This document shows positions 1-64,000 of a DNA stretch of 64,000 nucleotides, one piece after another; positions within the stretch are counted from its first letter, which is position 1; each line of letters opens with the position of its first letter. The position numbers were made by a program, and so were the translations under genes. Below the pieces are notes generated by a model. That model saw only the letters and a program-made list of their open reading frames with translations. It made no database searches and had not been told where the DNA came from. The stretch is taken from NCBI GenBank assembly GCA_964036195.1, contig OZ038453.1, positions 15,785,206 to 15,849,205 of the forward strand. Direction: 5' to 3'. This stretch comes from Sphaerolaimus hirsutus (lineage: Eukaryota; Nematoda; Chromadorea; Monhysterida; Sphaerolaimidae).

Positions 1-486
1 ACATTTTTTATTAAAAATTTTTTTGTGTGGGAGTGCGAAAGGGTCCTGTGTTTAATGGAAAAGGGATATTTAAATTTACTGAATTTTTCTATTTTTATGA
101 ATGTTTACTGAGAATCATGCTTTTTTTCAGTCGTTTATTGACAGTTTAGGTTGAAACTTGAGTGTGGGTGATTATTTAAATGACTTCCTATGGATTTATG
201 ATAATTTAAAAATTTCAGTTCAGAGGCAAAATCCTGCGCGCTAGCTAAATTTCGACTGTTAAATTGTAAATAGTAGTTTCAATTGTAGTACAGTTAAATT
301 GTAGTACAGCCCAAATTGGTGCTCATTTTTAAAATTTTTCACCCGACTTTATTTATCAAAATATAGTAACAATCTTTCTAAAAACCTTCCATCCAGTCAG
401 TTTACTAATGTATGCGCTATATTTACATAAATAAATACATCAATACTGACACACAATTTTATCAAAAATCGTAAAAAAATTTTCAG

Positions 487-576
487 GGGTGTCGACGGCT
501 GCAGTCCCCTCTTGCACGAACTCACATTTCAAGCGATGGCATATGATTTGCTTGGGATCAAGGACGATGTTTATGA
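487..576 (+). CDS. STXBP1: Munc18-like exon ([13 protein letters not shown])
   Basis: The acceptor is TTTTCAG at 486 and the donor GTGAGA at 577. It begins with one base of a split codon and ends with two. It encodes [17 protein letters not shown], a hallmark stretch at the domain 2/3 boundary of Munc18. It is the first exon visible; 1-486 is intron. Confidence 0.93.
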
Positions 577-3500
577 GTGAGATTTTTGCATTATTTCACT
601 TTTTAAGGTGACAAAAATTGGTCACTTTACGTCACTTTTCGTGCAGATATGAGACGAATGAGGGTCAAAATAAGAAAGTGATTTTAGATGAATCTGATGA
701 GGTGTGGAAAATTCTCCGTCACAAGCATATTGCCGTTGTTTCCACGTGAGTTCGGTAAAAATGGTTTGGTTAATTTGAATATGCAAAAATGCGTTAGCAA
801 ATTTAAAATAGTCAAAACTTAATTTAACGTGTGTAATTTTTTATGTTGAATTACGATTAAATAATGGCGCTGTGCACACTAGTTTACTCTCAGTAAACCA
901 AAAATTTATTTTCATTAATGACATTTAAGTTTGCCAGGAATATGTGTTCAAATACAGTTGACGGGGATAAAAATAACTCATCATTCCGGTAAACTCAATT
1001 GCGTTCAAATGCGATTTATTACTTTACAAAATTTTCATTGGTAATCTACTGTGTGCAGCGACAAAAACATTCTTGTGTTCTAACAATTTTCCTTGCTTTT
1101 GTGATGGTTTTCACACGTAAATACGTTACCTCCCTGACCCTGAAATATCTAAATATGTGGACAAAACGCTTGAAATATCTCAGCGAAGTTACTTCCCGCC
1201 TGAAACACTTTCTGGAGGGCAAAAAAGGCATGCAAACGAACGCTTCAAGCATCAAAGATTTGTCTGCGATGATCAAGAAAATGCCGCAGTATCAAAAGGA
1301 ATTGAACAAATACAGCACCCAGTTGCATTTGGCTGAGGACTGTATGAAGAGTTATAAAAGTGGGGTGGATAAATTGTGCAAGGTTTGTTTTTATTCACTT
1401 TGAATTTGAATTTCTTCGTTTTGTCGACAGATCCGTGTTAATTTTGTAAATGGGATCAAGGCACCCAGACCCGTCAAAATGAGTCTGCACCGCTCGGCAT
1501 CTAAACCTGCATGGCATCTGGACCCGCGTGGCATGGATTTCTGCCTGCATGGCATCTAGACCCGCGTGGCATCTATCGTCCCATAGATGCCAAGCGGGCT
1601 ACATGCCTGCACATGCCATGCGGTCTCCATGCCGTGTGGGTGTAGATGCCAAGCGGGCTGAACCCCCCCCCCCCCCACACACACCCACGAGACGGCCTCA
1701 TGGCCTCTGTGCCTCATGGTGGGCTGTTGCATGCCTGTGCATGCATGATGTCCAAAATGAATTCTGACAAAAAATGTTGTTGTTTTTTCAAAAATTCATG
1801 CTGAATCTTTTACTTGTACATCTGAAATATTACTCGCTGAACCTGTCACCCTGCAACTTTTTTTTATAGGAGTACACCTGTTTATCCAGTCCAGTGTATC
1901 ATGTGCACAAAAAATATGAATTCAAAATGTGTAAAAGTTTCAATGTGTTTCTCAATCATTGTTTTCAGATGTCAAGTATCTCTGAATTTTTTGCAACTAT
2001 GAGTACTGTTTGAAATGGGGAAGAAGGGTAGATAAATACATGCATGCCCATGCAAATTCATACATACAATTCTTTAGTAACCCTGTAAGAGTGGCTACTA
2101 GAATAAATTTTTATCAAGCCATTTTTGGTAGGAATTGCATTTTGGGACACCATGCATGTAAAAAGCCTCAGTGTTAAGGGGCAACACTCAAATTGATCTG
2201 GGTAGTGTGGTGAGATATGTATTGAATATTGTGTACATGGTGGCTTAGAAATAGATGGTCAAATTAGATATTTTTAACAGATTTTCTGGAATCATATTTT
2301 ATTTAATTTTCTCAAAATCAGCCAATTTGAAATGTGAAATTGAAATAAAATATTGATCAATATATTTAGTGTTGTGTTCATCCAAATACTGTGTTAGATT
2401 GAAATTTAGCCATATGCACTAAACTGGGAAACTAGGAATCCACATATGTAGGCCACCCCGTAAATGAGTTAAAATTCCATGTGAACACTGCTGGAACTCA
2501 ATGTTGAAAGCCACTTGAACAGGGCGGCCCAATACACATGGAAGTTTACAAAGCTGTTTCCAAAAATGATCAATCAATTTGAGTGTTGCCCCTCAACACT
2601 GAGGCTTTTTACATGCATGGTGTCCCAAAATGCAATTCCCACAAAAAATGGCTTGATAAAAATTTATTCTAGTAGGCACTCTTACAGGGTTACTAAAGAA
2701 TTGTATTTATGAATTTACATGGGCATGCATGTATCTACCCTTCTTCCCCATTTCAAATGGTACTCATATTTGCATTTAAATTAAAAAAATTCTGAGACAC
2801 TTGACATCTGAAAATAATAATTGGGTAAAACAATTGAGGCATCTAGTTCCGAATGTCGGTAAAGACCAAAGTGTAAAAAAATGAGTTAAGTGCGGATCTG
2901 TGATAAGTGCACTTATTTCTTCATGATAGCAAAAGAATTTTTTCAATATCTTATACCGTTCCCGAGATATATATATATATGCCGATTTTTAGAAAAAACA
3001 AAAATAATCATCCGAAACAGGGTATCTCCACCCTCAAATTGGAAAAAATTCACTCGAAACAGGGTATCTCCAAAAAGAGCCACCAAAAATTTCACTCGAA
3101 ACAGGGTATCTCCACCAACGGAAAAAATCATCCGAATTACGGTATAGATTTGACGCAAACAGTCCAAATTCCCATTCAAAACAGAAAAAAATCATCCGAA
3201 TTACGGTATAGAATTCCAAACCAGTTTTTGAAAAAAATCATCCGAAACAGGGTATCTCCAAAAAAATCTTTGTCGGAAACAGGGTATCTCCAAAAAGTCT
3301 TTGTCCGAAACAGGGTATCTCCACTGCTCTCAGGTAAGAAATTTGCTCTCAAGTGGGGCCATGGGCCAGCAGAACGGCAGCACAACCGGGCCTGTTGATC
3401 CCATGGACTAAGTGGAGATACCCTGTTTCGAGTGATTTTTTTGAAAAAAATCACTCAAAACTGGGTATCTCCACTGAATCTGCTGACCTGCTATCAATCA

Positions 3501-6500
3501 AATCATCATAACTCTGGCTATATACGCCGGCCGCAGGGTTTAAAATATGGAAAATTTAGACAATTCCATAAGCTTTTCAAAAAGTCTTGGGCAAGACTTG
3601 TCACTTTAAAGTTGCCCGCTCGGGCCAACTTTGAATTTTCAAATGCAATTTTGGAAAAACCTAAAATGATGGAGATACCGACATTCGGAACTAGATGCCT
3701 CAATTATGATTTGAATTTTTGAACAAACATTTTGTATTCATATTTTTTGTGCACATGATACTTTGGACATGTAGACCCCCCCCCCCCTGCCCGCTTGGCA
3801 TCTGGCCCTACGCGCCCGTTTGGCATCTATGCCACAGTCCGCTTGGCATCCAGCATTGGATAGATGCCAAGCAGGTCTAGATGCCAAGCAGGCAGAAATC
3901 CATGCTATCCGGGTCCAGATGCCAAGCGGATTAGATGCCATTTAGGCCTGACCCGGTCGGTCAAAATAGTGTGGCTGGTTTGATTGAACCGCTGGCGGTA
4001 AAAACAACGTATTTTCCCCTTAAATACGTTCCTTTTTAGAAATAACTGTTCTTTATGGGAAAACGTCAAGTGACAAGATTTGAATACAGCTCTGCATTTA
4101 GGTGCTACAAAAAATTCCTACAATAACAAAAGTCTACAAAAAAAATCTACAATCAAAATTCGATTACCCCCCCCCTCGTTTCAGGTGGAACAAGACCTCG
4201 TAATGGGCGTAGATGCAGATGGGGAAAAAGTAAAGGACCCCCTGCGATTAATGACGCCGCTTTTAATTGACCCAGGCGTCAGGAATGAGGATCGCATGCG
4301 CATTATACTTTTGTATATTCTGAGCAAGAATGGTGCGTTGGTTATTGATTTTTTTGTGCGTGTCTGAAGAGTTTGAGTTTTTATATCGATCTTTATAATT
4401 GTGTTTTATCAAAATTTTCGACATGAATCAATAGAAATTTGTCACATTTTACAAGTACTACGATTGGTTGAAAAAATATTGCTCAGTTGACCATGAGCTT
4501 CAGTCAACTGGCAGTCAACTAGTCACTGACACTGAATATAAAGTACACTATCATGATGGGATGGGAGAAGTAAATCTGATCGATTGTTGTGTTTTGAGAA
4601 CTTTTTGAGAAGTTGTGTTTTGAGAGAAGAATTTTTTTTTGTGTTTATTCAGATGGTGTATTTATGGTAAACTGTTTTACTGTAAAATCGAGATGGGGTG
4701 TGCTAAAGTGTAAATTTGTCAACATTTAACAGTATGAACAGGTATATGAACATTTAAAAATTTTCTTTTTTATTTAACAGTTCTATATTCCTTTACAACA
4801 GAATTTCTCCACCTCCGAAATTATTGTGATACTTTTTAGGCGTAACAGAAGACGCTCTGAACAAATTGTTGCAGCATGCAAATATCCCACTGGCTGATAA
4901 GCCGATCATTACGAATATGGCTTATCTGGGACATAATGTGGTCACTGATGTGAGTTTTTTTATATAGTTTTGAAGATGATTTTTTGTAGGGGAAGTGTGT
5001 ATGTGCCCACACACTTTTCCCAAATTGGTATTGTGACGAAATTTTCTTTTTTATCGCATTGAGTTTACTAAAAATTATGATTTTTTATATTTGTCACGGA
5101 TAAGCTAAATCGTTCTGATCCCGATAAATCAAAAACCCTTTTTCTGTGCTATTAAGATGGAGAAGTGTAATTTATGTAAAAACGCCCACATCAAATATAA
5201 ATATCCATCCCGAATATTCTTTTCTGTACATTTTGCATGTTTGTTGTTTATGTGACTAACAAAAAGTATCTATTGTTTCGTAAAATTAGTTAAAATTAAA
5301 AATTAAAAATCCTACACTAACAATTTTTCCACTAGTTGTCTACGTCGATGCGGTACCGAGAATTCATACCCGGATTAAGAGGACTTTCTTCCGGAATTTC
5401 CGATTCTTTTCGAGATATCACTGGAACAAATGAGAATGACGATGTAATTTTCCCGACAAATTTTGGGCCGAAACAATTTTTTTGGTGCTTTTTCTTCTTT
5501 TGGTACTGGTGACAGGTTGCATTTTGCACGCGGAATGTTTTTTCAGTATTCTTTTTTCGACCGCGCATACTGATAAATACGCTTTGAGTTGGAGTTATCA
5601 CAGGGAAACTGTTTAAGTAAGTTCGCAATCGGTGTGGGGCATTTTTTATTGGTGCGTGCGTAGTCAATCTCGTAAATGTGCAACAATATTTATGTCTGCA
5701 ATAATTTTCAAAATCGGCATTCCAAAAATTGGAGATTTAATTATAGTTTATTTATGAGAAGTAGGTAAGTTTTTTATTAATGATTTAAACCAGGGGTCTC
5801 CAAGATTTTGGCCCTCGCGGGGGCTGGATGGGTAGCAAATCGCTCCTCCGGAGGGATAGATAGCTGAAAAAATTTTCTGGGGGGGGCTCGCGGGGGCAAA
5901 ATATAGAGGCTTTTTCAGTACATAGAAGGCTGAAAGGGAAAAAAATCGCTAATAATCGGTAAAAAGTGGCCAAAGGTAGGTTTAAAATGGCTAAAAACAT
6001 ATAGCTGGAGAGCACGATTTTGAAGGTGAAAAACTATAAAAGGGTGCGAAAATTAGTGATTTTGAGCGAAAATTGGAGCGAAATTTCTCAAAAACCATTC
6101 CATATAGATAGATATTTAGCTGAGCGATTTGGGGGGGGGGGGGTCTTTGGGGGTAGTAGTCAAAAAATTTGCCTGGGGATAGATAGATAGCTGAGCAGGA
6201 TAGGCAGCCCCCCCCCCAGCCCCCCCCCCCCCTAGGAGACCCCTGATTTAAACTGAAAGAATATCTCATATTTGTTTGTATTTTCTGAGAGATAGAACTA
6301 TATTTTATTTTTGAGACTATATTATCTGAAAATCACCCATTTTGGGAAACCACCCTAGTTGAGTAAGTTTTCTACGGCATGATGTTGTTTGCGGCGATAT
6401 ATGGCCTGCACAAAAAATCAAATAAATTTTTGCCTGGAAATATTTTCCCGCGCAGATATGATTTTGCATACCCCTTATTTCACACGAATACTATGCAAAT

Positions 6501-9500
6501 ACTAGCTTGCCTACGCACGGGCAGCCGCTATTTTGAAATATATCTATTCCATATTTCTCCGTTCACTCCCATTCACAACAACTCAAATAATCCCCCCCCC
6601 CACATTCCCATTGCAGCAAGGCCGCAAACGCGTGTGGCAGCCGACTAGGAAAGAACGAGTGAATGAACAGACTTATCAAACGTCCCGCTGGACACCTGTT
6701 TTGAAGGACATCATGGAGGTTTGAGTAATTTTTTTTGTGTTTTTGTGGTTGCGCAGAAGGATTTGATGTTTAATGTTTGAAAGCGGATGAAGAGTAGGGA
6801 TGGCCGAAAAAGTTTTTTTTCAACGACCCGGTTTAAAAAACAATGTTTTTTTATTATATAAAAACCTTTGAAAAAACCCTCAGCCATCCCTAGTGAAGCG
6901 TGGTGAAATACGGAGGAATGAGGTTTCGGGGTGGATAGGTTTAAGCATACTCAAATGCGTTAAACAGGGTTGGCTGTAAGCTTTACACGACTGGCAGTCA
7001 ACTGACTTGATGTGACCAAAATTCATTCAGATTTTTTTATCGGCGTCAATCCCTCCCAGACCCCAACCCCCCCCCCCAAAAAAAAAAAAAAAAATCAATC
7101 ACTCATAATAACCCCCCCCCCCTAGGGTTGGGAATTTCCAAATTTTCGGTTCCGGTTCTCGGTTCTCGGTTCTAAAAAATTTCGGTTAGGTTCTCGGTTC
7201 TCGGTTCCTCAAAATTTTCGGTTCCGGTTCTCGGTTCGGTTCTTAAGTTCGGTTCCGGTTCGGTTCTTTCGGTTCCAAATTATCAAAAATTTCGGTTCCG
7301 GGTAATGAAAAAGTCGGGTATCGGGTAATGAAAAAATCGGGAATAAGAAAATAATAAGCGGAACAAAGGAAAAACAACATAAAACAACCTCCCCCTACAA
7401 TTTTGCCCCTGTAGTGGCGGAATGGTGTCATGGCGCTCGCGCCATTCATAGGCACCACGCCATGGCGCCATTGGCGTTAGCATAGGTGCCCCAGACAGCC
7501 AAAACTTGGTGTGCATGTAAACCCAGTGTGCATGTAGACCCCTTGCTTCGGGGGCCAGGTACATATCCAGGATTTTTGAGCATGGTGTATGTTTGTTTAC
7601 TGAGCCTGGTGTACGGGAGGGGGATTCAGCCACCCACCCTAAAAGTTTACCTACATGGTGATGAAATGGCATCATGGCGCTGGCGCCATTGGCATTGGTG
7701 CCAAAAATCTCTGATATGTATGCAAGGACGTATCCAGGGGGGGGGGCGGGGGGGGCTGCAGCCCCCCCCTTCCCGGGGCGAGACCTAAAAGGTCCCAGAA
7801 AATGCGACTTTTCCTATATAATTTTTGATGTTTCTTAAAAATTTTGCGCGCAAGCGCGCAATTTCTTCCCCATGCATTGGATAGGTCCCTTTAAACCACT
7901 ATCCTTAGAAATGAACACATATTTGCGACTTTTCGCTGTATATGTATGCATAATTACATACATATAAAGTGGTTCCCGGAGCTGGCGCCAACGCCAATAG
8001 CGCCATGGCGTGGCGCTTTTGTATGGCTGGCACTAGCGCCAAAACGCCTTTTCATACCTATATAGAGAAAAAATTTAGGGGGGGGGCTGAGCCCCCCCCC
8101 GTTTGCCGGCCCCCGTAAACAAGCAGCCCCCCCCCCCCGCTCAAAAATCCTGGATACGTCCCTGTATGTATGTTTATACATGTACATATAGAGAGACTGG
8201 CACCCCACTCGCTGTATTTTATAGAGAATTACCAGTACGCTTACCAATGTACTTCTAAAATATCAGCGTGATAGAGAAATGTGGGGAAATGGGCCTACAT
8301 GCGCACCAGGTTTACATGCGCACTGGCACAGCCCCCCACAGACTGCTGTATATGTATTTTACATACATATACACATTTTAGGCGGGATCGTGAACACATG
8401 AGGCTGCGCGACCGGTGAGATGAAATCACCGGTCGCGTGAAGCAAGAATTGCGCGCTTGCGCGCAAATTTTTTTGACAAATCACCCTAAAAATTGATGCC
8501 AGAAGTTACATTTCCAGGCTTATCCCTACTCTGACCCAGGAAGGGGGGAGGCGGCCGATTATTTTATAAAATTTCGGTTCTTTCGGTTCTTTAGTTCGGT
8601 TCCGGGTCTAAGTGCCGGTTCTCGGTTCCCTTTCGGGTAATTTTTTCGGTTCCGGTTCTCGGTTCTCGGTTCCAAAATTGTGCTCGGTTCTCGGTTCGGT
8701 TCGGTTCGGTTCGGTTCGGTTCCCCAACCCTACCCCCCCCCCCCCCCAACAGGACGCGATCGACGACAAACTGGACCAGAAATACTTTCCATTTTTGGGC
8801 GGCCCCCGCGCCACGTCTGGCGCTGGCGCCAAGGCGCCAACGAGCGCCAGATATGGAGCCTGGCACAAGGATCGACAGGGCCAGCAGGCGAGCAAGGCCG
8901 CCGGACCCAGGTGGGGGTTTTGTTTGAGGGGGGCAGGGGGGGCGGGAATTTCAAAATTTTCGGTTCTCGGTTCCAAAAGATTTCGGTTCTCGGTTCCTGA
9001 AAATTTTCGGTTCCGGTTCTCGGTTCGGTTCTTAAACACGGTTCCGGTTCGGTTCTTTCGGTTCTAAAATGATCAAAATTTTGGTTCCGGGTAATAAAAT
9101 AACCGGGTATTGGGTAATAATCGGCTGAACAACAGAAAAACAATATACCCAAGTTTACATGTGTAAATACATTGGTTGGATTTTTCATACTAGAGGAGAA
9201 TATCACAGCTTATTATTTCATGGTAGAATGCAGAAATCAGAGTTGTTATAATAATACTGGTATTTAAAAAAGTGTGAAAGCAAACATATACATTTTCTGT
9301 ACTCGCGTACTTTCAAAAAGTACACGAGTAAATGAGTACTGGTACTTTTTTTCTGGAGGAAACGTAAATGTATTTATGTAGTACGCAAGTGAGTACGCGT
9401 ATCATTTTGAGTACAAACATAAATAACTTTTGCCAACTACAGTTACAAACTGCCACAAAACCAATGAAAACCAGTGATAATGTGTATACTGCAGCGAAAT

Positions 9501-10990
9501 TACACCTTACAATGAAATCTACCATATCCCATCTGAATAAACGAACATACATAGAAAATTTCATCATATTTATCAAAGCAATTTGATAAATATGATGAAA
9601 TTTTTTTATGTTTGTTCTTTTATTCAGGTGGGATATGGTAGATTTCATTGTAAGGTGTAATGTCGCTGGAGTATATGTGAAATTACACGCTCCCGCGCTA
9701 TCATTTTGCAAACAGATGAATTTTGCAATTCTGAACACGCACCAAGATGTTCAGCTGCTGTTTAAAGGCTTAGATGTAGGTGTTGAAAAAACGCTGTTTA
9801 AAAACTTTAATATTCGTAGAAAATTTCGGTTCTTTCGGTATTTACTTCGGTTCCGGGTATAAGTGCCGGTTCTCGGTTCCGGTTCGGTTCTCAAGCCCGG
9901 TTCCGGTTCTCGGTTCTCGGTTCCAAAATAGTGCTCGGTTCTCGGTTCGGTTCGGGTCGGTTCGGTTCGGTTCCCCAACCGTAGGGGGGGGGTGCTTTTT
10001 AGACTGCGTGGACTGCGTGCGATGCAGGTTTTTGTGGACGAAACGGTTGATCATTAGAAAATAAAAAATTTCCAATACAAAATGATTTCAGGCACGAAAC
10101 TCGACTCAGCCTTTTTTGTGAAAGTGTACATAAGTATCTCGTTTGCGCGGAAGACATAAGTATGTGCTGGTGCATACTGTACTGTCCGCGAACCATAACA
10201 ATAATCAGTGTGGTTCACAAATATCGTTATTTTTCGTGCGAAAAGTTTCAATGCACGTTGAGCAAGTAACTTAATGTTCACATTCCAATTTTCAAACCGT
10301 GACCGGTGGTTATGTTTTTACAAATTAATTTTTACACGGCACGTATCTTCACACTCAAACGTGAACCGCACAAATTTGTATTTTTTCGTGGTAAAAAAAT
10401 GATCTTCATTCTCAGGCTAATAGTTTTTCTGGTGGGCGGGATCAGCTACAGTGAAATTCGAGTTGTTTATGAAGTTACGGAAAGTCGCAAGCCCTGGGAG
10501 GTAATTGTCGGTATGTTTGGCGATAGCTTTTTTGCCGTTTTTTTATGCCCAGTTGCGAATATTTTTGTGCCAATTTATTGTGTAGCCGTAGAATGGAAAA
10601 AGAGCGAAATATCGTCGAAATATGGTGAAAATTGGGCAAAAATGAGCCATGGTATAATAAACAGTTATCGAGTTTGAAGGTGTTGAAGTGCAGAAATTAG
10701 CGATTTTCGAGCAGAAACGCAAATTAAGTAAAGAGAGTAAACGCATTGCTCTAAGTTTTGGCCCCACATTGGTAAATGGCCGATTTTTGTTTGTCGGGTG
10801 GGACGGGGGGGGGGGGGGAATAAGTCTATCCCAAATATTATCGTCAAACATTTTTTTTAAATTTCAAACTTTTCCAGGCTCCGATCAAATCATGCCGCCG
10901 GAGAAATATCTGGAGAAACTTCGCAAACTTTCCGATGAAACGATCGCCGGGGACGCCGACACGGATTCCGATAACGAAAATGAACCTTGA
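487..10990 (+). CDS. STXBP1: Munc18/STXBP1-like (Sec1/Munc18 family) gene, 3' part
   Basis: Gene span; exons 487-576, 647-745, 1184-1382, 4185-4332, 4840-4949, 6617-6718, 8753-8910, 10416-10510 and 10878-10990. Joined, they encode about 370 residues that align without gaps of note to the C-terminal 60% of animal Munc18-1/UNC-18/Rop, from the [13 protein letters not shown] segment through domain 3a ([16 protein letters not shown]), domain 3b and the returning part of domain 2 (SARYG.WHK, VFLVGG). The family (about 590-600 residues) binds syntaxin and templates SNARE assembly for synaptic vesicle fusion. The N-terminal exons lie upstream of the window. All nine junctions keep phase. The last exon, rich in Asp and Glu, differs from the usual vertebrate end. 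STXBP1, 2 and 3 cannot be told apart by eye; Munc18-1 type is the best fit. Confidence 0.95.
647..745 (+). CDS. STXBP1: Munc18-like exon ([10 protein letters not shown])
   Basis: The acceptor is GTGCAG at 646 and the donor GTGAGT at 746. It encodes [20 protein letters not shown] followed by [10 protein letters not shown], matching the Munc18 segment that leads into domain 3a. The intron before it is only 70 bases, the shortest in the gene. Confidence 0.94.
1184..1382 (+). CDS. STXBP1: Munc18-like exon, domain 3a helical hairpin
   Basis: The acceptor is TATCTCAG at 1183 and the donor GTTTGT at 1383. It encodes [12 protein letters not shown], the furled-loop region, then [16 protein letters not shown] and LHLAEDCM. 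This is domain 3a, which templates syntaxin/synaptobrevin pairing. The proline of KKMPQYQ corresponds to the rat Munc18-1 loop proline (P335) known from gain-of-function mutants. The loop ([13 protein letters not shown]) differs from vertebrates. Confidence 0.95.
1496..3957. mobile_element. Foldback element (2.5 kb) with GATGCCAAGCGGGC-type reiterations, in Munc18 intron 3
   Basis: The two ends are inverted copies. About 1500-1700 and 3780-3950 carry variants of GGCATCTAGACCCGC(G/T)T, reiterated in one orientation on the left and the reverse on the right. The next segments, about 1890-2200 and 2567-2830, are also inverted repeats. Outer borders are approximate, with no clean target duplication. 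The right arm is split by another element (2831-3705). No transposase frame is visible. Confidence 0.7.
2831..3705. mobile_element. Nested element with CCGAAACAGGGTATCTCCA reiterations
   Basis: Terminal inverted repeats of about 30 bp (AATTGAGGCATCTAGTTCCG reading inward) lie at 2832 and 3703. The interior has at least six direct copies of CCGAAACAGGGTATCTCCA (near 3012, 3055, 3097, 3242, 3273 and 3304), two CCGAATTACGGTATAG variants (3131, 3197), and inverted copies near 3414 and 3459. The TIR itself continues as CCGAATGTCGGTATCTCC, so the internal unit is a variant of the end. Confidence 0.75.
4185..4332 (+). CDS. STXBP1: Munc18-like exon ([19 protein letters not shown])
   Basis: The acceptor is a C-rich tract ending TCGTTTCAG at 4184; the donor is GTGCGT at 4333. 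It encodes [19 protein letters not shown], then [14 protein letters not shown], which is domain 3 after the 3a hairpin. It begins in phase 0 and ends with one base of a Gly codon. Confidence 0.95.
4840..4949 (+). CDS. STXBP1: Munc18-like exon ([17 protein letters not shown])
   Basis: The acceptor is CTTTTTAG at 4839 and the donor GTGAGT at 4950. It encodes [17 protein letters not shown] then [15 protein letters not shown], matching the domain 3b helix pair of Munc18. It ends in phase 0, at the point where a variable loop starts in other animals. Confidence 0.95.
5336..5443 (+). CDS. STXBP1: Possible cassette exon of the Munc18-like gene (36 codons)
   Basis: A strong acceptor (AATTTTTCCACTAG) ends at 5335 and a usable donor (GTAATT) starts at 5444. 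The interval is 108 nt, open, and in phase 0 with both neighbouring exons, so inclusion adds 36 residues ([16 protein letters not shown]..., ending NENDD) without changing the frame. No counterpart is known to me in other Munc18 proteins, and exons 5 and 6 also join well without it. It would lengthen the variable loop before [11 protein letters not shown]. The opposite strand is also open here, so this is a candidate only. Confidence 0.4.
5791..6245. mobile_element. hAT-like miniature element (455 bp), TSD ATTTAAAC
   Basis: The ends are CAGGGGTCTCCA and GGAGACCCCTG, flanked by perfect 8-bp direct repeats ATTTAAAC (5783-5790 and 6246-6253). An 8-bp duplication and CAGGG-type ends are hAT features. 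The interior has AGATAGATAGCTGA repeats and C/G homopolymers and no open frame. Related fragments occur at 17507, 25535, 33311, 35560 and 42970. Confidence 0.85.
6617..6718 (+). CDS. STXBP1: Munc18-like exon ([11 protein letters not shown])
   Basis: The acceptor is CCATTGCAG at 6616 after a C-tract; the donor is GTTTGA at 6719. It is 34 codons, phase 0 at both ends, and encodes [14 protein letters not shown] then [18 protein letters not shown]. The Tyr in EQTYQ corresponds to a phosphorylated Tyr of vertebrate Munc18-1 (Y473). The basic loop before it is divergent, as usual for this region. Confidence 0.95.
6795..6892. mobile_element. Tiny hAT-like element (98 bp)
   Basis: TAGGGATGGCCGAAAAA at the left and an inverted TTTTTTCCAAAGG-side arm ending CAGCCATCCCTA at the right. 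The flanks ATGAAGAG and GTGAAGCG are an imperfect 8-bp duplication (6 of 8). The interior is T/A-rich. Confidence 0.55.
7123..8732. mobile_element. hAT-like element with GGTTC/CGGTTCTC arrays, left of exon 7
   Basis: The ends are TAGGGTTGGGAA (7123) and TTCCCCAACCCTA (8732). Both subterminal zones (7133-7315 and 8570-8725) are reiterations of CGGTTCTCGGTTC, CGGTTCCGGTTC and GGTTCGGTTC. The element lies in a poly-C tract, so its target duplication cannot be read. Its right end is 20 bases before Munc18 exon 7. It carries a nested hAT-like element (7723-8164) and GGCGCC-rich patches. Confidence 0.75.
7723..8164. mobile_element. Nested hAT-like element (442 bp), TSD TATGTATG
   Basis: The left end is CAAGGACGTATCCAGG and the right end CCTGGATACGTCCCTG, flanked by perfect 8-bp repeats TATGTATG (7715-7722 and 8165-8172). 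The interior has long C and G runs and paired GGCGCCA motifs. It lies inside the 7123-8732 element, so it is the younger insertion. A right end of a relative is at 26205-26224. Confidence 0.85.
8753..8910 (+). CDS. STXBP1: Munc18-like exon ([20 protein letters not shown])
   Basis: The acceptor is a pure C-tract followed by AACAG at 8752; the donor is GTGGGG at 8911. It encodes [19 protein letters not shown], an Ala/Gly/Ser spacer and SARYGAWHK. The spacer is coded by GGCGCTGGCGCCAAGGCGCC-like DNA and looks like a small GGCGCC repeat, although the length equals that of the family. The exon sits between two hAT-like elements. Confidence 0.94.
8935..9983. mobile_element. hAT-like element with GGTTC arrays, right of exon 7
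   Basis: The subterminal arrays at 8945-9110 and 9823-9975 are the same CGGTTCTCGGTTC type as at 7123-8732, in the same orientation. The right end is TTCCCCAACCGTA; the left end (GGGCGGGAATTTC) is worn. It carries a snap-back hairpin (9491-9669) and a fragment related to the CATAGTTGTTAAAACG family (about 9290-9420). Confidence 0.65.
9491..9669. repeat. Near-perfect hairpin (about 180 bp)
   Basis: The arms read GCAGCGAAATTACACCTTAC inward from 9491 and pair with the arm ending GTAAGGTGTAATGTCGCTG at 9669. The loop is only a few bases, near 9584. The same GAAATCTACCATATCC(C/T)ATCTGA segment recurs singly at 26689, 38350 and 62754, so this is a folded copy of a dispersed repeat. Confidence 0.8.
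10416..10510 (+). CDS. STXBP1: Munc18-like exon ([19 protein letters not shown])
   Basis: The acceptor is TTCTCAG at 10415 and the donor GTATGT at 10511. It encodes [16 protein letters not shown] then [16 protein letters not shown], the last beta-alpha-beta unit of the SM fold (domain 2 return). Phases match on both sides. Confidence 0.95.
10878..10990 (+). CDS. STXBP1: Munc18-like terminal exon with stop
   Basis: The acceptor is CTTTTCCAG at 10877 and the stop TGA is at 10988-10990. It encodes [18 protein letters not shown], then an acidic tail ending TDSDNENEP. The first part matches the family's IGS..ILTP..FL..L segment; the tail is lineage-specific. Confidence 0.93.
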
Positions 10991-11086
10991 GAGGGGGAAA
11001 ATATTTACATCAGGGGCTGATTCTACATTTTGTCAAGAATGTGAACGAGAATCAAGAAAATTTGCGGATTTGAAGTGTCAACGAAA

Positions 11087-11092
11087 AATAAA
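11087..11092 (+). promoter_or_regulatory. Poly(A) signal candidate of the Munc18-like gene
   Basis: AATAAA lies 97 bases after the stop and is followed within 20-40 bases by a T/G-rich stretch. It is the nearest canonical signal. Confidence 0.55.
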
Positions 11093-11212
11093 TCTGGTCG
11101 GCGTTTCGTTGTTTTCAAGTTGACACAAAATGAATTTCGGCTGATATTTGACGTGTAGGTTCAAAATTTCCTTGATTTTCGGCACTAAACAGGATGCGGA
11201 ATTTAATCCAGC

Positions 11213-11420
11213 ATTGTGCGTGCGCACACTATTTTTCCCACGAAATTTCGAAAACTCATAAATCAGCTTAGAAGGCATTTGAGTTTACTACAATGAGGTG
11301 GCTGTCAACTACAGTTGACGGAGATAAAAAATGACTCATTGTGGAAAAATCAAACACGTTCAAAAGCACATTCATGAGTTTTCGAAATTTCGTTTGAAAA
11401 CTAGTGTGCGCAGGGCCAAT
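11213..11420. mobile_element. Palindromic miniature element, GCGCACACTAGTTTTC ends
   Basis: The ends ATTG(TGCG/GCCC)TGCGCACACTA face inward, and the centre is the palindrome GTCAACTACAGTTGAC. A second copy is at 19910-20106, and older ones are near 860-1010 and 38480-38700. Confidence 0.7.
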
Positions 11421-11803
11421 GAAGCTTTTAACTCCTGGGTTTTTGTCTGTTTGTGAGCAGCATAAAAGTGCATCAAATATTATTTACCGTAATACCGTAC
11501 ATTCCTATGCGCTTTAAATATTCACTTTTTTCGGTATAATAACATGTAGGTGTCAAGGTACCCGTGTTTTCGTCCATACTTGCAAAATATACCATCCAAA
11601 ATTATTTGCAAAAAAGCTTTGCAGTGCGCTGTATCAATTCCAATTGCAAAATGTCGAGTCACGTTATCGAAATCTCTGGGTGCAGGTGCCGAAATTTGTA
11701 ATTTCTGGAATTTGTAAGCTGCGCTATATTTACAATTTGCTATTCTTATGCTGTAAACTTGGTTGTCAATCAGCGTTGAATCTGACATGTGTAAAAAATG
11801 TCG

Positions 11804-11889
11804 TAAAGACCCGGTCAATATAATCTGGATTTCGATCAAAAAAATTGAAAAATTATATCGAAATCCGGATTATATTAACCGGGTCTTTA
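11804..11889. repeat. Hairpin (86 bp), TAAAGACCCGGTCAATATAA ends
   Basis: The left arm TAAAGACCCGGTCAATATAA pairs almost completely with the right arm ending in GGGTCTTTA. The loop is an A-rich stretch near 11840-11850. Probably a miniature inverted-repeat element or its remnant. Confidence 0.75.
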
Positions 11890-14212
11890 TTATTAAAAAA
11901 CACTCCCCCCAGATGACACGAGTTCAATTGCACATAATTTTTTGCACCCATAATTTTACATTTTGTGACTTTGCATTTGCAACAATAGTATTTATATAGC
12001 ATAAAGTTAATCTGCACAGCTCATTTTATACTTCAATTGAGCAATACATTTTACCATTGTTATTATCAATTTGTTTTACCACAAGAAAAAATGTTGATTC
12101 TACACTTTCATGGTATTCATAAGGGACCATGTAAAATACCCTGTACAATGTAAATTTTACAGGGCATTTATACATGACTATTGACAATTTGCATGACATT
12201 TTACATTTTACAGGGTCTAGGACTGCCCCCAGATTGAAGATAAAAACACTCAAAAATATGCAGCATATTTACTTATACAATTTAATATAGGAACTCTTTT
12301 ATTGTGGTAACTCAATACTCAAAGATAATGACCCACATTCAGTCATTTTATTCATTGTTCATTCAATGTGTGTTTTTTATTCACTGAGCCACTTGAAAAA
12401 CTTGTGTATTTATTAGTCCATTCCGAAAAATGCTGCACACTTGTGTTTCTTATATATACTGCAAATGTGTTCGATTATGTTTATTTTTTTGCTTTGGTTT
12501 CTATCTTGCAGTGTTCTGGAATTTTGTAATTCTGTTTAGCTTGTTTTGTGATATTTTTCTTGGATTTTTTTGTGGATTTTCTGGATATTAAATTTATTTT
12601 TAATAGTAAATATCATTTATTGCAGTTTTCCATGTAAAATTTGCCCATTGCTTAACTTTTGCTAAATTACTATTTATGGTAATTTTTATTCTAAACATTG
12701 TGATAGGTGACAGCTAGTGTTGTGCATACATTTTGTTTAAAAATGTCATTTATGTGTGAAGATCTAATATATCCTTCCAAGTCCGTCACTAGTCACTAGT
12801 TTTTTTTGTAAACTAAAAAGACATTGTTGTTTCAATGTCTTCAATATGTTCGTATCTTTTTAGGGTTCATTTTGATACACTACCGTATGTTCTAGAATAA
12901 TCAGCGCTTGAATAATTCCCCGAGTGATGTAAATTTGATGTAGTATACCAAAAAGAAACTTGTATAGTAGTATGTATAAAAACAATTCAAACATAAATCA
13001 TTAAAAAATATTGCATAACATAAGCACTTTATGTACTAAATCAGTTGATCGTTGCATAAGTCCCCATAGAAAGTTTTCTGAATAGACCCCCCCAGTGAAA
13101 TTTTCTAGCCAGAAATAACAACTTATAAAAGGGTTTGTATTCAAGAATGTACGGTAGTGAGATTCAAGTTATTTTTTGCGTTGCATTTGCCACTTGCTTG
13201 TGATCACGCTGCAATGCCATTCATGGTGATTATTTTATGGAAATGTGACAGTCTTTTATGGAACTTTTTTGTGAAGTCTGGTGAAGTATCTTTTGACACG
13301 AATTTTTCTGGATCGAAAATTTTCGCCTCAAATCTTTCACCCAAAAATTTTAATTGAAGAAAGGCGTACAATGACGATAGCCATGCATAGCACTGATTCA
13401 ATTTTTATCGCTGAGTTGCGGTGCAGAAATTGACCATACCGTACCGGTTTTAATCAGTATGTGAAAATTTACCGTACCGTTTACCGGACTTCTCACCGAC
13501 AGTAAATTAGGTAGTCCCAATTCACTGGTTGGTAAATGTGAAATTTCACCTCTTTTTTTACCGTACCGTCCACCGGGGGTCGTTACCGTTTCTCACCTTA
13601 CACGGAATGCTGACAACTCCGGTGCCAAATTTAATCAGCCCATTGTTTTTTCCGCAGAACGAAGGATTTAAGGGAAATATACATGATTTTACGTGGCAGA
13701 CCGCCCAAATAAAACCTTGGGTTGATTAAATCTGGCCCCTGGTGGGTAGTAGGTAATTTTCATGGTTCATTAGGAATGTTTGCCGTTTGGCTTGTGCAGG
13801 CTCTTGTAGGCTATTCACTCATTATTTTACCCATTGGATATTTAATAAATCGGTGATAATATTTCGTTTGTTTGCATCTAAATTTAATTACATGGACAAA
13901 ATATTCGGCGACTTCCAAAATATGAAAATAAACTATGTTGACGGATTCGCAAATTTGAAAATAATCACAAATTGGTTCATTTTACCTTGTTCTATACTCC
14001 TTCCCGGTCAATTCATTTCTAACATTTATTCCCTAGGCATTTTTCGTAGCTTATGCTCGTATTTATGCCCTGTCAGGGGCCAATTTTACATCACTTTTGG
14101 CACTTAGCATAACATTTGAATTTTTGCAAGGCCTGGAAGTGGAACTGTTTTTGAAAAGCATCTAAATTCCTGTTAAATTTTGTTAAAAATTCCAAGTTCC
14201 CGTCCACTTGAC

Positions 14213-14424
14213 CAGGTGCCGGTTCCGCAAGTGGAAAAGTTAAGAGTTGTTTAAAATGATAAATGATAAGTTAAGAGTAAAGTTAAAAGTTAAGAGTTGA
14301 GCAAAATCATTTGTCGTTTTACTCAACTCTTAACTCTCAACTTTTCTCATAACTTGTCATTTTTCATTTTACCCAACTCTCAAGTTTTAACTCGTAACTT
14401 TTCCACTTGCGTAACTGGCCCCTG
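14213..14424. mobile_element. Miniature element, CAGG(G/T)GCC(A/G)GTT(C/A)CGCAAGTG ends
   Basis: The ends CAGGTGCCGGTTCCGCAAGT and an inverted CAGGGGCCAGTTACGCAAGT enclose reiterations of AAAGTTAAGAGTT and their complements. Relatives are at 18724-18881 and 55014-55199. Confidence 0.7.
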
Positions 14425-15635
14425 ACCTTTTTCAGTAACATGTCCACTTGCAGATTTGACCCACCATTTTTCACTGGCGCTTTTTATCACTACCGTACTA
14501 TTTACCTGGTTCCAAATTTATATTACAAAAATTCGCCCTGTATTTTTTACTGTCGTTGAAATAGGCTCCAGGAAATGTTTGGAGCACTTTTCCCGGAGCT
14601 TTTCCAATTTAGAATGACCACTTTTATTGAGTATATAAGTGTGTTTATAACACATGCTCCTGTAATTGAGTTTCTGCCCCATTATTCAAAGATGCGTTTT
14701 TTGCTGCGCGCTAGGGTTTTTTTTCTCTATAGGGTAACATTGATGTGGAAAAATTTGATGCCATCTATTTTTGAATAGGCTCCCGGGGCTGTTATTTTTC
14801 GGGTGATAATTCTTTTGTTATTCAGGGGGGGAGTGCTTGTATTCTATCGTCAGAAATATTTGACAAAACCCACTCTTATTGCAAATCGAGGACAAAATTT
14901 GTAATTTGCGAATCTGCTCAAATTAAACAAAAGAATGGGGCTGCATAGTTAGTTTATTGTGATTAACACAGCATTGGGGGCTTATTTGAGGGTTTTTTTC
15001 ATTTTGCCAGAAATTTTTGAAATTCCACTTTGAAAGTTTGTTTTTAACATGCGTCCTGCCTCACAAAAAAAGCAGTTTTGTCAAGTTGCAGTTTTGTCAT
15101 GTATAAATATTCTCCTTACACTCAATTTGGCTGGGGTTATTTCAAGGGGAGTTTACTATTTCCTCAGCTCGCTCGGACTTCTAGCTATTTCGAAGGGGTT
15201 TAATTCAAGTGGGGATAATTCGAGGAAATACGGTAGCTTCCAATTGCTCAAGAACAACGCTCCGGTTTGCTTATTGAAGAATGAATGGTAAAAGATTGGT
15301 CTGTTTTATGGTGATTGATAGCTCTGTGTGCTTCTGATTTTTTGTGCTTCTGTGCGCAATTTGGCACTGAGCCAAAGGGAAACCACACTGTTAAAAGGGT
15401 TATTTCTGAATTATTTTGTGTGGTTCAGCATTTTAAGATTGATCGCAATGAAAAGTTATGAATTGATTTGAAAGTATTTTGTACTTTTTTATCTCAGCTG
15501 CGAGACTTTATTGTTCGATACGGCAACTAGAAAACCACAAAAAGCTTAAAAAAATGTTACGTAGTCATTTTGAACATCCGCCAGCGTTCACTAAACCTCA
15601 AACTAAGCATTTCCTTCCGGTAACATTTAGAACTG

Positions 15636-16410
15636 CAGGATTGTTAAAAGTACTGAACTTTTAAGTAAACGTAAAGTATTTATTTTTTACTCGCCGCTGA
15701 GTACATAAAACGTAAAGTATGAGTAAACGTGAGTAAATTACTTTTGCCCCTGAAAAACGTGAAAGTTACAATTTACACTCAAAATCACTAATTTTTAAAC
15801 TTTTTACCCTTAAATTCACTAGTTAACTGGTTTTTGCCTATTTTTAAAGCTATTTTCGATATTTTCCATATGTTTAGCTTTTTTGTCCATTTTTCCTCTT
15901 TATGCCTTGAAAAAGACTACCGTATTTGCTTGAATAGTTCTCCCCTTGAAAAATTTCCCCCTCCAATAATCCCCCCTGTAAGACGAGTGAGGAATTAATA
16001 ATCCCCCCTTGAATAATCCCCCTTAAAGATATTTGATCAATTAGTTGTGCCAAATTTTAACAAAAATGGCATGTTTTTGTGTAAAATATGCATATTTCAT
16101 CAAATGACTCGATAGAAAGATATTCAAAAAATTTGACGAAAGTATAATCCCCCCCCCCCGCGGGAATCCCCCCATAGTCCCCCCTCAAAAAGTCTGGCGA
16201 AATAAGAGTCTCCCAGGGGGATTATTCAAGCAAACACGGTATATAAAGCTCTTATAACATAACATATCTTATATACGTTTTCTGTACTAGCGTACATTCA
16301 AAAAGTACGTGAGTACAGGTATTTTTTTCGAGAGGAAACGTAAGCGTATTTACGCAGTACTGGAGTATACGTATTTATCGAGTAAACGTAAATACGTTTT
16401 AACAACGATG
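15636..16410. mobile_element. hAT-like element, TSD TAGAACTG
   Basis: The left end is CAGGATTGTTAAAAGTAC and the right end TACGTTTTAACAACGATG, flanked by perfect 8-bp repeats TAGAACTG (15628-15635 and 16411-16418). The interior reiterates GTAAACGTAAAGTA and AGTACGTGAGTAC motifs. A TACCGTA element (15918-16241) is nested inside. The family also includes 37162-37665 and its duplicate. Confidence 0.85.
15918..16241. mobile_element. TACCGTA element, GCTTGAATAATTCCCC subtype
   Basis: The left end is TACCGTATTTGCTTGAATAG and the right end is ATTCAAGCAAACACGGTA, with TA at both borders. The interior repeats TTGAA(T)AATTCCCCC and its inverse. It is nested in the 15636-16410 hAT-like element and has no coding capacity. 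Confidence 0.85.
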
Positions 16411-17506
16411 TAGAACTGGTAAAAAGTGGTTCGGGAACTACAAATGTGCTTGTAAAATTTTGCTAAATAGATCATTTTTCATTTCATTTCTGCCGCAACA
16501 ACTGTTGCATAATATTATACGTTTTTATGTATAAAATTCTGGTGTGTGTGTGTGTAGTAGATATAACGTAGTGATGGATTTTAACGATTTCCCGCCCCGG
16601 TGCACCGGATTTCTTTGGTCCAGTGCGGTCATTTTTTCTAACTTTGCACCGGTGCGGTCCCGGATTTCTTCGGTCCAGTGTGGTCATCTTTTCCCGTTTT
16701 TCGTCAGAATCGTTGTTTTTTTGATTTTTCTACTAGATTTTGAATTTTCGAATTTTTAGAGCACGATTAAATTGTTTGAAAATTCTGGAAGTGCTATATG
16801 ATGCTGTTACTGGATGTACACATGTTCCATTCACGGTACAAATGCGTCCATAAATAGGTGACATTGTGGACTTGTAATGTGTTGGGAATTTTACCATATT
16901 TTAATGAACGATGAGAGGCATCTCGAGTTATCGAATTTTTGGTCCCTAATTAAAGTGGAACTGAATATTCTGTTTGCTATTATACATATTTGTTTATACA
17001 CAACTTAACTTGTACACTATTATACATATTTGTTTCAGTTTTTGCGACCTGTTGTATGTTTTCCCCGGCGTATTACCATCGCTCAAAAGTTGCGAGTAAA
17101 GCGGGAAACATTGTAAATTAGGAGAAATCCATCCCTTTTAGGTGTCAAAAAAGTGAAATTTGATACATGCACAAACTACACTTTCAGTTGACATATTACT
17201 TTGCTGCGAGTTAAACGCAAACTGAACAAAAACAACTCAGAATTTTCAAGGTCAAATATTTTGTCATTTTAAATGCGTATTTAAAAGCGATTGTAATCAG
17301 AACATGAAACTGATCAATTGATCGTGTATAGATAAGGCAACGTACGCACATATTTAGGATTTCCATAGGATAAATTTTGTAAGATATGTATTTGCATTTT
17401 TTTAAACAATTGTCATAGCTTGTTACGCCTGTTTGAGGAAAAAAGTCAAGTGACATGTGAATCTACAAGTAAACTTATAAGGTACATGTGGAAATATCAC
17501 CTGAGG

Positions 17507-18268
17507 CAGGGGTCTTCAATGGGGTCACCCCAAATCGGCCAGCTAGGTATCTATCTATCCCGAGGCAAATTTTTTGCTACTATCCCTGGAGCCCCCCCCC
17601 CAATCGCTCAACTGATCTGTCTATGTGGAGGAAGTTTGCGTGGCGTTTTGGATGTGAGGAAGGAGGATGTGGCGTTGTTTCCCCAATGTTTACTCAAATT
17701 TTTATTCAAACCCAATTTTTTTCTCTATTTTGCGAATTTTTACCTCAAAACTGCTATGTTCATCTATATAGGTGATTACCGTATTTGCTTGAATAGTTCC
17801 CCTCTTGAATAATTCCCCCTCGAATAATTACCCCCTGTAACACGAGCAAGGAACTATTAATTCCCACCCTCGAATAATCCCCCCCTTTAAAGATTTGAAA
17901 AATTTGTATACCTAATTTTAACAAAAATGGCACGTTATTGTGTTTATAAGGCATGTTTCGGGAAATGAGTTGATGGAAACATGCTTGAAAATTTTGACGA
18001 AATAATAATTCCCCCCTTGAATAATTCCCCCCTCAAATAGTTGCCCCCTCAAAAATGTCTGACGAAATAATAATCCCCCAGGGGGATTATTCAAGCAAAT
18101 ACGGTATATACCTAAGTATTTAAACCTATTTTGATAGATTTTCCCCCGTTCTGCCTGCTATACCTGGAAAAGTTTACCTATATATTGTGCCCCCGCGCGT
18201 CGCCAAAAAAATTTTTTTCTAGATATCCAACCCCCCGGCCCGGAGGGTAAAAATCCTGGAGACCCCTG
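17507..18268. mobile_element. hAT-like element, CAGGGGTCT ends, with nested TACCGTA element
   Basis: The left end is CAGGGGTCTTCAATGGGG and the right end CTGGAGACCCCTG. The flanks ACCTGAGG and ACCTTGGG are a worn 8-bp duplication. The subterminal part repeats AAATCGGCCAGCTA and TATCTATCCC. The inner element is 17777-18106. Confidence 0.75.
17777..18106. mobile_element. TACCGTA element, GCTTGAATAATTCCCC subtype
   Basis: The ends are TACCGTATTTGCTTGAATAG and ATTCAAGCAAATACGGTA. The interior has repeated TTGAATAATTCCCCC and CTCGAATAATCCCCC. It is very similar to 15918-16241. Confidence 0.88.
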
Positions 18269-18454
18269 ACCTTGGGTCAGTGAATGTGACATTGTTTGGT
18301 CTGCTCCAAAATTGTTCGGTCACTGATATTTTTTTTATTACTTAATGTCATTAATTTCAGATATTTCTTTATAATTTCATCACATCATTCCCAGGTTTAG
18401 TAGTTTATATCCCAATTTCATCCCTAGAAATCCTGTCTAAAATTTATCGAAAAA

Positions 18455-18675
18455 ATGCATTCATTGGCTGCTAAATTAACGCGTAGCGTGCACGATTTGA
18501 GCACAAATTCTAATGAAAGATTGAAATCATTAAAATCGAAAATTGCAAGATCGAGGAATAATTCGAGGACTAGAATCGAAGTTTTTATGCGACGAAATAG
18601 CAAAGACCCTGATTTTCAAGGAAAATCTGATGATAGCAGAGGGAGCGATGATAAGTTTGTCAGTAATGCCTATAG
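18455..18675 (+). CDS. Candidate 5' coding exon (ATG) of the LZTS-like gene
   Basis: An ATG in the context GAAAAAATG opens 73 codons (MHSLAAKLTRSVHDLSTNSN, later RTRIEVFMRRNSKDPDF), then a donor AG/GTTGGT at 18676. Codon use is coding-like, and it ends with two bases of a codon, the phase that an acceptor at 34164 or 34834 would need. It may be the first coding exon of the LZTS-like gene, 15 kb upstream, or belong to an unseen gene. No family similarity is recognised. Confidence 0.5.
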
Positions 18676-18723
18676 GTTGGTTTTATTTTGTGTGGAATAA
18701 GTGTGTTTTTTTTGTGTTGTGAC

Positions 18724-18881
18724 CTGGGGCCAGTTCCGCAAATTGAAAAGTAAAATGGCAAATGCGAAGTGAAATGGCAAAAGCGAAATAAAAAATAATT
18801 TCTCTTTGCTTTTGCTTTTTTACTTCTCAGTTCACTTCGCATTTGCTATTTTACTTCCCAATTTTGGGACTGGCCTTCCAG
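18724..18881. mobile_element. Miniature element, CTGGGGCCAGTTCCGCAA ends
   Basis: CTGGGGCCAGTTCCGCAAAT at the left and an inverted GGGACTGGCCTTCCAG at the right enclose repeats of AAATGGCAAAAGCGAA and their complements. It starts 49 bases after the candidate exon donor. Confidence 0.7.
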
Positions 18882-19909
18882 AGTGCATTGCTAAGGCATT
18901 TTACATGACTTTTGACACTGCGTGACATTTAACATTTTTCGGGGTCTAGGAGTGACACTTGGTGTGTGATATGTTCGCACAGAGTTGAATTTTTTAAGTT
19001 TTCAATGCCTCTTCAAATGACAATAAAGTTTTGAGATTAATTAAGCAGAGTTTGAATTTTTGTAAGTTGCCACTTGACCCAACCTGTCATTTGAACTTGA
19101 AGTGTGCACCGGTACCATAAACGGACAAGTGACGAGAAACTAAAGAAAAGTGATGATTTTTTTATAAGAAAGAAAGTTTAGTGATAAGAAAAGGATCATG
19201 AAAAGTTTTCTGTTGGTCAATGATAAGAAAACACTTATCACTTTTAAGGTAACTTGTCACTTGGCTACCACGCAAACGCATCGCTTTTGTCTTCACTTGT
19301 CCACTTGGTGAATTAGCTGCAGAAAGAAATTGATCTAGGCAGTTAAAAAGCTCACCCCTGAACATGTATATTTCAATATCTCGTCATCGCTCATGGAAGG
19401 CAAATATCAATTCAGTGGGCCGATTTCTGTCTATAATCAATCATTTTATGCATGTGTTATGGGCGGTGAGAAATTACTAGCCAGGTTCCAGACTCATTTA
19501 TGTGACACTTGCAGCTCAAAGCTCTGTTTTGTGTATGCAAATATTTAGGTATGTATTTTGTGTATGTTCTTTGTGAAAGTGTGCTGCATAATTGTTTATT
19601 TGGGGTGGCGGGGGGGGGGGGGTTTTCAGGGGGGGATGCTCTTAACATATATTTTTTGGGGTGGGGAGCTTTTAACTTTTTTTGGGGGGGGGACTGGGCG
19701 AGCGGTTATGACTGTCTAAATAAAATGTTTTCTATGTGCTTGTTGGGTGATTTCATGTTGTAGATTTACTTAGATAAATATGATTTAGCTGGAGAATGGT
19801 ATTTGTACATGTTAGAGATTCTTTCTGTACTGGACTTTGTACCCTAATCTCAGGCCACAAAGTAAGCAGGTATTTTATACAAGTAAAAGGTTTCATTATG
19901 TGTGACCCC

Positions 19910-20106
19910 ATTGTCCCTGCACACACTATTTTTTCAACTGAAATTTCAAGATATAACAAATCAGCTTTGAATTCATTAGATTTGTCTAGAATGAGGTGAC
20001 TGTCAACTACAGTTGACAGGGATGAAAAATGACCATTCTAGAAAGCTCAAATAAATTCACAGCTGATTCATAAATTTTCACAAAAACTAGTGTGTGCCGA
20101 GCCATT
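19910..20106. mobile_element. Palindromic miniature element, CACACACTAGTTTT ends
   Basis: The ends ATTGTCCCTGCACACACTA and AATGGCTCGGCACACACTAG face inward. The centre GTCAACTACAGTTGAC is identical to that of 11213-11420. Confidence 0.72.
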
Positions 20107-20234
20107 TTGGCATCAAGCCAAACCACTAAAACCGTTCTCTCAAATGCAACAAAATGCTATCGCGAGCCAATGAATTGTTCTGTTTGCAATAAATCCATCG
20201 ATATACATGATGAAATGATACATGTAACTGTACT

Positions 20235-21078
20235 CAACGATGGGTAAGTTCTCCACAAAAAAACACTTTCTGTGTTTTGAGTTTTTCAAAAATGAATACC
20301 TGTGTTTTGAGTTTTTTATCGAAAAAAACTTGAGTAACTCTGTTTTTATTTCTGTGTTTTTTGTTAAAACTGGAGTTTTTTTGAGTTTTTTTCTAAAAAA
20401 CTCAAGTTTTTGTCGAAAAAACTCGAGTTTTCCCCAAAAAAATTCTGATTTACAGCATTTTGATGTGGAAACAGTGGTTTTCTTTTAAAACATTGGTTTT
20501 GCACATGTTTTAACCCCACATAACATATGTGTATTCATTCAAGTGTTGAAAAAGTCCATAAAAATGTCCTCAATGAGGACATCCACCCACATCGCAACAC
20601 CAGCATCAACAAAATGCTCACAAACGACAATTTACGCAGTACTCCATAATTCTTCAATGGATGTGCACTGTATGGAAGACTACAGAATTGATTTGAACTA
20701 CAATCATATTTAAACATGTCAACCAGTTGTTGTGCATGCCATCTTTAATTTATTTTTTGTTCCATCATAAAATATGAATACATTATGTACATATTTACAT
20801 GCTATACATACATATCTTATCTTGTTTAGTTTAACTGAATTCATGTGCATTCTGAAAATGTGTTCAACCACTACGCTGAAAAAACTCAAAAACTCAAAAA
20901 ACTTTTCTGTGTTTCCGTGTTTCTGTGTTTCTGTGTTCTCCAAACAAAAACTCATTTGAGTTTTGAGTTTTTCAAAATTTGTGAGTTTCCGTGTTTCTGT
21001 GTAAAACAAAAACACAGAAACTCAATGAGTTTCTGTGTTCAATTTCTGTGTTCAATTTCTGTGTTTTTTCCATCGTTG
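20235..21078. mobile_element. hAT-like element, TSD ACTGTACT
   Basis: The ends are CAACGATGG and CCATCGTTG, flanked by perfect 8-bp repeats ACTGTACT (20227-20234 and 21079-21086). Both subterminal zones are reiterations of TTTCTGTGTTTTTGAGTTTT, in opposite orientations. The middle (about 20500-20800) is ordinary AT-rich sequence. Confidence 0.85.
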
Positions 21079-21832
21079 ACTGTACTATCGAAAATGAACA
21101 TAAAAGTGAATGACACTGCGTTAGCTTTAGCTGATTTTATATCATTTCATGCATTTCGGAGTTTTAACGAACTTTCATTGATCCAGACAGTATCTGTGGC
21201 TGTTTTTTTTTCATATCTTCGAGTTGTTCGTACAGACAAAAGTTTTTTTGTGTTAACTTTCATCGTTAAACCGAGTGATTTCTTGTCCTGAATAAATGTT
21301 AGAATAAGACGGTAAAATCAGGTAAAAATGGAACAATTTGACTCTTGAAGGTAGATTTCAGAAAAACGTTCGCTATCTCATCATCCATGCCGTGCTTATT
21401 ACTCTATATATGTTGAAATATTTGACGCAATTTTCGATATTTTTCAAAAAAATTCTTATGTCGAGATTCCATATGAAAATGTACTCGATGAAAATGAAAC
21501 ACAATCAATTCAAATATGACATGAGCAATAATCATGATTCACTTTTTGAGTGGGCCACTTCCCCAATCAAAATACATCCCCAGATGGCACTTGGTGCGGT
21601 CATTCTGTCATTTTTTGCACTATTTTGGTTGCATTCAGGACTTGTTCACATGCGATGCTAAAACCTGGTCGAAAAGTTCGTGGGCGACGATTTTTTTTTT
21701 CAGTTGATATTCATAATAATGAAAAGCTAGGCGGTCGACATGGATAAATACAAAAAAGCTCAAACATTTCTCTACCGACATGTAAAATTTCAGCCCCTAG
21801 CTCTTTCTTATCCTCGTTGACAACACCCAAAA

Positions 21833-22137
21833 CACTGTATTTGCTTGAATAAACCCCCTTGGATAATTCCCTCTCTTTAATAACTCCCCCCTGTTAGAAG
21901 AATGAGGAAAATACCCCCCCGAATAATTCCCACCTTGAGGCAAATGATCAATTCGTTTTGTCCAATTTTAAGAGGAATGGCTTGTTATTTTGTGAAATGT
22001 CTTGATAGAAAAATTCTTGAAAATTCTGACGAAATATTATTTCGTCCCGTTGAATAATTCCCCCTCGAGTAGTTTGCCCCTCAAAAAGTTTGACGAGATG
22101 ATAAATCCCAATGGGAATTATTCGAGCAAATACGGTA
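21833..22137. mobile_element. TACCGTA element, GCTTGAATAA subtype (left end worn)
   Basis: The left end reads ACTGTATTTGCTTGAATAA and the right end ATTCGAGCAAATACGGTA. The interior has GAATAATTCCC units. It resembles 15918-16241 and 17777-18106. Confidence 0.78.
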
Positions 22138-22288
22138 TTGTCGATAAAAAGTTCATGCACTAGGAACAAAAGTCTATCCTGGGAACTTCCTGGTACTTGT
22201 TGTTGATGATCATAGCTAATCAGCCGCTAAACTAGGGTTCTGAAATTTTACACATTGATAGAGAAACGTATGGACTATTTTTGATACC

Positions 22289-22690
22289 TACCGTATTACC
22301 TCGAATTAACCCCCTTGAATTAACCCCCCCCTCGAAATACCCCCCCCTAAAATTTGGCTGAGGAAATAATAACCCCCCCCCCCCCTAAAATTGAATGTAA
22401 AGAGAACGTACATGTCAAATACCACAGTTTGTGATCTGTACAATGCAGAACACACGTTAAAACCGATGATTGAGTGACGTTAGGGAAGGGTTTATATGTA
22501 TATACAGTCATATATGACTATAAACACATGTACATCTATGCAAGTGTTTGATTTTTATACGTCTGAGTATAGGGCATTTCCAAAAATTTCTGGCGAAATA
22601 ATAGACCCTCCCCTTGAATTACCCCCCCCCCCGTAACATTTTGCTGGCGAAAAAATAAACCCCCTGGGGGTATTTCGAGGTAATACGGTA
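22289..22690. mobile_element. TACCGTA element, ACCTCGAATTAACCCCC subtype
   Basis: The ends are TACCGTATTACCTCGAATTA and TTTCGAGGTAATACGGTA, with TA borders. The interior holds TCGAAATACCCCCC units and a conserved core (GCAGAACACACGTTAAAAC, then ATGTATATACAGTCATATA) shared with 29544, 41798, 50290, 53916 and 54120. Confidence 0.88.
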
Positions 22691-23046
22691 TGTCTGTCGC
22701 CCCCCTAGCTTTTCATCATCATGAATCATGATTGAAAAAAATCGTCGCGCACGAACTTTTTGACCAGTGTGTATCAGGGACCGATTCCACACGTGAACGG
22801 GTGACAAGAAAATTTGTGGGTAATAAATCTAGTGAACTTTCTTCAGTGACAACTATTGTATTACGAAAATTGCTCAAACATTCCGTTTACTTGTCATTTG
22901 TTTTAACAACTTTTACCATTTTTCTTGTCCCATGCCATGACTACCTACTTGTGGAATTCGCACCTACTCGGTTTACTTTAAAAAATTTTTCATGAACTTC
23001 AAAAGTCGTTTTTTATTTTCACGACTTTGTAACTTGCTTCTCACTT

Positions 23047-23270
23047 TGGCTGCCAGGACACTAGTTGACACTTTGATTGGTGTCAACTGGTCTGTCAACC
23101 CGAATTTCGGCTTCACGTGTCGCAGAACGATCTGCCATCCAATGCACTTGCCATATTTATGTTTTAACATTGCCGCGTGTGCATTTGGAGATCGCTGGAG
23201 ACGTGGAGACGAAATCTCAAATGACACAGACAAGTTGACACACAAGTGTCAACTAGTGTGCTAGCCGCCA
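23047..23270. mobile_element. Palindromic miniature element, TGGCGGCTAGCACACTAG ends
   Basis: TGGCTGCCAGGACACTAGTT at the left and an inverted TGGCGGCTAGCACACTAGTT at the right. The arms carry GTTGACAC repeats and CTTCACGTGTCGCAG. A second copy is at 31708-31954. Confidence 0.75.
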
Positions 23271-24611
23271 TTATCGTCTGTTATCCCACTCAAATATTGT
23301 CTAAAATGTTCCTTTTTGACTGTTCCCATATCCGGTCATCTTGTCACTTACTATTACTTTTCCTTATCACATTCTATCGTCATTGTTAACAAATTTGCAA
23401 AGCTAGTTTTCACTTGTCAATTCCGTGTCACTTGACAAAGTGTAGAATTGCATCCAGCCCACTAGATCATTGCATGAGCAACCCGGTTTTTGGACCAATG
23501 CATGTGACATCTTGTTGAAAAAAGCGGTACAAAGTTAGTGTCTTACTATTTTAGGTAGGTATTTCTGTACAAATCAGAAGTCGATATTGCTCTTTAGAAA
23601 GAGTACAGCCATCGTTAAAAAATATAGGGCCTAGTTCTGATTTGAAACAAACAAGAATACATTTTTTCAAAAAAATTTTTTTACAATAACACCTGATTAC
23701 AGATTTAGGTATATCGTTGTCGAACTTGGGGGTGGTGTTAAACTGTTAATCCAAATTATATGATAATTATGTATTGTTTCTTATTGTTTGCGTTATACCT
23801 AAATATTTGTGCTTAGCTGTCGCCATTTTCCTCATGTGCCAAGTGGCAAGAAAGGTGAGAAGTGCTACCTTATTTTGGAAAAGTTGTGAGTGGTGGATAG
23901 TTATGTAAAAGCGCCATGGCGCTTTTGGCGCTTCGCTTTGGCACCATTTTGCTTTGCCGCTATTGGCGCTTAGCGCCATGCTCAAGAAAAGGTGCTTTTG
24001 GCGCTTGGTGCCACAGTGTTGGTGCGTTTTGCATTCCTTGTAGTGGCAGAACCTACCACTGATGTTCAAGTGACAAGTATTTTTGTAATAATTGTGTAAA
24101 TTTACATTTCAATATAACGTGCAAATGTAAAGTGCCAAAAGTCATGTAAAATGGGGAATCCGGGTAAAAAACAATTTTGACATTTTCTAGGACATTTTAC
24201 ATGACTTGTGACACTTGACATTAGACATGACTTCTACATGCATTAGACATTTTCCGAGGGTCTGCTTCTGCTGTGAACGGCATCAGAAGTAGTCTTTTCT
24301 ATCAGTAACAAGTTTTTGGCAACTCAAAGTTCGTCAATACGAAATCATTGTAAATAGTTACCTATATTTGTCTCTTTTCTGTGATTCCCTTTTATTTTTT
24401 ATTGTCCCATTTCAACATTTTTTTATATCCACCAGATTCTTTTTATAAAAATGGAAGTCCAAATTCTAATAGATATTTATTTTATGCGCAGAAATAGCCG
24501 CTAGATATTCTTAATGACGCCTCACACATTTTTACGCATTTTTCTCTGCGCGGTAAGCAGTGCATGCGCTGATGTGTTGAAAAACTGGGTTTATGCTTAT
24601 TTATGGTTACC

Positions 24612-24766
24612 TACCGTAACTTCTCTAATAAACCCCCCAGCGCTGTTTTTCTTATCAGCTATTTTCTCATGTGGATAGATATTTTTTACTCACTTGCTGT
24701 ACGTGGGTGAGTATTTAACGGGGGGGGGGGGTAGTTAATTTAAAAAAAATTCTGTATTTTACGGTA
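24612..24766. mobile_element. TACCGTA element, ACTTCTCTAATAAACCCC subtype (155 bp)
   Basis: The left end TACCGTAACTTCTCTAATAA and right end GTATTTTACGGTA are in TA borders, with a G-run in the right half. It is short and worn. Confidence 0.6.
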
Positions 24767-25534
24767 AAATTTTCACCCGTAGAGTTGTTTATTGTGAAGT
24801 GGTTTTAGTAAAAGATAATCTGCAAAGTATGGTAGTAAATGTTAATTTACTTTTGGTTCATTGCGTTACTTTGCTATAACTTTAAATGTATGCTGTGTGC
24901 AGTTTTTTATGCTGCATAGTTTACCTATACCGAATTACTACAACTTTCTTGATTTGAGTTTGTGTACCGTATAAGATTTTGATGGCATTTTGAATGGTTT
25001 CAAAACCAATTTTAATAAGGTTGACATTAACTGAAAGCCAATGGCTCTACACACACTAGTTTTCAACCAAAAAATTTAAAACTCATGTCATGTCAGCCTT
25101 AAACGCATTTTACAAGTAAATTTCACAAGTGACAAGAGTTTTTGTTTTATCTTATTATTATACATTTCGTTGGAACTTTTTGTCACATTTAACTTTCGTT
25201 GAAAGTTTTGTCACATTCAACTTTCGTTGACACTTGTAAACTTACTTATCATTTTTGAAACATTTCCGTGTTAATATAAAAAAATTGAAATTAAAACCCG
25301 TCCAACAAGTATGTGACATTTTCGTGTGCAATCATGCTTAGGCTTTAGGCTTCGAACACCAGCAAAATAGTGCTGCCTATTCCAGAGTGCTAAATAATAT
25401 ATGTCTATAAATTGTGGGTTTAGTCCGGTTTCACTAGGTACTTTTATCTTTTTTTGGTAAAAGCGTTCAGCGTTTATAGCTCTGAATAATTACACCATTT
25501 GAACAGTGTTCTACGGAATGCTGGAAAAGGTTCT

Positions 25535-26224
25535 CCAGGGGCCACTCCCAGTCCGGCCAGCTAACCCCCCCCCCCCAACCGCCCAGTTATCTATTTATCT
25601 ATAGCAGAGGCAAAATGTTTGGCTACTAACCCCTAAACTTCCCCCCCAAATCGACCAGCTATATACCTATCTGGAGCGATTTTTGAGAAACTATACCCCA
25701 ATTTTCGCTCAAAATCACTTTTTTCATGCATTTTTATATATTTTCATCTCCAAAATCACTAGTTAATGTGTCTAACTGCCTATTTTTAGCATTTTTAGTA
25801 CTATATGTGCTTATATACTCATAATTAGTGCTAACTGTGGTTATATACTCATAATTAGCCATTTTTCACCTACTTTTAGCGATTTTTCTTTCTTTTCTTC
25901 CTTATACACCGTGAAAAAGCTTATATATCGAACCCCCGCAACACCCCCAACCCGCCTCCCCAAAATATTTTCCCCAGCTATCTATCTATCTAGAGGACCG
26001 CTCAGCTATCTATCCAACCCCCCGGAGGATTTTGTTCTTTGTAAGCAGTTCGCAAAAAAAATCGCACGATACGCGATAACCTTGACCATAACTACCTGGT
26101 CCCAGTGCCATACTCCATTCTGTATTTACACAGGTGAAATTTTAGGGGGGGGGGGCGCCCCCCCCCCATCCCGACCTCTGTATACAATCCTCCCCCACTC
26201 AAAAATCCTGGCTACATCCCTGCA
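25535..26224. mobile_element. Composite hAT-like fragments
   Basis: The left part has CCAGGGGCCACTCCCAGTCC, then several CGGCCAGCTA and CTATCTATCTA units of the CAGGGGTCT family. The right end is AATCCTGGCTACATCCCTG, from the CAGGGACGTA(T/G)CCAGG family. No matching target duplication was found, so this is probably two overlapping insertions. Confidence 0.55.
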
Positions 26225-26285
26225 TAGTTTTTCTGACATTCACAGCCCCAGTGCTTGACTCGTGACTTGACGCGTCTGAATTTAT

Positions 26286-26528
26286 TTACCAGTTGTATTG
26301 TCTTGTGTTATTATTTGGATTTTCACTCGTCCGCCTAAGGAGTTTTGGTCCGGGGAGTTTTTCGAAAACGCGCTTTAACAGAGGTATGAGATCATGCACT
26401 TGAATATCATTTTTGAAATGTTCTAACTTTTTCCCATGCTCACCAATTTTGTTTTTATTGCCTTGGCACAATTCAAAACTTATTTCTACATTACCTTCTA
26501 TTTGGAGCTGCCCTCCTATTGGAGCCAT
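26286..26528 (-). CDS. Unidentified open frame, possible terminal exon
   Basis: Eighty codons with coding-like composition: ISFELCQGNKNKIGEHGKKL, later IPLLKRVFEKLPGPKLLRR. The stop TAA overlaps an AATAAA signal (TAAATAAATTC on this strand), as in compact 3' ends. There is no recognised family, and it could be a transposase remnant or a small exon of an unseen minus-strand gene. Confidence 0.22.
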   Translation of the reverse strand: MAPIGGQLQIEGNVEISFELCQGNKNKIGEHGKKLEHFKNDIQVHDLIPLLKRVFEKLPGPKLLRRTSENPNNNTRQYNW

Positions 26529-27436
26529 GTCGTTTCAGTTGAAAATATAGTGTCTTCTAAATATAGACCAAATATTTCAAACATGATGAATTTTAAGCAT
26601 TTTGGAAACTGCAAACAACCCTATATTGCAAATGAACTCAATCTCGTTGTTGAGAATTTACGTCTACCGAAAGCCACTTTGTATTGAAATCTACCATAAC
26701 CGGTCTGAATAAGGACCGATAATTCAATATTTGTAAATATTATCATGTCTGATCGTATCAGATTTAGTACAGGATTTATTTATTTACTTTATTCATGAAA
26801 TTATGGTAGCGATCTGCGAAGCATGCGATCTTCTCATAGCAAAATAGTGTAAAATTCATACTGGATCGGTTATTTGAATTTTTAGTATCTTTTCTGATGA
26901 TAAATAATTAAGTTTTTCGTGTACACCCATTAATTACATCTGTACTTCAATATGCCAAATTAAATGTGATTCTCATTGACAAATTGATTTTCAGATTGTG
27001 TCCACAAAGCAAATCGATTTAATTTCATATATCAGCTCAGCATGCGAATTTTGTTATTTGCACACATGTTTTTTTGTTATTTGAACCAAAATTTTCACCA
27101 TAAACATCATTATGTAGCATCCATTTGTGTAACATGAGGAGTAAATACCAAGGGAAATTTGCCCCCACACAAATGAAGAAAATCCATTAGCGAAGGCAAA
27201 AGTATCTGTTCTAGCCCTCAATTTTGTTTCAGGCTTCATTTTCATACTTTTGTTAGTATATTTGGAAAACCATTTGCAAGGTACTTATGTACTTTGAATA
27301 ACTGTGTACTTACACCGTATACTTTTTATAGGACCCCTGGGATTTTTTTTGTCTCCAATTTTGATGCGACGAGTGGTATAATTTGAGGTGTTTTTTTACA
27401 TCAGAATTGTTGGAAAAATGTAGGGTCAATGAAACG

Positions 27437-27694
27437 TACCGTATTTCCTCGAATTACTCCCGGGGGTTTATTTTTTCAGAGTGAAAATTTTGAGAGAAAA
27501 ACGTGAAAAATGCAACAATAACCAACATTTATAAGTTTTTACAGCCTTATTTAAGGATGTAGATGGTATAAACGATGTTCTAACGCAACACAGTAAGTGT
27601 TTTGAACATCTGTTATGCATTTCCCGGACCACAAAGTCATAGTGCCCATTTTGAGGGGGGTATTTCGAGGGGGTTATTTCGAGGAAATACGGTA
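27437..27694. mobile_element. TACCGTA element, TTCCTCGAATTACTCCC subtype
   Basis: The ends are TACCGTATTTCCTCGAATTA and ATTTCGAGGAAATACGGTA in TA borders. The interior carries GGGGGTATTTCGAGG units and the conserved core with CTAACGCAACACAG. Confidence 0.87.
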
Positions 27695-28512
27695 GTTTGG
27701 TTTCTTTTTTTGTAACTGTATGAATTAAGTAACAAATAAAAAATGATGCGAATGAATTAAACTTGCAAATGATTTAGTATGACTCAGTATTTTGACCACT
27801 GTGCTGGATTCATTATTTTTATAAAATTTTTTCCCTTTCTGTTTCATTTCTACGGCTATATGTTCTTGTGCATACCACACTATGTCCTATGGAGGGGGGG
27901 GGGGGTTGTTATTCAAGGGTATGGGGTAGTTTTTCCTACTACCGGAAACGTGTAAGAAGCCCCGCATGCGTGCACTGGTACATTTGGAGTGAAATTATAT
28001 GCTTTACTCACGTGAGAATGTAAGGTGTGTGTGAATAAAATTTCAGCATAATTAAATTAAATTTGCGAGATATACATTTTTATGTTGAGAAGGCCGCGTG
28101 CCTCGTACGGAATGTTACAATATTTTATTGAATAATGTGTCGTGATAGTTTTTGTTTCAAGCCATTCCATAGTGAGACCTCTGTATCGCGATGGAAAATG
28201 TGAAGATATAGGTATATTTGTTTACGTTTCTCCAGGGTTTTCCATGATTTTGTCTTTTATTTTGGATACAAAATCTCCTGCATATTCTTTTTCTGGACCT
28301 TTTTCTGATATCACATAGAATATTCAATCCCATATAAAAAGCTCCAAAATTTAAAAAACTACAAAATAATTCAAAAGTGGACCACCCTGTAAGCGGCTAT
28401 CAATTTTCATTTCGCCGCGCGCCATGCGGACATAAAGCAACTTCCACATGGTTCTTTATGCATCCCGATGCAATGTAAATCATGATTCGTTATGCTGGTG
28501 AACCTGAATATA

Positions 28513-28900
28513 TACCGTATACTCTTGAATAAGTTCCATGGGGTGTTACTTTTCGTTAATCTGTTTTGACTGGGTATTTTTCAAGGAATAAAAATTAACT
28601 AACAAAAATGGATTACTATTAAATTAATGAAAATGTCACTTAACTTGATAAACGTATGAATTCAATTCTTCAACTATTTATATCCTTAAACTATTACTAT
28701 CTGTAACAACCTTAAAATCTTCAACAACTATCTACTATTATGTTTAATTTGATCTCACTTATTTAAGCGTTTTATGTGACATGTGTGTCTTTTTTAAATA
28801 TACCCGATGGGGGAATTATTCGAGTGGTGTTTTTTATTCTGCTGCTTATTTATTGTCAAAGAGAAGTTATTCGTGACTTATTATTCAAGAATATGCAGTA
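28513..28900. mobile_element. TACCGTA element, TACTCTTGAATAAGTTCC subtype
   Basis: The left end is TACCGTATACTCTTGAATAA and the right end TTATTCAAGAATATGCAGTA. It is the only member of this subtype in the window. Confidence 0.72.
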
Positions 28901-29137
28901 TTCATGTAGGAAAATGAATATGTGAGTTCACTGTGATATACCGTATTACCTCTAATATAATATAAGGTTCACTGTGATATACCTCGAGACAAACGTTATG
29001 CCTTATATTAGAGGGTACCTTATATAAGAGGGTACCTTCAATTATGTTCACCAGATTATAAAGAAAGTTTACCAACAGTGAACAACGATACAGTTCATTT
29101 TTTCAAATTGGAATGTACGAAATAGGTGGTACAGTAT

Positions 29138-30975
29138 TAGCATTCGAAAAATAACCCGTGATTTATATTTTCGAAAATCACAATAAATATAAATAACCCG
29201 TGATTTATATATATTTATATTTTTTCCAAATTCTGAGTGATATATTTATATATATTTTTTAAATTTGAAAAAAAATCACTGAGAAAATCACTTGTACTTG
29301 ATACATTGTGGTGCAATGATTGCGCTTTATGACTAAAACACGCAATCAGTGCAAGAGAAATTTGCAGGGATTTTCTTCAGAAAATCTCTCAGTTCATGTA
29401 GAGCATTACTGGGTTAAAATTGTATTTGAAGCAGGTAAATATTGTTAGCCTACACACACTAGTTTTCACCCTGACTTTTTTGAAAACTGAAATGGCCAAA
29501 AATGGTGACATGTTTCCATCAAGTTTTCCACTACTGAATGCTATACTCCATATTTCCTCAAAATACCCCCCCCCCACGAAATACCCCCTGTTGAGAAATA
29601 CCCCCCAAAATGGGCACTATGAACTTATAACCCCCCACCTTTCGCGAAATACCCCCCTCAAAGTGGGCACTATGAACTTATAACCCCCTCGAAATACCCC
29701 ACCCCAATTTACTGAATAGAGAACATAATGCGGTTTGTGATCCAGGAAACACATGCAAAAAACAATGACTGTGTGATGTTAGAACTGGTTATACACTGTC
29801 TACATACATATAAGTCCATAGAGTGTTATAAATGGCAGTTTTTGTTGCATTTTTTTGATGTTTGTGTACATTTCAAACAACAATTTAGTAATGGGATTTG
29901 AAAAATTTCTGGCAAAATGATAACCCCCCCTCAAAATACCCCCCTCGTTTGACCCCCCTCAAAATTTCCACTCTGAAAAAATAAACCCCCAGGGGGTAAT
30001 TCGAGGAAATACAGTATGTTCAGTTTTCACAAATGGCATGAATTTTGGTGGGGTGGGGTTGGCAAATCACTAGTTTGATCACAACTCAAACTCAAATGAT
30101 GACAAATGGTGACATCACTATCAATTAGTTTTCATTTTGTATGTGACAAAAATGTAAACTGTTTGAGTAACTTTTGATTTATGTCATCCTGCTATGAATT
30201 CTATGGTTATTTTTTAGGTATAAAGCATCTCTCCATCTTTTACCATACTTTTCTGAAATAAAACATGACTTTAAATAAAAAAATACCAATTTGATGTGAT
30301 CAAAATTTTTCTACAGTGATTGCAAGCTCAGTTTACCATTTTTGAAAACTGACAATGCTTGGTGACATGCAACAATGTCGGCTGTTGTCAAATATTGGGA
30401 ACAACTGTGGTAAACTGTCACCATGGTGTCACCAGAGCCACTAGTGTCATCACTATGTTGCCAAAATGTAGCCATGCGCCCAAAAATGAGTTTTCACAGC
30501 ACATCACCAATGAAAAAGTGCTGAGCATGAGCACCGATTTAGTCAAACGTCCATTGCCACAACCAGGCGCTATAGGTTGAAAGCTAAATATTTGCAGTGC
30601 AAAATATTTTTGAAGTTTTCATTGAGGTTGAACTGAAGGTTGAATTTTTCTGTGATATTTGCTTGATGTTTTCACTTGTAAAATACTGTATAAATGAATA
30701 CTGCTTGTGGAATGATAATAAATGGACTGTGGTATCTTAGGGTACATTTTTTTGTGCTTGCAAATGGTAAATTAAGCCCAGAATATGGCTTGAAATTGAA
30801 ATAAAGTGCAAGTGATTTTTTTGAGATTTTTTTTGAGCTTAGAGTTATTTTTTCAGTAATTTAATTATATTTTCTGGAGACCTAGAGTGATTTATATATA
30901 GTTATATTTTTTCCAATATTGGAGTGATAAATTTATATATATTTTCCAAAAAATCGGTGATTTTTTCGAATGCTA
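29138..30975. mobile_element. hAT-like element (1.8 kb), TSD TACAGTAT
   Basis: The ends TAGCATTCGAAAAA and TTTTTTCGAATGCTA are flanked by perfect 8-bp repeats TACAGTAT (29130-29137 and 30976-30983). The subterminal zones reiterate GTGATTTATAT(ATT). It interrupts the 28939-31235 element and is itself interrupted at 29544-30016. Short open frames inside show no transposase similarity. Confidence 0.85.
29544..30016. mobile_element. TACCGTA element, TTCCTCGAAATACCCC subtype (left end worn)
   Basis: The left end is CCATATTTCCTCAAAATACC and the right end ATTCGAGGAAATACAGTA. The interior repeats CGAAATACCCCCC and has the conserved core (ACACTGTCTACATACATATA). It is the innermost of three nested insertions. 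Confidence 0.78.
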
Positions 30976-31707
30976 TACAGTATCACTACAAAATGGCAGA
31001 AGTCGACGAAGAGTTATCGCAGTGCCCTTCGGCACCATTTTCATTATTTCTGCCATGTTTGGCGACTGTTTTTATGATTTGGCACACAGCCAGCTGTGGC
31101 TTATATTAGATGTATGCCTTATATTAGAGGGTACCTTATATTTATTTCGTCGCGTTCAAAAAAGCCAAAAGTTATACCTTATATTAGAGGGTACCTTATA
31201 TTAGAGGGATGCCTTATATTGGAGGTAATACGGTATATCCGAATATTTGATTCTCAGATACCAATATTACATCAAAATCACCCTCAATATTCGCATTTCT
31301 GTGTCAAAAGAATGTTTTAATGCTTTAATTTCGCATTTCCCATGAAAATTGATTCTTGTTCCTAACGTGTTTTTCATTCTCGCCACTGTCTAGTAGGAAT
31401 ATAACAGCCTCAGAAAAAATGGCGTTTTTCGAAAATAAAATACGTTTCATTTTGGCGTCTGGTCCCATTCAAAGTTGTGGCGTAGAATGTAGATAAAATA
31501 CCTATATTACACCAGTAAATCTCTTGTATTCAGAGATTTTTTTTCACCTCCAGCCTAAATATTTCAGGTAAATATGTTGCATGAAAATGGCGCCATTCAT
31601 CAGACACTTGTGTTTTTGCTACTGAATGGCGCCGCGCGCCAGCGCCATATCACGTAGATTGGACCACTATTTTGGAGATCCAATATTCAATGTAAATATG
31701 TACCCAA

Positions 31708-31954
31708 TGGCGGCCAGTACACTGGTTGACACTTTAGTGTAAACTGGCTGTGTCAACTCCGATTTCTGCTTCACGTGTCGCATAGCGATCTTCCAATGCA
31801 CTTTTTTAGGTATTTGTTTTTCAACCTTGCCGCAAGTGCATTTGGAGATCGCTCTGCGACACGCGAAGCCGAAATCTGAGTTGACACAGACAAGTTGAGT
31901 TGACACAGACCAGTTACGTTGACACACATGTGTCAAGTAGTGTGTTGGTCGCCA
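31708..31954. mobile_element. Palindromic miniature element, TGGCGGCCAGTACACTGG ends
   Basis: The left end is TGGCGGCCAGTACACTGGTT and the right, inverted, is TGGCGACCAACACACTAC. Its CTTCACGTGTCGCA(T/G) core and ACACAGACAAGTTGA repeats match 23047-23270. Confidence 0.75.
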
Positions 31955-34144
31955 ATGTGAAAGAAAGGAAATTGACCATTTCCCACGTTCGAACTAATTT
32001 TTTTGCGGAAATCCGAATTTTCCCCAAAAAGCCGTAATATCCCCCGTGAGAGTGATTAACGTCGATGGAAAAAAACGTTAACGCTACTTTCCTATTAAAA
32101 ATCAACTCATTTTCCATTCAATATCAACTATTTTTCTCAAAACTTTTGCGCCCATGCAAAAAGTGGCAAAAGTGCTTAGCATGTTGACTACGTACTAAAC
32201 CTTAGATTTGGACCTTAGAGATGTGAAATGGCCCATTTTAGTCTGATTCAGTGTGACTCCCAAATGGAAAATGGAGTGGAAAATTGAATTTCTACAGTGT
32301 GCTACATGGCTGAAATGTTGGTCGCATGCTTGTGTGTGAGTAAATATTATGTGGGTATGTACTTTAAGTATCTATGTATTTACATGTTATGTTAGGTACT
32401 TTTGGATGGTTCGATGAAAGGAAAATTTACATGCCATCATTCCTTTTTGATATTTATTCATTTAGATAACCGGATTTGTTTGATCCAATTTCGCTACTTT
32501 TGAAGTGACAGGAAATGTTTCAAGTATAATACTGATGATAAGAGTTACAAGTGAGGACAGAATGTAAGGAATTGATGGACAAAAATTACAATGAAAATGC
32601 TGTCACATGGAAATTTGTTGGGCATTTCTTGCAACTTTTCTGTTCACCTGACAAAGTTTTAAATTGGCCCCACGTTTATCGTATGACTAATGTGCATTGG
32701 ATTAATTTACTATAGTGAAATGTTCTACTCCCAACTTTGTAAATAATTTATTTTTACTCTAGTTCTATTTAATAGGTGTCTATACAGTAATCTCAAAAAT
32801 AAAAAGTCCTTATAAGAAAGAAATAGAAGTACTTTTATGTATTCTGATTGCTGATTACCTAATCATCTTCCATTTTTCAAAGTTTTGTTGTGATGTTTTG
32901 AAACTGAATTCTTTTTGAGTAGCTATATGACTCTATTTATCAATTTGACGCTGACAATTTTATGCTCACAAACACACAGACAGACTAGTGACTCATATTA
33001 GTGATATTGACAGAGATAAACCACAATTTGCTGAAACTTGCCTGGTCACAATAAAAAATTAGTTTTCTGAAATGTTTCATGTTTACAAATGGCAGAATGT
33101 ACAAAACAGAATGACAAGAAAAATAATTTATACATTGTGTCTCAAATTGCCGGTTTACGGTAATGTGACATACATATCACTTTTCAGTTGCTATCCTTGC
33201 TTATCAAAACTTTGATTGATGGTATGTGTGATTTTTGTGGCACTCGAGTGCATGCCCAAAGGGCCCAATGAAGGTTTTTGATGGAAATTTTGTTTTGAAA
33301 TATTTAAATACAGGGGTCTCCCCCATGAGGAGATTGTTTGGGGGGGGGGGTTGTATTCATATGTACTTGTATACCAATTTTTTGTTATATTTCCTATTTT
33401 TAGTATTTTCGCCCTATTTTTAGTTATTTTCCCCATTTTTTTAGTGATTTCCCCCCTTTTTCTACAGTCTACACCTTGAAAAAGCCTGTATATTGAACCC
33501 CCTCCCCCAGGTAGGTGTTCACACTATGGGAAAAATATTCTAATATTGTTTGGGCAGTGTTTGTGAAATTATTGGGTTTGTGCCAATGTAGACACAATTT
33601 TTCTCCACCCCTGCCTTTGCATAAGCCGCGAAATTGTTGACCCATAGTAGCCATGTCACTCATTTTTTTCTTATTTGCAACATCAACTATCAATTCCATT
33701 TTTAAGGTCCACAGCGCTCTTATTGTACATGTACAATAAATCGAAAAAAAAGTAAATAGTAGGTAGAAGTTAATGTAGGTAGGTGGATATGTTTCCCTTG
33801 AATAAGTTACTTGAATACTTTGAATTACACCCTCCCCTTGAATAGCCCCCATCTGATGGGTTTTGTATAGAACACAAAATCCATAAAGTCATGTGTGATG
33901 TATTTAATGAACATATTAAATTTTATTCCAAAAATAGGTCTCACCGTAAATCTGTAAAAATCCCCAGTCAGGATAATTTTGGAAGAATATCCGCGAGGCC
34001 CAGAAACCCATGGATATTCTTCAAGAACAAAGTCATTTCTACACAAATAACACATTTCCGTATTCGCAGAAAAGTCACGATTTCCTCTAAACTCTATACT
34101 TAGAAATTTACATATCCAACTGCGAGTATCCAAATCTTGTTAAA

Positions 34145-34260
34145 ATGCTACGCCGCCACGGCAGCACAGTTTCCATACATTTCGGCACCCCCTATCAGAG
34201 TGTCAATGAAGCCACTGCTTATGTGTATCCGTCACATTCGTGGGACAGAAAATCCGTTTG
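34145..34260 (+). CDS. LZTS: LZTS-like exon, possible start
   Basis: An ATG (GTTAAAATG) opens MLRRHGSTVSIHFGTPYQSV to KSVW, with donor GTTCGT at 34261 (the same donor hexamer as at 40005). Alternatively it is internal: an acceptor GCCACGGCAG at 34164 fits the phase of exon 18455-18675. A TAGGGGTGCAACGATAT element end begins 18 bases downstream. Confidence 0.55.
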
Positions 34261-37200
34261 GTTCGTGTTTGTTTTGCGTAGGGGTGCAACGATATATCGC
34301 ATCGAATATTTAACATTTTTTGAATTTTTCCTCAGGTATTATTGAACATGTTTTCGATATTTGATACGTAGTTGATAAAACGTATTTACGTTTGCTCGAA
34401 AAATATGTAAATATACTAGAGTACTTAGTAAATACGTTTACGTTTCCTCTGAAAAAGTACCTGTACTCGCTTACTTATACTTTGCGTATACTTTGCAAAC
34501 ATTCGGTTCCTTAAACAACTCTGATACGGTATCCGACATCATCAGATTTCCGATACTGTTGTTAAATTTTCGATTTCAAAATCCCATACGATGTTACATA
34601 TCGTTGATGCCATAATCCTGATCACTGCGATGCACGCTGCGTAAAAGCAATAATACCGCTCAGCTCACACACCGGGTGCCACTCTCAAACCCTGTAATAT
34701 GTCAAATGTCAAGAAAGTGTCAACGGTCAGGACATTTGACACTGTGTGGGAGTGCCTCCAGCTCCAGTACCCACATCAAAATCATTGTGCAAAACCAAAG
34801 CAGTGCAAAATGAACCCCCCCCCCCCCCCCGCAGGGTATACCACACGGGTCAAAGTCAAAATAGTGTCTCTGGATCGATTACTTCATCTGGTAATAGCAC
34901 CACTGGGAGGAAAAGGGACCAGGGACATAACTTGTCCAAAAGTTATGCACTACCAAGTGGCAGCGCGGGACAAACGTCCATTTGGTGTGATGTAGGTTTT
35001 TGGTAACTTGGATCGGTGGGGTTTTTACTTTTTACATGTTTCTTGATTACTGACACATTTGCTAAATATCAGAGTCGGCTCATTAAATTGTTTTTGAAAA
35101 ATACACTTTGCAGGCGCCCGTGTCCAGTTCCAGTGGCAATGCTCACCACGGCCATCACTATGAGCAAATTATGCCCAGGTTTGTGCAATTTCTAACTTTT
35201 TCAACAGCATAAAGTTTGCAACGTGGTTTTTCGAGTGCAAATTTCGCAACAGGACAAGTGACAATAAAAGTTGTAAGTGGAAGCACGTCAAGTGACAAGT
35301 AAATCAGTTTCTGTAAACAATTGTTACTCAAAAGTTCGCTCACCGAGCTGCACACACGTCCCAAACCCTGTAGAATGTCAAATGACATGCAAAGTGTCAT
35401 AAGTGTCATGCACATTTTCGGCCCCAGTAAAATTTCAGTATCAGTCAAATGTCCAGTATAAATACACGAACATTTGCCATTTCCCAGGGCATTTTACGTG
35501 ACTTTTGACACTTTGCACGACATTTGACACTTTACGGGGTTTGGGATAGGGGTGTGTAGTAGGGGGGGGGGGATCCCTCCCAAATCCGCCAGCTATATAT
35601 CCCGGAGGCCGCTCAGCTTATCTACTCCAGAGGCAATTTTTTTTGGCTACTTTCCCTGAACACCCCCCCTCAAATCGTCCATCTATCTACCTGTGCGGAG
35701 CGATTTTTGAGAAATTTTCTCCTGATTGGTTTGGGAGTGCCCCCAGTTATCACTTTTCTTTTCACTTGCCCGCTTGCGGAAATATTGCAGGCTGCCCGAA
35801 AAAGCTTGCAAATTAAATCTGACATTTTTCCCAGTGGTTTCCCAAATTACAAAAAAACTTTCCCACTCGCAAACGGTCTGAATGATACGATTTATACCGT
35901 AACTTTTGGCAATATTTGAGGAGAAGTGCGATAGGATACCGTATTACCTCGAATTATCCCCCCTTTGAATTAACCACCTCGAATAACACCCCCCTCTCAA
36001 AATGGGCTGGGGAAATAATAAACCCTCCCTCGAAATACCCCCGTCCGGAATGATGTACGTCATGTACGTAATAAATACCTTATGTATGCAATGTACATAG
36101 TGTAATTATTACTGCTAATTTACATTGCAGCTACAAATTGACTAGTTTTTGTAGCTGTCTACGTTAATATTATGTCCAAACATATCCTGTTTGGACACAT
36201 TTATTACCTGTTTTGGGTACGCAGATGCCTTCTATTTACTACGATCCTTACGAAAATTTCTGCTGAAATAATTTTAAAAAACCCTCGAATAAACCCCCCT
36301 CGAATTAGCCCCCCCTCAAATTTTGCTGGCGAAATAATAAACCCCATGGGGGTATTTCGAGGTAATACGGTATGTAAATGAACTTTTCTGTGAATGTTTG
36401 TTCGTATATAATGCATATTTCTGGGATTTTTTTCTATTTTTTACAAAAAAACACGTGGCATCTTTATGGCATTTTACACCGACCCGATAATAATTTTTAA
36501 ACTTCCATAAACCTATACCTATATCTATTTAAGTATAAACGAAATGTCACTCATCTGTCATTATGTAGCTAGCGCATTGTGAATATTTCTTGACACAACA
36601 ATGCCCTATTACTTACTTACTGTTCATTGTTTCAGTCCCGCAAACTAATGCATTTTCTAGCGAGTACACAGGGCTATAATACTTATGTATATATTTAAAC
36701 GATGCTAAGGGCCCAAGCATTTTTGGATTTGTAAAATTTGGAAGTTAATTTAATTTTACAATAAATTTCTTTTGGGATGACATTTAGTGATTACACAGTC
36801 ATATGTAATTTGAATGGTGAACTAAAAGTAACAATTTCCTTGAAACAATGCATATTTTTGACTGTGTGGGATAGTTTATAGTGGCACACATTCCAACACA
36901 ATTTGTCACATGACTTCGTTTCATTGGCTAGATAGAACCCCATGCACAAGTTTACCCAGTGCACAAGTAGCAATATCCGGTGCTTATCTTTGGTACATCT
37001 CAGTATATTATCTGAGTACACACATTAATATATACGTGTGCATAAAGCACTGAAAAAGATAAAAACTTTACAATTTAATAAATTATTTCCCATTTAAAAT
37101 CATATTCCATTCACATTTTCATCCCGAAATTTTTAAAAATCGCGTCAAAACGACAACACACCATAGTTGTTAAAACGTATTTACTTTTACTCGATAAATA

Positions 37201-40200
37201 CGTATACTCGAGTACAGAGTAAATACGTTTACGTTTCCTCCGAAAAAAATGTTCTGGTACTCTCTTTTACGTATACTTTTTGAAAGTACTCGAGTACAGA
37301 AAACGTATTTTAGATCGTCTTAAATATAGGTTTTTGAAGGCATAGACTGGAAAAATGAGCGAAACATACGGGAAACTTGTCGAAAATGGGTATAGAACCA
37401 AAAATATAGTTAAAAATTGGTTAAAATAAGCGAAAAGTTATGAAAACGACTGATTTTGAGCGACATTTCTCGAAAATTTTGACGACATTTCTCAAAAGTA
37501 CTCACGTTTACGTTTTCTGCGGGGAAAAGTACGTTTACTCAAATTTACTCATGAGTAAAAGAAAAAAAAATTACTTTACGTTTTCTGTACTCAAGGGTTG
37601 AGTAAAAAAAAATACTTTACGTTTACGTATACTTCGAACAAATTTCGGTACTTTTAACAACTCTGCAACACACACACAAACGCCACTTTTAATAATTAAA
37701 TCAATAGACTTTAAAGTGTTAGCAAGTGTAGGCGGGCCTTAAGTATATACACATGTTCACATTTCAGATGCCACGAACCGATGAAATGCTAGAATGTTTC
37801 CCGGTCAAAATGTAAAATGTCTGCTGTTATTATTATAGGTATTCACTTTTATTTCGTCGTCATTTGTTAAAGTGAAATCGATACTTTCATAAAGGAATTT
37901 TAGGGCACTTTTCCTGTAATTAATATGCATTCTTTTTGTGTGCCGCCCCCCCCCCCCCCGCCCCCGACGATTTTCTGTTGTTTCCCAGTCAAAAATATAA
38001 TATGCCCCCTTTAAAGATCTTTAATCTTAGGGAATTTTTGGCCATATTAAAAAAATCAACTTCGAAATAAGATCTAACTTTGCTACATGTACAATCTTTA
38101 AAAAGTCTCAAGTTTCATTTTTGTGTCGCAACTTTCATGTATATTGGTCATTACAAACTTTCATTTTCCATCATTTTCCGTAATTATTGACCGTGTTTGA
38201 ACGTCATAACACTGGGTCTTACCGAGTATTTTAGCTGCGATATTCGCTTCCGAAGGATTAGTGATGGAGTGGCGCCATTTAGCATTTTAAAAGTGTGGCG
38301 CGCCATTGGCACTTGTTCTGTCTACTGACAGCACACTTTACCTACAGTGAAATCTACCATATCCTATCTGACAAATACTAACTTATTTTTTATTTTTCAT
38401 GACATTAAATTGTACATTGCCTATATTTTCACTATCGGTGTATTTGGTATAATATACAATTTATCATAAAACTTTATTTACCAAGATGGCCCTCTTAGTT
38501 GACAACCGAAATTTTGAAAGCTGGTAAATCTGGTTTCAACCCAAATTTTAGTTTACCTGAATGAGCAGACCGTGAACTCCCATTAACAGGGATAGAAATG
38601 ATTCATTGTTGAAAACTAAACTGTGTTCAAAACACACAAATCAATATTGAAAATTTCGATGGTCAACTACCTAAGTGTGGTAGGCACAACATGGAAAATG
38701 CTGTATAAATCGTGCCGTCCGAACAGTTATACCTAGCATTTATTAGCGCCATAAACTTTTAGCCTGGCGCCATTTTCTCCGTGTAGCGCATTTGTTTAAT
38801 ACGCTTCATTTAATTACAGTTGGCGTCTGCCCACCACTAAATACATTAAGTACCCAGGAATGGGTAAACGCAAAAATAAATGCCACAGCTGTTTTGAGTG
38901 GTCAAATGTGTATATATGTCGTATTTTGTATTTATTACTTGAACATCACTGTGCGTAAGTAAAAATCCTGACACAGAACAGAAACAACTTCTGCAAAGTA
39001 AATATCAATATTTTTACACACCTCCGGACAATCCATTGTATCATTTTTAGATCGATAAGACAAATTCTAGTCATTTTTCGAGATTTCTAAATATTCCCAA
39101 TGCGTTTCTGGCCGTTTGGAAGTGGCGGGGTGGCCGGCGACGGCCAGTTTGTCTCGTTTTAAAAAAAATTCTAAAAATGTCTTAAAACCCCCCAAAACCA
39201 ACCCCCCAACCCCCCAGCTCACATCAAACCGCCCAGCCAATCAGCAATTGGCAATCTGAATCTTCAGCCAATCAGCATCAAGCTCCTATGCAGGCGCAAA
39301 GTCACAGTTCAGGGTTCAGTGATTATGGAAGCAGGGCTATGGTTTTGCCTGGGGAGGGGGAAGGTAGAGCGGAGGCCCCGCCTTTGCCCAAACACAGGTT
39401 TGTGTTGTGGGGTTTTCTGTGTTTTGGTGTAATGGTGGGGTTTTCTGTGTTTTGGAAAACTAGGAAGTAAACAGTTCGACACACAGCTTGTCAGGTTATC
39501 AGATAATGTATGATTGTCATGTACTATTGATATTGTGATATTACCACCCCCGTGCCCGGGGTTTTTTTTTTGGTTTGGCGTGGGAAGGGTTTTTCAATGA
39601 AATACGGTTTATATTTGGGTGGTAGGTCCTCGACAAAGGCTTGAAAGTAGAAATACACAACTGGTGCGACTCCCAGACTCAATAAAATTCCCGGTAAAAT
39701 GTCAAATGTCATGCAGTGTGTCAAAGTAATGTAAAATGCCATATAAAATGTCAAACGAGTTTGCCATTTTGCAGGGCATTTTAGATGACTTTGACAAGTT
39801 GTTCAGTTCTCCTCAATAGCAGTCTTAACTTTTCACCCCTTCTCACAAATTCAGACACCAATCTCGATCGGCTTTAGCGACAACTGCAAATCCCGTCACA
39901 AAAAGTGACGCCATGAATGTGAGCGATGGTGCGCCCGGTGACGGTCACACGAATTATGAACACACATATTGGAGCACTGCCAAAACGCAACCTGATCCTT
40001 ATAAGTTCGTTTAGTGTTTGTTTCGTGTTGAATTTTGAGCTACCACGCGCTTCATTTTTGGCGTCAAAGGTATCTAGATTCTAGAATCCTTAGTGACGGC
40101 GAAATATCCCTGGCGCCCGTCCTCTGTGTGCCGCCCGTCCTTTTTTGTGAATTAAAGCAGTTTTTTGGAGAAAAAAATTCTGACAATTTAAACGGTGTCT

Positions 40201-43200
40201 CTATAATGGCATGAAGCCTGCCTGTGAAAATCGATTTGCACGACGAGAATGATAATGAAATGATGGAATTATCACGTAAATAATCATGAGCTATTTAATT
40301 ATTTATGATGATTTTTATATTCATAGCTATCTGCTGGTCGACCATACTTAGCCATGTGCCCATAGGTAGCTTATGTGCAGCTAGGGTTGGAAAAAAAACG
40401 TTTTTTTTTAAAAGCTCCCAGATATGACCTAGTGTCAACATATATAGGTATATCAGACACTGGCAATACTCTGTGATGTTAAATATGACCATATAATGGC
40501 TGTGGAGCCATGGGATACCATTATAAGTGGTGATTTGTGTCAAAAATATCCATTTTTTGTCGACATATCGTTCGTATATCGCCTTATAGTCGAATGTTCG
40601 TGACTTCAGATAAAGTTTGGCACGGAATGGTGATCAAACAAGGTTATAAAAGGAGGTTGTTACTTTGGGAGTGAAGTTACACACTGTGGAGGTACATGGA
40701 AGCACATTACCTCAATATTATATATTACAGCAACATATGTCGGCTTATTCACCCATGGTAGCACATAGAAATGGATGTTTTGATACTAAAAATGCAACAA
40801 AACCAATGAAAACAACCGCCAATGTCAATTTGTGTGTGAAATTGCGCGCTTGCGCGCAAAAATTTTGCAAAATACCTAGTGCTTAGTACAAAAAATTTTG
40901 GCCGATGTTTTTTTTAAAAAAAAAACATTTCGGACGTCATGTTTAAAAAAAAAAAACGTTAAAAAAAAAAACGTTTAAAAAAAACATCGGCCAACCCTAT
41001 GTGCAGCTGTAAAACCAGTGGATGAAAATTTATATTTACCGTATTTGCTTGAATAATCCCCCTGGGCAATTATTATTTCGTCAGACATTTTTGAGGGGGA
41101 ACTATTCGAGGGGGGGGGGCTTATTCAAGGGGGAATTATTATTTTGTCAAAATTTTCAAGCATGTTTCCATCAACTCACTCGTCTTGCAGGGGGGGATTG
41201 TTCAAGGGGGAACTATTCAAGCAAATACGGTACTTTTTTTCAAGAAATGCCACTGAAAATTCCCATTTCTATGTGCAAATTGAATATCTATTATCAATTA
41301 AGGCACACGTTTTTTAACATATTTTTATACTCATTTTTTACCCAGGTCCCTGCCACCACCAGCGCGTTTAATGCCATTTAGCGGGGTGGCTCCCAGAAAA
41401 GAGGTAAAAATGTTTTTTTGCATCAATAATTTATAATCATCGTCAATAGATTGACACTTTATTTTTGAAATTCCCCTTTGTTTTTGAAGATCTGCTTTGA
41501 AGCTTTGAAGTTGTAAATATAACCCTCCCATCTTGTATAACAAAAACAAAAAATGGTATCATCCCCGTACACTCCAGTGTCGTGACAATTTTTTTTTTGG
41601 TTATTTGTGTCTCACGTTGGAAGCATGTCAAGAGTGATTACACATTTTCATAAAAGAGACAATAAATTCATTGTTTGTTTTTTAACTTTCACATAAAATC
41701 ATTATCTTCATTATCAAGATGAAAATCACACGTGTTTATTATGGTTGGCACGCTTCCAGTGTGAACCCTGCGTGCAAGGTGTAAAGTCACTGGAGTATAC
41801 CGTATTTCCTCGAAATACCCCCGGGGGGTGATTGGTTCGTAGTGGTCCCGTGAGGGGGGGGGGTAAACGAGGGGGGGGGGTTATTATTTCGCCAGAAATT
41901 TTTTCAAATCCTAGTACAAAATCGTCGTTTGTGATGTACACTGGCGTAGAAAAATGCATCAATAACTGACATGTATAGACTCCCGTAGACTAATAGTAGT
42001 ACGTAGATGGTATAAACACTGTTCTAACGTGATTACGACATTGTTTTAACGTGTGTTCTGCACTACGCAGAACATAAACTGCAGTATTTGTTATGTACGT
42101 TCTCTTTACACTCAATCTGGGGGGGGGGTATTTCGAGGGGGGGGGTGATTGTTTCATAGTGGTCTCGAGATGGGGGGGGGGTATTTCGAGGGGGGGTATT
42201 TCGAGGAAATACGGTATGTAACAAATGAACACATCACTTCCCCCAATCTCAGGATTCCAGTTCCCAATTAGTCCGGCCCAAACCGCAACGTGTAACTCCC
42301 GGTCCCGGCTCCCAGACAGCCCTAAATTCCCAGGAACTTATGTCCCAAACAACAAATTTGTCATCGGCAGACGATGGCAGGCAAAGTGCCAAATCTTTGG
42401 GAGATAACGTTCTCCGAGGAAATCAGAATTTCGGCCCCAGTGCCCAAGTTTTGGGGGGTCAAAGCAGAAATTTTGGAGAGGGGGGTGGAACTGGTTTTTG
42501 GCCTTCGGAGAGTGGAGAAAAGCCGCTGAATAAAAGTGCCTTTGATTTGAGCGTGAGTTAAAAAAATGTTTTATTTGTTTTTTTATTTGATAAAGTGGCA
42601 ATTTAAGTGCGGTAGTTTATATCTGTGTCTATTAACTGACAAATAAATAACATTCCGGATGTTTACTCGGAGTATAAATACATGGTTTGCATCTGGCCCC
42701 ATACTCAATTATTCACACATTATACACATTTTTCAGTCTTCTTCCCACCGCGGTGTATGGAAACGGTCTCCCTCACGCACTTCGCAAAATCGCCTCAGTT
42801 CGGGTATAGATTACCATAATCCCGGCTACCGTAACCAGCCGAATAGTGCCATTTCTCAAGGAAATATTGGGGAGCAGGAAAATCAACAGGGGAAACGAAC
42901 TCCATCGAGCAGAAGCGCGATTGTGTTGGTTTGGGGGATTTGGCTCATTTTTCTGATTGCGTAATGCAATGGTGTAGTAGGTCTGCGGGGGGGGGGGGGG
43001 TTACCCCCCCCCCCAATGCTCCAGCTATGTATGTTTCACAGACGCATCTCAGCTATCCTATCCTGGTGTAAAATGTTTGGCTAATATTCCTGAACCCCAC
43101 CCCCCAATCGGTCAGTAAATCTGGTATCAGCCCCGCACAGTGTTATGTGTCAAGTGTCGAATGTAATGTAATATGTCACACAAATTTGCCAATTGACATG

Positions 43201-46200
43201 CAAACTGTCAGTAATTCAGTAATCAAATCTTACATTTGTTTTTTTAAAGATGTTTCCTGGTTTTCCGAGATAGGAATACAGTTGTCCCCGGGTTATCGGT
43301 TCCCCCGGTTTTAGGGTTCCCCGGATTAATGGGTGCAATTTTAAAAACCAGGGACATGTGTGAACTAAATTCCCCGGATTGAAGGTTTCCCCGCATTCCC
43401 GGGTTATCGGGTTGGATTTGAAATTTTTTTGGCATTTTTATATATGAAACGCCTTCAGTTATAGGGTATTCAAGTATAATTTAAAGCGACGGATAAGAAT
43501 AACATAGCGTCGCTGTGAACTGTAAACTGCGCTGTCCCAACATAACATGCTGTCGCTGTAAACTGTGCTGTCGGTAGAGTATACAATACTTATATTATAC
43601 TATTATAGAGTATATAATACTTATATTTATTGTATTATACACCGCGGCACTTCTATAGTGCATCCCCCGGTTATCGGGTTCCCCGCATTATGGGGTAAGA
43701 TTTCAAAAATTTTACATCACCCGATAACCCGGGGATGACTGTAATTATATTTTATTTATGAGACAAAAATATATTTATTAAATACATTTTCATATATTTT
43801 TGGGTTCTCCCAGGGTTTTTTTGCCGAGCAATTTTATTATATTTTCTAGCAATCCCACTCTAATCCCCCCAAAACCCCAAAATTTCCAGCCAACTACAAG
43901 AAGCAGCCAATTTGTCACCCGAGTGGGCGGAGCTTCAAAATATCGGCGCGGCACCCCAACAAAGGCGGAGTTACGCCGCGCCCAGCAGTAGGGAAAATAA
44001 GACAGAAAGTAAAAACAGTAGTAATAGACACAGTGGGGAAGGCTTTGGTTAGTGGGGTTGTTTTTTGGTGGCCAGTGTATTTGAATTATGCCATGCCGTA
44101 TTTTTTTGAATAAATCCCATTGAAGGTCCATTTTCGCCAGTTTTTTGTGACTGTGGGTTTAATCAAGTGATATCGGTTCTTGCCACTATTACCAGTACAC
44201 AAGTATTTACGTGCTTTTTATATACTATTGACTTATTTCAAAGTTATTGTGCTGGTTGGCAGAATACTTTGCACTCATCTGCGGCCACTCCAAGACCCTG
44301 TAAAATGTCAAATGTCATGCATGTCAAATGTCAAAGTGCCAGACGTCATGTAAAATGACCTGTAAAATTTTCAACGCGTTTATTCAAATAGCTATCAATT
44401 TTTTTAAACTTTCAGCCCGCTCCAGCGATCGGCAATCGCGTTCGTCACAGTCAAAAACAACTGCAAATAGTAGCCAAATTTCAAACAACAACAACAATGC
44501 AATGATTGCTGGGCGTTCACGGTCACAACATCCTGTTAGGTCTGTCATTTTATAGAACTTTTCAGTTTTGAAATTTCAATAAAAATATTTTATCAAAAAT
44601 AAACTCCGCCCACACGCAGAACCGGTTTTCCCAAAGGCCCCGGCGAGCAAGATTATGAAGATTTAGTCCCTGAATTTGTCGATTTACTGATGGAACATTT
44701 AAGTGAACAAGAGTTGAGACAGCATAGAGCCTTCAAAAAATCCGATGGCAATGCAAAAACTGGTGCTGTGGGAAAAATTGGGACCGATGCCAAAAGTGCT
44801 GTTTTTGGCGCAGTGCCAATTAAAGCAGCTGAAAATAGGACGGCATATATGCACAAAAGTGTATATGACCAGGTCAATTTCTTTCTGACAATGAATTTGA
44901 GAGTGTGTAAATACCCTAAAATATCCTAAATATCTGTAAACACCGTCTTTACATCGATATTTCAAGCTATCGGTATCTGAAATTATCAGTAAAAGTATAC
45001 CCACCTCAAGATTTTACACATAAATAATCTTTTATATACTTGGTGATACTTTTATATACTTAATATTTAGTGATATTATAAATGGACTGTGCTTTTTTCC
45101 ACAGCTTGAATTTGAAGGCAAAGCGATTTTTATCTTTATAAACCCAAACATAAAAAATCATCTACCACAGTTATAATTTTGCAAATTCCAAATGCAAATG
45201 CAAATCCAACCCCCCAACCCCCAAAGTCCCAAAATCTAACCCCCCTCTCAGGACGCTATTCACCCCCAACCAGCGGAACCCCCTCCAATAGACCCAGGCC
45301 CCAGCAAACATCAAACCAGACCGAAATCGCAGCCGAACCATCACAGCCAGGCGCAGAATTTCACCCACCAACAACAGCAAATTTACGCGAATTTCGGTGG
45401 GGAAGCGTCGAATCTACAGGCATCAGAAAGGAGAGTTAAGGGCCATAATTTGGGTCATGTTGATAGGCACAAGGATGTGGTCACTGAGATGGAGGTGACT
45501 TTATTTGGTATTTTTAGGCTGGTTGTGTGGTTGACGCGTATACTACTCTTTTGGCATATGTACAGTGTAAACCCCTGTCAACTTCATTCCGGACGGTCGT
45601 GAAAATTTCATTTGACAATCGGTTCTGCCCGACCGCGGGCAATTTTCGAAACTTTGGCCCTATGAAAAATAAGTACAGACATTTGTCCAAAAATATGTTG
45701 GGCCGCCCTGCGCCAGAACCGACTGTGGGCCGTTTACATGGCCCACAGTCGGTTCTGGCGCAGGGCGGCCCAACATATTTTTGGACAAATGTCTGTACTT
45801 ATTTTTCATAGGGCCAAAGTTTTGAAAATTGTCCGCGGTTGGGCAGAATCGATTGTCGAATGAAATTTTCACGACCGTCCGGAATGAAGTTGACAGGGGT
45901 TTAGGCCTACCATTACCTCTTGAAGAAACCCTGTGGTGCAAAGCTGAATTTTTGTTATCCCGTAAATGTGAATTAGCCCTAAAACTTTTTTTTCAGCAAC
46001 CCGATTCTGGCTCAAGTTTTAGGATGCCTGATGGATCCTGTGCCGGTAGTCATCTAAACCCGCTAGTCGACCTGCTAGTCAAGTATTTTTACCCATTACT
46101 GATCTATAACCGCTAGTCATCTATGCCCCCTAATTGGGGGTATAAATAACTAGTGGGAGGACTAGCATTGCATGGGGATTGACAGCAGCAGGTTTACATG

Positions 46201-49200
46201 GTTATTAGAGTACATAATGAGGGCTGTAGTGCATGTGCACTTGCATTGTTTTGGTTATTCATTTGATACTGCTCAATTTTTCTGAAGAATTGATAAATCA
46301 GTTGTTATTTATTTAAGTTTTTCAATTTATCATATATTAGTGGTATCAAGTGAGTAGTGATGGAAAAGCGCCAGGAAAAATGGCGCCATGGCGTCATTCA
46401 AAATTATGGCGCCAGCGCCAAGATGGCGCCAGGCGCCAATGGCGCCACGGCGCCATCTGAAATAATGGCGTCAGGCCCCAAAGGGCGCCAGAAACAATGG
46501 CGCCGGGCGCCAAAATGGCGCCAACAATAACAGTCACCATTTTAGCATGTATATTCTAACAGAAGCATTTTTTGTTAAGGGCAATATGTTATAACAGTTA
46601 CCTGATGAATAAAATACACAACAACATCATAATCAAGGATATAATACATTTATCAACTCAAATGTCATTTGTGGTTATAAACAATTTACAATTGACCCTG
46701 AAGTTACATGAGACAGCATTGAATTGGTATTTGTACAGAAAATATATTTTATGTTGAGTTGCCACATATTTATACCACCTTCAAATGAAAATTTTGTGAC
46801 ATGTAAAAATGAAATAAGATAGGGTTGTGTTTAGAATAGGACAGAAGATAATAAGAATGCATTGAGAATGATGTTTCATATTTTGTATTTTGTATAGAAG
46901 GAAATTGACTACCGTATGTCTCCGAGTATAATTCCCCCCCCCCCCGATCATAGTGCCCGGGGCATTATACATTGCAAAAAGTTCCATGCATAGTGCCCGG
47001 GCACTATGCAATGCACAAAAAATATTTCGCAAACGATACGGATTACTAAAGACACTCCCATGAATTTTCTCTTTTTGCGCCTGTTGCATGAAGATGAAAG
47101 GATCTATCAGGAATCAAAGGAATCAAAGATGGTTACAAAGGTGTTCAGCATCGGCTGATCATTAGTTGGATTGCATAGTGCCCGGGCACTATGCACAGCA
47201 CTTGGAAAGTGTTTGAAAAAAGCCCCAAATTTGTATAGTGCCCCGGGAATTATACTCGGAGAAATACGGTAGTTGTTATATCTGCTACTACCATTATACC
47301 AGATTATTACATGCTAGCAAGCATAGATGGAAGTTATCACACTAGAGTGTAACAAAACTGGTGTAAATGCACTAGTGTCATTTTTTGCCATGCCAAATGA
47401 AAACATTCTGGTGCTAATCTCAGCGTGGGGGCATAGTGTTGCTGTTTATGTGGAATAAAAACAATGAACAGCAAGCCAAACTTGTAATTCTAGCAAAAAA
47501 AGTGACATGGTTGAATATGCTAAATAATAAAATGATGTCACTCAGCAGATAAGGTACTTGTATATGGAATAATGTAAGCACTCATCGCGGCATTTGGCGC
47601 CATTTCTGGCGCCATGAAAAACAATGGCGCCGGGCGCCAAATTGGCGCCAGCAAAAATGGCGCCAAGCGCCAAGGGCGCCATGGCGCCATTCGAAATGAT
47701 GGCGCCAGCGCCAAGAGGGCGCCAGAGAAAATGGCGCCATGGCGCTGGCGCCCTTTGGCGCCATTAATTGGCGCCAGCGCCATGGCGCCATTCCATCACT
47801 ACAAGTGAGTAACAAAAACAATGTGAGTGCACATGCACCGCAGCGTCTGTTATTTACTTTAATAATCATGGAAACCCAGTACCGCTAATCCACCATGCCA
47901 TGCTAATCCCCCTCGCTAGTCATCTATGTCCCAGTGAATTAGGGGTATAGATGACTAGCGGGTAAAAATTCATGACTGGTGGGTCTTCATGACTAGTGGG
48001 TTTAGATAACTAGTTGGTCTAACTTACAACAAATTTTTTACATTCACATAAATACTTCGAACTACAATGTGTCGCTAAAATACTACAACCCCCCAAAAAT
48101 GCCAAAAAAAACACAAAACAAATAAATTTTCAGGCAGCCATAACCCAACGCGATTCCGCACTGGCCTCATTACGCGAACAGATGGAACAAAATGAAGAGG
48201 TTATTATTCGGGTATATAGAGAAAAAGAAAATCGATTGCAAACTGAATTGGCTGATATACAATATCAGTTGCAGCAGGCGGACAGGTGATTTTTGAGTTA
48301 CGATTCAGTTAAATTGATGTCCACTTTCCGCTTTCTGAAAGCAAAATTTTAAATTTTCCGTTTTCCAGTGGCGGAAAAATTTTACCTTGCCATTTACCGG
48401 CAACAGAAAAGTTTTTACCTGTCTATTTCTGTTTTTCCATTTTCATTTTTCCAGTAGCTGAACAGTGAAGGGCAACCGAGTTGCCATTTTACAGGGCATT
48501 TTACTGACTTTTGGCACTTTGCATGAAATTAGACATTTTACAGGGCATTTTACATAACTTTTAACACTTTGCATGACATTTGACAGTTTACAGGGAATTT
48601 TACATGAGTTTTGACAATTTGCATGACATTTTTCATTTTACAGGGCATTTTACATTACTTTTTCAACTTGGTATGACATTTTACATTTTACATGGTCTGG
48701 TGGTATTGGGACCTCGACCTGACCGAACCTTATTTCTGTCATTTTTCAATCTAAAAAATAATCTCTGATTTTTTCTGAAACACAGAAACGAGCAGCGTCT
48801 ATTGACGGAAATTCAGAAACTGCGGGATGCTAATTCTAGTTTGGAATTGCGACTGCAAACCGCTAGTGCGGAAAAATTGGGTCTTCAGAGAATGGTCAGT
48901 TTTTAGGGGGTATCGGATTTTGGGGGAACTAAATAGTTACCGTATATCCTCGAATATGCCCCCTCAAGAAACTCCCCCCCCCCCTCAAATCTCACCATGT
49001 AGGTAGGTAAGTGAGTAACTCCTCCCCTAGAATAGAATACCTAACTACCCCCCCCCCATTACGTCACATGTATGAAAAATATATTCGGTAAAGTATAAGT
49101 ACAGTATATCCTTGAATAAGACCCACTAGAATAACTCCCTCCATTGAAGTCTTAATTTCCTCTTTAAAATTCTACATACTTTTTCCAGTGTAAACAATTA

Positions 49201-50950
49201 GAGCGGCAATTATTTTCCGCGCGCGAGCGAATTTCATCGAATCCTTCGAACAATCCAAATCAACAAATGAGACATCAAAATTTGTGCTGCAAACAATGCG
49301 GGGAGCCGGTCAGCCCGGACAGCGGATTTGGGGAGGTAAATTGTTTGTTGACTTTTTTATTGTTCGAATTTTCAACTGATAGCAAGATTTTTGTGTGCCT
49401 ATCTAGTGAATTTAATCAACAACTTAACTCCGGTGACGTAAGGGTATACAAGTTTGCACCAGATCGATACGAATGGTTATGTTTCAAGTTCATCAATTTC
49501 ATTAAACGGATTGCTAGCGTCTCACAGCTGATTTTGTTCATTAAAATCATTTCATTCATTTCATTCACTCATTATCTTCATAAAATACTATTTTACGTTT
49601 CTTTGGATCGGTGCCAATATTCGCTGCACAGCTGGCGTGGTGCGCACGAAGGATGGTGCGTGCATATTCGACTATTTCCTTCACTACGATAGTTTAGCAA
49701 TAAGTCACTCAAGTTTCAATTGTAATTTTAATATTAAATGAAAAATTCCTTCCACGCTCTAGCAGTCCAACATACAGAAATGAATCACCCCCCTCAAATA
49801 CCCCCTGCTAAAGAGCACCCCCCTCAAACAACCCCCCCCCCCCGCACAGTCATCCCACATGCAACACAATTCGCCTCAAAATCACGGAGCCGCTAGCGCC
49901 AAAAGCGGCGCCAAGCGCCACAACGTGACGCCAAATTCTGTTTCTGCAGCTGGCGCCAGCGCCAGCGCCAGTGACGCCAGTTTGCGCCAAGAACTGGACT
50001 GTATGCGGGATGAAATTGGGGGGTTGCGCGGTGCTTTGGACAGGCAAATGCACACTTTGGGGGAGGAGAGGGCTAGTTGGCAGGGGGATAGGGAGAAAGT
50101 TGGTTTTGATTTTGTTGTGTTTTATATATTTTGGGGGGGGGACAAGATTGGAATTTTTTTACATCATTTGATCCTGTACAAATGCATTCTGTGGAAAGGT
50201 CACTGTTCCCATATATTTTGAGAGAAGAGGCAGAAAATGTTACACTTCTGTATCAACACTTACCTGTATCAAAACTTCTAAGAAGTACCTACTGTATTTC
50301 CTCGAAATACCCCCAGGGAGTTTATTTTTTCAGAGTGACATTTTTGAGGGGGTATTTCGAGGGGGGAGGGGTTAATTATTACGCCTGAAATTTTTTGAAA
50401 TTTCAGTACTAATTCGTTGTTTGTAACGTACGCAGACGTAGAAAAATGCAACGATAATCGACAAGAATAAGCGTTTATATAAATACAAATAAATATAAGT
50501 AGGTAGATGGTAAATATAAACACTGTTTTAACATAACACAGTGATTGTTTTAACGTGTGTTCTGCATTGCCTGGATAACAAACGGCAGCTTTTGTGATGT
50601 ACGTTCTGTTTACACTCAATTTGGGGGGGGGGTATTTCGAGGGGGGTAATTCGAGGAAATACGGTAGATATTATACTTACCTAGATTTTGCGCATAAATG
50701 CTGTGAATTTTATAGTGTAATGGATCCTACCCACCATCCATCTCCGATCCTTTTTCCACCAATAATCAAATAACTCGCAATCATTACCATAATCCCCTAA
50801 TCCTACCGTAACCCCACAATGCAGATTCTAAAATACCAGAAAACGCTGCAAGACAGCTACAGCCAATTGTCGCGGCGCAGTCACGAATTGGAACGCGCCC
50901 TGCACATGATGGATCCTTATCACCCCCTGGTCAGGGCGGAGAATGAATGA
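34145..50950 (+). CDS. LZTS: LZTS-family (leucine zipper tumour suppressor-like) gene, 17 exons
   Basis: Gene span; exons 34145-34260, 34835-34991, 35114-35178, 39218-39397, 39855-40004, 41346-41403, 42253-42552, 42737-42924, 43890-44047, 44416-44539, 44620-44872, 45252-45494, 48134-48285, 48786-48894, 49189-49335, 49850-50098 and 50825-50950. The join is 2775 nt, open to a TGA (924 residues); every junction keeps phase. The N-terminal two-thirds are low-complexity, rich in Ser, Gln, Asn and Pro. From about residue 665 there is a coiled coil. The end (SLRQELDCMRDEI, EERASWQGDREK, ILKYQKTLQDSYSQLSRR) follows the C-terminus of vertebrate LZTS1/2/3, which act at synapses and microtubules. Vertebrate proteins are about 600-670 residues, so this one is long. 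If exon 18455-18675 is used, the protein is about 991 residues. Confidence 0.82.
34835..34991 (+). CDS. LZTS: LZTS-like exon, Ser-rich
   Basis: The acceptor is a 16-base C-tract then GCAG at 34834; the donor is GTAGGT at 34992. It encodes VYHTGQSQNSVSGSITSSGN then SKSYALPSGSAGQTSIWCD. Composition is low complexity with no motif recognised. Confidence 0.75.
35114..35178 (+). CDS. LZTS: LZTS-like exon (His-rich)
   Basis: The acceptor is CACTTTGCAG at 35113 and the donor GTTTGT at 35179. It encodes APVSSSSGNAHHGHHYEQIM. It ends with two bases of an Arg or Ser codon, which matches the next exon. Confidence 0.75.
35345..35556. repeat. Inverted repeat of the CCCTGTAAAATGTCAAATG family
   Basis: The left arm is CACGTCCCAAACCCTGTAGA; the right arm, inverted, is CCTATCCCAAACCCCGTAAA. 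The arms reiterate GACATTTGACACTTT/GCATGACATT units. Other copies or halves are near 12122, 18880, 24080, 34670, 39685, 43135, 44285 and 48480-48700, several of them close to exons. Confidence 0.65.
35937..36372. mobile_element. TACCGTA element, ACCTCGAATTATCCCCC subtype
   Basis: The ends are TACCGTATTACCTCGAATTA and TTTCGAGGTAATACGGTA in TA borders. The interior has AATGGGCTGGGGAAATAATA and TCGAATTAGCCCCCC units. It is present again at 60345-60774. Confidence 0.87.
37162..37665. mobile_element. hAT-like element, TSD CAACACAC
   Basis: The ends CATAGTTGTTAAAACG and CTTTTAACAACTCTG are flanked by perfect 8-bp repeats CAACACAC (37154-37161 and 37666-37673). The subterminal zones repeat GTAAATACGTTTACGTTTCC and TACTCGAGTAC motifs. 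Same family as 15636-16410; a partial copy is near 34370-34515. Confidence 0.85.
39218..39397 (+). CDS. LZTS: LZTS-like exon (FSDYGSRAM)
   Basis: The acceptor is CCCAACCCCCCAG at 39217 and the donor GTTTGT at 39398. It encodes a Gln/Ser-rich stretch, then HSSGFSDYGSRAMVLPGEGE and APPLPKH. The SDYGSR piece is faintly like the SDSGRNS motif of vertebrate LZTS, which I treat as suggestive only. Confidence 0.75.
39855..40004 (+). CDS. LZTS: LZTS-like exon
   Basis: The acceptor is CACAAATTCAG at 39854 and the donor GTTCGT at 40005. It encodes HQSRSALATTANPVTKSDAM then GDGHTNYEHTYWSTAKTQPD. No motif recognised. Confidence 0.75.
40382..40999. mobile_element. hAT-like element (618 bp), TSD TGTGCAGC
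   Basis: The ends TAGGGTTGGAAAAAA and TCGGCCAACCCTA are flanked by perfect 8-bp repeats TGTGCAGC (40374-40381 and 41000-41007). The subterminal zones are AAAAAACGTTTTTTTT units. It has the same TAGGGTTGG end as the GGTTC elements but a different subterminal unit. Confidence 0.87.
41037..41232. mobile_element. TACCGTA element, GCTTGAATAATCCCCC subtype
   Basis: The ends are TACCGTATTTGCTTGAATAA and ATTCAAGCAAATACGGTA. At 196 bp it is a shortened relative of 17777-18106 and ends 114 bases before an LZTS-like exon. Confidence 0.87.
41346..41403 (+). CDS. LZTS: LZTS-like exon (short, Pro-rich)
   Basis: The acceptor is TTTTTACCCAG at 41345 and the donor GTAAAA at 41404. It is 58 nt and encodes SLPPPARLMPFSGVAPRKE. 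Small, but phase-consistent on both sides. Confidence 0.68.
41798..42216. mobile_element. TACCGTA element, TTCCTCGAAATACCCCC subtype
   Basis: The ends are TACCGTATTTCCTCGAAATA and TATTTCGAGGAAATACGGTA. The interior has GGGGGGTATTTCGAGG units and the conserved core (ACGTGTGTTCTGCACTACGC). It ends 36 bases before the next LZTS-like exon. Confidence 0.9.
42253..42552 (+). CDS. LZTS: LZTS-like exon, 100 codons
   Basis: The acceptor is CCCCCAATCTCAG at 42252 and the donor GTGAGT at 42553; phase 0 at both ends. It encodes QLVRPKPQRVTPGPGSQTAL, a Ser/Gly/Gln-rich middle, and GFWPSESGEKPLNKSAFDLS. Two other frames are open, but only this one joins both neighbours. Confidence 0.8.
42737..42924 (+). 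CDS. LZTS: LZTS-like exon, Arg/Ser-rich
   Basis: The acceptor is ATTTTTCAG at 42736 and the donor GTTGGT at 42925. It encodes SSSHRGVWKRSPSRTSQNRL then YHNPGYRNQPNSAISQGNIG. The donor was chosen because it alone gives the phase the next exon needs. Confidence 0.75.
43279..43741. mobile_element. CAGT(T/C)(G/A)TCCCCGGG-ended element, TA target (463 bp)
   Basis: The left end is CAGTTGTCCCCGGGTTATCG and the right end, inverted, is CAGTCATCCCCGGGTTATCG, with TA on both sides (43277-43278 and 43742-43743), as in Tc1/mariner/pogo elements. The interior repeats GGTTATCGGGTTCCCCG(C/G)ATT in both orientations. Confidence 0.82.
43890..44047 (+). CDS. LZTS: LZTS-like exon
   Basis: The acceptor is AAAATTTCCAG at 43889 and the donor GTTAGT at 44048. 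It encodes QLQEAANLSPEWAELQNIGA then RSYAAPSSRENKTESKNSSN. An overlapping frame is open for 30 codons but meets a stop before the donor. Confidence 0.77.
44416..44539 (+). CDS. LZTS: LZTS-like exon, Ser/Asn-rich
   Basis: The acceptor is AACTTTCAG at 44415 and the donor GTCTGT at 44540. It encodes SSDRQSRSSQSKTTANSSQI, five Asn and MIAGRSRSQHPV. Phases match. Confidence 0.77.
44620..44872 (+). CDS. LZTS: LZTS-like exon, acidic helix
   Basis: The acceptor is CACACGCAG at 44619 and the donor GTCAAT at 44873. It encodes GFPKGPGEQDYEDLVPEFVD, LLMEHLSEQELRQHRAF and NRTAYMHKSVYDQ. Unlike its neighbours it looks folded, with an amphipathic DLLMEHLSEQELRQH helix. No family recognised for this part. 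Confidence 0.8.
45252..45494 (+). CDS. LZTS: LZTS-like exon, Gln/Pro/His-rich
   Basis: The acceptor is CCCCCTCTCAG at 45251 and the donor GTGACT at 45495; phase 0 at both ends. It encodes PAEPPPIDPGPSKHQTRPKS, then HQQQQIYANFGGEASNLQAS and HKDVVTEME, where the coiled coil may begin. Confidence 0.8.
45568..45903. repeat. Long near-perfect hairpin (2 x 164 bp, 8-base loop)
   Basis: The left arm starts TAAACCCCTGTCAACTTCAT, and the right arm is its inverse, ending GTTGACAGGGGTTTA. I count about five mismatches, all transitions, and the loop near 45732-45739 reads CGTTTACA. It lies in the LZTS-like intron 45495-48133, 73 bases after an exon, so the pre-mRNA could fold into a long duplex. Both strands are open because they are the same sequence. 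Confidence 0.93.
46355..47811. mobile_element. hAT-like element with ATGGCGCCA arrays, TSD CAAGTGAG
   Basis: The ends TAGTGATGGAA and TTCCATCACTA are flanked by perfect 8-bp repeats CAAGTGAG (46347-46354 and 47812-47819). The subterminal arrays at 46370-46530 and 47580-47800 consist of ATGGCGCCA, GGCGCCAGCGCCA and similar. No transposase frame. Isolated GGCGCCA patches at 7430-8050, 23905, 31590 and 38270 look like relatives. Confidence 0.88.
46910..47271. mobile_element. TACCGTA element, GTCTCCGAGTATAATTCCCC subtype
   Basis: The ends are TACCGTATGTCTCCGAGTAT and ATACTCGGAGAAATACGGTA in TA borders. The interior repeats CATAGTGCCCGGGCACTATG several times, a self-complementary unit that resembles the end's TATAATTCCC(G) junction (TATAGTGCCCCGGGAATTAT near 47234). 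It is innermost of three nested insertions. Confidence 0.87.
48134..48285 (+). CDS. LZTS: LZTS-like exon, start of coiled coil
   Basis: The acceptor is AATTTTCAG at 48133 and the donor GTGATT at 48286. It encodes RDSALASLREQMEQNEEVII then VYREKENRLQTELADIQYQL. This fits the REAELQQLRDSLDENEA/YEERQ region of vertebrate LZTS2 in spacing and charge. Confidence 0.87.
48786..48894 (+). CDS. LZTS: LZTS-like exon, coiled coil
   Basis: The acceptor is GAAACACAG at 48785 and the donor GTCAGT at 48895. It encodes NEQRLLTEIQKLRDANSSLE then LRLQTASAEKLGLQRM, with regular heptads. Confidence 0.85.
49189..49335 (+). CDS. LZTS: LZTS-like exon with Cys cluster (CCKQCGEP)
   Basis: The acceptor is CTTTTTCCAG at 49188 and the donor GTAAAT at 49336; phase 0. 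It encodes CKQLERQLFSARERI, an Asn/Pro linker, and NLCCKQCGEPVSPDSGFGE. The C-C-x-x-C-G cluster is like half of a zinc ribbon and is unusual for an LZTS protein. Confidence 0.82.
49850..50098 (+). CDS. LZTS: LZTS-like exon, conserved C-terminal coiled coil
   Basis: The acceptor is a C-tract then GCACAG at 49849; the donor is GTTGGT at 50099; phase 0. The first half is an Ala/Ser spacer coded by AGCGCC/GGCGCC repeats. The second half (ASLRQELDCMRDEIGGLRGA, EERASWQGDREK) matches the SLR..ERLR.EL and ERLAWQ.EKE blocks of LZTS. Confidence 0.9.
50290..50666. mobile_element. TACCGTA element, TTCCTCGAAATACCCCC subtype
   Basis: The left end is TACTGTATTTCCTCGAAATA and the right end ATTCGAGGAAATACGGTA. 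It has the conserved core (ACGTGTGTTCTGCATTGCC). It lies in the last LZTS-like intron. Confidence 0.88.
50825..50950 (+). CDS. LZTS: LZTS-like terminal exon with stop
   Basis: The acceptor is CACAATGCAG at 50824 and the stop TGA is at 50948-50950. It encodes ILKYQKTLQDSYSQLSRRSH, ELERALHMMDPYHPLV and RAENE. It matches the V(I)xYQKQLQxxYxxMYRRNxxLExxLxxL ending of vertebrate LZTS, which is the best family evidence in the gene. The vertebrate PDZ-binding tail (ATEI) is absent. Confidence 0.92.
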   Translation: MLKYQKTLQDSYSQLSRRSHELERALHMMDPYHPLVRAENE

Positions 50951-51014
50951 CTACTGCGCTGGGGCTAAATCCAATTGGAGTGTATGCGTGTATGTAAGGC
51001 GCCCTACACGCAGT

Positions 51015-51143
51015 TATCGTATTTACTCGAATAATCCCCCCTCTTGAATAATTACCCCCATTGAATGATTCCCCCTCGAATATCCCCCCTCGAAAAACTC
51101 AGACGAAAAATTCCCCTGGAGAATTATTCGAGTAAATGCGGTA
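51015..51143. mobile_element. TACCGTA-like element, TTTACTCGAATAATCCCCC subtype (129 bp)
   Basis: The left end is TATCGTATTTACTCGAATAA and the right end TATTCGAGTAAATGCGGTA. The interior has CCTCGAATATCCCCCC. It lies 65 bases past the LZTS-like stop, so it is probably in the 3' UTR. Confidence 0.8.
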
Positions 51144-52933
51144 AGTGTGCGCCTTATATTCAAATCGAATTTGGGTCCTGGTCTTTGTTGAGTAATTCAA
51201 TGAGATTGCAATATTGTTGACTGCCTTTGTGTGCACATCGTGGCTCATCATTTTGAATGAATTGTTCCCCAGTTATCTGGTAATTTATTGATGTGTCAAA
51301 TATCAGTATTTGATGAATCCTAGCTGCAATCATAGACTGAAAATGGGTGTGTGATGCATTGTGAAAGGGGTGTGAAGTATCATTGTGATCACTTGTGAAG
51401 TTTCACTTCACATTAAATCACACGCAGCACTTCACAAATTCATCCAGTCTGCTATCCACGTGCATCACGAACTCATTTGTCATATATTTAGTATTTTTGT
51501 AATAAGTGCATTCAGTCCATAACGATGACATCTGTAAATTTTGTTATTTTTTACAATTTTGTTGTTGTTTTTCTCAGATTTTATGTAAATAGACGGTTTT
51601 TGCACAATGTCTTGTCTTACCTACTACGGATGCATTTAAAACTTTATCATCAAATGATCCTTTTCGATGGGCATGATGCTACTTAATGAGCATAATTAAT
51701 TTTTATTTTTCTTCTTCATTTAGTACAATGTGTGAATGCAATAAATATATTTATTCAAAAATTATAAATTTCCCATTTTCTGATGTCGTTTTGCTCATTT
51801 GAATCTTTCTTCCGCCATTTTTCTTCAGCAACGCTTTTGATTCTTGAATTTCTGACAATATTAAGTCGGGAATTACCTAATCAGTCTCGTCAACTTACAG
51901 AGATACCTTGCTTTCATTTTCCCAATCTATATGCACTCATTTTCTCTCCTAATTTTGCACATTTTGCCTAATTTTACATTTCGGTGCTAATTTTTCAAGT
52001 GCCAATGTCTGCCAAAACTGCATATTGTAAAATATCGAGTGGAAATGAAAAGTTAGATTTTTTGCTATGGCTGCCTTTTTATGGTTGATAACATTGGATA
52101 TGGATTCTTTTGTGAGAAAAATGAATAAACACGATGATAAATAAATTATGCACAACTATAACAAGGAAACACTTATGTATTTGTCTTTGGAAAATTTGGT
52201 AAACTTTGAAGTTTTTACTTGAAAGAAATCAGTGATCTTGCTTATCACATCATTATTAAAATAACGAATTCTGAAGGAATACAATTGAAGAGAAGGGCCT
52301 AAACGGAGAAATCGTATTTATGGTTTTACGTGAGAAATGTGCAGACGCAGAGTATTTGAGTTAGTTTCTTTTTTCACAATGATTGTGAAGGAACGAAAAA
52401 ATCGGTGAAGATTGGGTTACTCGGCTGACCGCACACTATCACACATTTTTCTGAAGAAAACACGATGACGTTATGGTTAAAAAAATTTTGTTTTGGAAAT
52501 GTGAAAACAAACGTTTTGGGCGTGAAGCTTTCAGTGCTTTACGTACCCCCTTTTTCTTTAAGATTTTTGTGAAACTGCGTTCACAGTACCGCATTGGCGC
52601 GTAGGACATAAGTATACTGGGGTGACCGCACGCTATGCAATTTTCTGAAGGAAACATCATGACGTCATCATTTATAAAATAAAATCGTTCCAAAAAAAGA
52701 AGGAAAAAAACGTTCCGAAAAAACATTCGCCGTTTGTACGCAACTCTTCTTCTTTTTATATTATATTTTCTTTTTGTGAAGGTGTGTAGATAAGTTATCG
52801 ACTAAGACATAAGTAATTTTGGGCTCATACATTGCGGTCCGCCGAGTATATGTGCTGTCTTAAGCGGCGTTGTCTACGGAGTATGCTGTAATGCCGCGGA
52901 AAGTCCAAACCATTGGATCACTTTCAATTTCGA

Positions 52934-53353
52934 TAGGGTTCAAACGGGATTGATTTGTTGACATCGGGATTTGGGTTTCGAGATCGGATTCGGAATTTTG
53001 GAGATTGTTCTGATATTAGAAGTGTTTCTTTGATTTGCCACAAAAATGGTATAAAATACACCTGGATACCATAACAGTGGCATAAATTAGACAATGGGGA
53101 TTTCCATTCACATTTCTTAGTGCAAAAAGTTATTTTTATACTTTTTTTTATCATTTCCACTAATTTTTCCGGTATCTGCACTGGGATCACGGAATCTGGA
53201 CTGGGAATTGAAAATTTTCGGGGCCGGGATCGGGATCAGAATTCGTTTTTTAAATTAGATTTCTGGATCGAGGTTTCGGGATTGGGTTTAGACCGTTAAA
53301 TCCCGAAATTTTCCGGGATCCGGGATCGGGATCGGGACCCCGTCTGAACCCTA
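52934..53353. mobile_element. Element with GGGATC reiterations, TAGGGTTCA ends
   Basis: The ends are TAGGGTTCAAACGGG and CCCCGTCTGAACCCTA. The subterminal parts are GGGATCGGGATCGGGAC and GGGATTTGGGTTTCGAGATC. The flanks do not show a clear 8-bp duplication. It resembles the GGTTC elements in plan. Confidence 0.65.
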
Positions 53354-53408
53354 CCCTTCAATAACTCTCGAATCAAAAACTCTAAAAAATGATAATTCTA
53401 AATGGGTT

Positions 53409-53426
53409 TTATTCGATAATTTATTG
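53409..53426 (-). promoter_or_regulatory. Two poly(A) signals of the membrane-protein gene
   Basis: On the minus strand AATAAA occurs at 53421-53426 and again at 53409-53414, 36-53 bases past the stop codon. Confidence 0.65.
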
Positions 53427-53461
53427 TGTTCGAGAAATAGATCATGTTTTTAAATACATTA

Positions 53462-53704
53462 TTACACATTATCATAGAAACTTCTCTGATCATCCTCCAT
53501 AGAACTGTGAAGCACCATTTTTTTCTCCGGCGAAATTTCATCTGTTTTAGTTAATGACAAACTGTCAATGCTGCAAATATTATCATCACAATTGTAATTC
53601 TGATTTTCGAAGTTATTTGGCACCGTTTGTGCAGTGTTCACATTTTCATTTCGAATGTGAATTACGGTGTTCATTGAATCGATATCTGTTGATAGACTGC
53701 GTTC
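53462..53704 (-). CDS. Membrane protein, terminal exon (tail)
   Basis: The acceptor is TTTTGCAG (minus) and the stop is TAA. It encodes ERSLSTDIDSMNTVIHIRNE to SSMEDDQRSFYDNV. The last residues give a Tyr-x-Asn motif and an Asp-x-Val carboxyl end. Confidence 0.75.
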   Translation of the reverse strand, partial: ERSLSTDIDSMNTVIHIRNENVNTAQTVPNNFENQNYNCDDNICSIDSLSLTKTDEISPEKKMVLHSSMEDDQRSFYDNV

Positions 53705-56700
53705 CTGCAAAAGTTTTCCATTATTTTTTTTCAAATTTTTTTTATATAAAAAGTGAATCAGTAAGTGACATACATGATCAGCGTGAAGTGGACCTTTCTT
53801 CAATGATAAAGTTTGTTCACTTTTTTCATGCCCATTCATTTCCACAAGCAGGACATTGTCTTTTTCCTGACTAGTATGTGGAATATTGTGATCGCCTGAA
53901 AAGTTATAAAACAACTACCGTATTACCTCGAAATACCCCCAGGGTTTTTTTTTATTTCGCCAGCAAAATTTGAGGGGGGGATAATTCGAGGGGGGGGTTA
54001 TTCGAGGGGGGGTGTCTATGATTCCGCCAGAAATTTTCGGAAATTCCGCATACGCAGACGTAGAAAAATCGAACATTTACGTAGATGTAGATGTGTTTAT
54101 AGGCATATATAACTGTATATACCGTATTTCCTCGAAATACCCCCCCCCCCTCGAAATACCCCCCCCCCTCGTTTGACCCCCCCCCCCTCGTTTGACCCCC
54201 CCCCCCCCCCTCGGGACCACTATGGAACAATCACCCCCCCCCTCGAAATACCCCCCCCCAAATTGAGTGTAAAGGGAACGTACATGACAATGACTGCAGT
54301 TTGTGTTCTGTCTACTGCAGAACACACGTTAAAACAATGTCGGTGTCACGTTAGAACAGTGTACATACCATCTACATACTAATATTAGTCTACAGAACCT
54401 TATAAATGGCAGTTTTTGTTGCATTTTTCGACGTCTGCGTACGTTTCAGACGACAATTTCGTATATGGTTTTCAAAAATTTTCTTGTGAAATAATACCCC
54501 CCCCCCCCTCGAAATACCCCCCCTCTCGTTTCACCCCCCCCTCTCGGGACCACTACGAAACAATCACCCCCCGGGGGGGTATTTCGAGGAAATACGGTAT
54601 ACACATAAGCCCTTTCCTACATCACTTAATCATCACTTTTAACGTGTGTTCTGCATTGTACAGATCACAAACTACGGTATTTGTCATGTACGTTCTCTTT
54701 ACACTCAATTTTAGGGGGGTATTCCGAGGGGGGGGGTTATTATTTCCTCAACCGAATTTTAGGGGGGGTATTTCGAGGGGGGGGGGTTAATTCAAGGGGG
54801 GATAATTCGAGGTAATACGGTACATATTCTAGAATGATGATGAGAATTTTTTTTGAAAAAGCTCCTTCATTCAAATCGGATATGGTATATTTCAACGTTT
54901 ACTGCAGTTGGTAGATTACTTTATACTATAGTTGGTAGATTGTTTTATTTTCAAATGGCAAATTAACAGGGTAAAAATACTAAAATAATATTGTTAATAC
55001 TAAAAATATGAGCACTGGTGCAAGTTCCGCAAGTGCCATTTTACTTCTAAATTCACGTCTCATTTTACGTCACTTTAGCCACTTTCTTCTCAATTCACTT
55101 CTCACTTCTCATTTCACTCCGCTTTTGCCATTTTACTTGCCATTTCACTTCTCACTTTACAAATGGTTTATGACTTCTCCAGTTTGAAACTGGCCCCAGA
55201 AAAATACCAAAAACGTCAAGTACTCACTCACCTATCTCTATCGTGTTTAAACACGTGCTATGCCTCAAAACATCCACCCCACCATCATTTTGCATCACTG
55301 TTCCATTTTCATCACATGTGTTTTCATCATTTTCATCAAAAATCAAAGATTTTTCAATTTGATCAAGCCTCATCAGAGCCAATTCTCTGGCTGGAGGTTG
55401 GCATTCATCCAAAAATGTTGTGTTTGACTCTGTCACATGATCTTCAGGTATTGTAGGCTCACTTTTGTGACAAGGATTTTTTCCTCTTTTTAGAATTTTT
55501 CTGCAGTTTTCACTTTCTGTTGGCTGCTCGTCCACTATAATTGTCTCTGCTGGCATGTAGTCATATTGTATTCCAAAGATTTTGTCTCTGAAATTAGTGT
55601 GTGATTCTAAACAGTGACAGGAAATTGAGCTCATGGTAAAGACTTGAAATTCAACTTTCAATTCTATGATATTAGGCTCCTACCTTACCTTTTTAGGAAC
55701 TGGGGAATCAATTTTTCATCAGACTTTTTAAAGGGCCGCTAGCAGAATATTAGATGGGGGCATAATTCAAGGGGTGACAAATAGATCATGCCTAAACCCA
55801 TCTAACAGGGGGAAATAGTCAAGAGAGGGAATTATTCAAGCAAATACTGTCTCTAAGCAAAAAACATACCTCACACATTTTATCCTCACACATGCAGCCA
55901 TACACACGATCATTACATACATAATGAACATGAAAAGTGCCAAAATTGGGCCCGGATTCACAGCTTGCTGATTTGGTATGGACTTGACAATTTGTGTTGT
56001 ATCATTATTGTTTGTGGATGTTTTTTGTGGACTAGGGATATCATTTATTTGCTTTGTGTGAATTGTTGGTGCCTGCATTTGTGATGAGTTTGTAAATGTG
56101 TTGTGGAGTGTGGTCAGAAAATAGGTTTTCTATAACTAGTGGATAGCCCTTTAAAAATTTCCTGTTTTTTAGTGTTGAAAGATAAGTCATAATTTTATTT
56201 TAGTTTTCAAATTTGCAGATTCATAGGTAATTTCATCTCATGGGGCACCTATGAAGTTTTTCAATTACCTATACAGGAAGTATGGAAATTAAGTGTTTAC
56301 ATCCCTGGAAACACCTCTGCAACGCAATATGCATGTACAAAACTATTTTGAAAAACCAAGTATTTTTCACAATGATTCCAAAGATTTGAAGAATAGTGCA
56401 AAAAGCATGTAGGTTATTTATTGCCCTAGTAGCATATTAACAAAATCCAATAATGTGCAAAGTGTTGTGAATTAATAAAGTATTTACCTGTAATTTTATC
56501 ATTTTAGTGCTAATCAATTCCCCACCAAATTCTGTAGTCAGCAAGTGTTCTCTAGACTCCAAAACCTGTATGATACAAAACAACTTTCAATTTGGCACAC
56601 AAGAAAAATGCTGCAGAATAAAGGGATGTTGTCTATAATAAGTATTTTTGTATAGTATTTCAATGATGTTTTAATGAGGAAAACAAAACATCTATAGACT

Positions 56701-58421
56701 AAAATATATCTCCAAACTAGAGCTGCTATATATCACTTTCTTACCAGTACCACTTGCCACTTTTATTCCCACTTGTCCACTGGAGAAATTGGTACAACCT
56801 AAGTTTCCATTGCAAACACTCAACCAAACTAAAATATTGGCTTACAACCCATAACATTCTAAATTTGAGGCTAGCTGAGTCACTTCAAACATGTGCCAAA
56901 TGAAGCATGAAACCAAAATACAGTATTTTTAACTTTCCAGCTGAAAACTCCTTGATGCAAGTTTCCTTATTTATCCACTTACCAGACAAGACACGACTTT
57001 GTTAATCTCATTGACAGAAAGTTGTGAAGAAAATTTTTTTGTTTGAATTTTTGAAAATTTGGAAATATGATAAAATGTAAATTGTCCACGAAAATTTCCA
57101 GCAATGTCCAATTGGCAACACTTGAAAGTGGATACAAATTGCATTGAATAAGAGTTGCATGTGGGTGTACATAAAAACTGAAAAGACAAATTTGTTGTCA
57201 AGACTGAAATCCGGCGGCACACATTTGATGGAATTTTCTGATACGAATTCCGCTTGCAATTTGTGCTATTTTCTGGTTGCACAGAATAGGTAGTCTTCAC
57301 AGAATGTTACAAAAATTTGATCATGTTATACATGTGATAAATTCTGTGCTGAATAACCCCACAGTGAACAAAATGTATTGTGGGAAAGTGTCATAAAAAT
57401 AGTGTTCTATTATTCTGATGGTTTATGGTAAATTTCAGCGCAGAGGGTCCAGCCAGTCAACAGACCACTGTAAACAGAAGAATCTGTTTTCTGAGGTATA
57501 AATATCTAGGATCCACATCTAACATAAAAGTAGCATTGTTTTTGCAGTGCACTCCAGATAATGATGTCATCTTATGAAATTTTCAGAATGTTTTGTTTGT
57601 AAATAGCAAGTGAACACAAACAAGGATTCTGAAAGTGTCATAAAATGACATCATTTAAAAAACGTTCTAAATCTCCAAAATAGAATCAATCTATAGATAA
57701 GAGTCGGCAAGCACCCACTGAGCGACGTTCCACCTAAAGTCTGTACCGTAAATTCTCTAATTGTGCGCCAGGCGTACTATTGTTTTCAGCACATTTTTAG
57801 GGGGCGCACTATTGGAGATGGCGTATGATTGGAGAGTGGCATTTTTTATTTTTCGTCAAATCATAAACTTCAATGTCAACATAACTCAAATGTGAGCATC
57901 ACATTTTAAAGCCTTAAATCTCGTAAATCAAAAGTACCCATAAAGCAGTGAATGACTGTGGCAAAATCGGCTACCTAATACTCTATTCAACGATCGACAC
58001 ATCTGAATCAGACGCATCGTTGCTACTTTTTGACGCAGAGTTTTTTACTTTTTTTTCTCAGGGTGTCGCATTATTGGAGAGTGGCGCACTATACTCGCAC
58101 AACGTGCGCAAGGGTGGCATACTATTGGAGAGGACGCATTATTGGAGACCTGGCGCCCAATTAGAGAATTTACGGTATCTCAATCTTTACATGTTTACAC
58201 AAGCCAACCTTCACAATCTTGTCAGCTCTCATGAGGTCACTTTGCACCAATCTCCCATTAAATTTCACTTGTTTTTCCCTCAATTTACTTGATTTTCTGC
58301 CAATGTCGACCGCAAAAGTGAATCCACCCCCAGCTTTGTTGCAATTCAACTGCAACAAAATCACATCTTTTCTTGTGACCGATTCTTTCAGCTCGTCACA
58401 ATGTAGAGCCATGGAACACTC
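53462..58421 (-). CDS. Unrecognised single-pass membrane protein, receptor-like (7 exons, 5' end missing)
   Basis: Gene span on the minus strand; exons in order 58421-58209, 57294-56983, 56565-56488, 56072-55870, 55587-55232, 53895-53774 and 53704-53462, giving 508 codons then TAA, all junctions in phase. Residues 1 to about 240 form an ectodomain with ten Cys (including LCTPTC and CC) and NST, NLS and NDT sequons. About 243-262 is a hydrophobic helix (ILALFMFIMYVMIVCMAACV) followed by RIK. The tail of about 245 residues is hydrophilic with YDYM and a C-terminal FYDNV. No signal-peptide exon was found upstream. I do not recognise the family. Confidence 0.72.
53774..53895 (-). CDS. Membrane protein, cytoplasmic exon
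   Basis: The acceptor is CTTTTCAG and the donor GTATGT. It encodes GDHNIPHTSQEKDNVLLVEM to KKGPLHADH. Reading on past the donor gives a lysine-rich stretch that is probably intron. Confidence 0.75.
53916..54822. mobile_element. TACCGTA element, ACCTCGAAATACCCCC subtype, interrupted by 54120-54599
   Basis: The ends are TACCGTATTACCTCGAAATA and TAATTCGAGGTAATACGGTA. Its conserved core is split at the TATATA stretch by a relative. The uninterrupted core at 22495-22515 shows the empty site. It begins 21 bases upstream of a membrane-protein exon, on the minus strand's intron side. Confidence 0.9.
54120..54599. mobile_element. TACCGTA element, TTCCTCGAAATACCCCC subtype, nested in a relative
   Basis: The ends are TACCGTATTTCCTCGAAATA and TATTTCGAGGAAATACGGTA. 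Inside are CCCCTCGAAATACCCCCC and CCTCGTTTGACCCCC units and the conserved core. TA on both sides fits a TA target duplication within a (TA) run of the outer copy. Confidence 0.9.
55014..55199. mobile_element. Miniature element, CTGG(G/T)GC(C)AGTT ends
   Basis: The left end is CTGGTGCAAGTTCCGCAAGT and the right end AGTTTGAAACTGGCCCCAG. The interior repeats CATTTTACTTCTCAATTCAC. Related to 14213-14424 and 18724-18881. It lies 32 bases from a membrane-protein exon. Confidence 0.65.
55232..55587 (-). CDS. Membrane protein, main cytoplasmic exon
   Basis: The acceptor is ACTAATTTCAG and the donor GTGAGT. It encodes DKIFGIQYDYMPAETIIVDE, an acidic Asn/Asp-rich middle, and VLRHSTCLNTIEI. YDYM fits the YxxM binding consensus of PI3K p85 SH2 domains. 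Predicted disordered from composition. Confidence 0.78.
55870..56072 (-). CDS. Membrane protein, transmembrane exon
   Basis: The acceptor is ACAAATGCAG and the donor GTATGT. A Thr/Asn/Gln-rich juxtamembrane stalk (TSTNNNDTTQIVK) leads to PILALFMFIMYVMIVCMAAC, a clear membrane helix, then VRIKCVR. Orientation by the positive-inside rule is N-outside. Confidence 0.82.
56488..56565 (-). CDS. Membrane protein, short ectodomain exon
   Basis: The acceptor is TATCATACAG and the donor GTAAAT; 26 codons, phase 0. It encodes VLESREHLLTTEFGGELIST then KMIKLQ. Confidence 0.68.
56983..57294 (-). CDS. Membrane protein, Cys-rich ectodomain exon
   Basis: The acceptor is ATTCTGTGAAG (weak) and the donor GTAAGT; 104 codons, phase 0. 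It encodes VQPENSTNCKRNSYQKIP, VCRRISVLTTNLSFQFLC, TPTCNSYSMQF, STFKCCQLD. The order C..C..C-x3-C..CC recalls cystine-knot domains but lacks the Gly of C-x-G-x-C. The start may be a few codons off. Confidence 0.72.
57744..58177. mobile_element. TACCGTA element, AATTCTCTAATTG(T/G)GCGCC subtype
   Basis: The ends are TACCGTAAATTCTCTAATTG and CAATTAGAGAATTTACGGTA in TA borders. The interior repeats GGCGCACTATTGGAGA(G/T) five or six times, a variant of the end's GCGCCCAATTAGAGA. It ends 32 bases from a membrane-protein exon. Confidence 0.9.
58209..58421 (-). CDS. Membrane protein, most upstream exon found
   Basis: The acceptor is AACCACTTCCAG (minus) and the donor GTTGGC. It encodes ECSMALHCDELKESVTRKDV, ILLQLNCNKAGGGFTFAVDI and FNGRLVQSDLMRADKIVK; 71 codons, phase 0. 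It has no signal peptide, so at least one exon lies further upstream, beyond the repeats or the gap. Confidence 0.7.
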
Positions 58422-58987
58422 CTGGAAGTGGTTTTGGGTTTTGAGAAAGATTGAATTTGGAAAAAAAGTTCCACATTTTGAGAGGATTCTTCAAACAAGG
58501 AACTTTTTTTCAGGCAGCCCAAAACAAAAAATGCATGATAATGGTTTTAAAAAACTCTGGCAGTAGGCTGAGCTTCATTTGTAGCAAAACATTGCCATAG
58601 CAAATGACTTTATTTCATGTAGTGTCACAACCACATAAAATTCGTATTTATAATCTATGGCTTTATTGTGCTAGTAGCAAAAGTCAGCAAAAACTAGCTT
58701 ATGTGAGTAATTTTTCATACATTTTGATTGATTCTCTTTTTCGCATCAGTTATCTGCATGATAAAATTTTTAAACTAGGTAAATATTTTCATATTTTACC
58801 ATAAGTGATGAAATAATGAAAACATGCTGTCCGCATACCAAAATAATTTGTATTTGGTGTCTGTCTGGGAAATTTTCATTGCAATTTTTTATAAGCTCAC
58901 ATTTTACATTTTATTTGTTCAATTGTGAGTGGATATTTACAGTCGATTATATTCCCTTTATTTCCTTTCACAACAACATCTATTATA

Positions 58988-59903
58988 CATGGTCGGGCTG
59001 AAAAGTCCCCGGGCAGTGCTCGCCATTCGCGCTAGGGGTAAGCTACGGTTAAAAATTTTTAACACGTTAATATATCAGGTGTTTTGAGTTTTCACCCAAA
59101 ATTTCGCCCCTCTAGCTCCACCCACTGCGGAACTGCGGGGGTTACAATTTCGGTCATTTTGTACTGATGTACAAATGGTGCTCTAGCTCAGCGCTGCTTT
59201 AAGTTGTGATCATGAAACTTTGGCTAGTGTAAGCCACCAGTGTTGGCAATGTGCCAGCACTAACCAAAATTAGCTATGGTATCATATGGCTAGTCCATAT
59301 TGCCATGACTGTCACTACTCTCACTACCAAATTCATCATTCTGCCTCTACGGTTGGTCAATACAGGTTAATACAGGATGCGTTTTTCATGCACACTCCTG
59401 TTGAACACAGGTAATGTGTCCACTACAGATTAGTAATGAAACACGAATGAAATTTAATTGACATAATAATTTACTGCACATTTCAAAACAACATTAAAAT
59501 CACTGCAATACAACACGATCTCAGATGATCACCAAAAACATCCATCACAGTTCCCACGTTTATTGCACATCACCCTGATCTGCATATTAATTTTACCTTA
59601 ATAGCAATGATGTTGATAAAAGTGTTGAATACTATCAGCACATTGCCAACACACTGGCTTACACTGGCCAAAGTTTCATGATCACAACTTAAAGGAGCAT
59701 TGAGCTAGAGCACCATTTGTACATCAGTACAAAATGACCGAAATTGTAACCCCCACAGTTCCGCAGTGGGTGGAGCTAGAGGGGTGAAATTTTGGGTGAA
59801 AACTCAAAACACCTGATATATTAACGTGTTAAAATTTTATAACCGTAGCTTACCCCTAGCGAACATGGCGGGCACTGCCCGGGGACTTTTCAGCCCGACC
59901 ATG
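58988..59903. mobile_element. Palindromic TA-flanked element (916 bp), CATGGTCGGGCTGAAAAGTC ends
   Basis: Inverted repeats of about 280 bp start CATGGTCGGGCTGAAAAGTC and end in its complement, with TA on both sides (58986-58987 and 59904-59905), a mariner-like target. The middle (59270-59620) is single-copy and has no open frame. A second copy with its core inverted starts at 63241. Confidence 0.87.
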
Positions 59904-60116
59904 TACTATACTCAATATATTTCATGAGTTTTTGAATGTATTAGCAATTTTTAAAGCCGTAAAGTGAACTGTCAAAAAGAACCTACCTAATTAAATTGTG
60001 AATTGCTAATGGTTGTGTTTTTCCCCGTTAATGTCTGCCTGAAAGGAAATTTTCAAAAACGTTATTTTAAATGCGCCCTCATTCTCAAATATTTATTTTC
60101 TTTGCTCTGCTTACGA

Positions 60117-60316
60117 NNNNNNNNNNNNNNNNNNNNNNNNNNNNNNNNNNNNNNNNNNNNNNNNNNNNNNNNNNNNNNNNNNNNNNNNNNNNNNNNNNNN
60201 NNNNNNNNNNNNNNNNNNNNNNNNNNNNNNNNNNNNNNNNNNNNNNNNNNNNNNNNNNNNNNNNNNNNNNNNNNNNNNNNNNNNNNNNNNNNNNNNNNNN
60301 NNNNNNNNNNNNNNNN
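60117..60316. other. Assembly gap (200 N)
   Basis: Exactly 200 N. The sequence resumes inside a block that duplicates 35909-38843, so the scaffold join here deserves suspicion. Confidence 0.99.
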
Positions 60317-60344
60317 GCAATATTTGAGGAGAAGTGCGATAGGA

Positions 60345-60774
60345 TACCGTATTACCTCGAATTATCCCCCTTTGAATTTAGCCCCCTCGAATAACCCCCC
60401 TCAAAATGGGCTGGGGAATAATAAACTCTCCCTCGTAATACCCCCCTCCGGAATGATGTACGTCATGTACGTAATAATTACGTTATGTATGCAATGTACA
60501 TGATTTTTTACTGCTAATTTACATTGTGTAGCTATCTACTACTTTGTGTAGCTATCTACGTTTTTATGTTCAAATATATCCTGTTTGGACACATTTATTA
60601 CCTGTTTTGGGTATACAGATGCCTACTATTTACTACGATCCTTACGAAAATTTCTGACGAAATAATTTTAAAAAACCCTTGAATAACCCCCCTCCCCTCG
60701 AATTACCACCCTCTAAAATTTTGCTGGCGAAATAATGACCCCCCTGGGGGTTTTTCGAGGTAAATAATACGGTA
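60345..60774. mobile_element. TACCGTA element, copy B of 35937-36372
   Basis: The same ends and the same interior as in copy A, with a few differences (for example an extra TAAA before the right end). Confidence 0.88.
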
Positions 60775-61560
60775 TGTAAATGAACTTTTCTGTGAATGTT
60801 TGTTCGTATTTATATTATGCATATTTCTGGGATTTTTTAATATTTTTTTGACAACAAAACACGTGACATCTTTATGGCATTTTACACCGACCCGATAATA
60901 ATTTTTAAACTTCCATAAACCTATACCTATATCTATTTAAGTAAAAACGAAATGTCACTCATCTGTCATTTTGTAGCTAGCTCATTGTGAATATTTCTTG
61001 ACACAACAATGCCCTATTACTTACTGTTCATTGTTTCAGTCCCGCAAACTAATGCATTTTCTAGCGAGTACACAGGGCTATAATACTTATGTATATATTT
61101 AAACGATGCTAAGGGCCCAAGCATTTTTGGATTTGTAAAATTTGGATGTGAAATTGATTTTACAATAAACTTGTTTTGGGATAACATTCAGTGATTACAC
61201 AGTCATATGTAACCTGAATGGTGAACTAAAAGTAACAATTACCTTGAAACAATGCATATTTTTGACTGTGGGATAGTTTATAGTGGCACACAACACAATT
61301 TATCACATGACTTCGTTTCATTGGCTAGAACCCAATGCACAAGTTTACCCAGTGCACAAGTAGCAATGTCCGGTGCTTATCTTTGGTACATGTCGATGTC
61401 AGTATATTTTCTGAGTACACACATTAATATATACGTGTGCATAAAGCACTGAAAAAGATAAAAACTTTACAATTTAATAAATTATTTCCAATTTAAAATC
61501 ATATTCCATTCACATTTTCATCCCGAAATTTTCAAAAATCGCGTCAAAACGACAACACAC

Positions 61561-62063
61561 CATAGTTGTTAAAACGTATTTACTTTTACTCGATAAATAC
61601 GTATACTCGAGTACAGAGTAAATACGTTTACGTTTCCTCCGAAAAAAGTTCTGGTACTCTCTTTTACGTATACTTTTTGAAAGTACTCGAGTACAGAAAA
61701 CGTATTTTAGATCGTCTTAAATATAGGATTTTGAAGGCATAGACGGGAAAAATGAGCGAAACATACGGGAAACTAGTCGAAAATGGGTATAGAACCAAAA
61801 ATATAGTTAAAAATTGGTTAAAATAAGCGAAAAGTTATGAAAACGACTGATTTTGAGCGACATTTCTCGCAAATTTTGACGACATTTCTCAAAAGTACTC
61901 ACGTTTACGTTTTCTGCGGGGAAAAGTACGTTTACTCACATTTACTCATGAGTAAAAGAAAAAAAACTTACTTTACGTTTTCTGTACTCAAGGGTTGAGT
62001 AAAAAATAAATACTTTACGTTTACGTATACTTCGAACAAATTTCGGTACTTTTAACAACTCTG
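61561..62063. mobile_element. hAT-like element, copy B of 37162-37665
   Basis: CATAGTTGTTAAAACG and CTTTTAACAACTCTG ends with CAACACAC duplications at both sides, as in copy A. Confidence 0.87.
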
Positions 62064-63240
62064 CAACACACACACAAACGCCACTTTTAATAATTAAATC
62101 AATAGACTTTAAAGTGTTAGCAAGTGTAGGCGGGCCTTAAGTATATACACATGTTCACATTTCAGATGCCACGAACCGATGAAATGCTAGAATGTTTCCC
62201 AGTCAAAATGTAAAATGTCTGCCGTTATTATTATAGGTATTCACTTTTATTTCGTCGTCATTTGTTAAAGTGAAATCGATACTTTCATAAAGGAATTTTA
62301 GGGCACTTTTCCTGTAATTAATATGCATTCTTTTTGTGTGCCGCCCCCCCCCCCCGCCCCCGACGATTTTCTGCTGTTTCCCAGTCAAAAATATAATATG
62401 CCCCCTTTAAAGATCTTTAATCTTAGGGAATTTTTGGCCATATTAAAAAAATCAACTTCGTAATAAGATCTAACTTTGCTACATGTACCATCTTTAAAAA
62501 GTCTCAAGTTTCATTTTTGTGTCGCAACTTTCATGTATATTGGTCATTACAAACTTTCATTTTCCATCATTTTCCGTAATTATTGACCGTGTTTGAACGT
62601 CATAACACTGGGTCTTACCAAGTATTTTAGCTGCGATATTCGCTTCCGAAGGATTAGTGATGGAGTGGCGCCATTTAGCATTTTAAAAGTGTGGCGCGCA
62701 ATGGCGCCATTGGCGCTTTTTCTGTTTACTGACAGCACACTTTACCTACAGTGAAATCTACCATATCCTATCTGACAAATAACTTATGTTTTATTTTTCA
62801 CGACATTAAATTGTACATTGCCTATATTTTCACTATCGGTGTATTTGGTATAATACACAATTTATCACAAAACTTTATTTACCAAGATGGCCCTCTTAGT
62901 TGACAACCGATATTTTGAAAGCTGATAAATCTGTTTTAAACCCAAATTTTAGTTTACCTGAATGAGCAGACCGTGAACTCCCATTAACAGGGATAAAAAT
63001 GATTCATTGTTAAAAACTAAACTGCGTTCAAAACACACAAATCAATATTGAAAATTTCGATGGTCTACTTAGTGTGGTAGGCACGATATGGAAAATGCTG
63101 TATAAAACGTGCCGTCCGAACAGTTATTGCTAGTATTTATTAGCGGCATAAACTTTTAGCCTGGCGCCATTTTTTCCGTGTAGCGCATTTGTTTTTAACG
63201 CTTCATTTAATTACAGTTGGCGTCTGCCCACCACTAAATA

Positions 63241-64000
63241 CATGGTCGGGCTGAAAAGTCCCCGGGCAGTGCTCGCCATTCGCGCTAGGGGTAAGCTACG
63301 GTTATAAAATTTTAACACGTTAATATATCAGGTGTTTTGAGTTTTCACCCAAAATTTCACCCTTCTAGCTCCACCCACTGCGGAACTGAGCGGGTTACAA
63401 TTTCGGTCATTTTGTACTGATGTACAAATGGTGCTCTAGCTCAACGCTGCTTTAAGTTGTGATCATGAAACTTTGGCTAGTGTGAGCCAGTGTGTTGGCA
63501 ATGTGGTGATAGTATTCAACACTTTCATCAACATCATTGCTATTAAGGTAAAATTAATATGCAGATCAGGGTGATGTGCAAGAAACGTGGGAACTGTCAT
63601 GGATGTTTTTGGTGATCATCTGAGATCATGTTGTATTGCAGTGATTTTAGTGTTGTTTTGAAATGTGCAGTAAATTATTATGTCAATTAAATTTCATTTG
63701 TGTTTCATTACTAATCTGTAGTGGACACATTACCTGTGTTCAACAGCAGTGTGCATGAAAAACGCCTCCTGTATTAACCTGTATTGACCAACCGTAGAGG
63801 CAGAATGATGAATTTGGTAGTTAGAGTAATGACAGTAATGGCAATATGGACTAGGCTTATGATATCATAGCTAATGTTGGTTAGTGCTGGCACATTGCCA
63901 ACACTGGTGGCTTACACTAGCCAAAGTTTCATGATCACAACTTAAAGCAGCGTTGAGCTAGAGCACCATTTGTACATCAGTACAAAATGACCGAAATTGT
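63241..64000. mobile_element. Palindromic TA-flanked element, second copy (cut by window end)
   Basis: It starts CATGGTCGGGCTGAAAAGTC after TA and follows 58988-59903, but its core (63510-63850) is in the opposite orientation, so it was inserted the other way round. About 150 bases of the right arm lie outside the window. Confidence 0.87.

Follow-up and report, generated by a model that had tools for sequence, protein, structure and literature searches.

Short TACCGTA-ended elements of the nematode Sphaerolaimus hirsutus have subterminal units with persistent heads and layout and with tails that differ by subtype

Conserved termini combined with divergent subterminal repeats have been described in the plant CACTA transposons (En/Spm, Tgm, Tgmt*), where, in the passages of the paper cited here, the repeat motifs diverge between families, even within one species (PMC2613891). 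According to the same passages, motif copies are both direct and inverted, the two ends are asymmetric, the motifs have GC-rich and AT-rich parts, and a coevolving binding protein has been proposed (PMC2613891). These plant elements are a close precedent for short elements found in a 64,000-nucleotide stretch (the window) of contig OZ038453.1 of S. hirsutus, which likewise have subterminal arrays of direct and inverted motifs that differ between both ends. The resemblance is one of working and not of membership: the elements here have TACCGTA ends and a TA duplication, as opposed to the CACTA terminus and 3-bp duplication of CACTA (En/Spm), and autonomous elements are known there, whereas none was found here in genome searches, several of them partial.

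As in Tc1/mariner (IS630) and its MITEs, TA is duplicated and short non-coding elements have inverted ends; however, the DDE_3 elements read in this genome bear other inverted ends, and to our knowledge Tc1/mariner is not defined by arrays of several units with subtype tails. Galileo and Foldback-like elements have long terminal repeats and a longer duplication, unlike the short unit arrays and TA seen here. These members of the P superfamily do resemble the nematode elements in having inverted ends that are internally repetitive and structurally variable, as described in the cited part of the source (PMC3573991). A two-base duplication of an AT-only target is also seen in ISL2EU (PHIS superfamily), for which the cited part of the source describes AT duplication in A/AT/T, ends usually starting with GG and a YqaJ-domain partner protein (PMC4482050). 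In contrast, the sites here are TA and the elements start with CCGTA, with no AT duplication in A/AT/T and no GG start, and the YqaJ profile (PF09588) had no match in the genome, with a control positive in E. coli and B. subtilis; ISL2EU was rejected on these grounds. The coral CMITE (PMC2872659) was likewise rejected as an identity, as the relevant part of that paper deals with another group, and the ends were not recognised in the open-licence PMC transposon literature when end string and topics were compared with titles and abstract starts.

In the window, exact TACCGTA occurs 49 times on both strands, as against 4.5 expected, and none of 100 shuffles was as high. When ends were paired by a rule that allowed one core mismatch and required 11 or more of 17 bases in common at positions 8-24 and a spacing of 80-3000, 26 pairs were obtained, some of them overlapping alternatives, while 10 dinucleotide shuffles gave 0-2. 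Inverted TACCGTA-type ends bound 17 elements in the window, most copies being 129-480 bp long, and the non-C-rich subtypes alone account for 4,670 ends genome-wide, with a reversed-pattern control of 1. As short, repeated, inverted-end elements with a target site duplication, these are MITEs (non-autonomous inverted-repeat DNA transposons). The claim of an initial annotation that constant TACCGTA ends have variable continuations is borne out, bases 8-26 being strongly unlike between subtypes. Five of the eight end strings that it named stand exactly behind TACCGTA in the window and three do not: TTTGCTTGAATAATTCCCC is absent from the window and has 369 exact copies in the genome, the ends in the window reading ...AGTTCCCC or ...AATCCCCC; TTACCTCTAATATAAGG is present at 28939 solely in a form interrupted by inserted ATATA, with exact copies elsewhere in the genome; and TTTACTCGAATAATCCCC (51022) is preceded by TATCGTA, not TACCGTA. 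All five internal motifs that it named were found in the window. Some exact TACCGTA copies in the window, e.g. at 11485, 13437 and 33162, are plainly not family ends.

Elements of the TTCCCC subtype lie at 15918..16241 (plus strand, end string TTTGCTTGAATA[A/G]T, 3' core CACGGTA, by pairing) and 17777..18106 (plus, by pairing), both with End B on the left and End A on the right (end types are described below), and at 41037..41232 (minus, End A left, End B right). The CCCCC subtype is represented at 22289..22690 (plus, TTACCTCGAATTA, End B left, End A right), 27437..27694 (minus, TTTCCTCGAA, End A left, End B right, by pairing) and 35937..36372 (plus, TTACCTCGAATTA), and an element at 60345..60774 (plus) has the same subtype and flanks as the last of these. 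The end at 27437 pairs with 30016 as well, and the shorter pair was preferred. Elements of the TTTCCTCGAAATACCCCC subtype are found at 41798..42216 (minus), at 50290..50666 (minus, 5' core TACTGTA, by pairing) and at 54120..54599 (plus, by pairing), where the element is nested within a TATATA run of a TTACCTCGAAATA / CCCCC host element (53916..54822, minus, by pairing) that it interrupts. A TATAAGG element at 28939..31235 (plus, by pairing) contains a nested CCCCC-subtype copy near 29549-30016, the outer end being decayed. Other copies are seen at 28513..28900 (minus, TACTCTTGAATAAGTTCC end, degenerate 3' core TACTGCA), at 46910..47271 (plus, CTCCGAGTATAATTCC end, with GTGCCCGGGCAC palindromes inside and neither A nor B assignable; 46 exact ends of this type in the genome), at 51015..51143 (plus, a short element of the TTTACTCGAATAATCCCC subtype with cores TATCGTA and TGCGGTA, by pairing) and at 57744..58177 (minus, AATTCTCTAATTG / GTGCGCC subtype, with End A on its left and End B on its right; 32 exact ends of this type in the genome).

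Flanks were usable for 50 elements, and for 14 of these a relative spanning the junction was found; in 9 of the 14 cases, 20 or more of 26 bases matched. Among these 9 well-matched paralogous empty sites, 8 fit a single dinucleotide (TA in 5, CA in 2, TC in 1) and one does not. A paralogous empty site was found for 15918..16241 with L027, and a further one at L005 fits a TA duplication; the relatives of 54120..54599 fall 2 bp short of the length expected from the TA model. Most readable empty sites thus indicate duplication of TA on insertion, in agreement with the target proposed earlier, and therefore the mobile part is CCGTA...TACGG.

Two parts make up the subterminal unit: an AT-rich head that varies little (CTCNAATA, with GACGAAA..ATA as the second head) and a tail, usually GC-rich, that depends on the subtype, e.g. 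CCCCC, TTCCCC, TATAAGG, GAAGGGC, GAACGGC or GTGCGCC. Unit spacing is 14-19 bp in 80 of 85 distances. At End A the terminal unit faces a second-type unit, tail-to-tail, and at End B the units form a direct array. Among 56 elements, 41 had A at one end and B at the other, 7 had B only, 3 A only and 5 neither, with none A/A or B/B and with 4 and 5 of 84 in central control windows; the A pattern used is a relaxed form of an initial one, which had given 27 A/B, 19 with B alone, 6 with A alone and 4 with neither, and many copies are related, so that these counts are not independent events. Inverted pairs under 1 kb among 100 genome places listed joined A with B in 11 of 11 cases, as judged by eye. 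Of 7 subtype examples, 6 have the junction of the End A palindrome at base 26-26.5, and the palindrome is strong in just 3. Heads, second head and A/B layout are common to different subtypes.

It had also been claimed that the repeats inside each element are variants of that element's own motif. Such interior copies are visible in window elements, and of 102 interior units scored in 37 elements 81.7 had the own tail as the best match, as against a permuted mean of 19.4 and a maximum of 46.3 in 5000 permutations, where tail consensus strings had been fixed after inspection of the ends, 35 of 137 units were below 60% to any tail, W12881 and L007 had been dropped beforehand, and the single GTATAATTCC element, lacking a consensus, was left unscored. 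For GAAGGGC and AAGTCCC the own tail came out best in only 5 of 11 and 6 of 11 units. By a plain end-key test, the own key was best or tied in 12 of 24 elements, and in several of the remaining 12 the better key was that of the same or a sister subtype. The wording "in each element" is too broad. The single clear interior unit of 28513..28900 is CTCGAATAATTCCCCC, as opposed to its own AAGTTCC (a key slightly handicapped by taking 28903 as the 3' end, the true one being 28900), the GTGCCCGGGCAC repeats of 46910..47271 belong to the stretch adjoining the end unit rather than to that unit itself, and the End A terminal unit of the GAACGGC family is GAAGAGC or GAAAAGC, which breaks the own-tail rule there.

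At least one tail variant has spread to all scored units of single copies. GCGAC is present in every scored unit of two elements of one family (L067, 8 of 8; L076, 24 of 24), whereas 14 other copies of that family have 56 C (GCGCC), 4 A and 2 T at the variant base of 62 units, a count from which L066 and L068 were left out, in which several copies are covered in part, and in which L070/L071 and L077/L080 look like duplicates. In L067 the variant is also seen in the inverted second-type unit and at both termini, and in L076 one unit block is greatly expanded in tandem, array length being variable. Adjacent GAANGGC units were in the same state (G or not-G) in 93 of 100 listed of 2,035; the change from GAACGGC to GAATGGC may be CpG decay and was not taken as concerted. 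Tail concordance, layout and the GCGAC variant support the view that the families are related, with a constant TA/CCGTA terminus, and that ends and interiors changed together. The further claim of the initial annotation, that the array was repeatedly replaced while the terminus stayed fixed, holds in so far as it is mainly the tail, of 6-8 bases, that changed; the array was not swapped wholesale, as the head, the GACGAAA second head and the A/B layout persist.

The observations, namely the elements themselves, the TA duplicated at most readable sites, the constant heads, the concordant tails, the layout and the concerted variant, are probably best explained by non-autonomous TA-target miniature DNA transposons, presumed to move by cut-and-paste, with arrays of two-part putative protein-binding sites whose heads and tails would both be read and whose tails would change in concert. 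A transposon-encoded protein (transposase or accessory binder) would dock on the units, with a conserved domain reading the head and a diversifying domain reading the tail, and the unlike arrays may favour the joining of A ends to B ends. After a shift in tail specificity, those copies that have the new tail in all units would be amplified, with homogenisation by selection among copies together with slippage or unequal exchange in arrays; the tails would thereby change jointly, and terminus, heads and layout would stay. That passive arrays suffice, with repeats at MITE ends homogenised by slippage, unequal exchange and gene conversion and families drifting to their own unit in the absence of protein specificity, seems unlikely, even though array length is variable (with the large tandem expansion in L076) and poly-C tails are prone to slippage. 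Pure homogenisation would be expected to erase whatever distinguishes head from tail and one unit type from the other, whereas heads, second head and A/B layout persist across subtypes, and the tail variant arrives at the inverted second-type unit and both L067 termini too.

Concerted change of one unit half would equally be predicted if the tails were sites for a host factor (a repressor or architectural protein), changing to escape or recruit it, while the transposase reads terminus and head only; this is improbable, as the fixed place of the units adjoining the cleavage terminus indicates transposition rather than regulation. Less probable still is that unrelated families have TACCGTA in common by chance or convergence. 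The stray copies mentioned above and the strong differences at bases 8-26 are what such an origin would give, but heads, second head, A/B layout and TA sites are common to the subtypes.

The autonomous relative with a transposase that the initial annotation suggested looking for was not found, and neither was a transposase or binder tied to these ends, in genome searches several of which were partial, with scopes as follows by domain. Among 163 DDE_Tnp_4 matches, the best 30 and 2 others were read and no TACCGTA pair enclosed the transposase; the best 30 belong mostly to one near-identical family with GGCCCCGCGCACACTAGT ends. PIF/Harbinger was rejected on this basis and on a duplication of 2 bp, not a 3-bp TWA. 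Among 23 DDE_3 matches, 11 loci were read and none is enclosed by a TACCGTA pair within the fetched stretch; six of these (L040-L043, L087, L088) have inverted repeats of their own, and the other five were examined for TACCGTA alone. One family element lies beside the transposase in L042, and L043 and L046 have one end each, none enclosing the transposase. The DDE_1 (pogo) profile gave 0 matches in the genome, its control being likewise silent. Three long end pairs were considered as autonomous candidates: one of 7.2 kb on C14, which has no ORF above 192 aa and looks like a nested composite; one of 8.9 kb on C9, where a retrotransposon-like insert divides a short element; and C6:8628106, a truncated copy. 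Further long end pairs in the genome span 1.1-2.3 kb.

The joint change of a transposon protein and of all the DNA sites that it has to recognise is an open problem, and here one genome holds sister families whose units are set apart chiefly by a short tail, while head, terminus and layout can serve as internal controls. The family-specific end-code may record how transposons and their recognising proteins change together, and, if a partner protein is found, binding and excision assays on the natural variants could address the question. More tentatively, these elements could represent an animal transposon lineage specific for TA, the modular address of which has two parts: a conserved domain would read the head, common to the whole superfamily, and a fast-evolving domain the family tail, which can be swapped. 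The tail would act as a barcode that blocks cross-family mobilisation and all units would be rewritten in concert for each new barcode.

Within the window, no transposase-like ORF was seen in the ORF list, of which the Pfam scan covered 8 of 46. A putative remnant of an ORF end, a possible reading of the sequence, lies at 57983..58039 (minus) inside 57744..58177 and reads SASKSSNDASDSDVSIVE followed by a stop, and L074 reads TSDSDVSIIELE followed by a stop. An STXBP1-like exon is present at 993-1403 of the window.

The best reading of these short elements with inverted TACCGTA-type ends, as far as sequence can tell, is that they are related MITEs targeting TA, each end being built from an array of putative protein-binding sites in two parts. 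In the window (G000:C4:15785206-15849205, part of a 348-Mb genome), TACCGTA is found 49 times versus 4.5 expected, and 26 inverted-end pairs, some of which are alternatives that overlap, are formed where ten shuffles give 0-2. On closer reading these pairs resolve into 17 elements with lengths of 129-2,297 bp; two are nested in other elements, and one of these two has a decayed outer end. No transposase-like ORF was seen in the 17 elements in the ORF list, with a Pfam scan covering 8 of the 46 listed ORFs. Across the genome, one 26-base end has 369 exact copies, and a pattern for the non-C-rich subtypes gives 4,670 matches (reversed pattern, 1). One element is present twice (35937-36372 and 60345-60774), and since the sequence directly beside it is the same both times (agaagtgcgatagga ... 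tgtaaatgaactttt), the two copies lie within a larger duplicated segment; unknown bases (X in translation) occur at 59991-60503, shortly before the 60345 element. The window also carries a STXBP1/Sec1-like exon at 993-1403, which points to an animal.

When units are aligned across subtypes, a two-part design is visible, in which the element's own tail (e.g. CCCCC, TTCCCC, TATAAGG, GAAGGGC, GAACGGC, AAGACCC or GTGCGCC) comes after either of two heads: CTCNAATA, with small variants, or, in a second unit type, GACGAAA or GAGGAAA followed by a few bases and ATA. At one end (End A), an inverted second-type unit opposes the terminal unit tail-to-tail, with the junction 26-26.5 bases from the terminus in six of seven subtype examples and a long palindrome (11 paired bases) in only three of the seven. 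The other (End B) consists of head-to-tail units, with neighbouring heads 14-19 bp apart in 80 of 85 distances. Among 56 distinct elements, 41 have one end of each layout, seven B only, three A only and five neither, and none is A|A or B|B; of 84 control windows taken from the centre, these patterns hit 4 and 5. With the stricter A pattern used at first, 27 elements were A|B, 19 had B only, 6 had A only and 4 neither, again with no A|A or B|B. By eye, each of the 11 inverted pairs less than 1 kb apart, among 100 listed places of the non-C-rich pattern, has an A end opposite a B end.

The initial annotation held that the repeats inside each element copy its own subterminal motif. This has largely been borne out for tails. 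Picking interior units by head alone, and leaving out the outermost 30 bp on either side, gave 137 units in 37 elements. Of the 102 with at least 60% identity to some tail, 81.7 (ties shared) fit their own subtype best; when subtype labels were shuffled among elements 5,000 times, the figure was 19.4 on average and 46.3 at most. Own tails were best for TATAAGG (9/10), GAACGGC (13/14), GTGCGCC (4.5/5), TTCCCC (28.3/31) and CCCCC (15.8/20), and scored poorly for AAGTCCC (6/11), whose interior units tie with TTCCCC, and GAAGGGC (5/11), several of whose units are GAAGGTA or GAACGGC. The claim did not fare as well in a plain end-key test close to the one first proposed, whose result was weak: an element's own key came first, alone or in a tie, in 12 of 24. 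Exceptions include 28513-28900, whose interior lacks repeats of its own tail, 46910-47271, where the repeated palindrome belongs to the stretch adjoining the end unit, and the GAACGGC family, whose terminal unit at End A is GAAGAGC or GAAAAGC. Adjacent two-unit GAANGGC arrays number 2,035 genome-wide (control, 0), and 93 of 100 listed ones are concordant for G or not-G (13 G/G, 80 neither, 7 mixed).

A concerted change of tails is seen in the GTGCGCC-tail family of window element 57744-58177, for which the genome holds 32 exact ends. The variable position is the one just before the tail's final C. One copy (L067) has A there in 8/8 scored units and another (L076, a tandem expansion taken as one case) in 24/24; in the other 14 of 16 members examined, 56 of 62 units have C, four have A and two have T. 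In L067, both terminal units have A, as do those of the interior and the second-type unit that is inverted, and the C/A difference is not CpG decay. L076:1-801 is a satellite-like expansion of element ends with a long GCGAC unit array, and G000:C3:16214545-16214672, also satellite-like, has one end in three copies at exact 51-bp steps. Families also nest in one another: at L064:1501-1765 and L067:1501-1820, elements of the GTGCGCC/GCGAC type have inserted into GAACGGC-type elements, in the region of End A.

By eye, no direct repeat was seen outside TACCGTA at the window elements. The flanks of 50 elements were joined with a single TA and junction-spanning relatives sought in the window and loci; they were present for 14, nine with at least 20 of 26 matching columns. 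Exactly one dinucleotide stands at the site in eight of these nine (TA 5, CA 2, TC 1), four gap-free across all 26 columns and four with a gap elsewhere in them; the cleanest is L068:1552-1826 against L002 and L047 (25/26). The remaining one of the nine is 54120-54599, which is set in a TATATA run and whose relatives are 2 bp shorter. One dinucleotide also fits when L005 is compared with three places. Thus the element proper is most likely CCGTA...TACGG, with TA duplicated on insertion, in keeping with the target duplication first envisaged.

That head and layout stay constant points to a single, conserved plan of docking, and that the tail is swapped, to a changing specificity; protein binding, domain roles and a homogenising process are what we infer. 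The nearest precedent, which works alike, is that of plant CACTA elements. Their termini are conserved and their ends asymmetric, their subterminal motifs diverge, have a GC-rich and an AT-rich part and occur as direct as well as inverted copies, and there are motif subtypes inside one species, with a proposed coevolving binding protein (PMC2613891). Membership in CACTA itself was rejected, however, because both terminus and duplication differ.

The genome was searched for DDE_Tnp_4, DDE_3, DDE_1 (no match, but the control was silent too) and YqaJ (no match). The autonomous relative whose search was proposed initially was not found among the DDE loci examined (11 of 23 DDE_3, a minority of DDE_Tnp_4), which had other ends or no TACCGTA pair enclosing the transposase within the stretch taken. 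End pairs 7-9 kb apart, considered as candidates, look like nested insertions. A short possible ORF end in 57744-family copies (SASKSSNDASDSDVSIVE* in the window, TSDSDVSIIELE* in L074) may be a remnant of a parent gene, and serves as a lead only. One DDE_Tnp_4 (Harbinger-type) family (L009-L038) was probably active recently, since its copies are near-identical (most 98-99.7% alike across 2.4-3.3 kb); its copy L037 is located within a TACCGTA element. Long inverted repeats are present at the Tc1-like DDE_3 loci L040-L043, and in L041, L042 and L043 these repeats have in common a stretch like CATCAAAA.ATAGCCC.AACATTT.TCTA. At L091:1-8951, a 46910-type element is split by a large insert that is flanked by direct repeats and has an open frame of 1,687 residues on its minus strand; by eye the insert looks like a young LTR retrotransposon.

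Other inverted structures in the window include those at 58981-59910 and 63397-64000, which have the same 418-nt spacer and are perhaps two copies of one element (the first has 256-nt arms that are 95% complementary; in the second, truncated where the window stops, the arms measure at least 93 nt and are 99% complementary), and a near-perfect hairpin at 45568-45903, with 164-nt arms (97% complementary) and an 8-nt loop.
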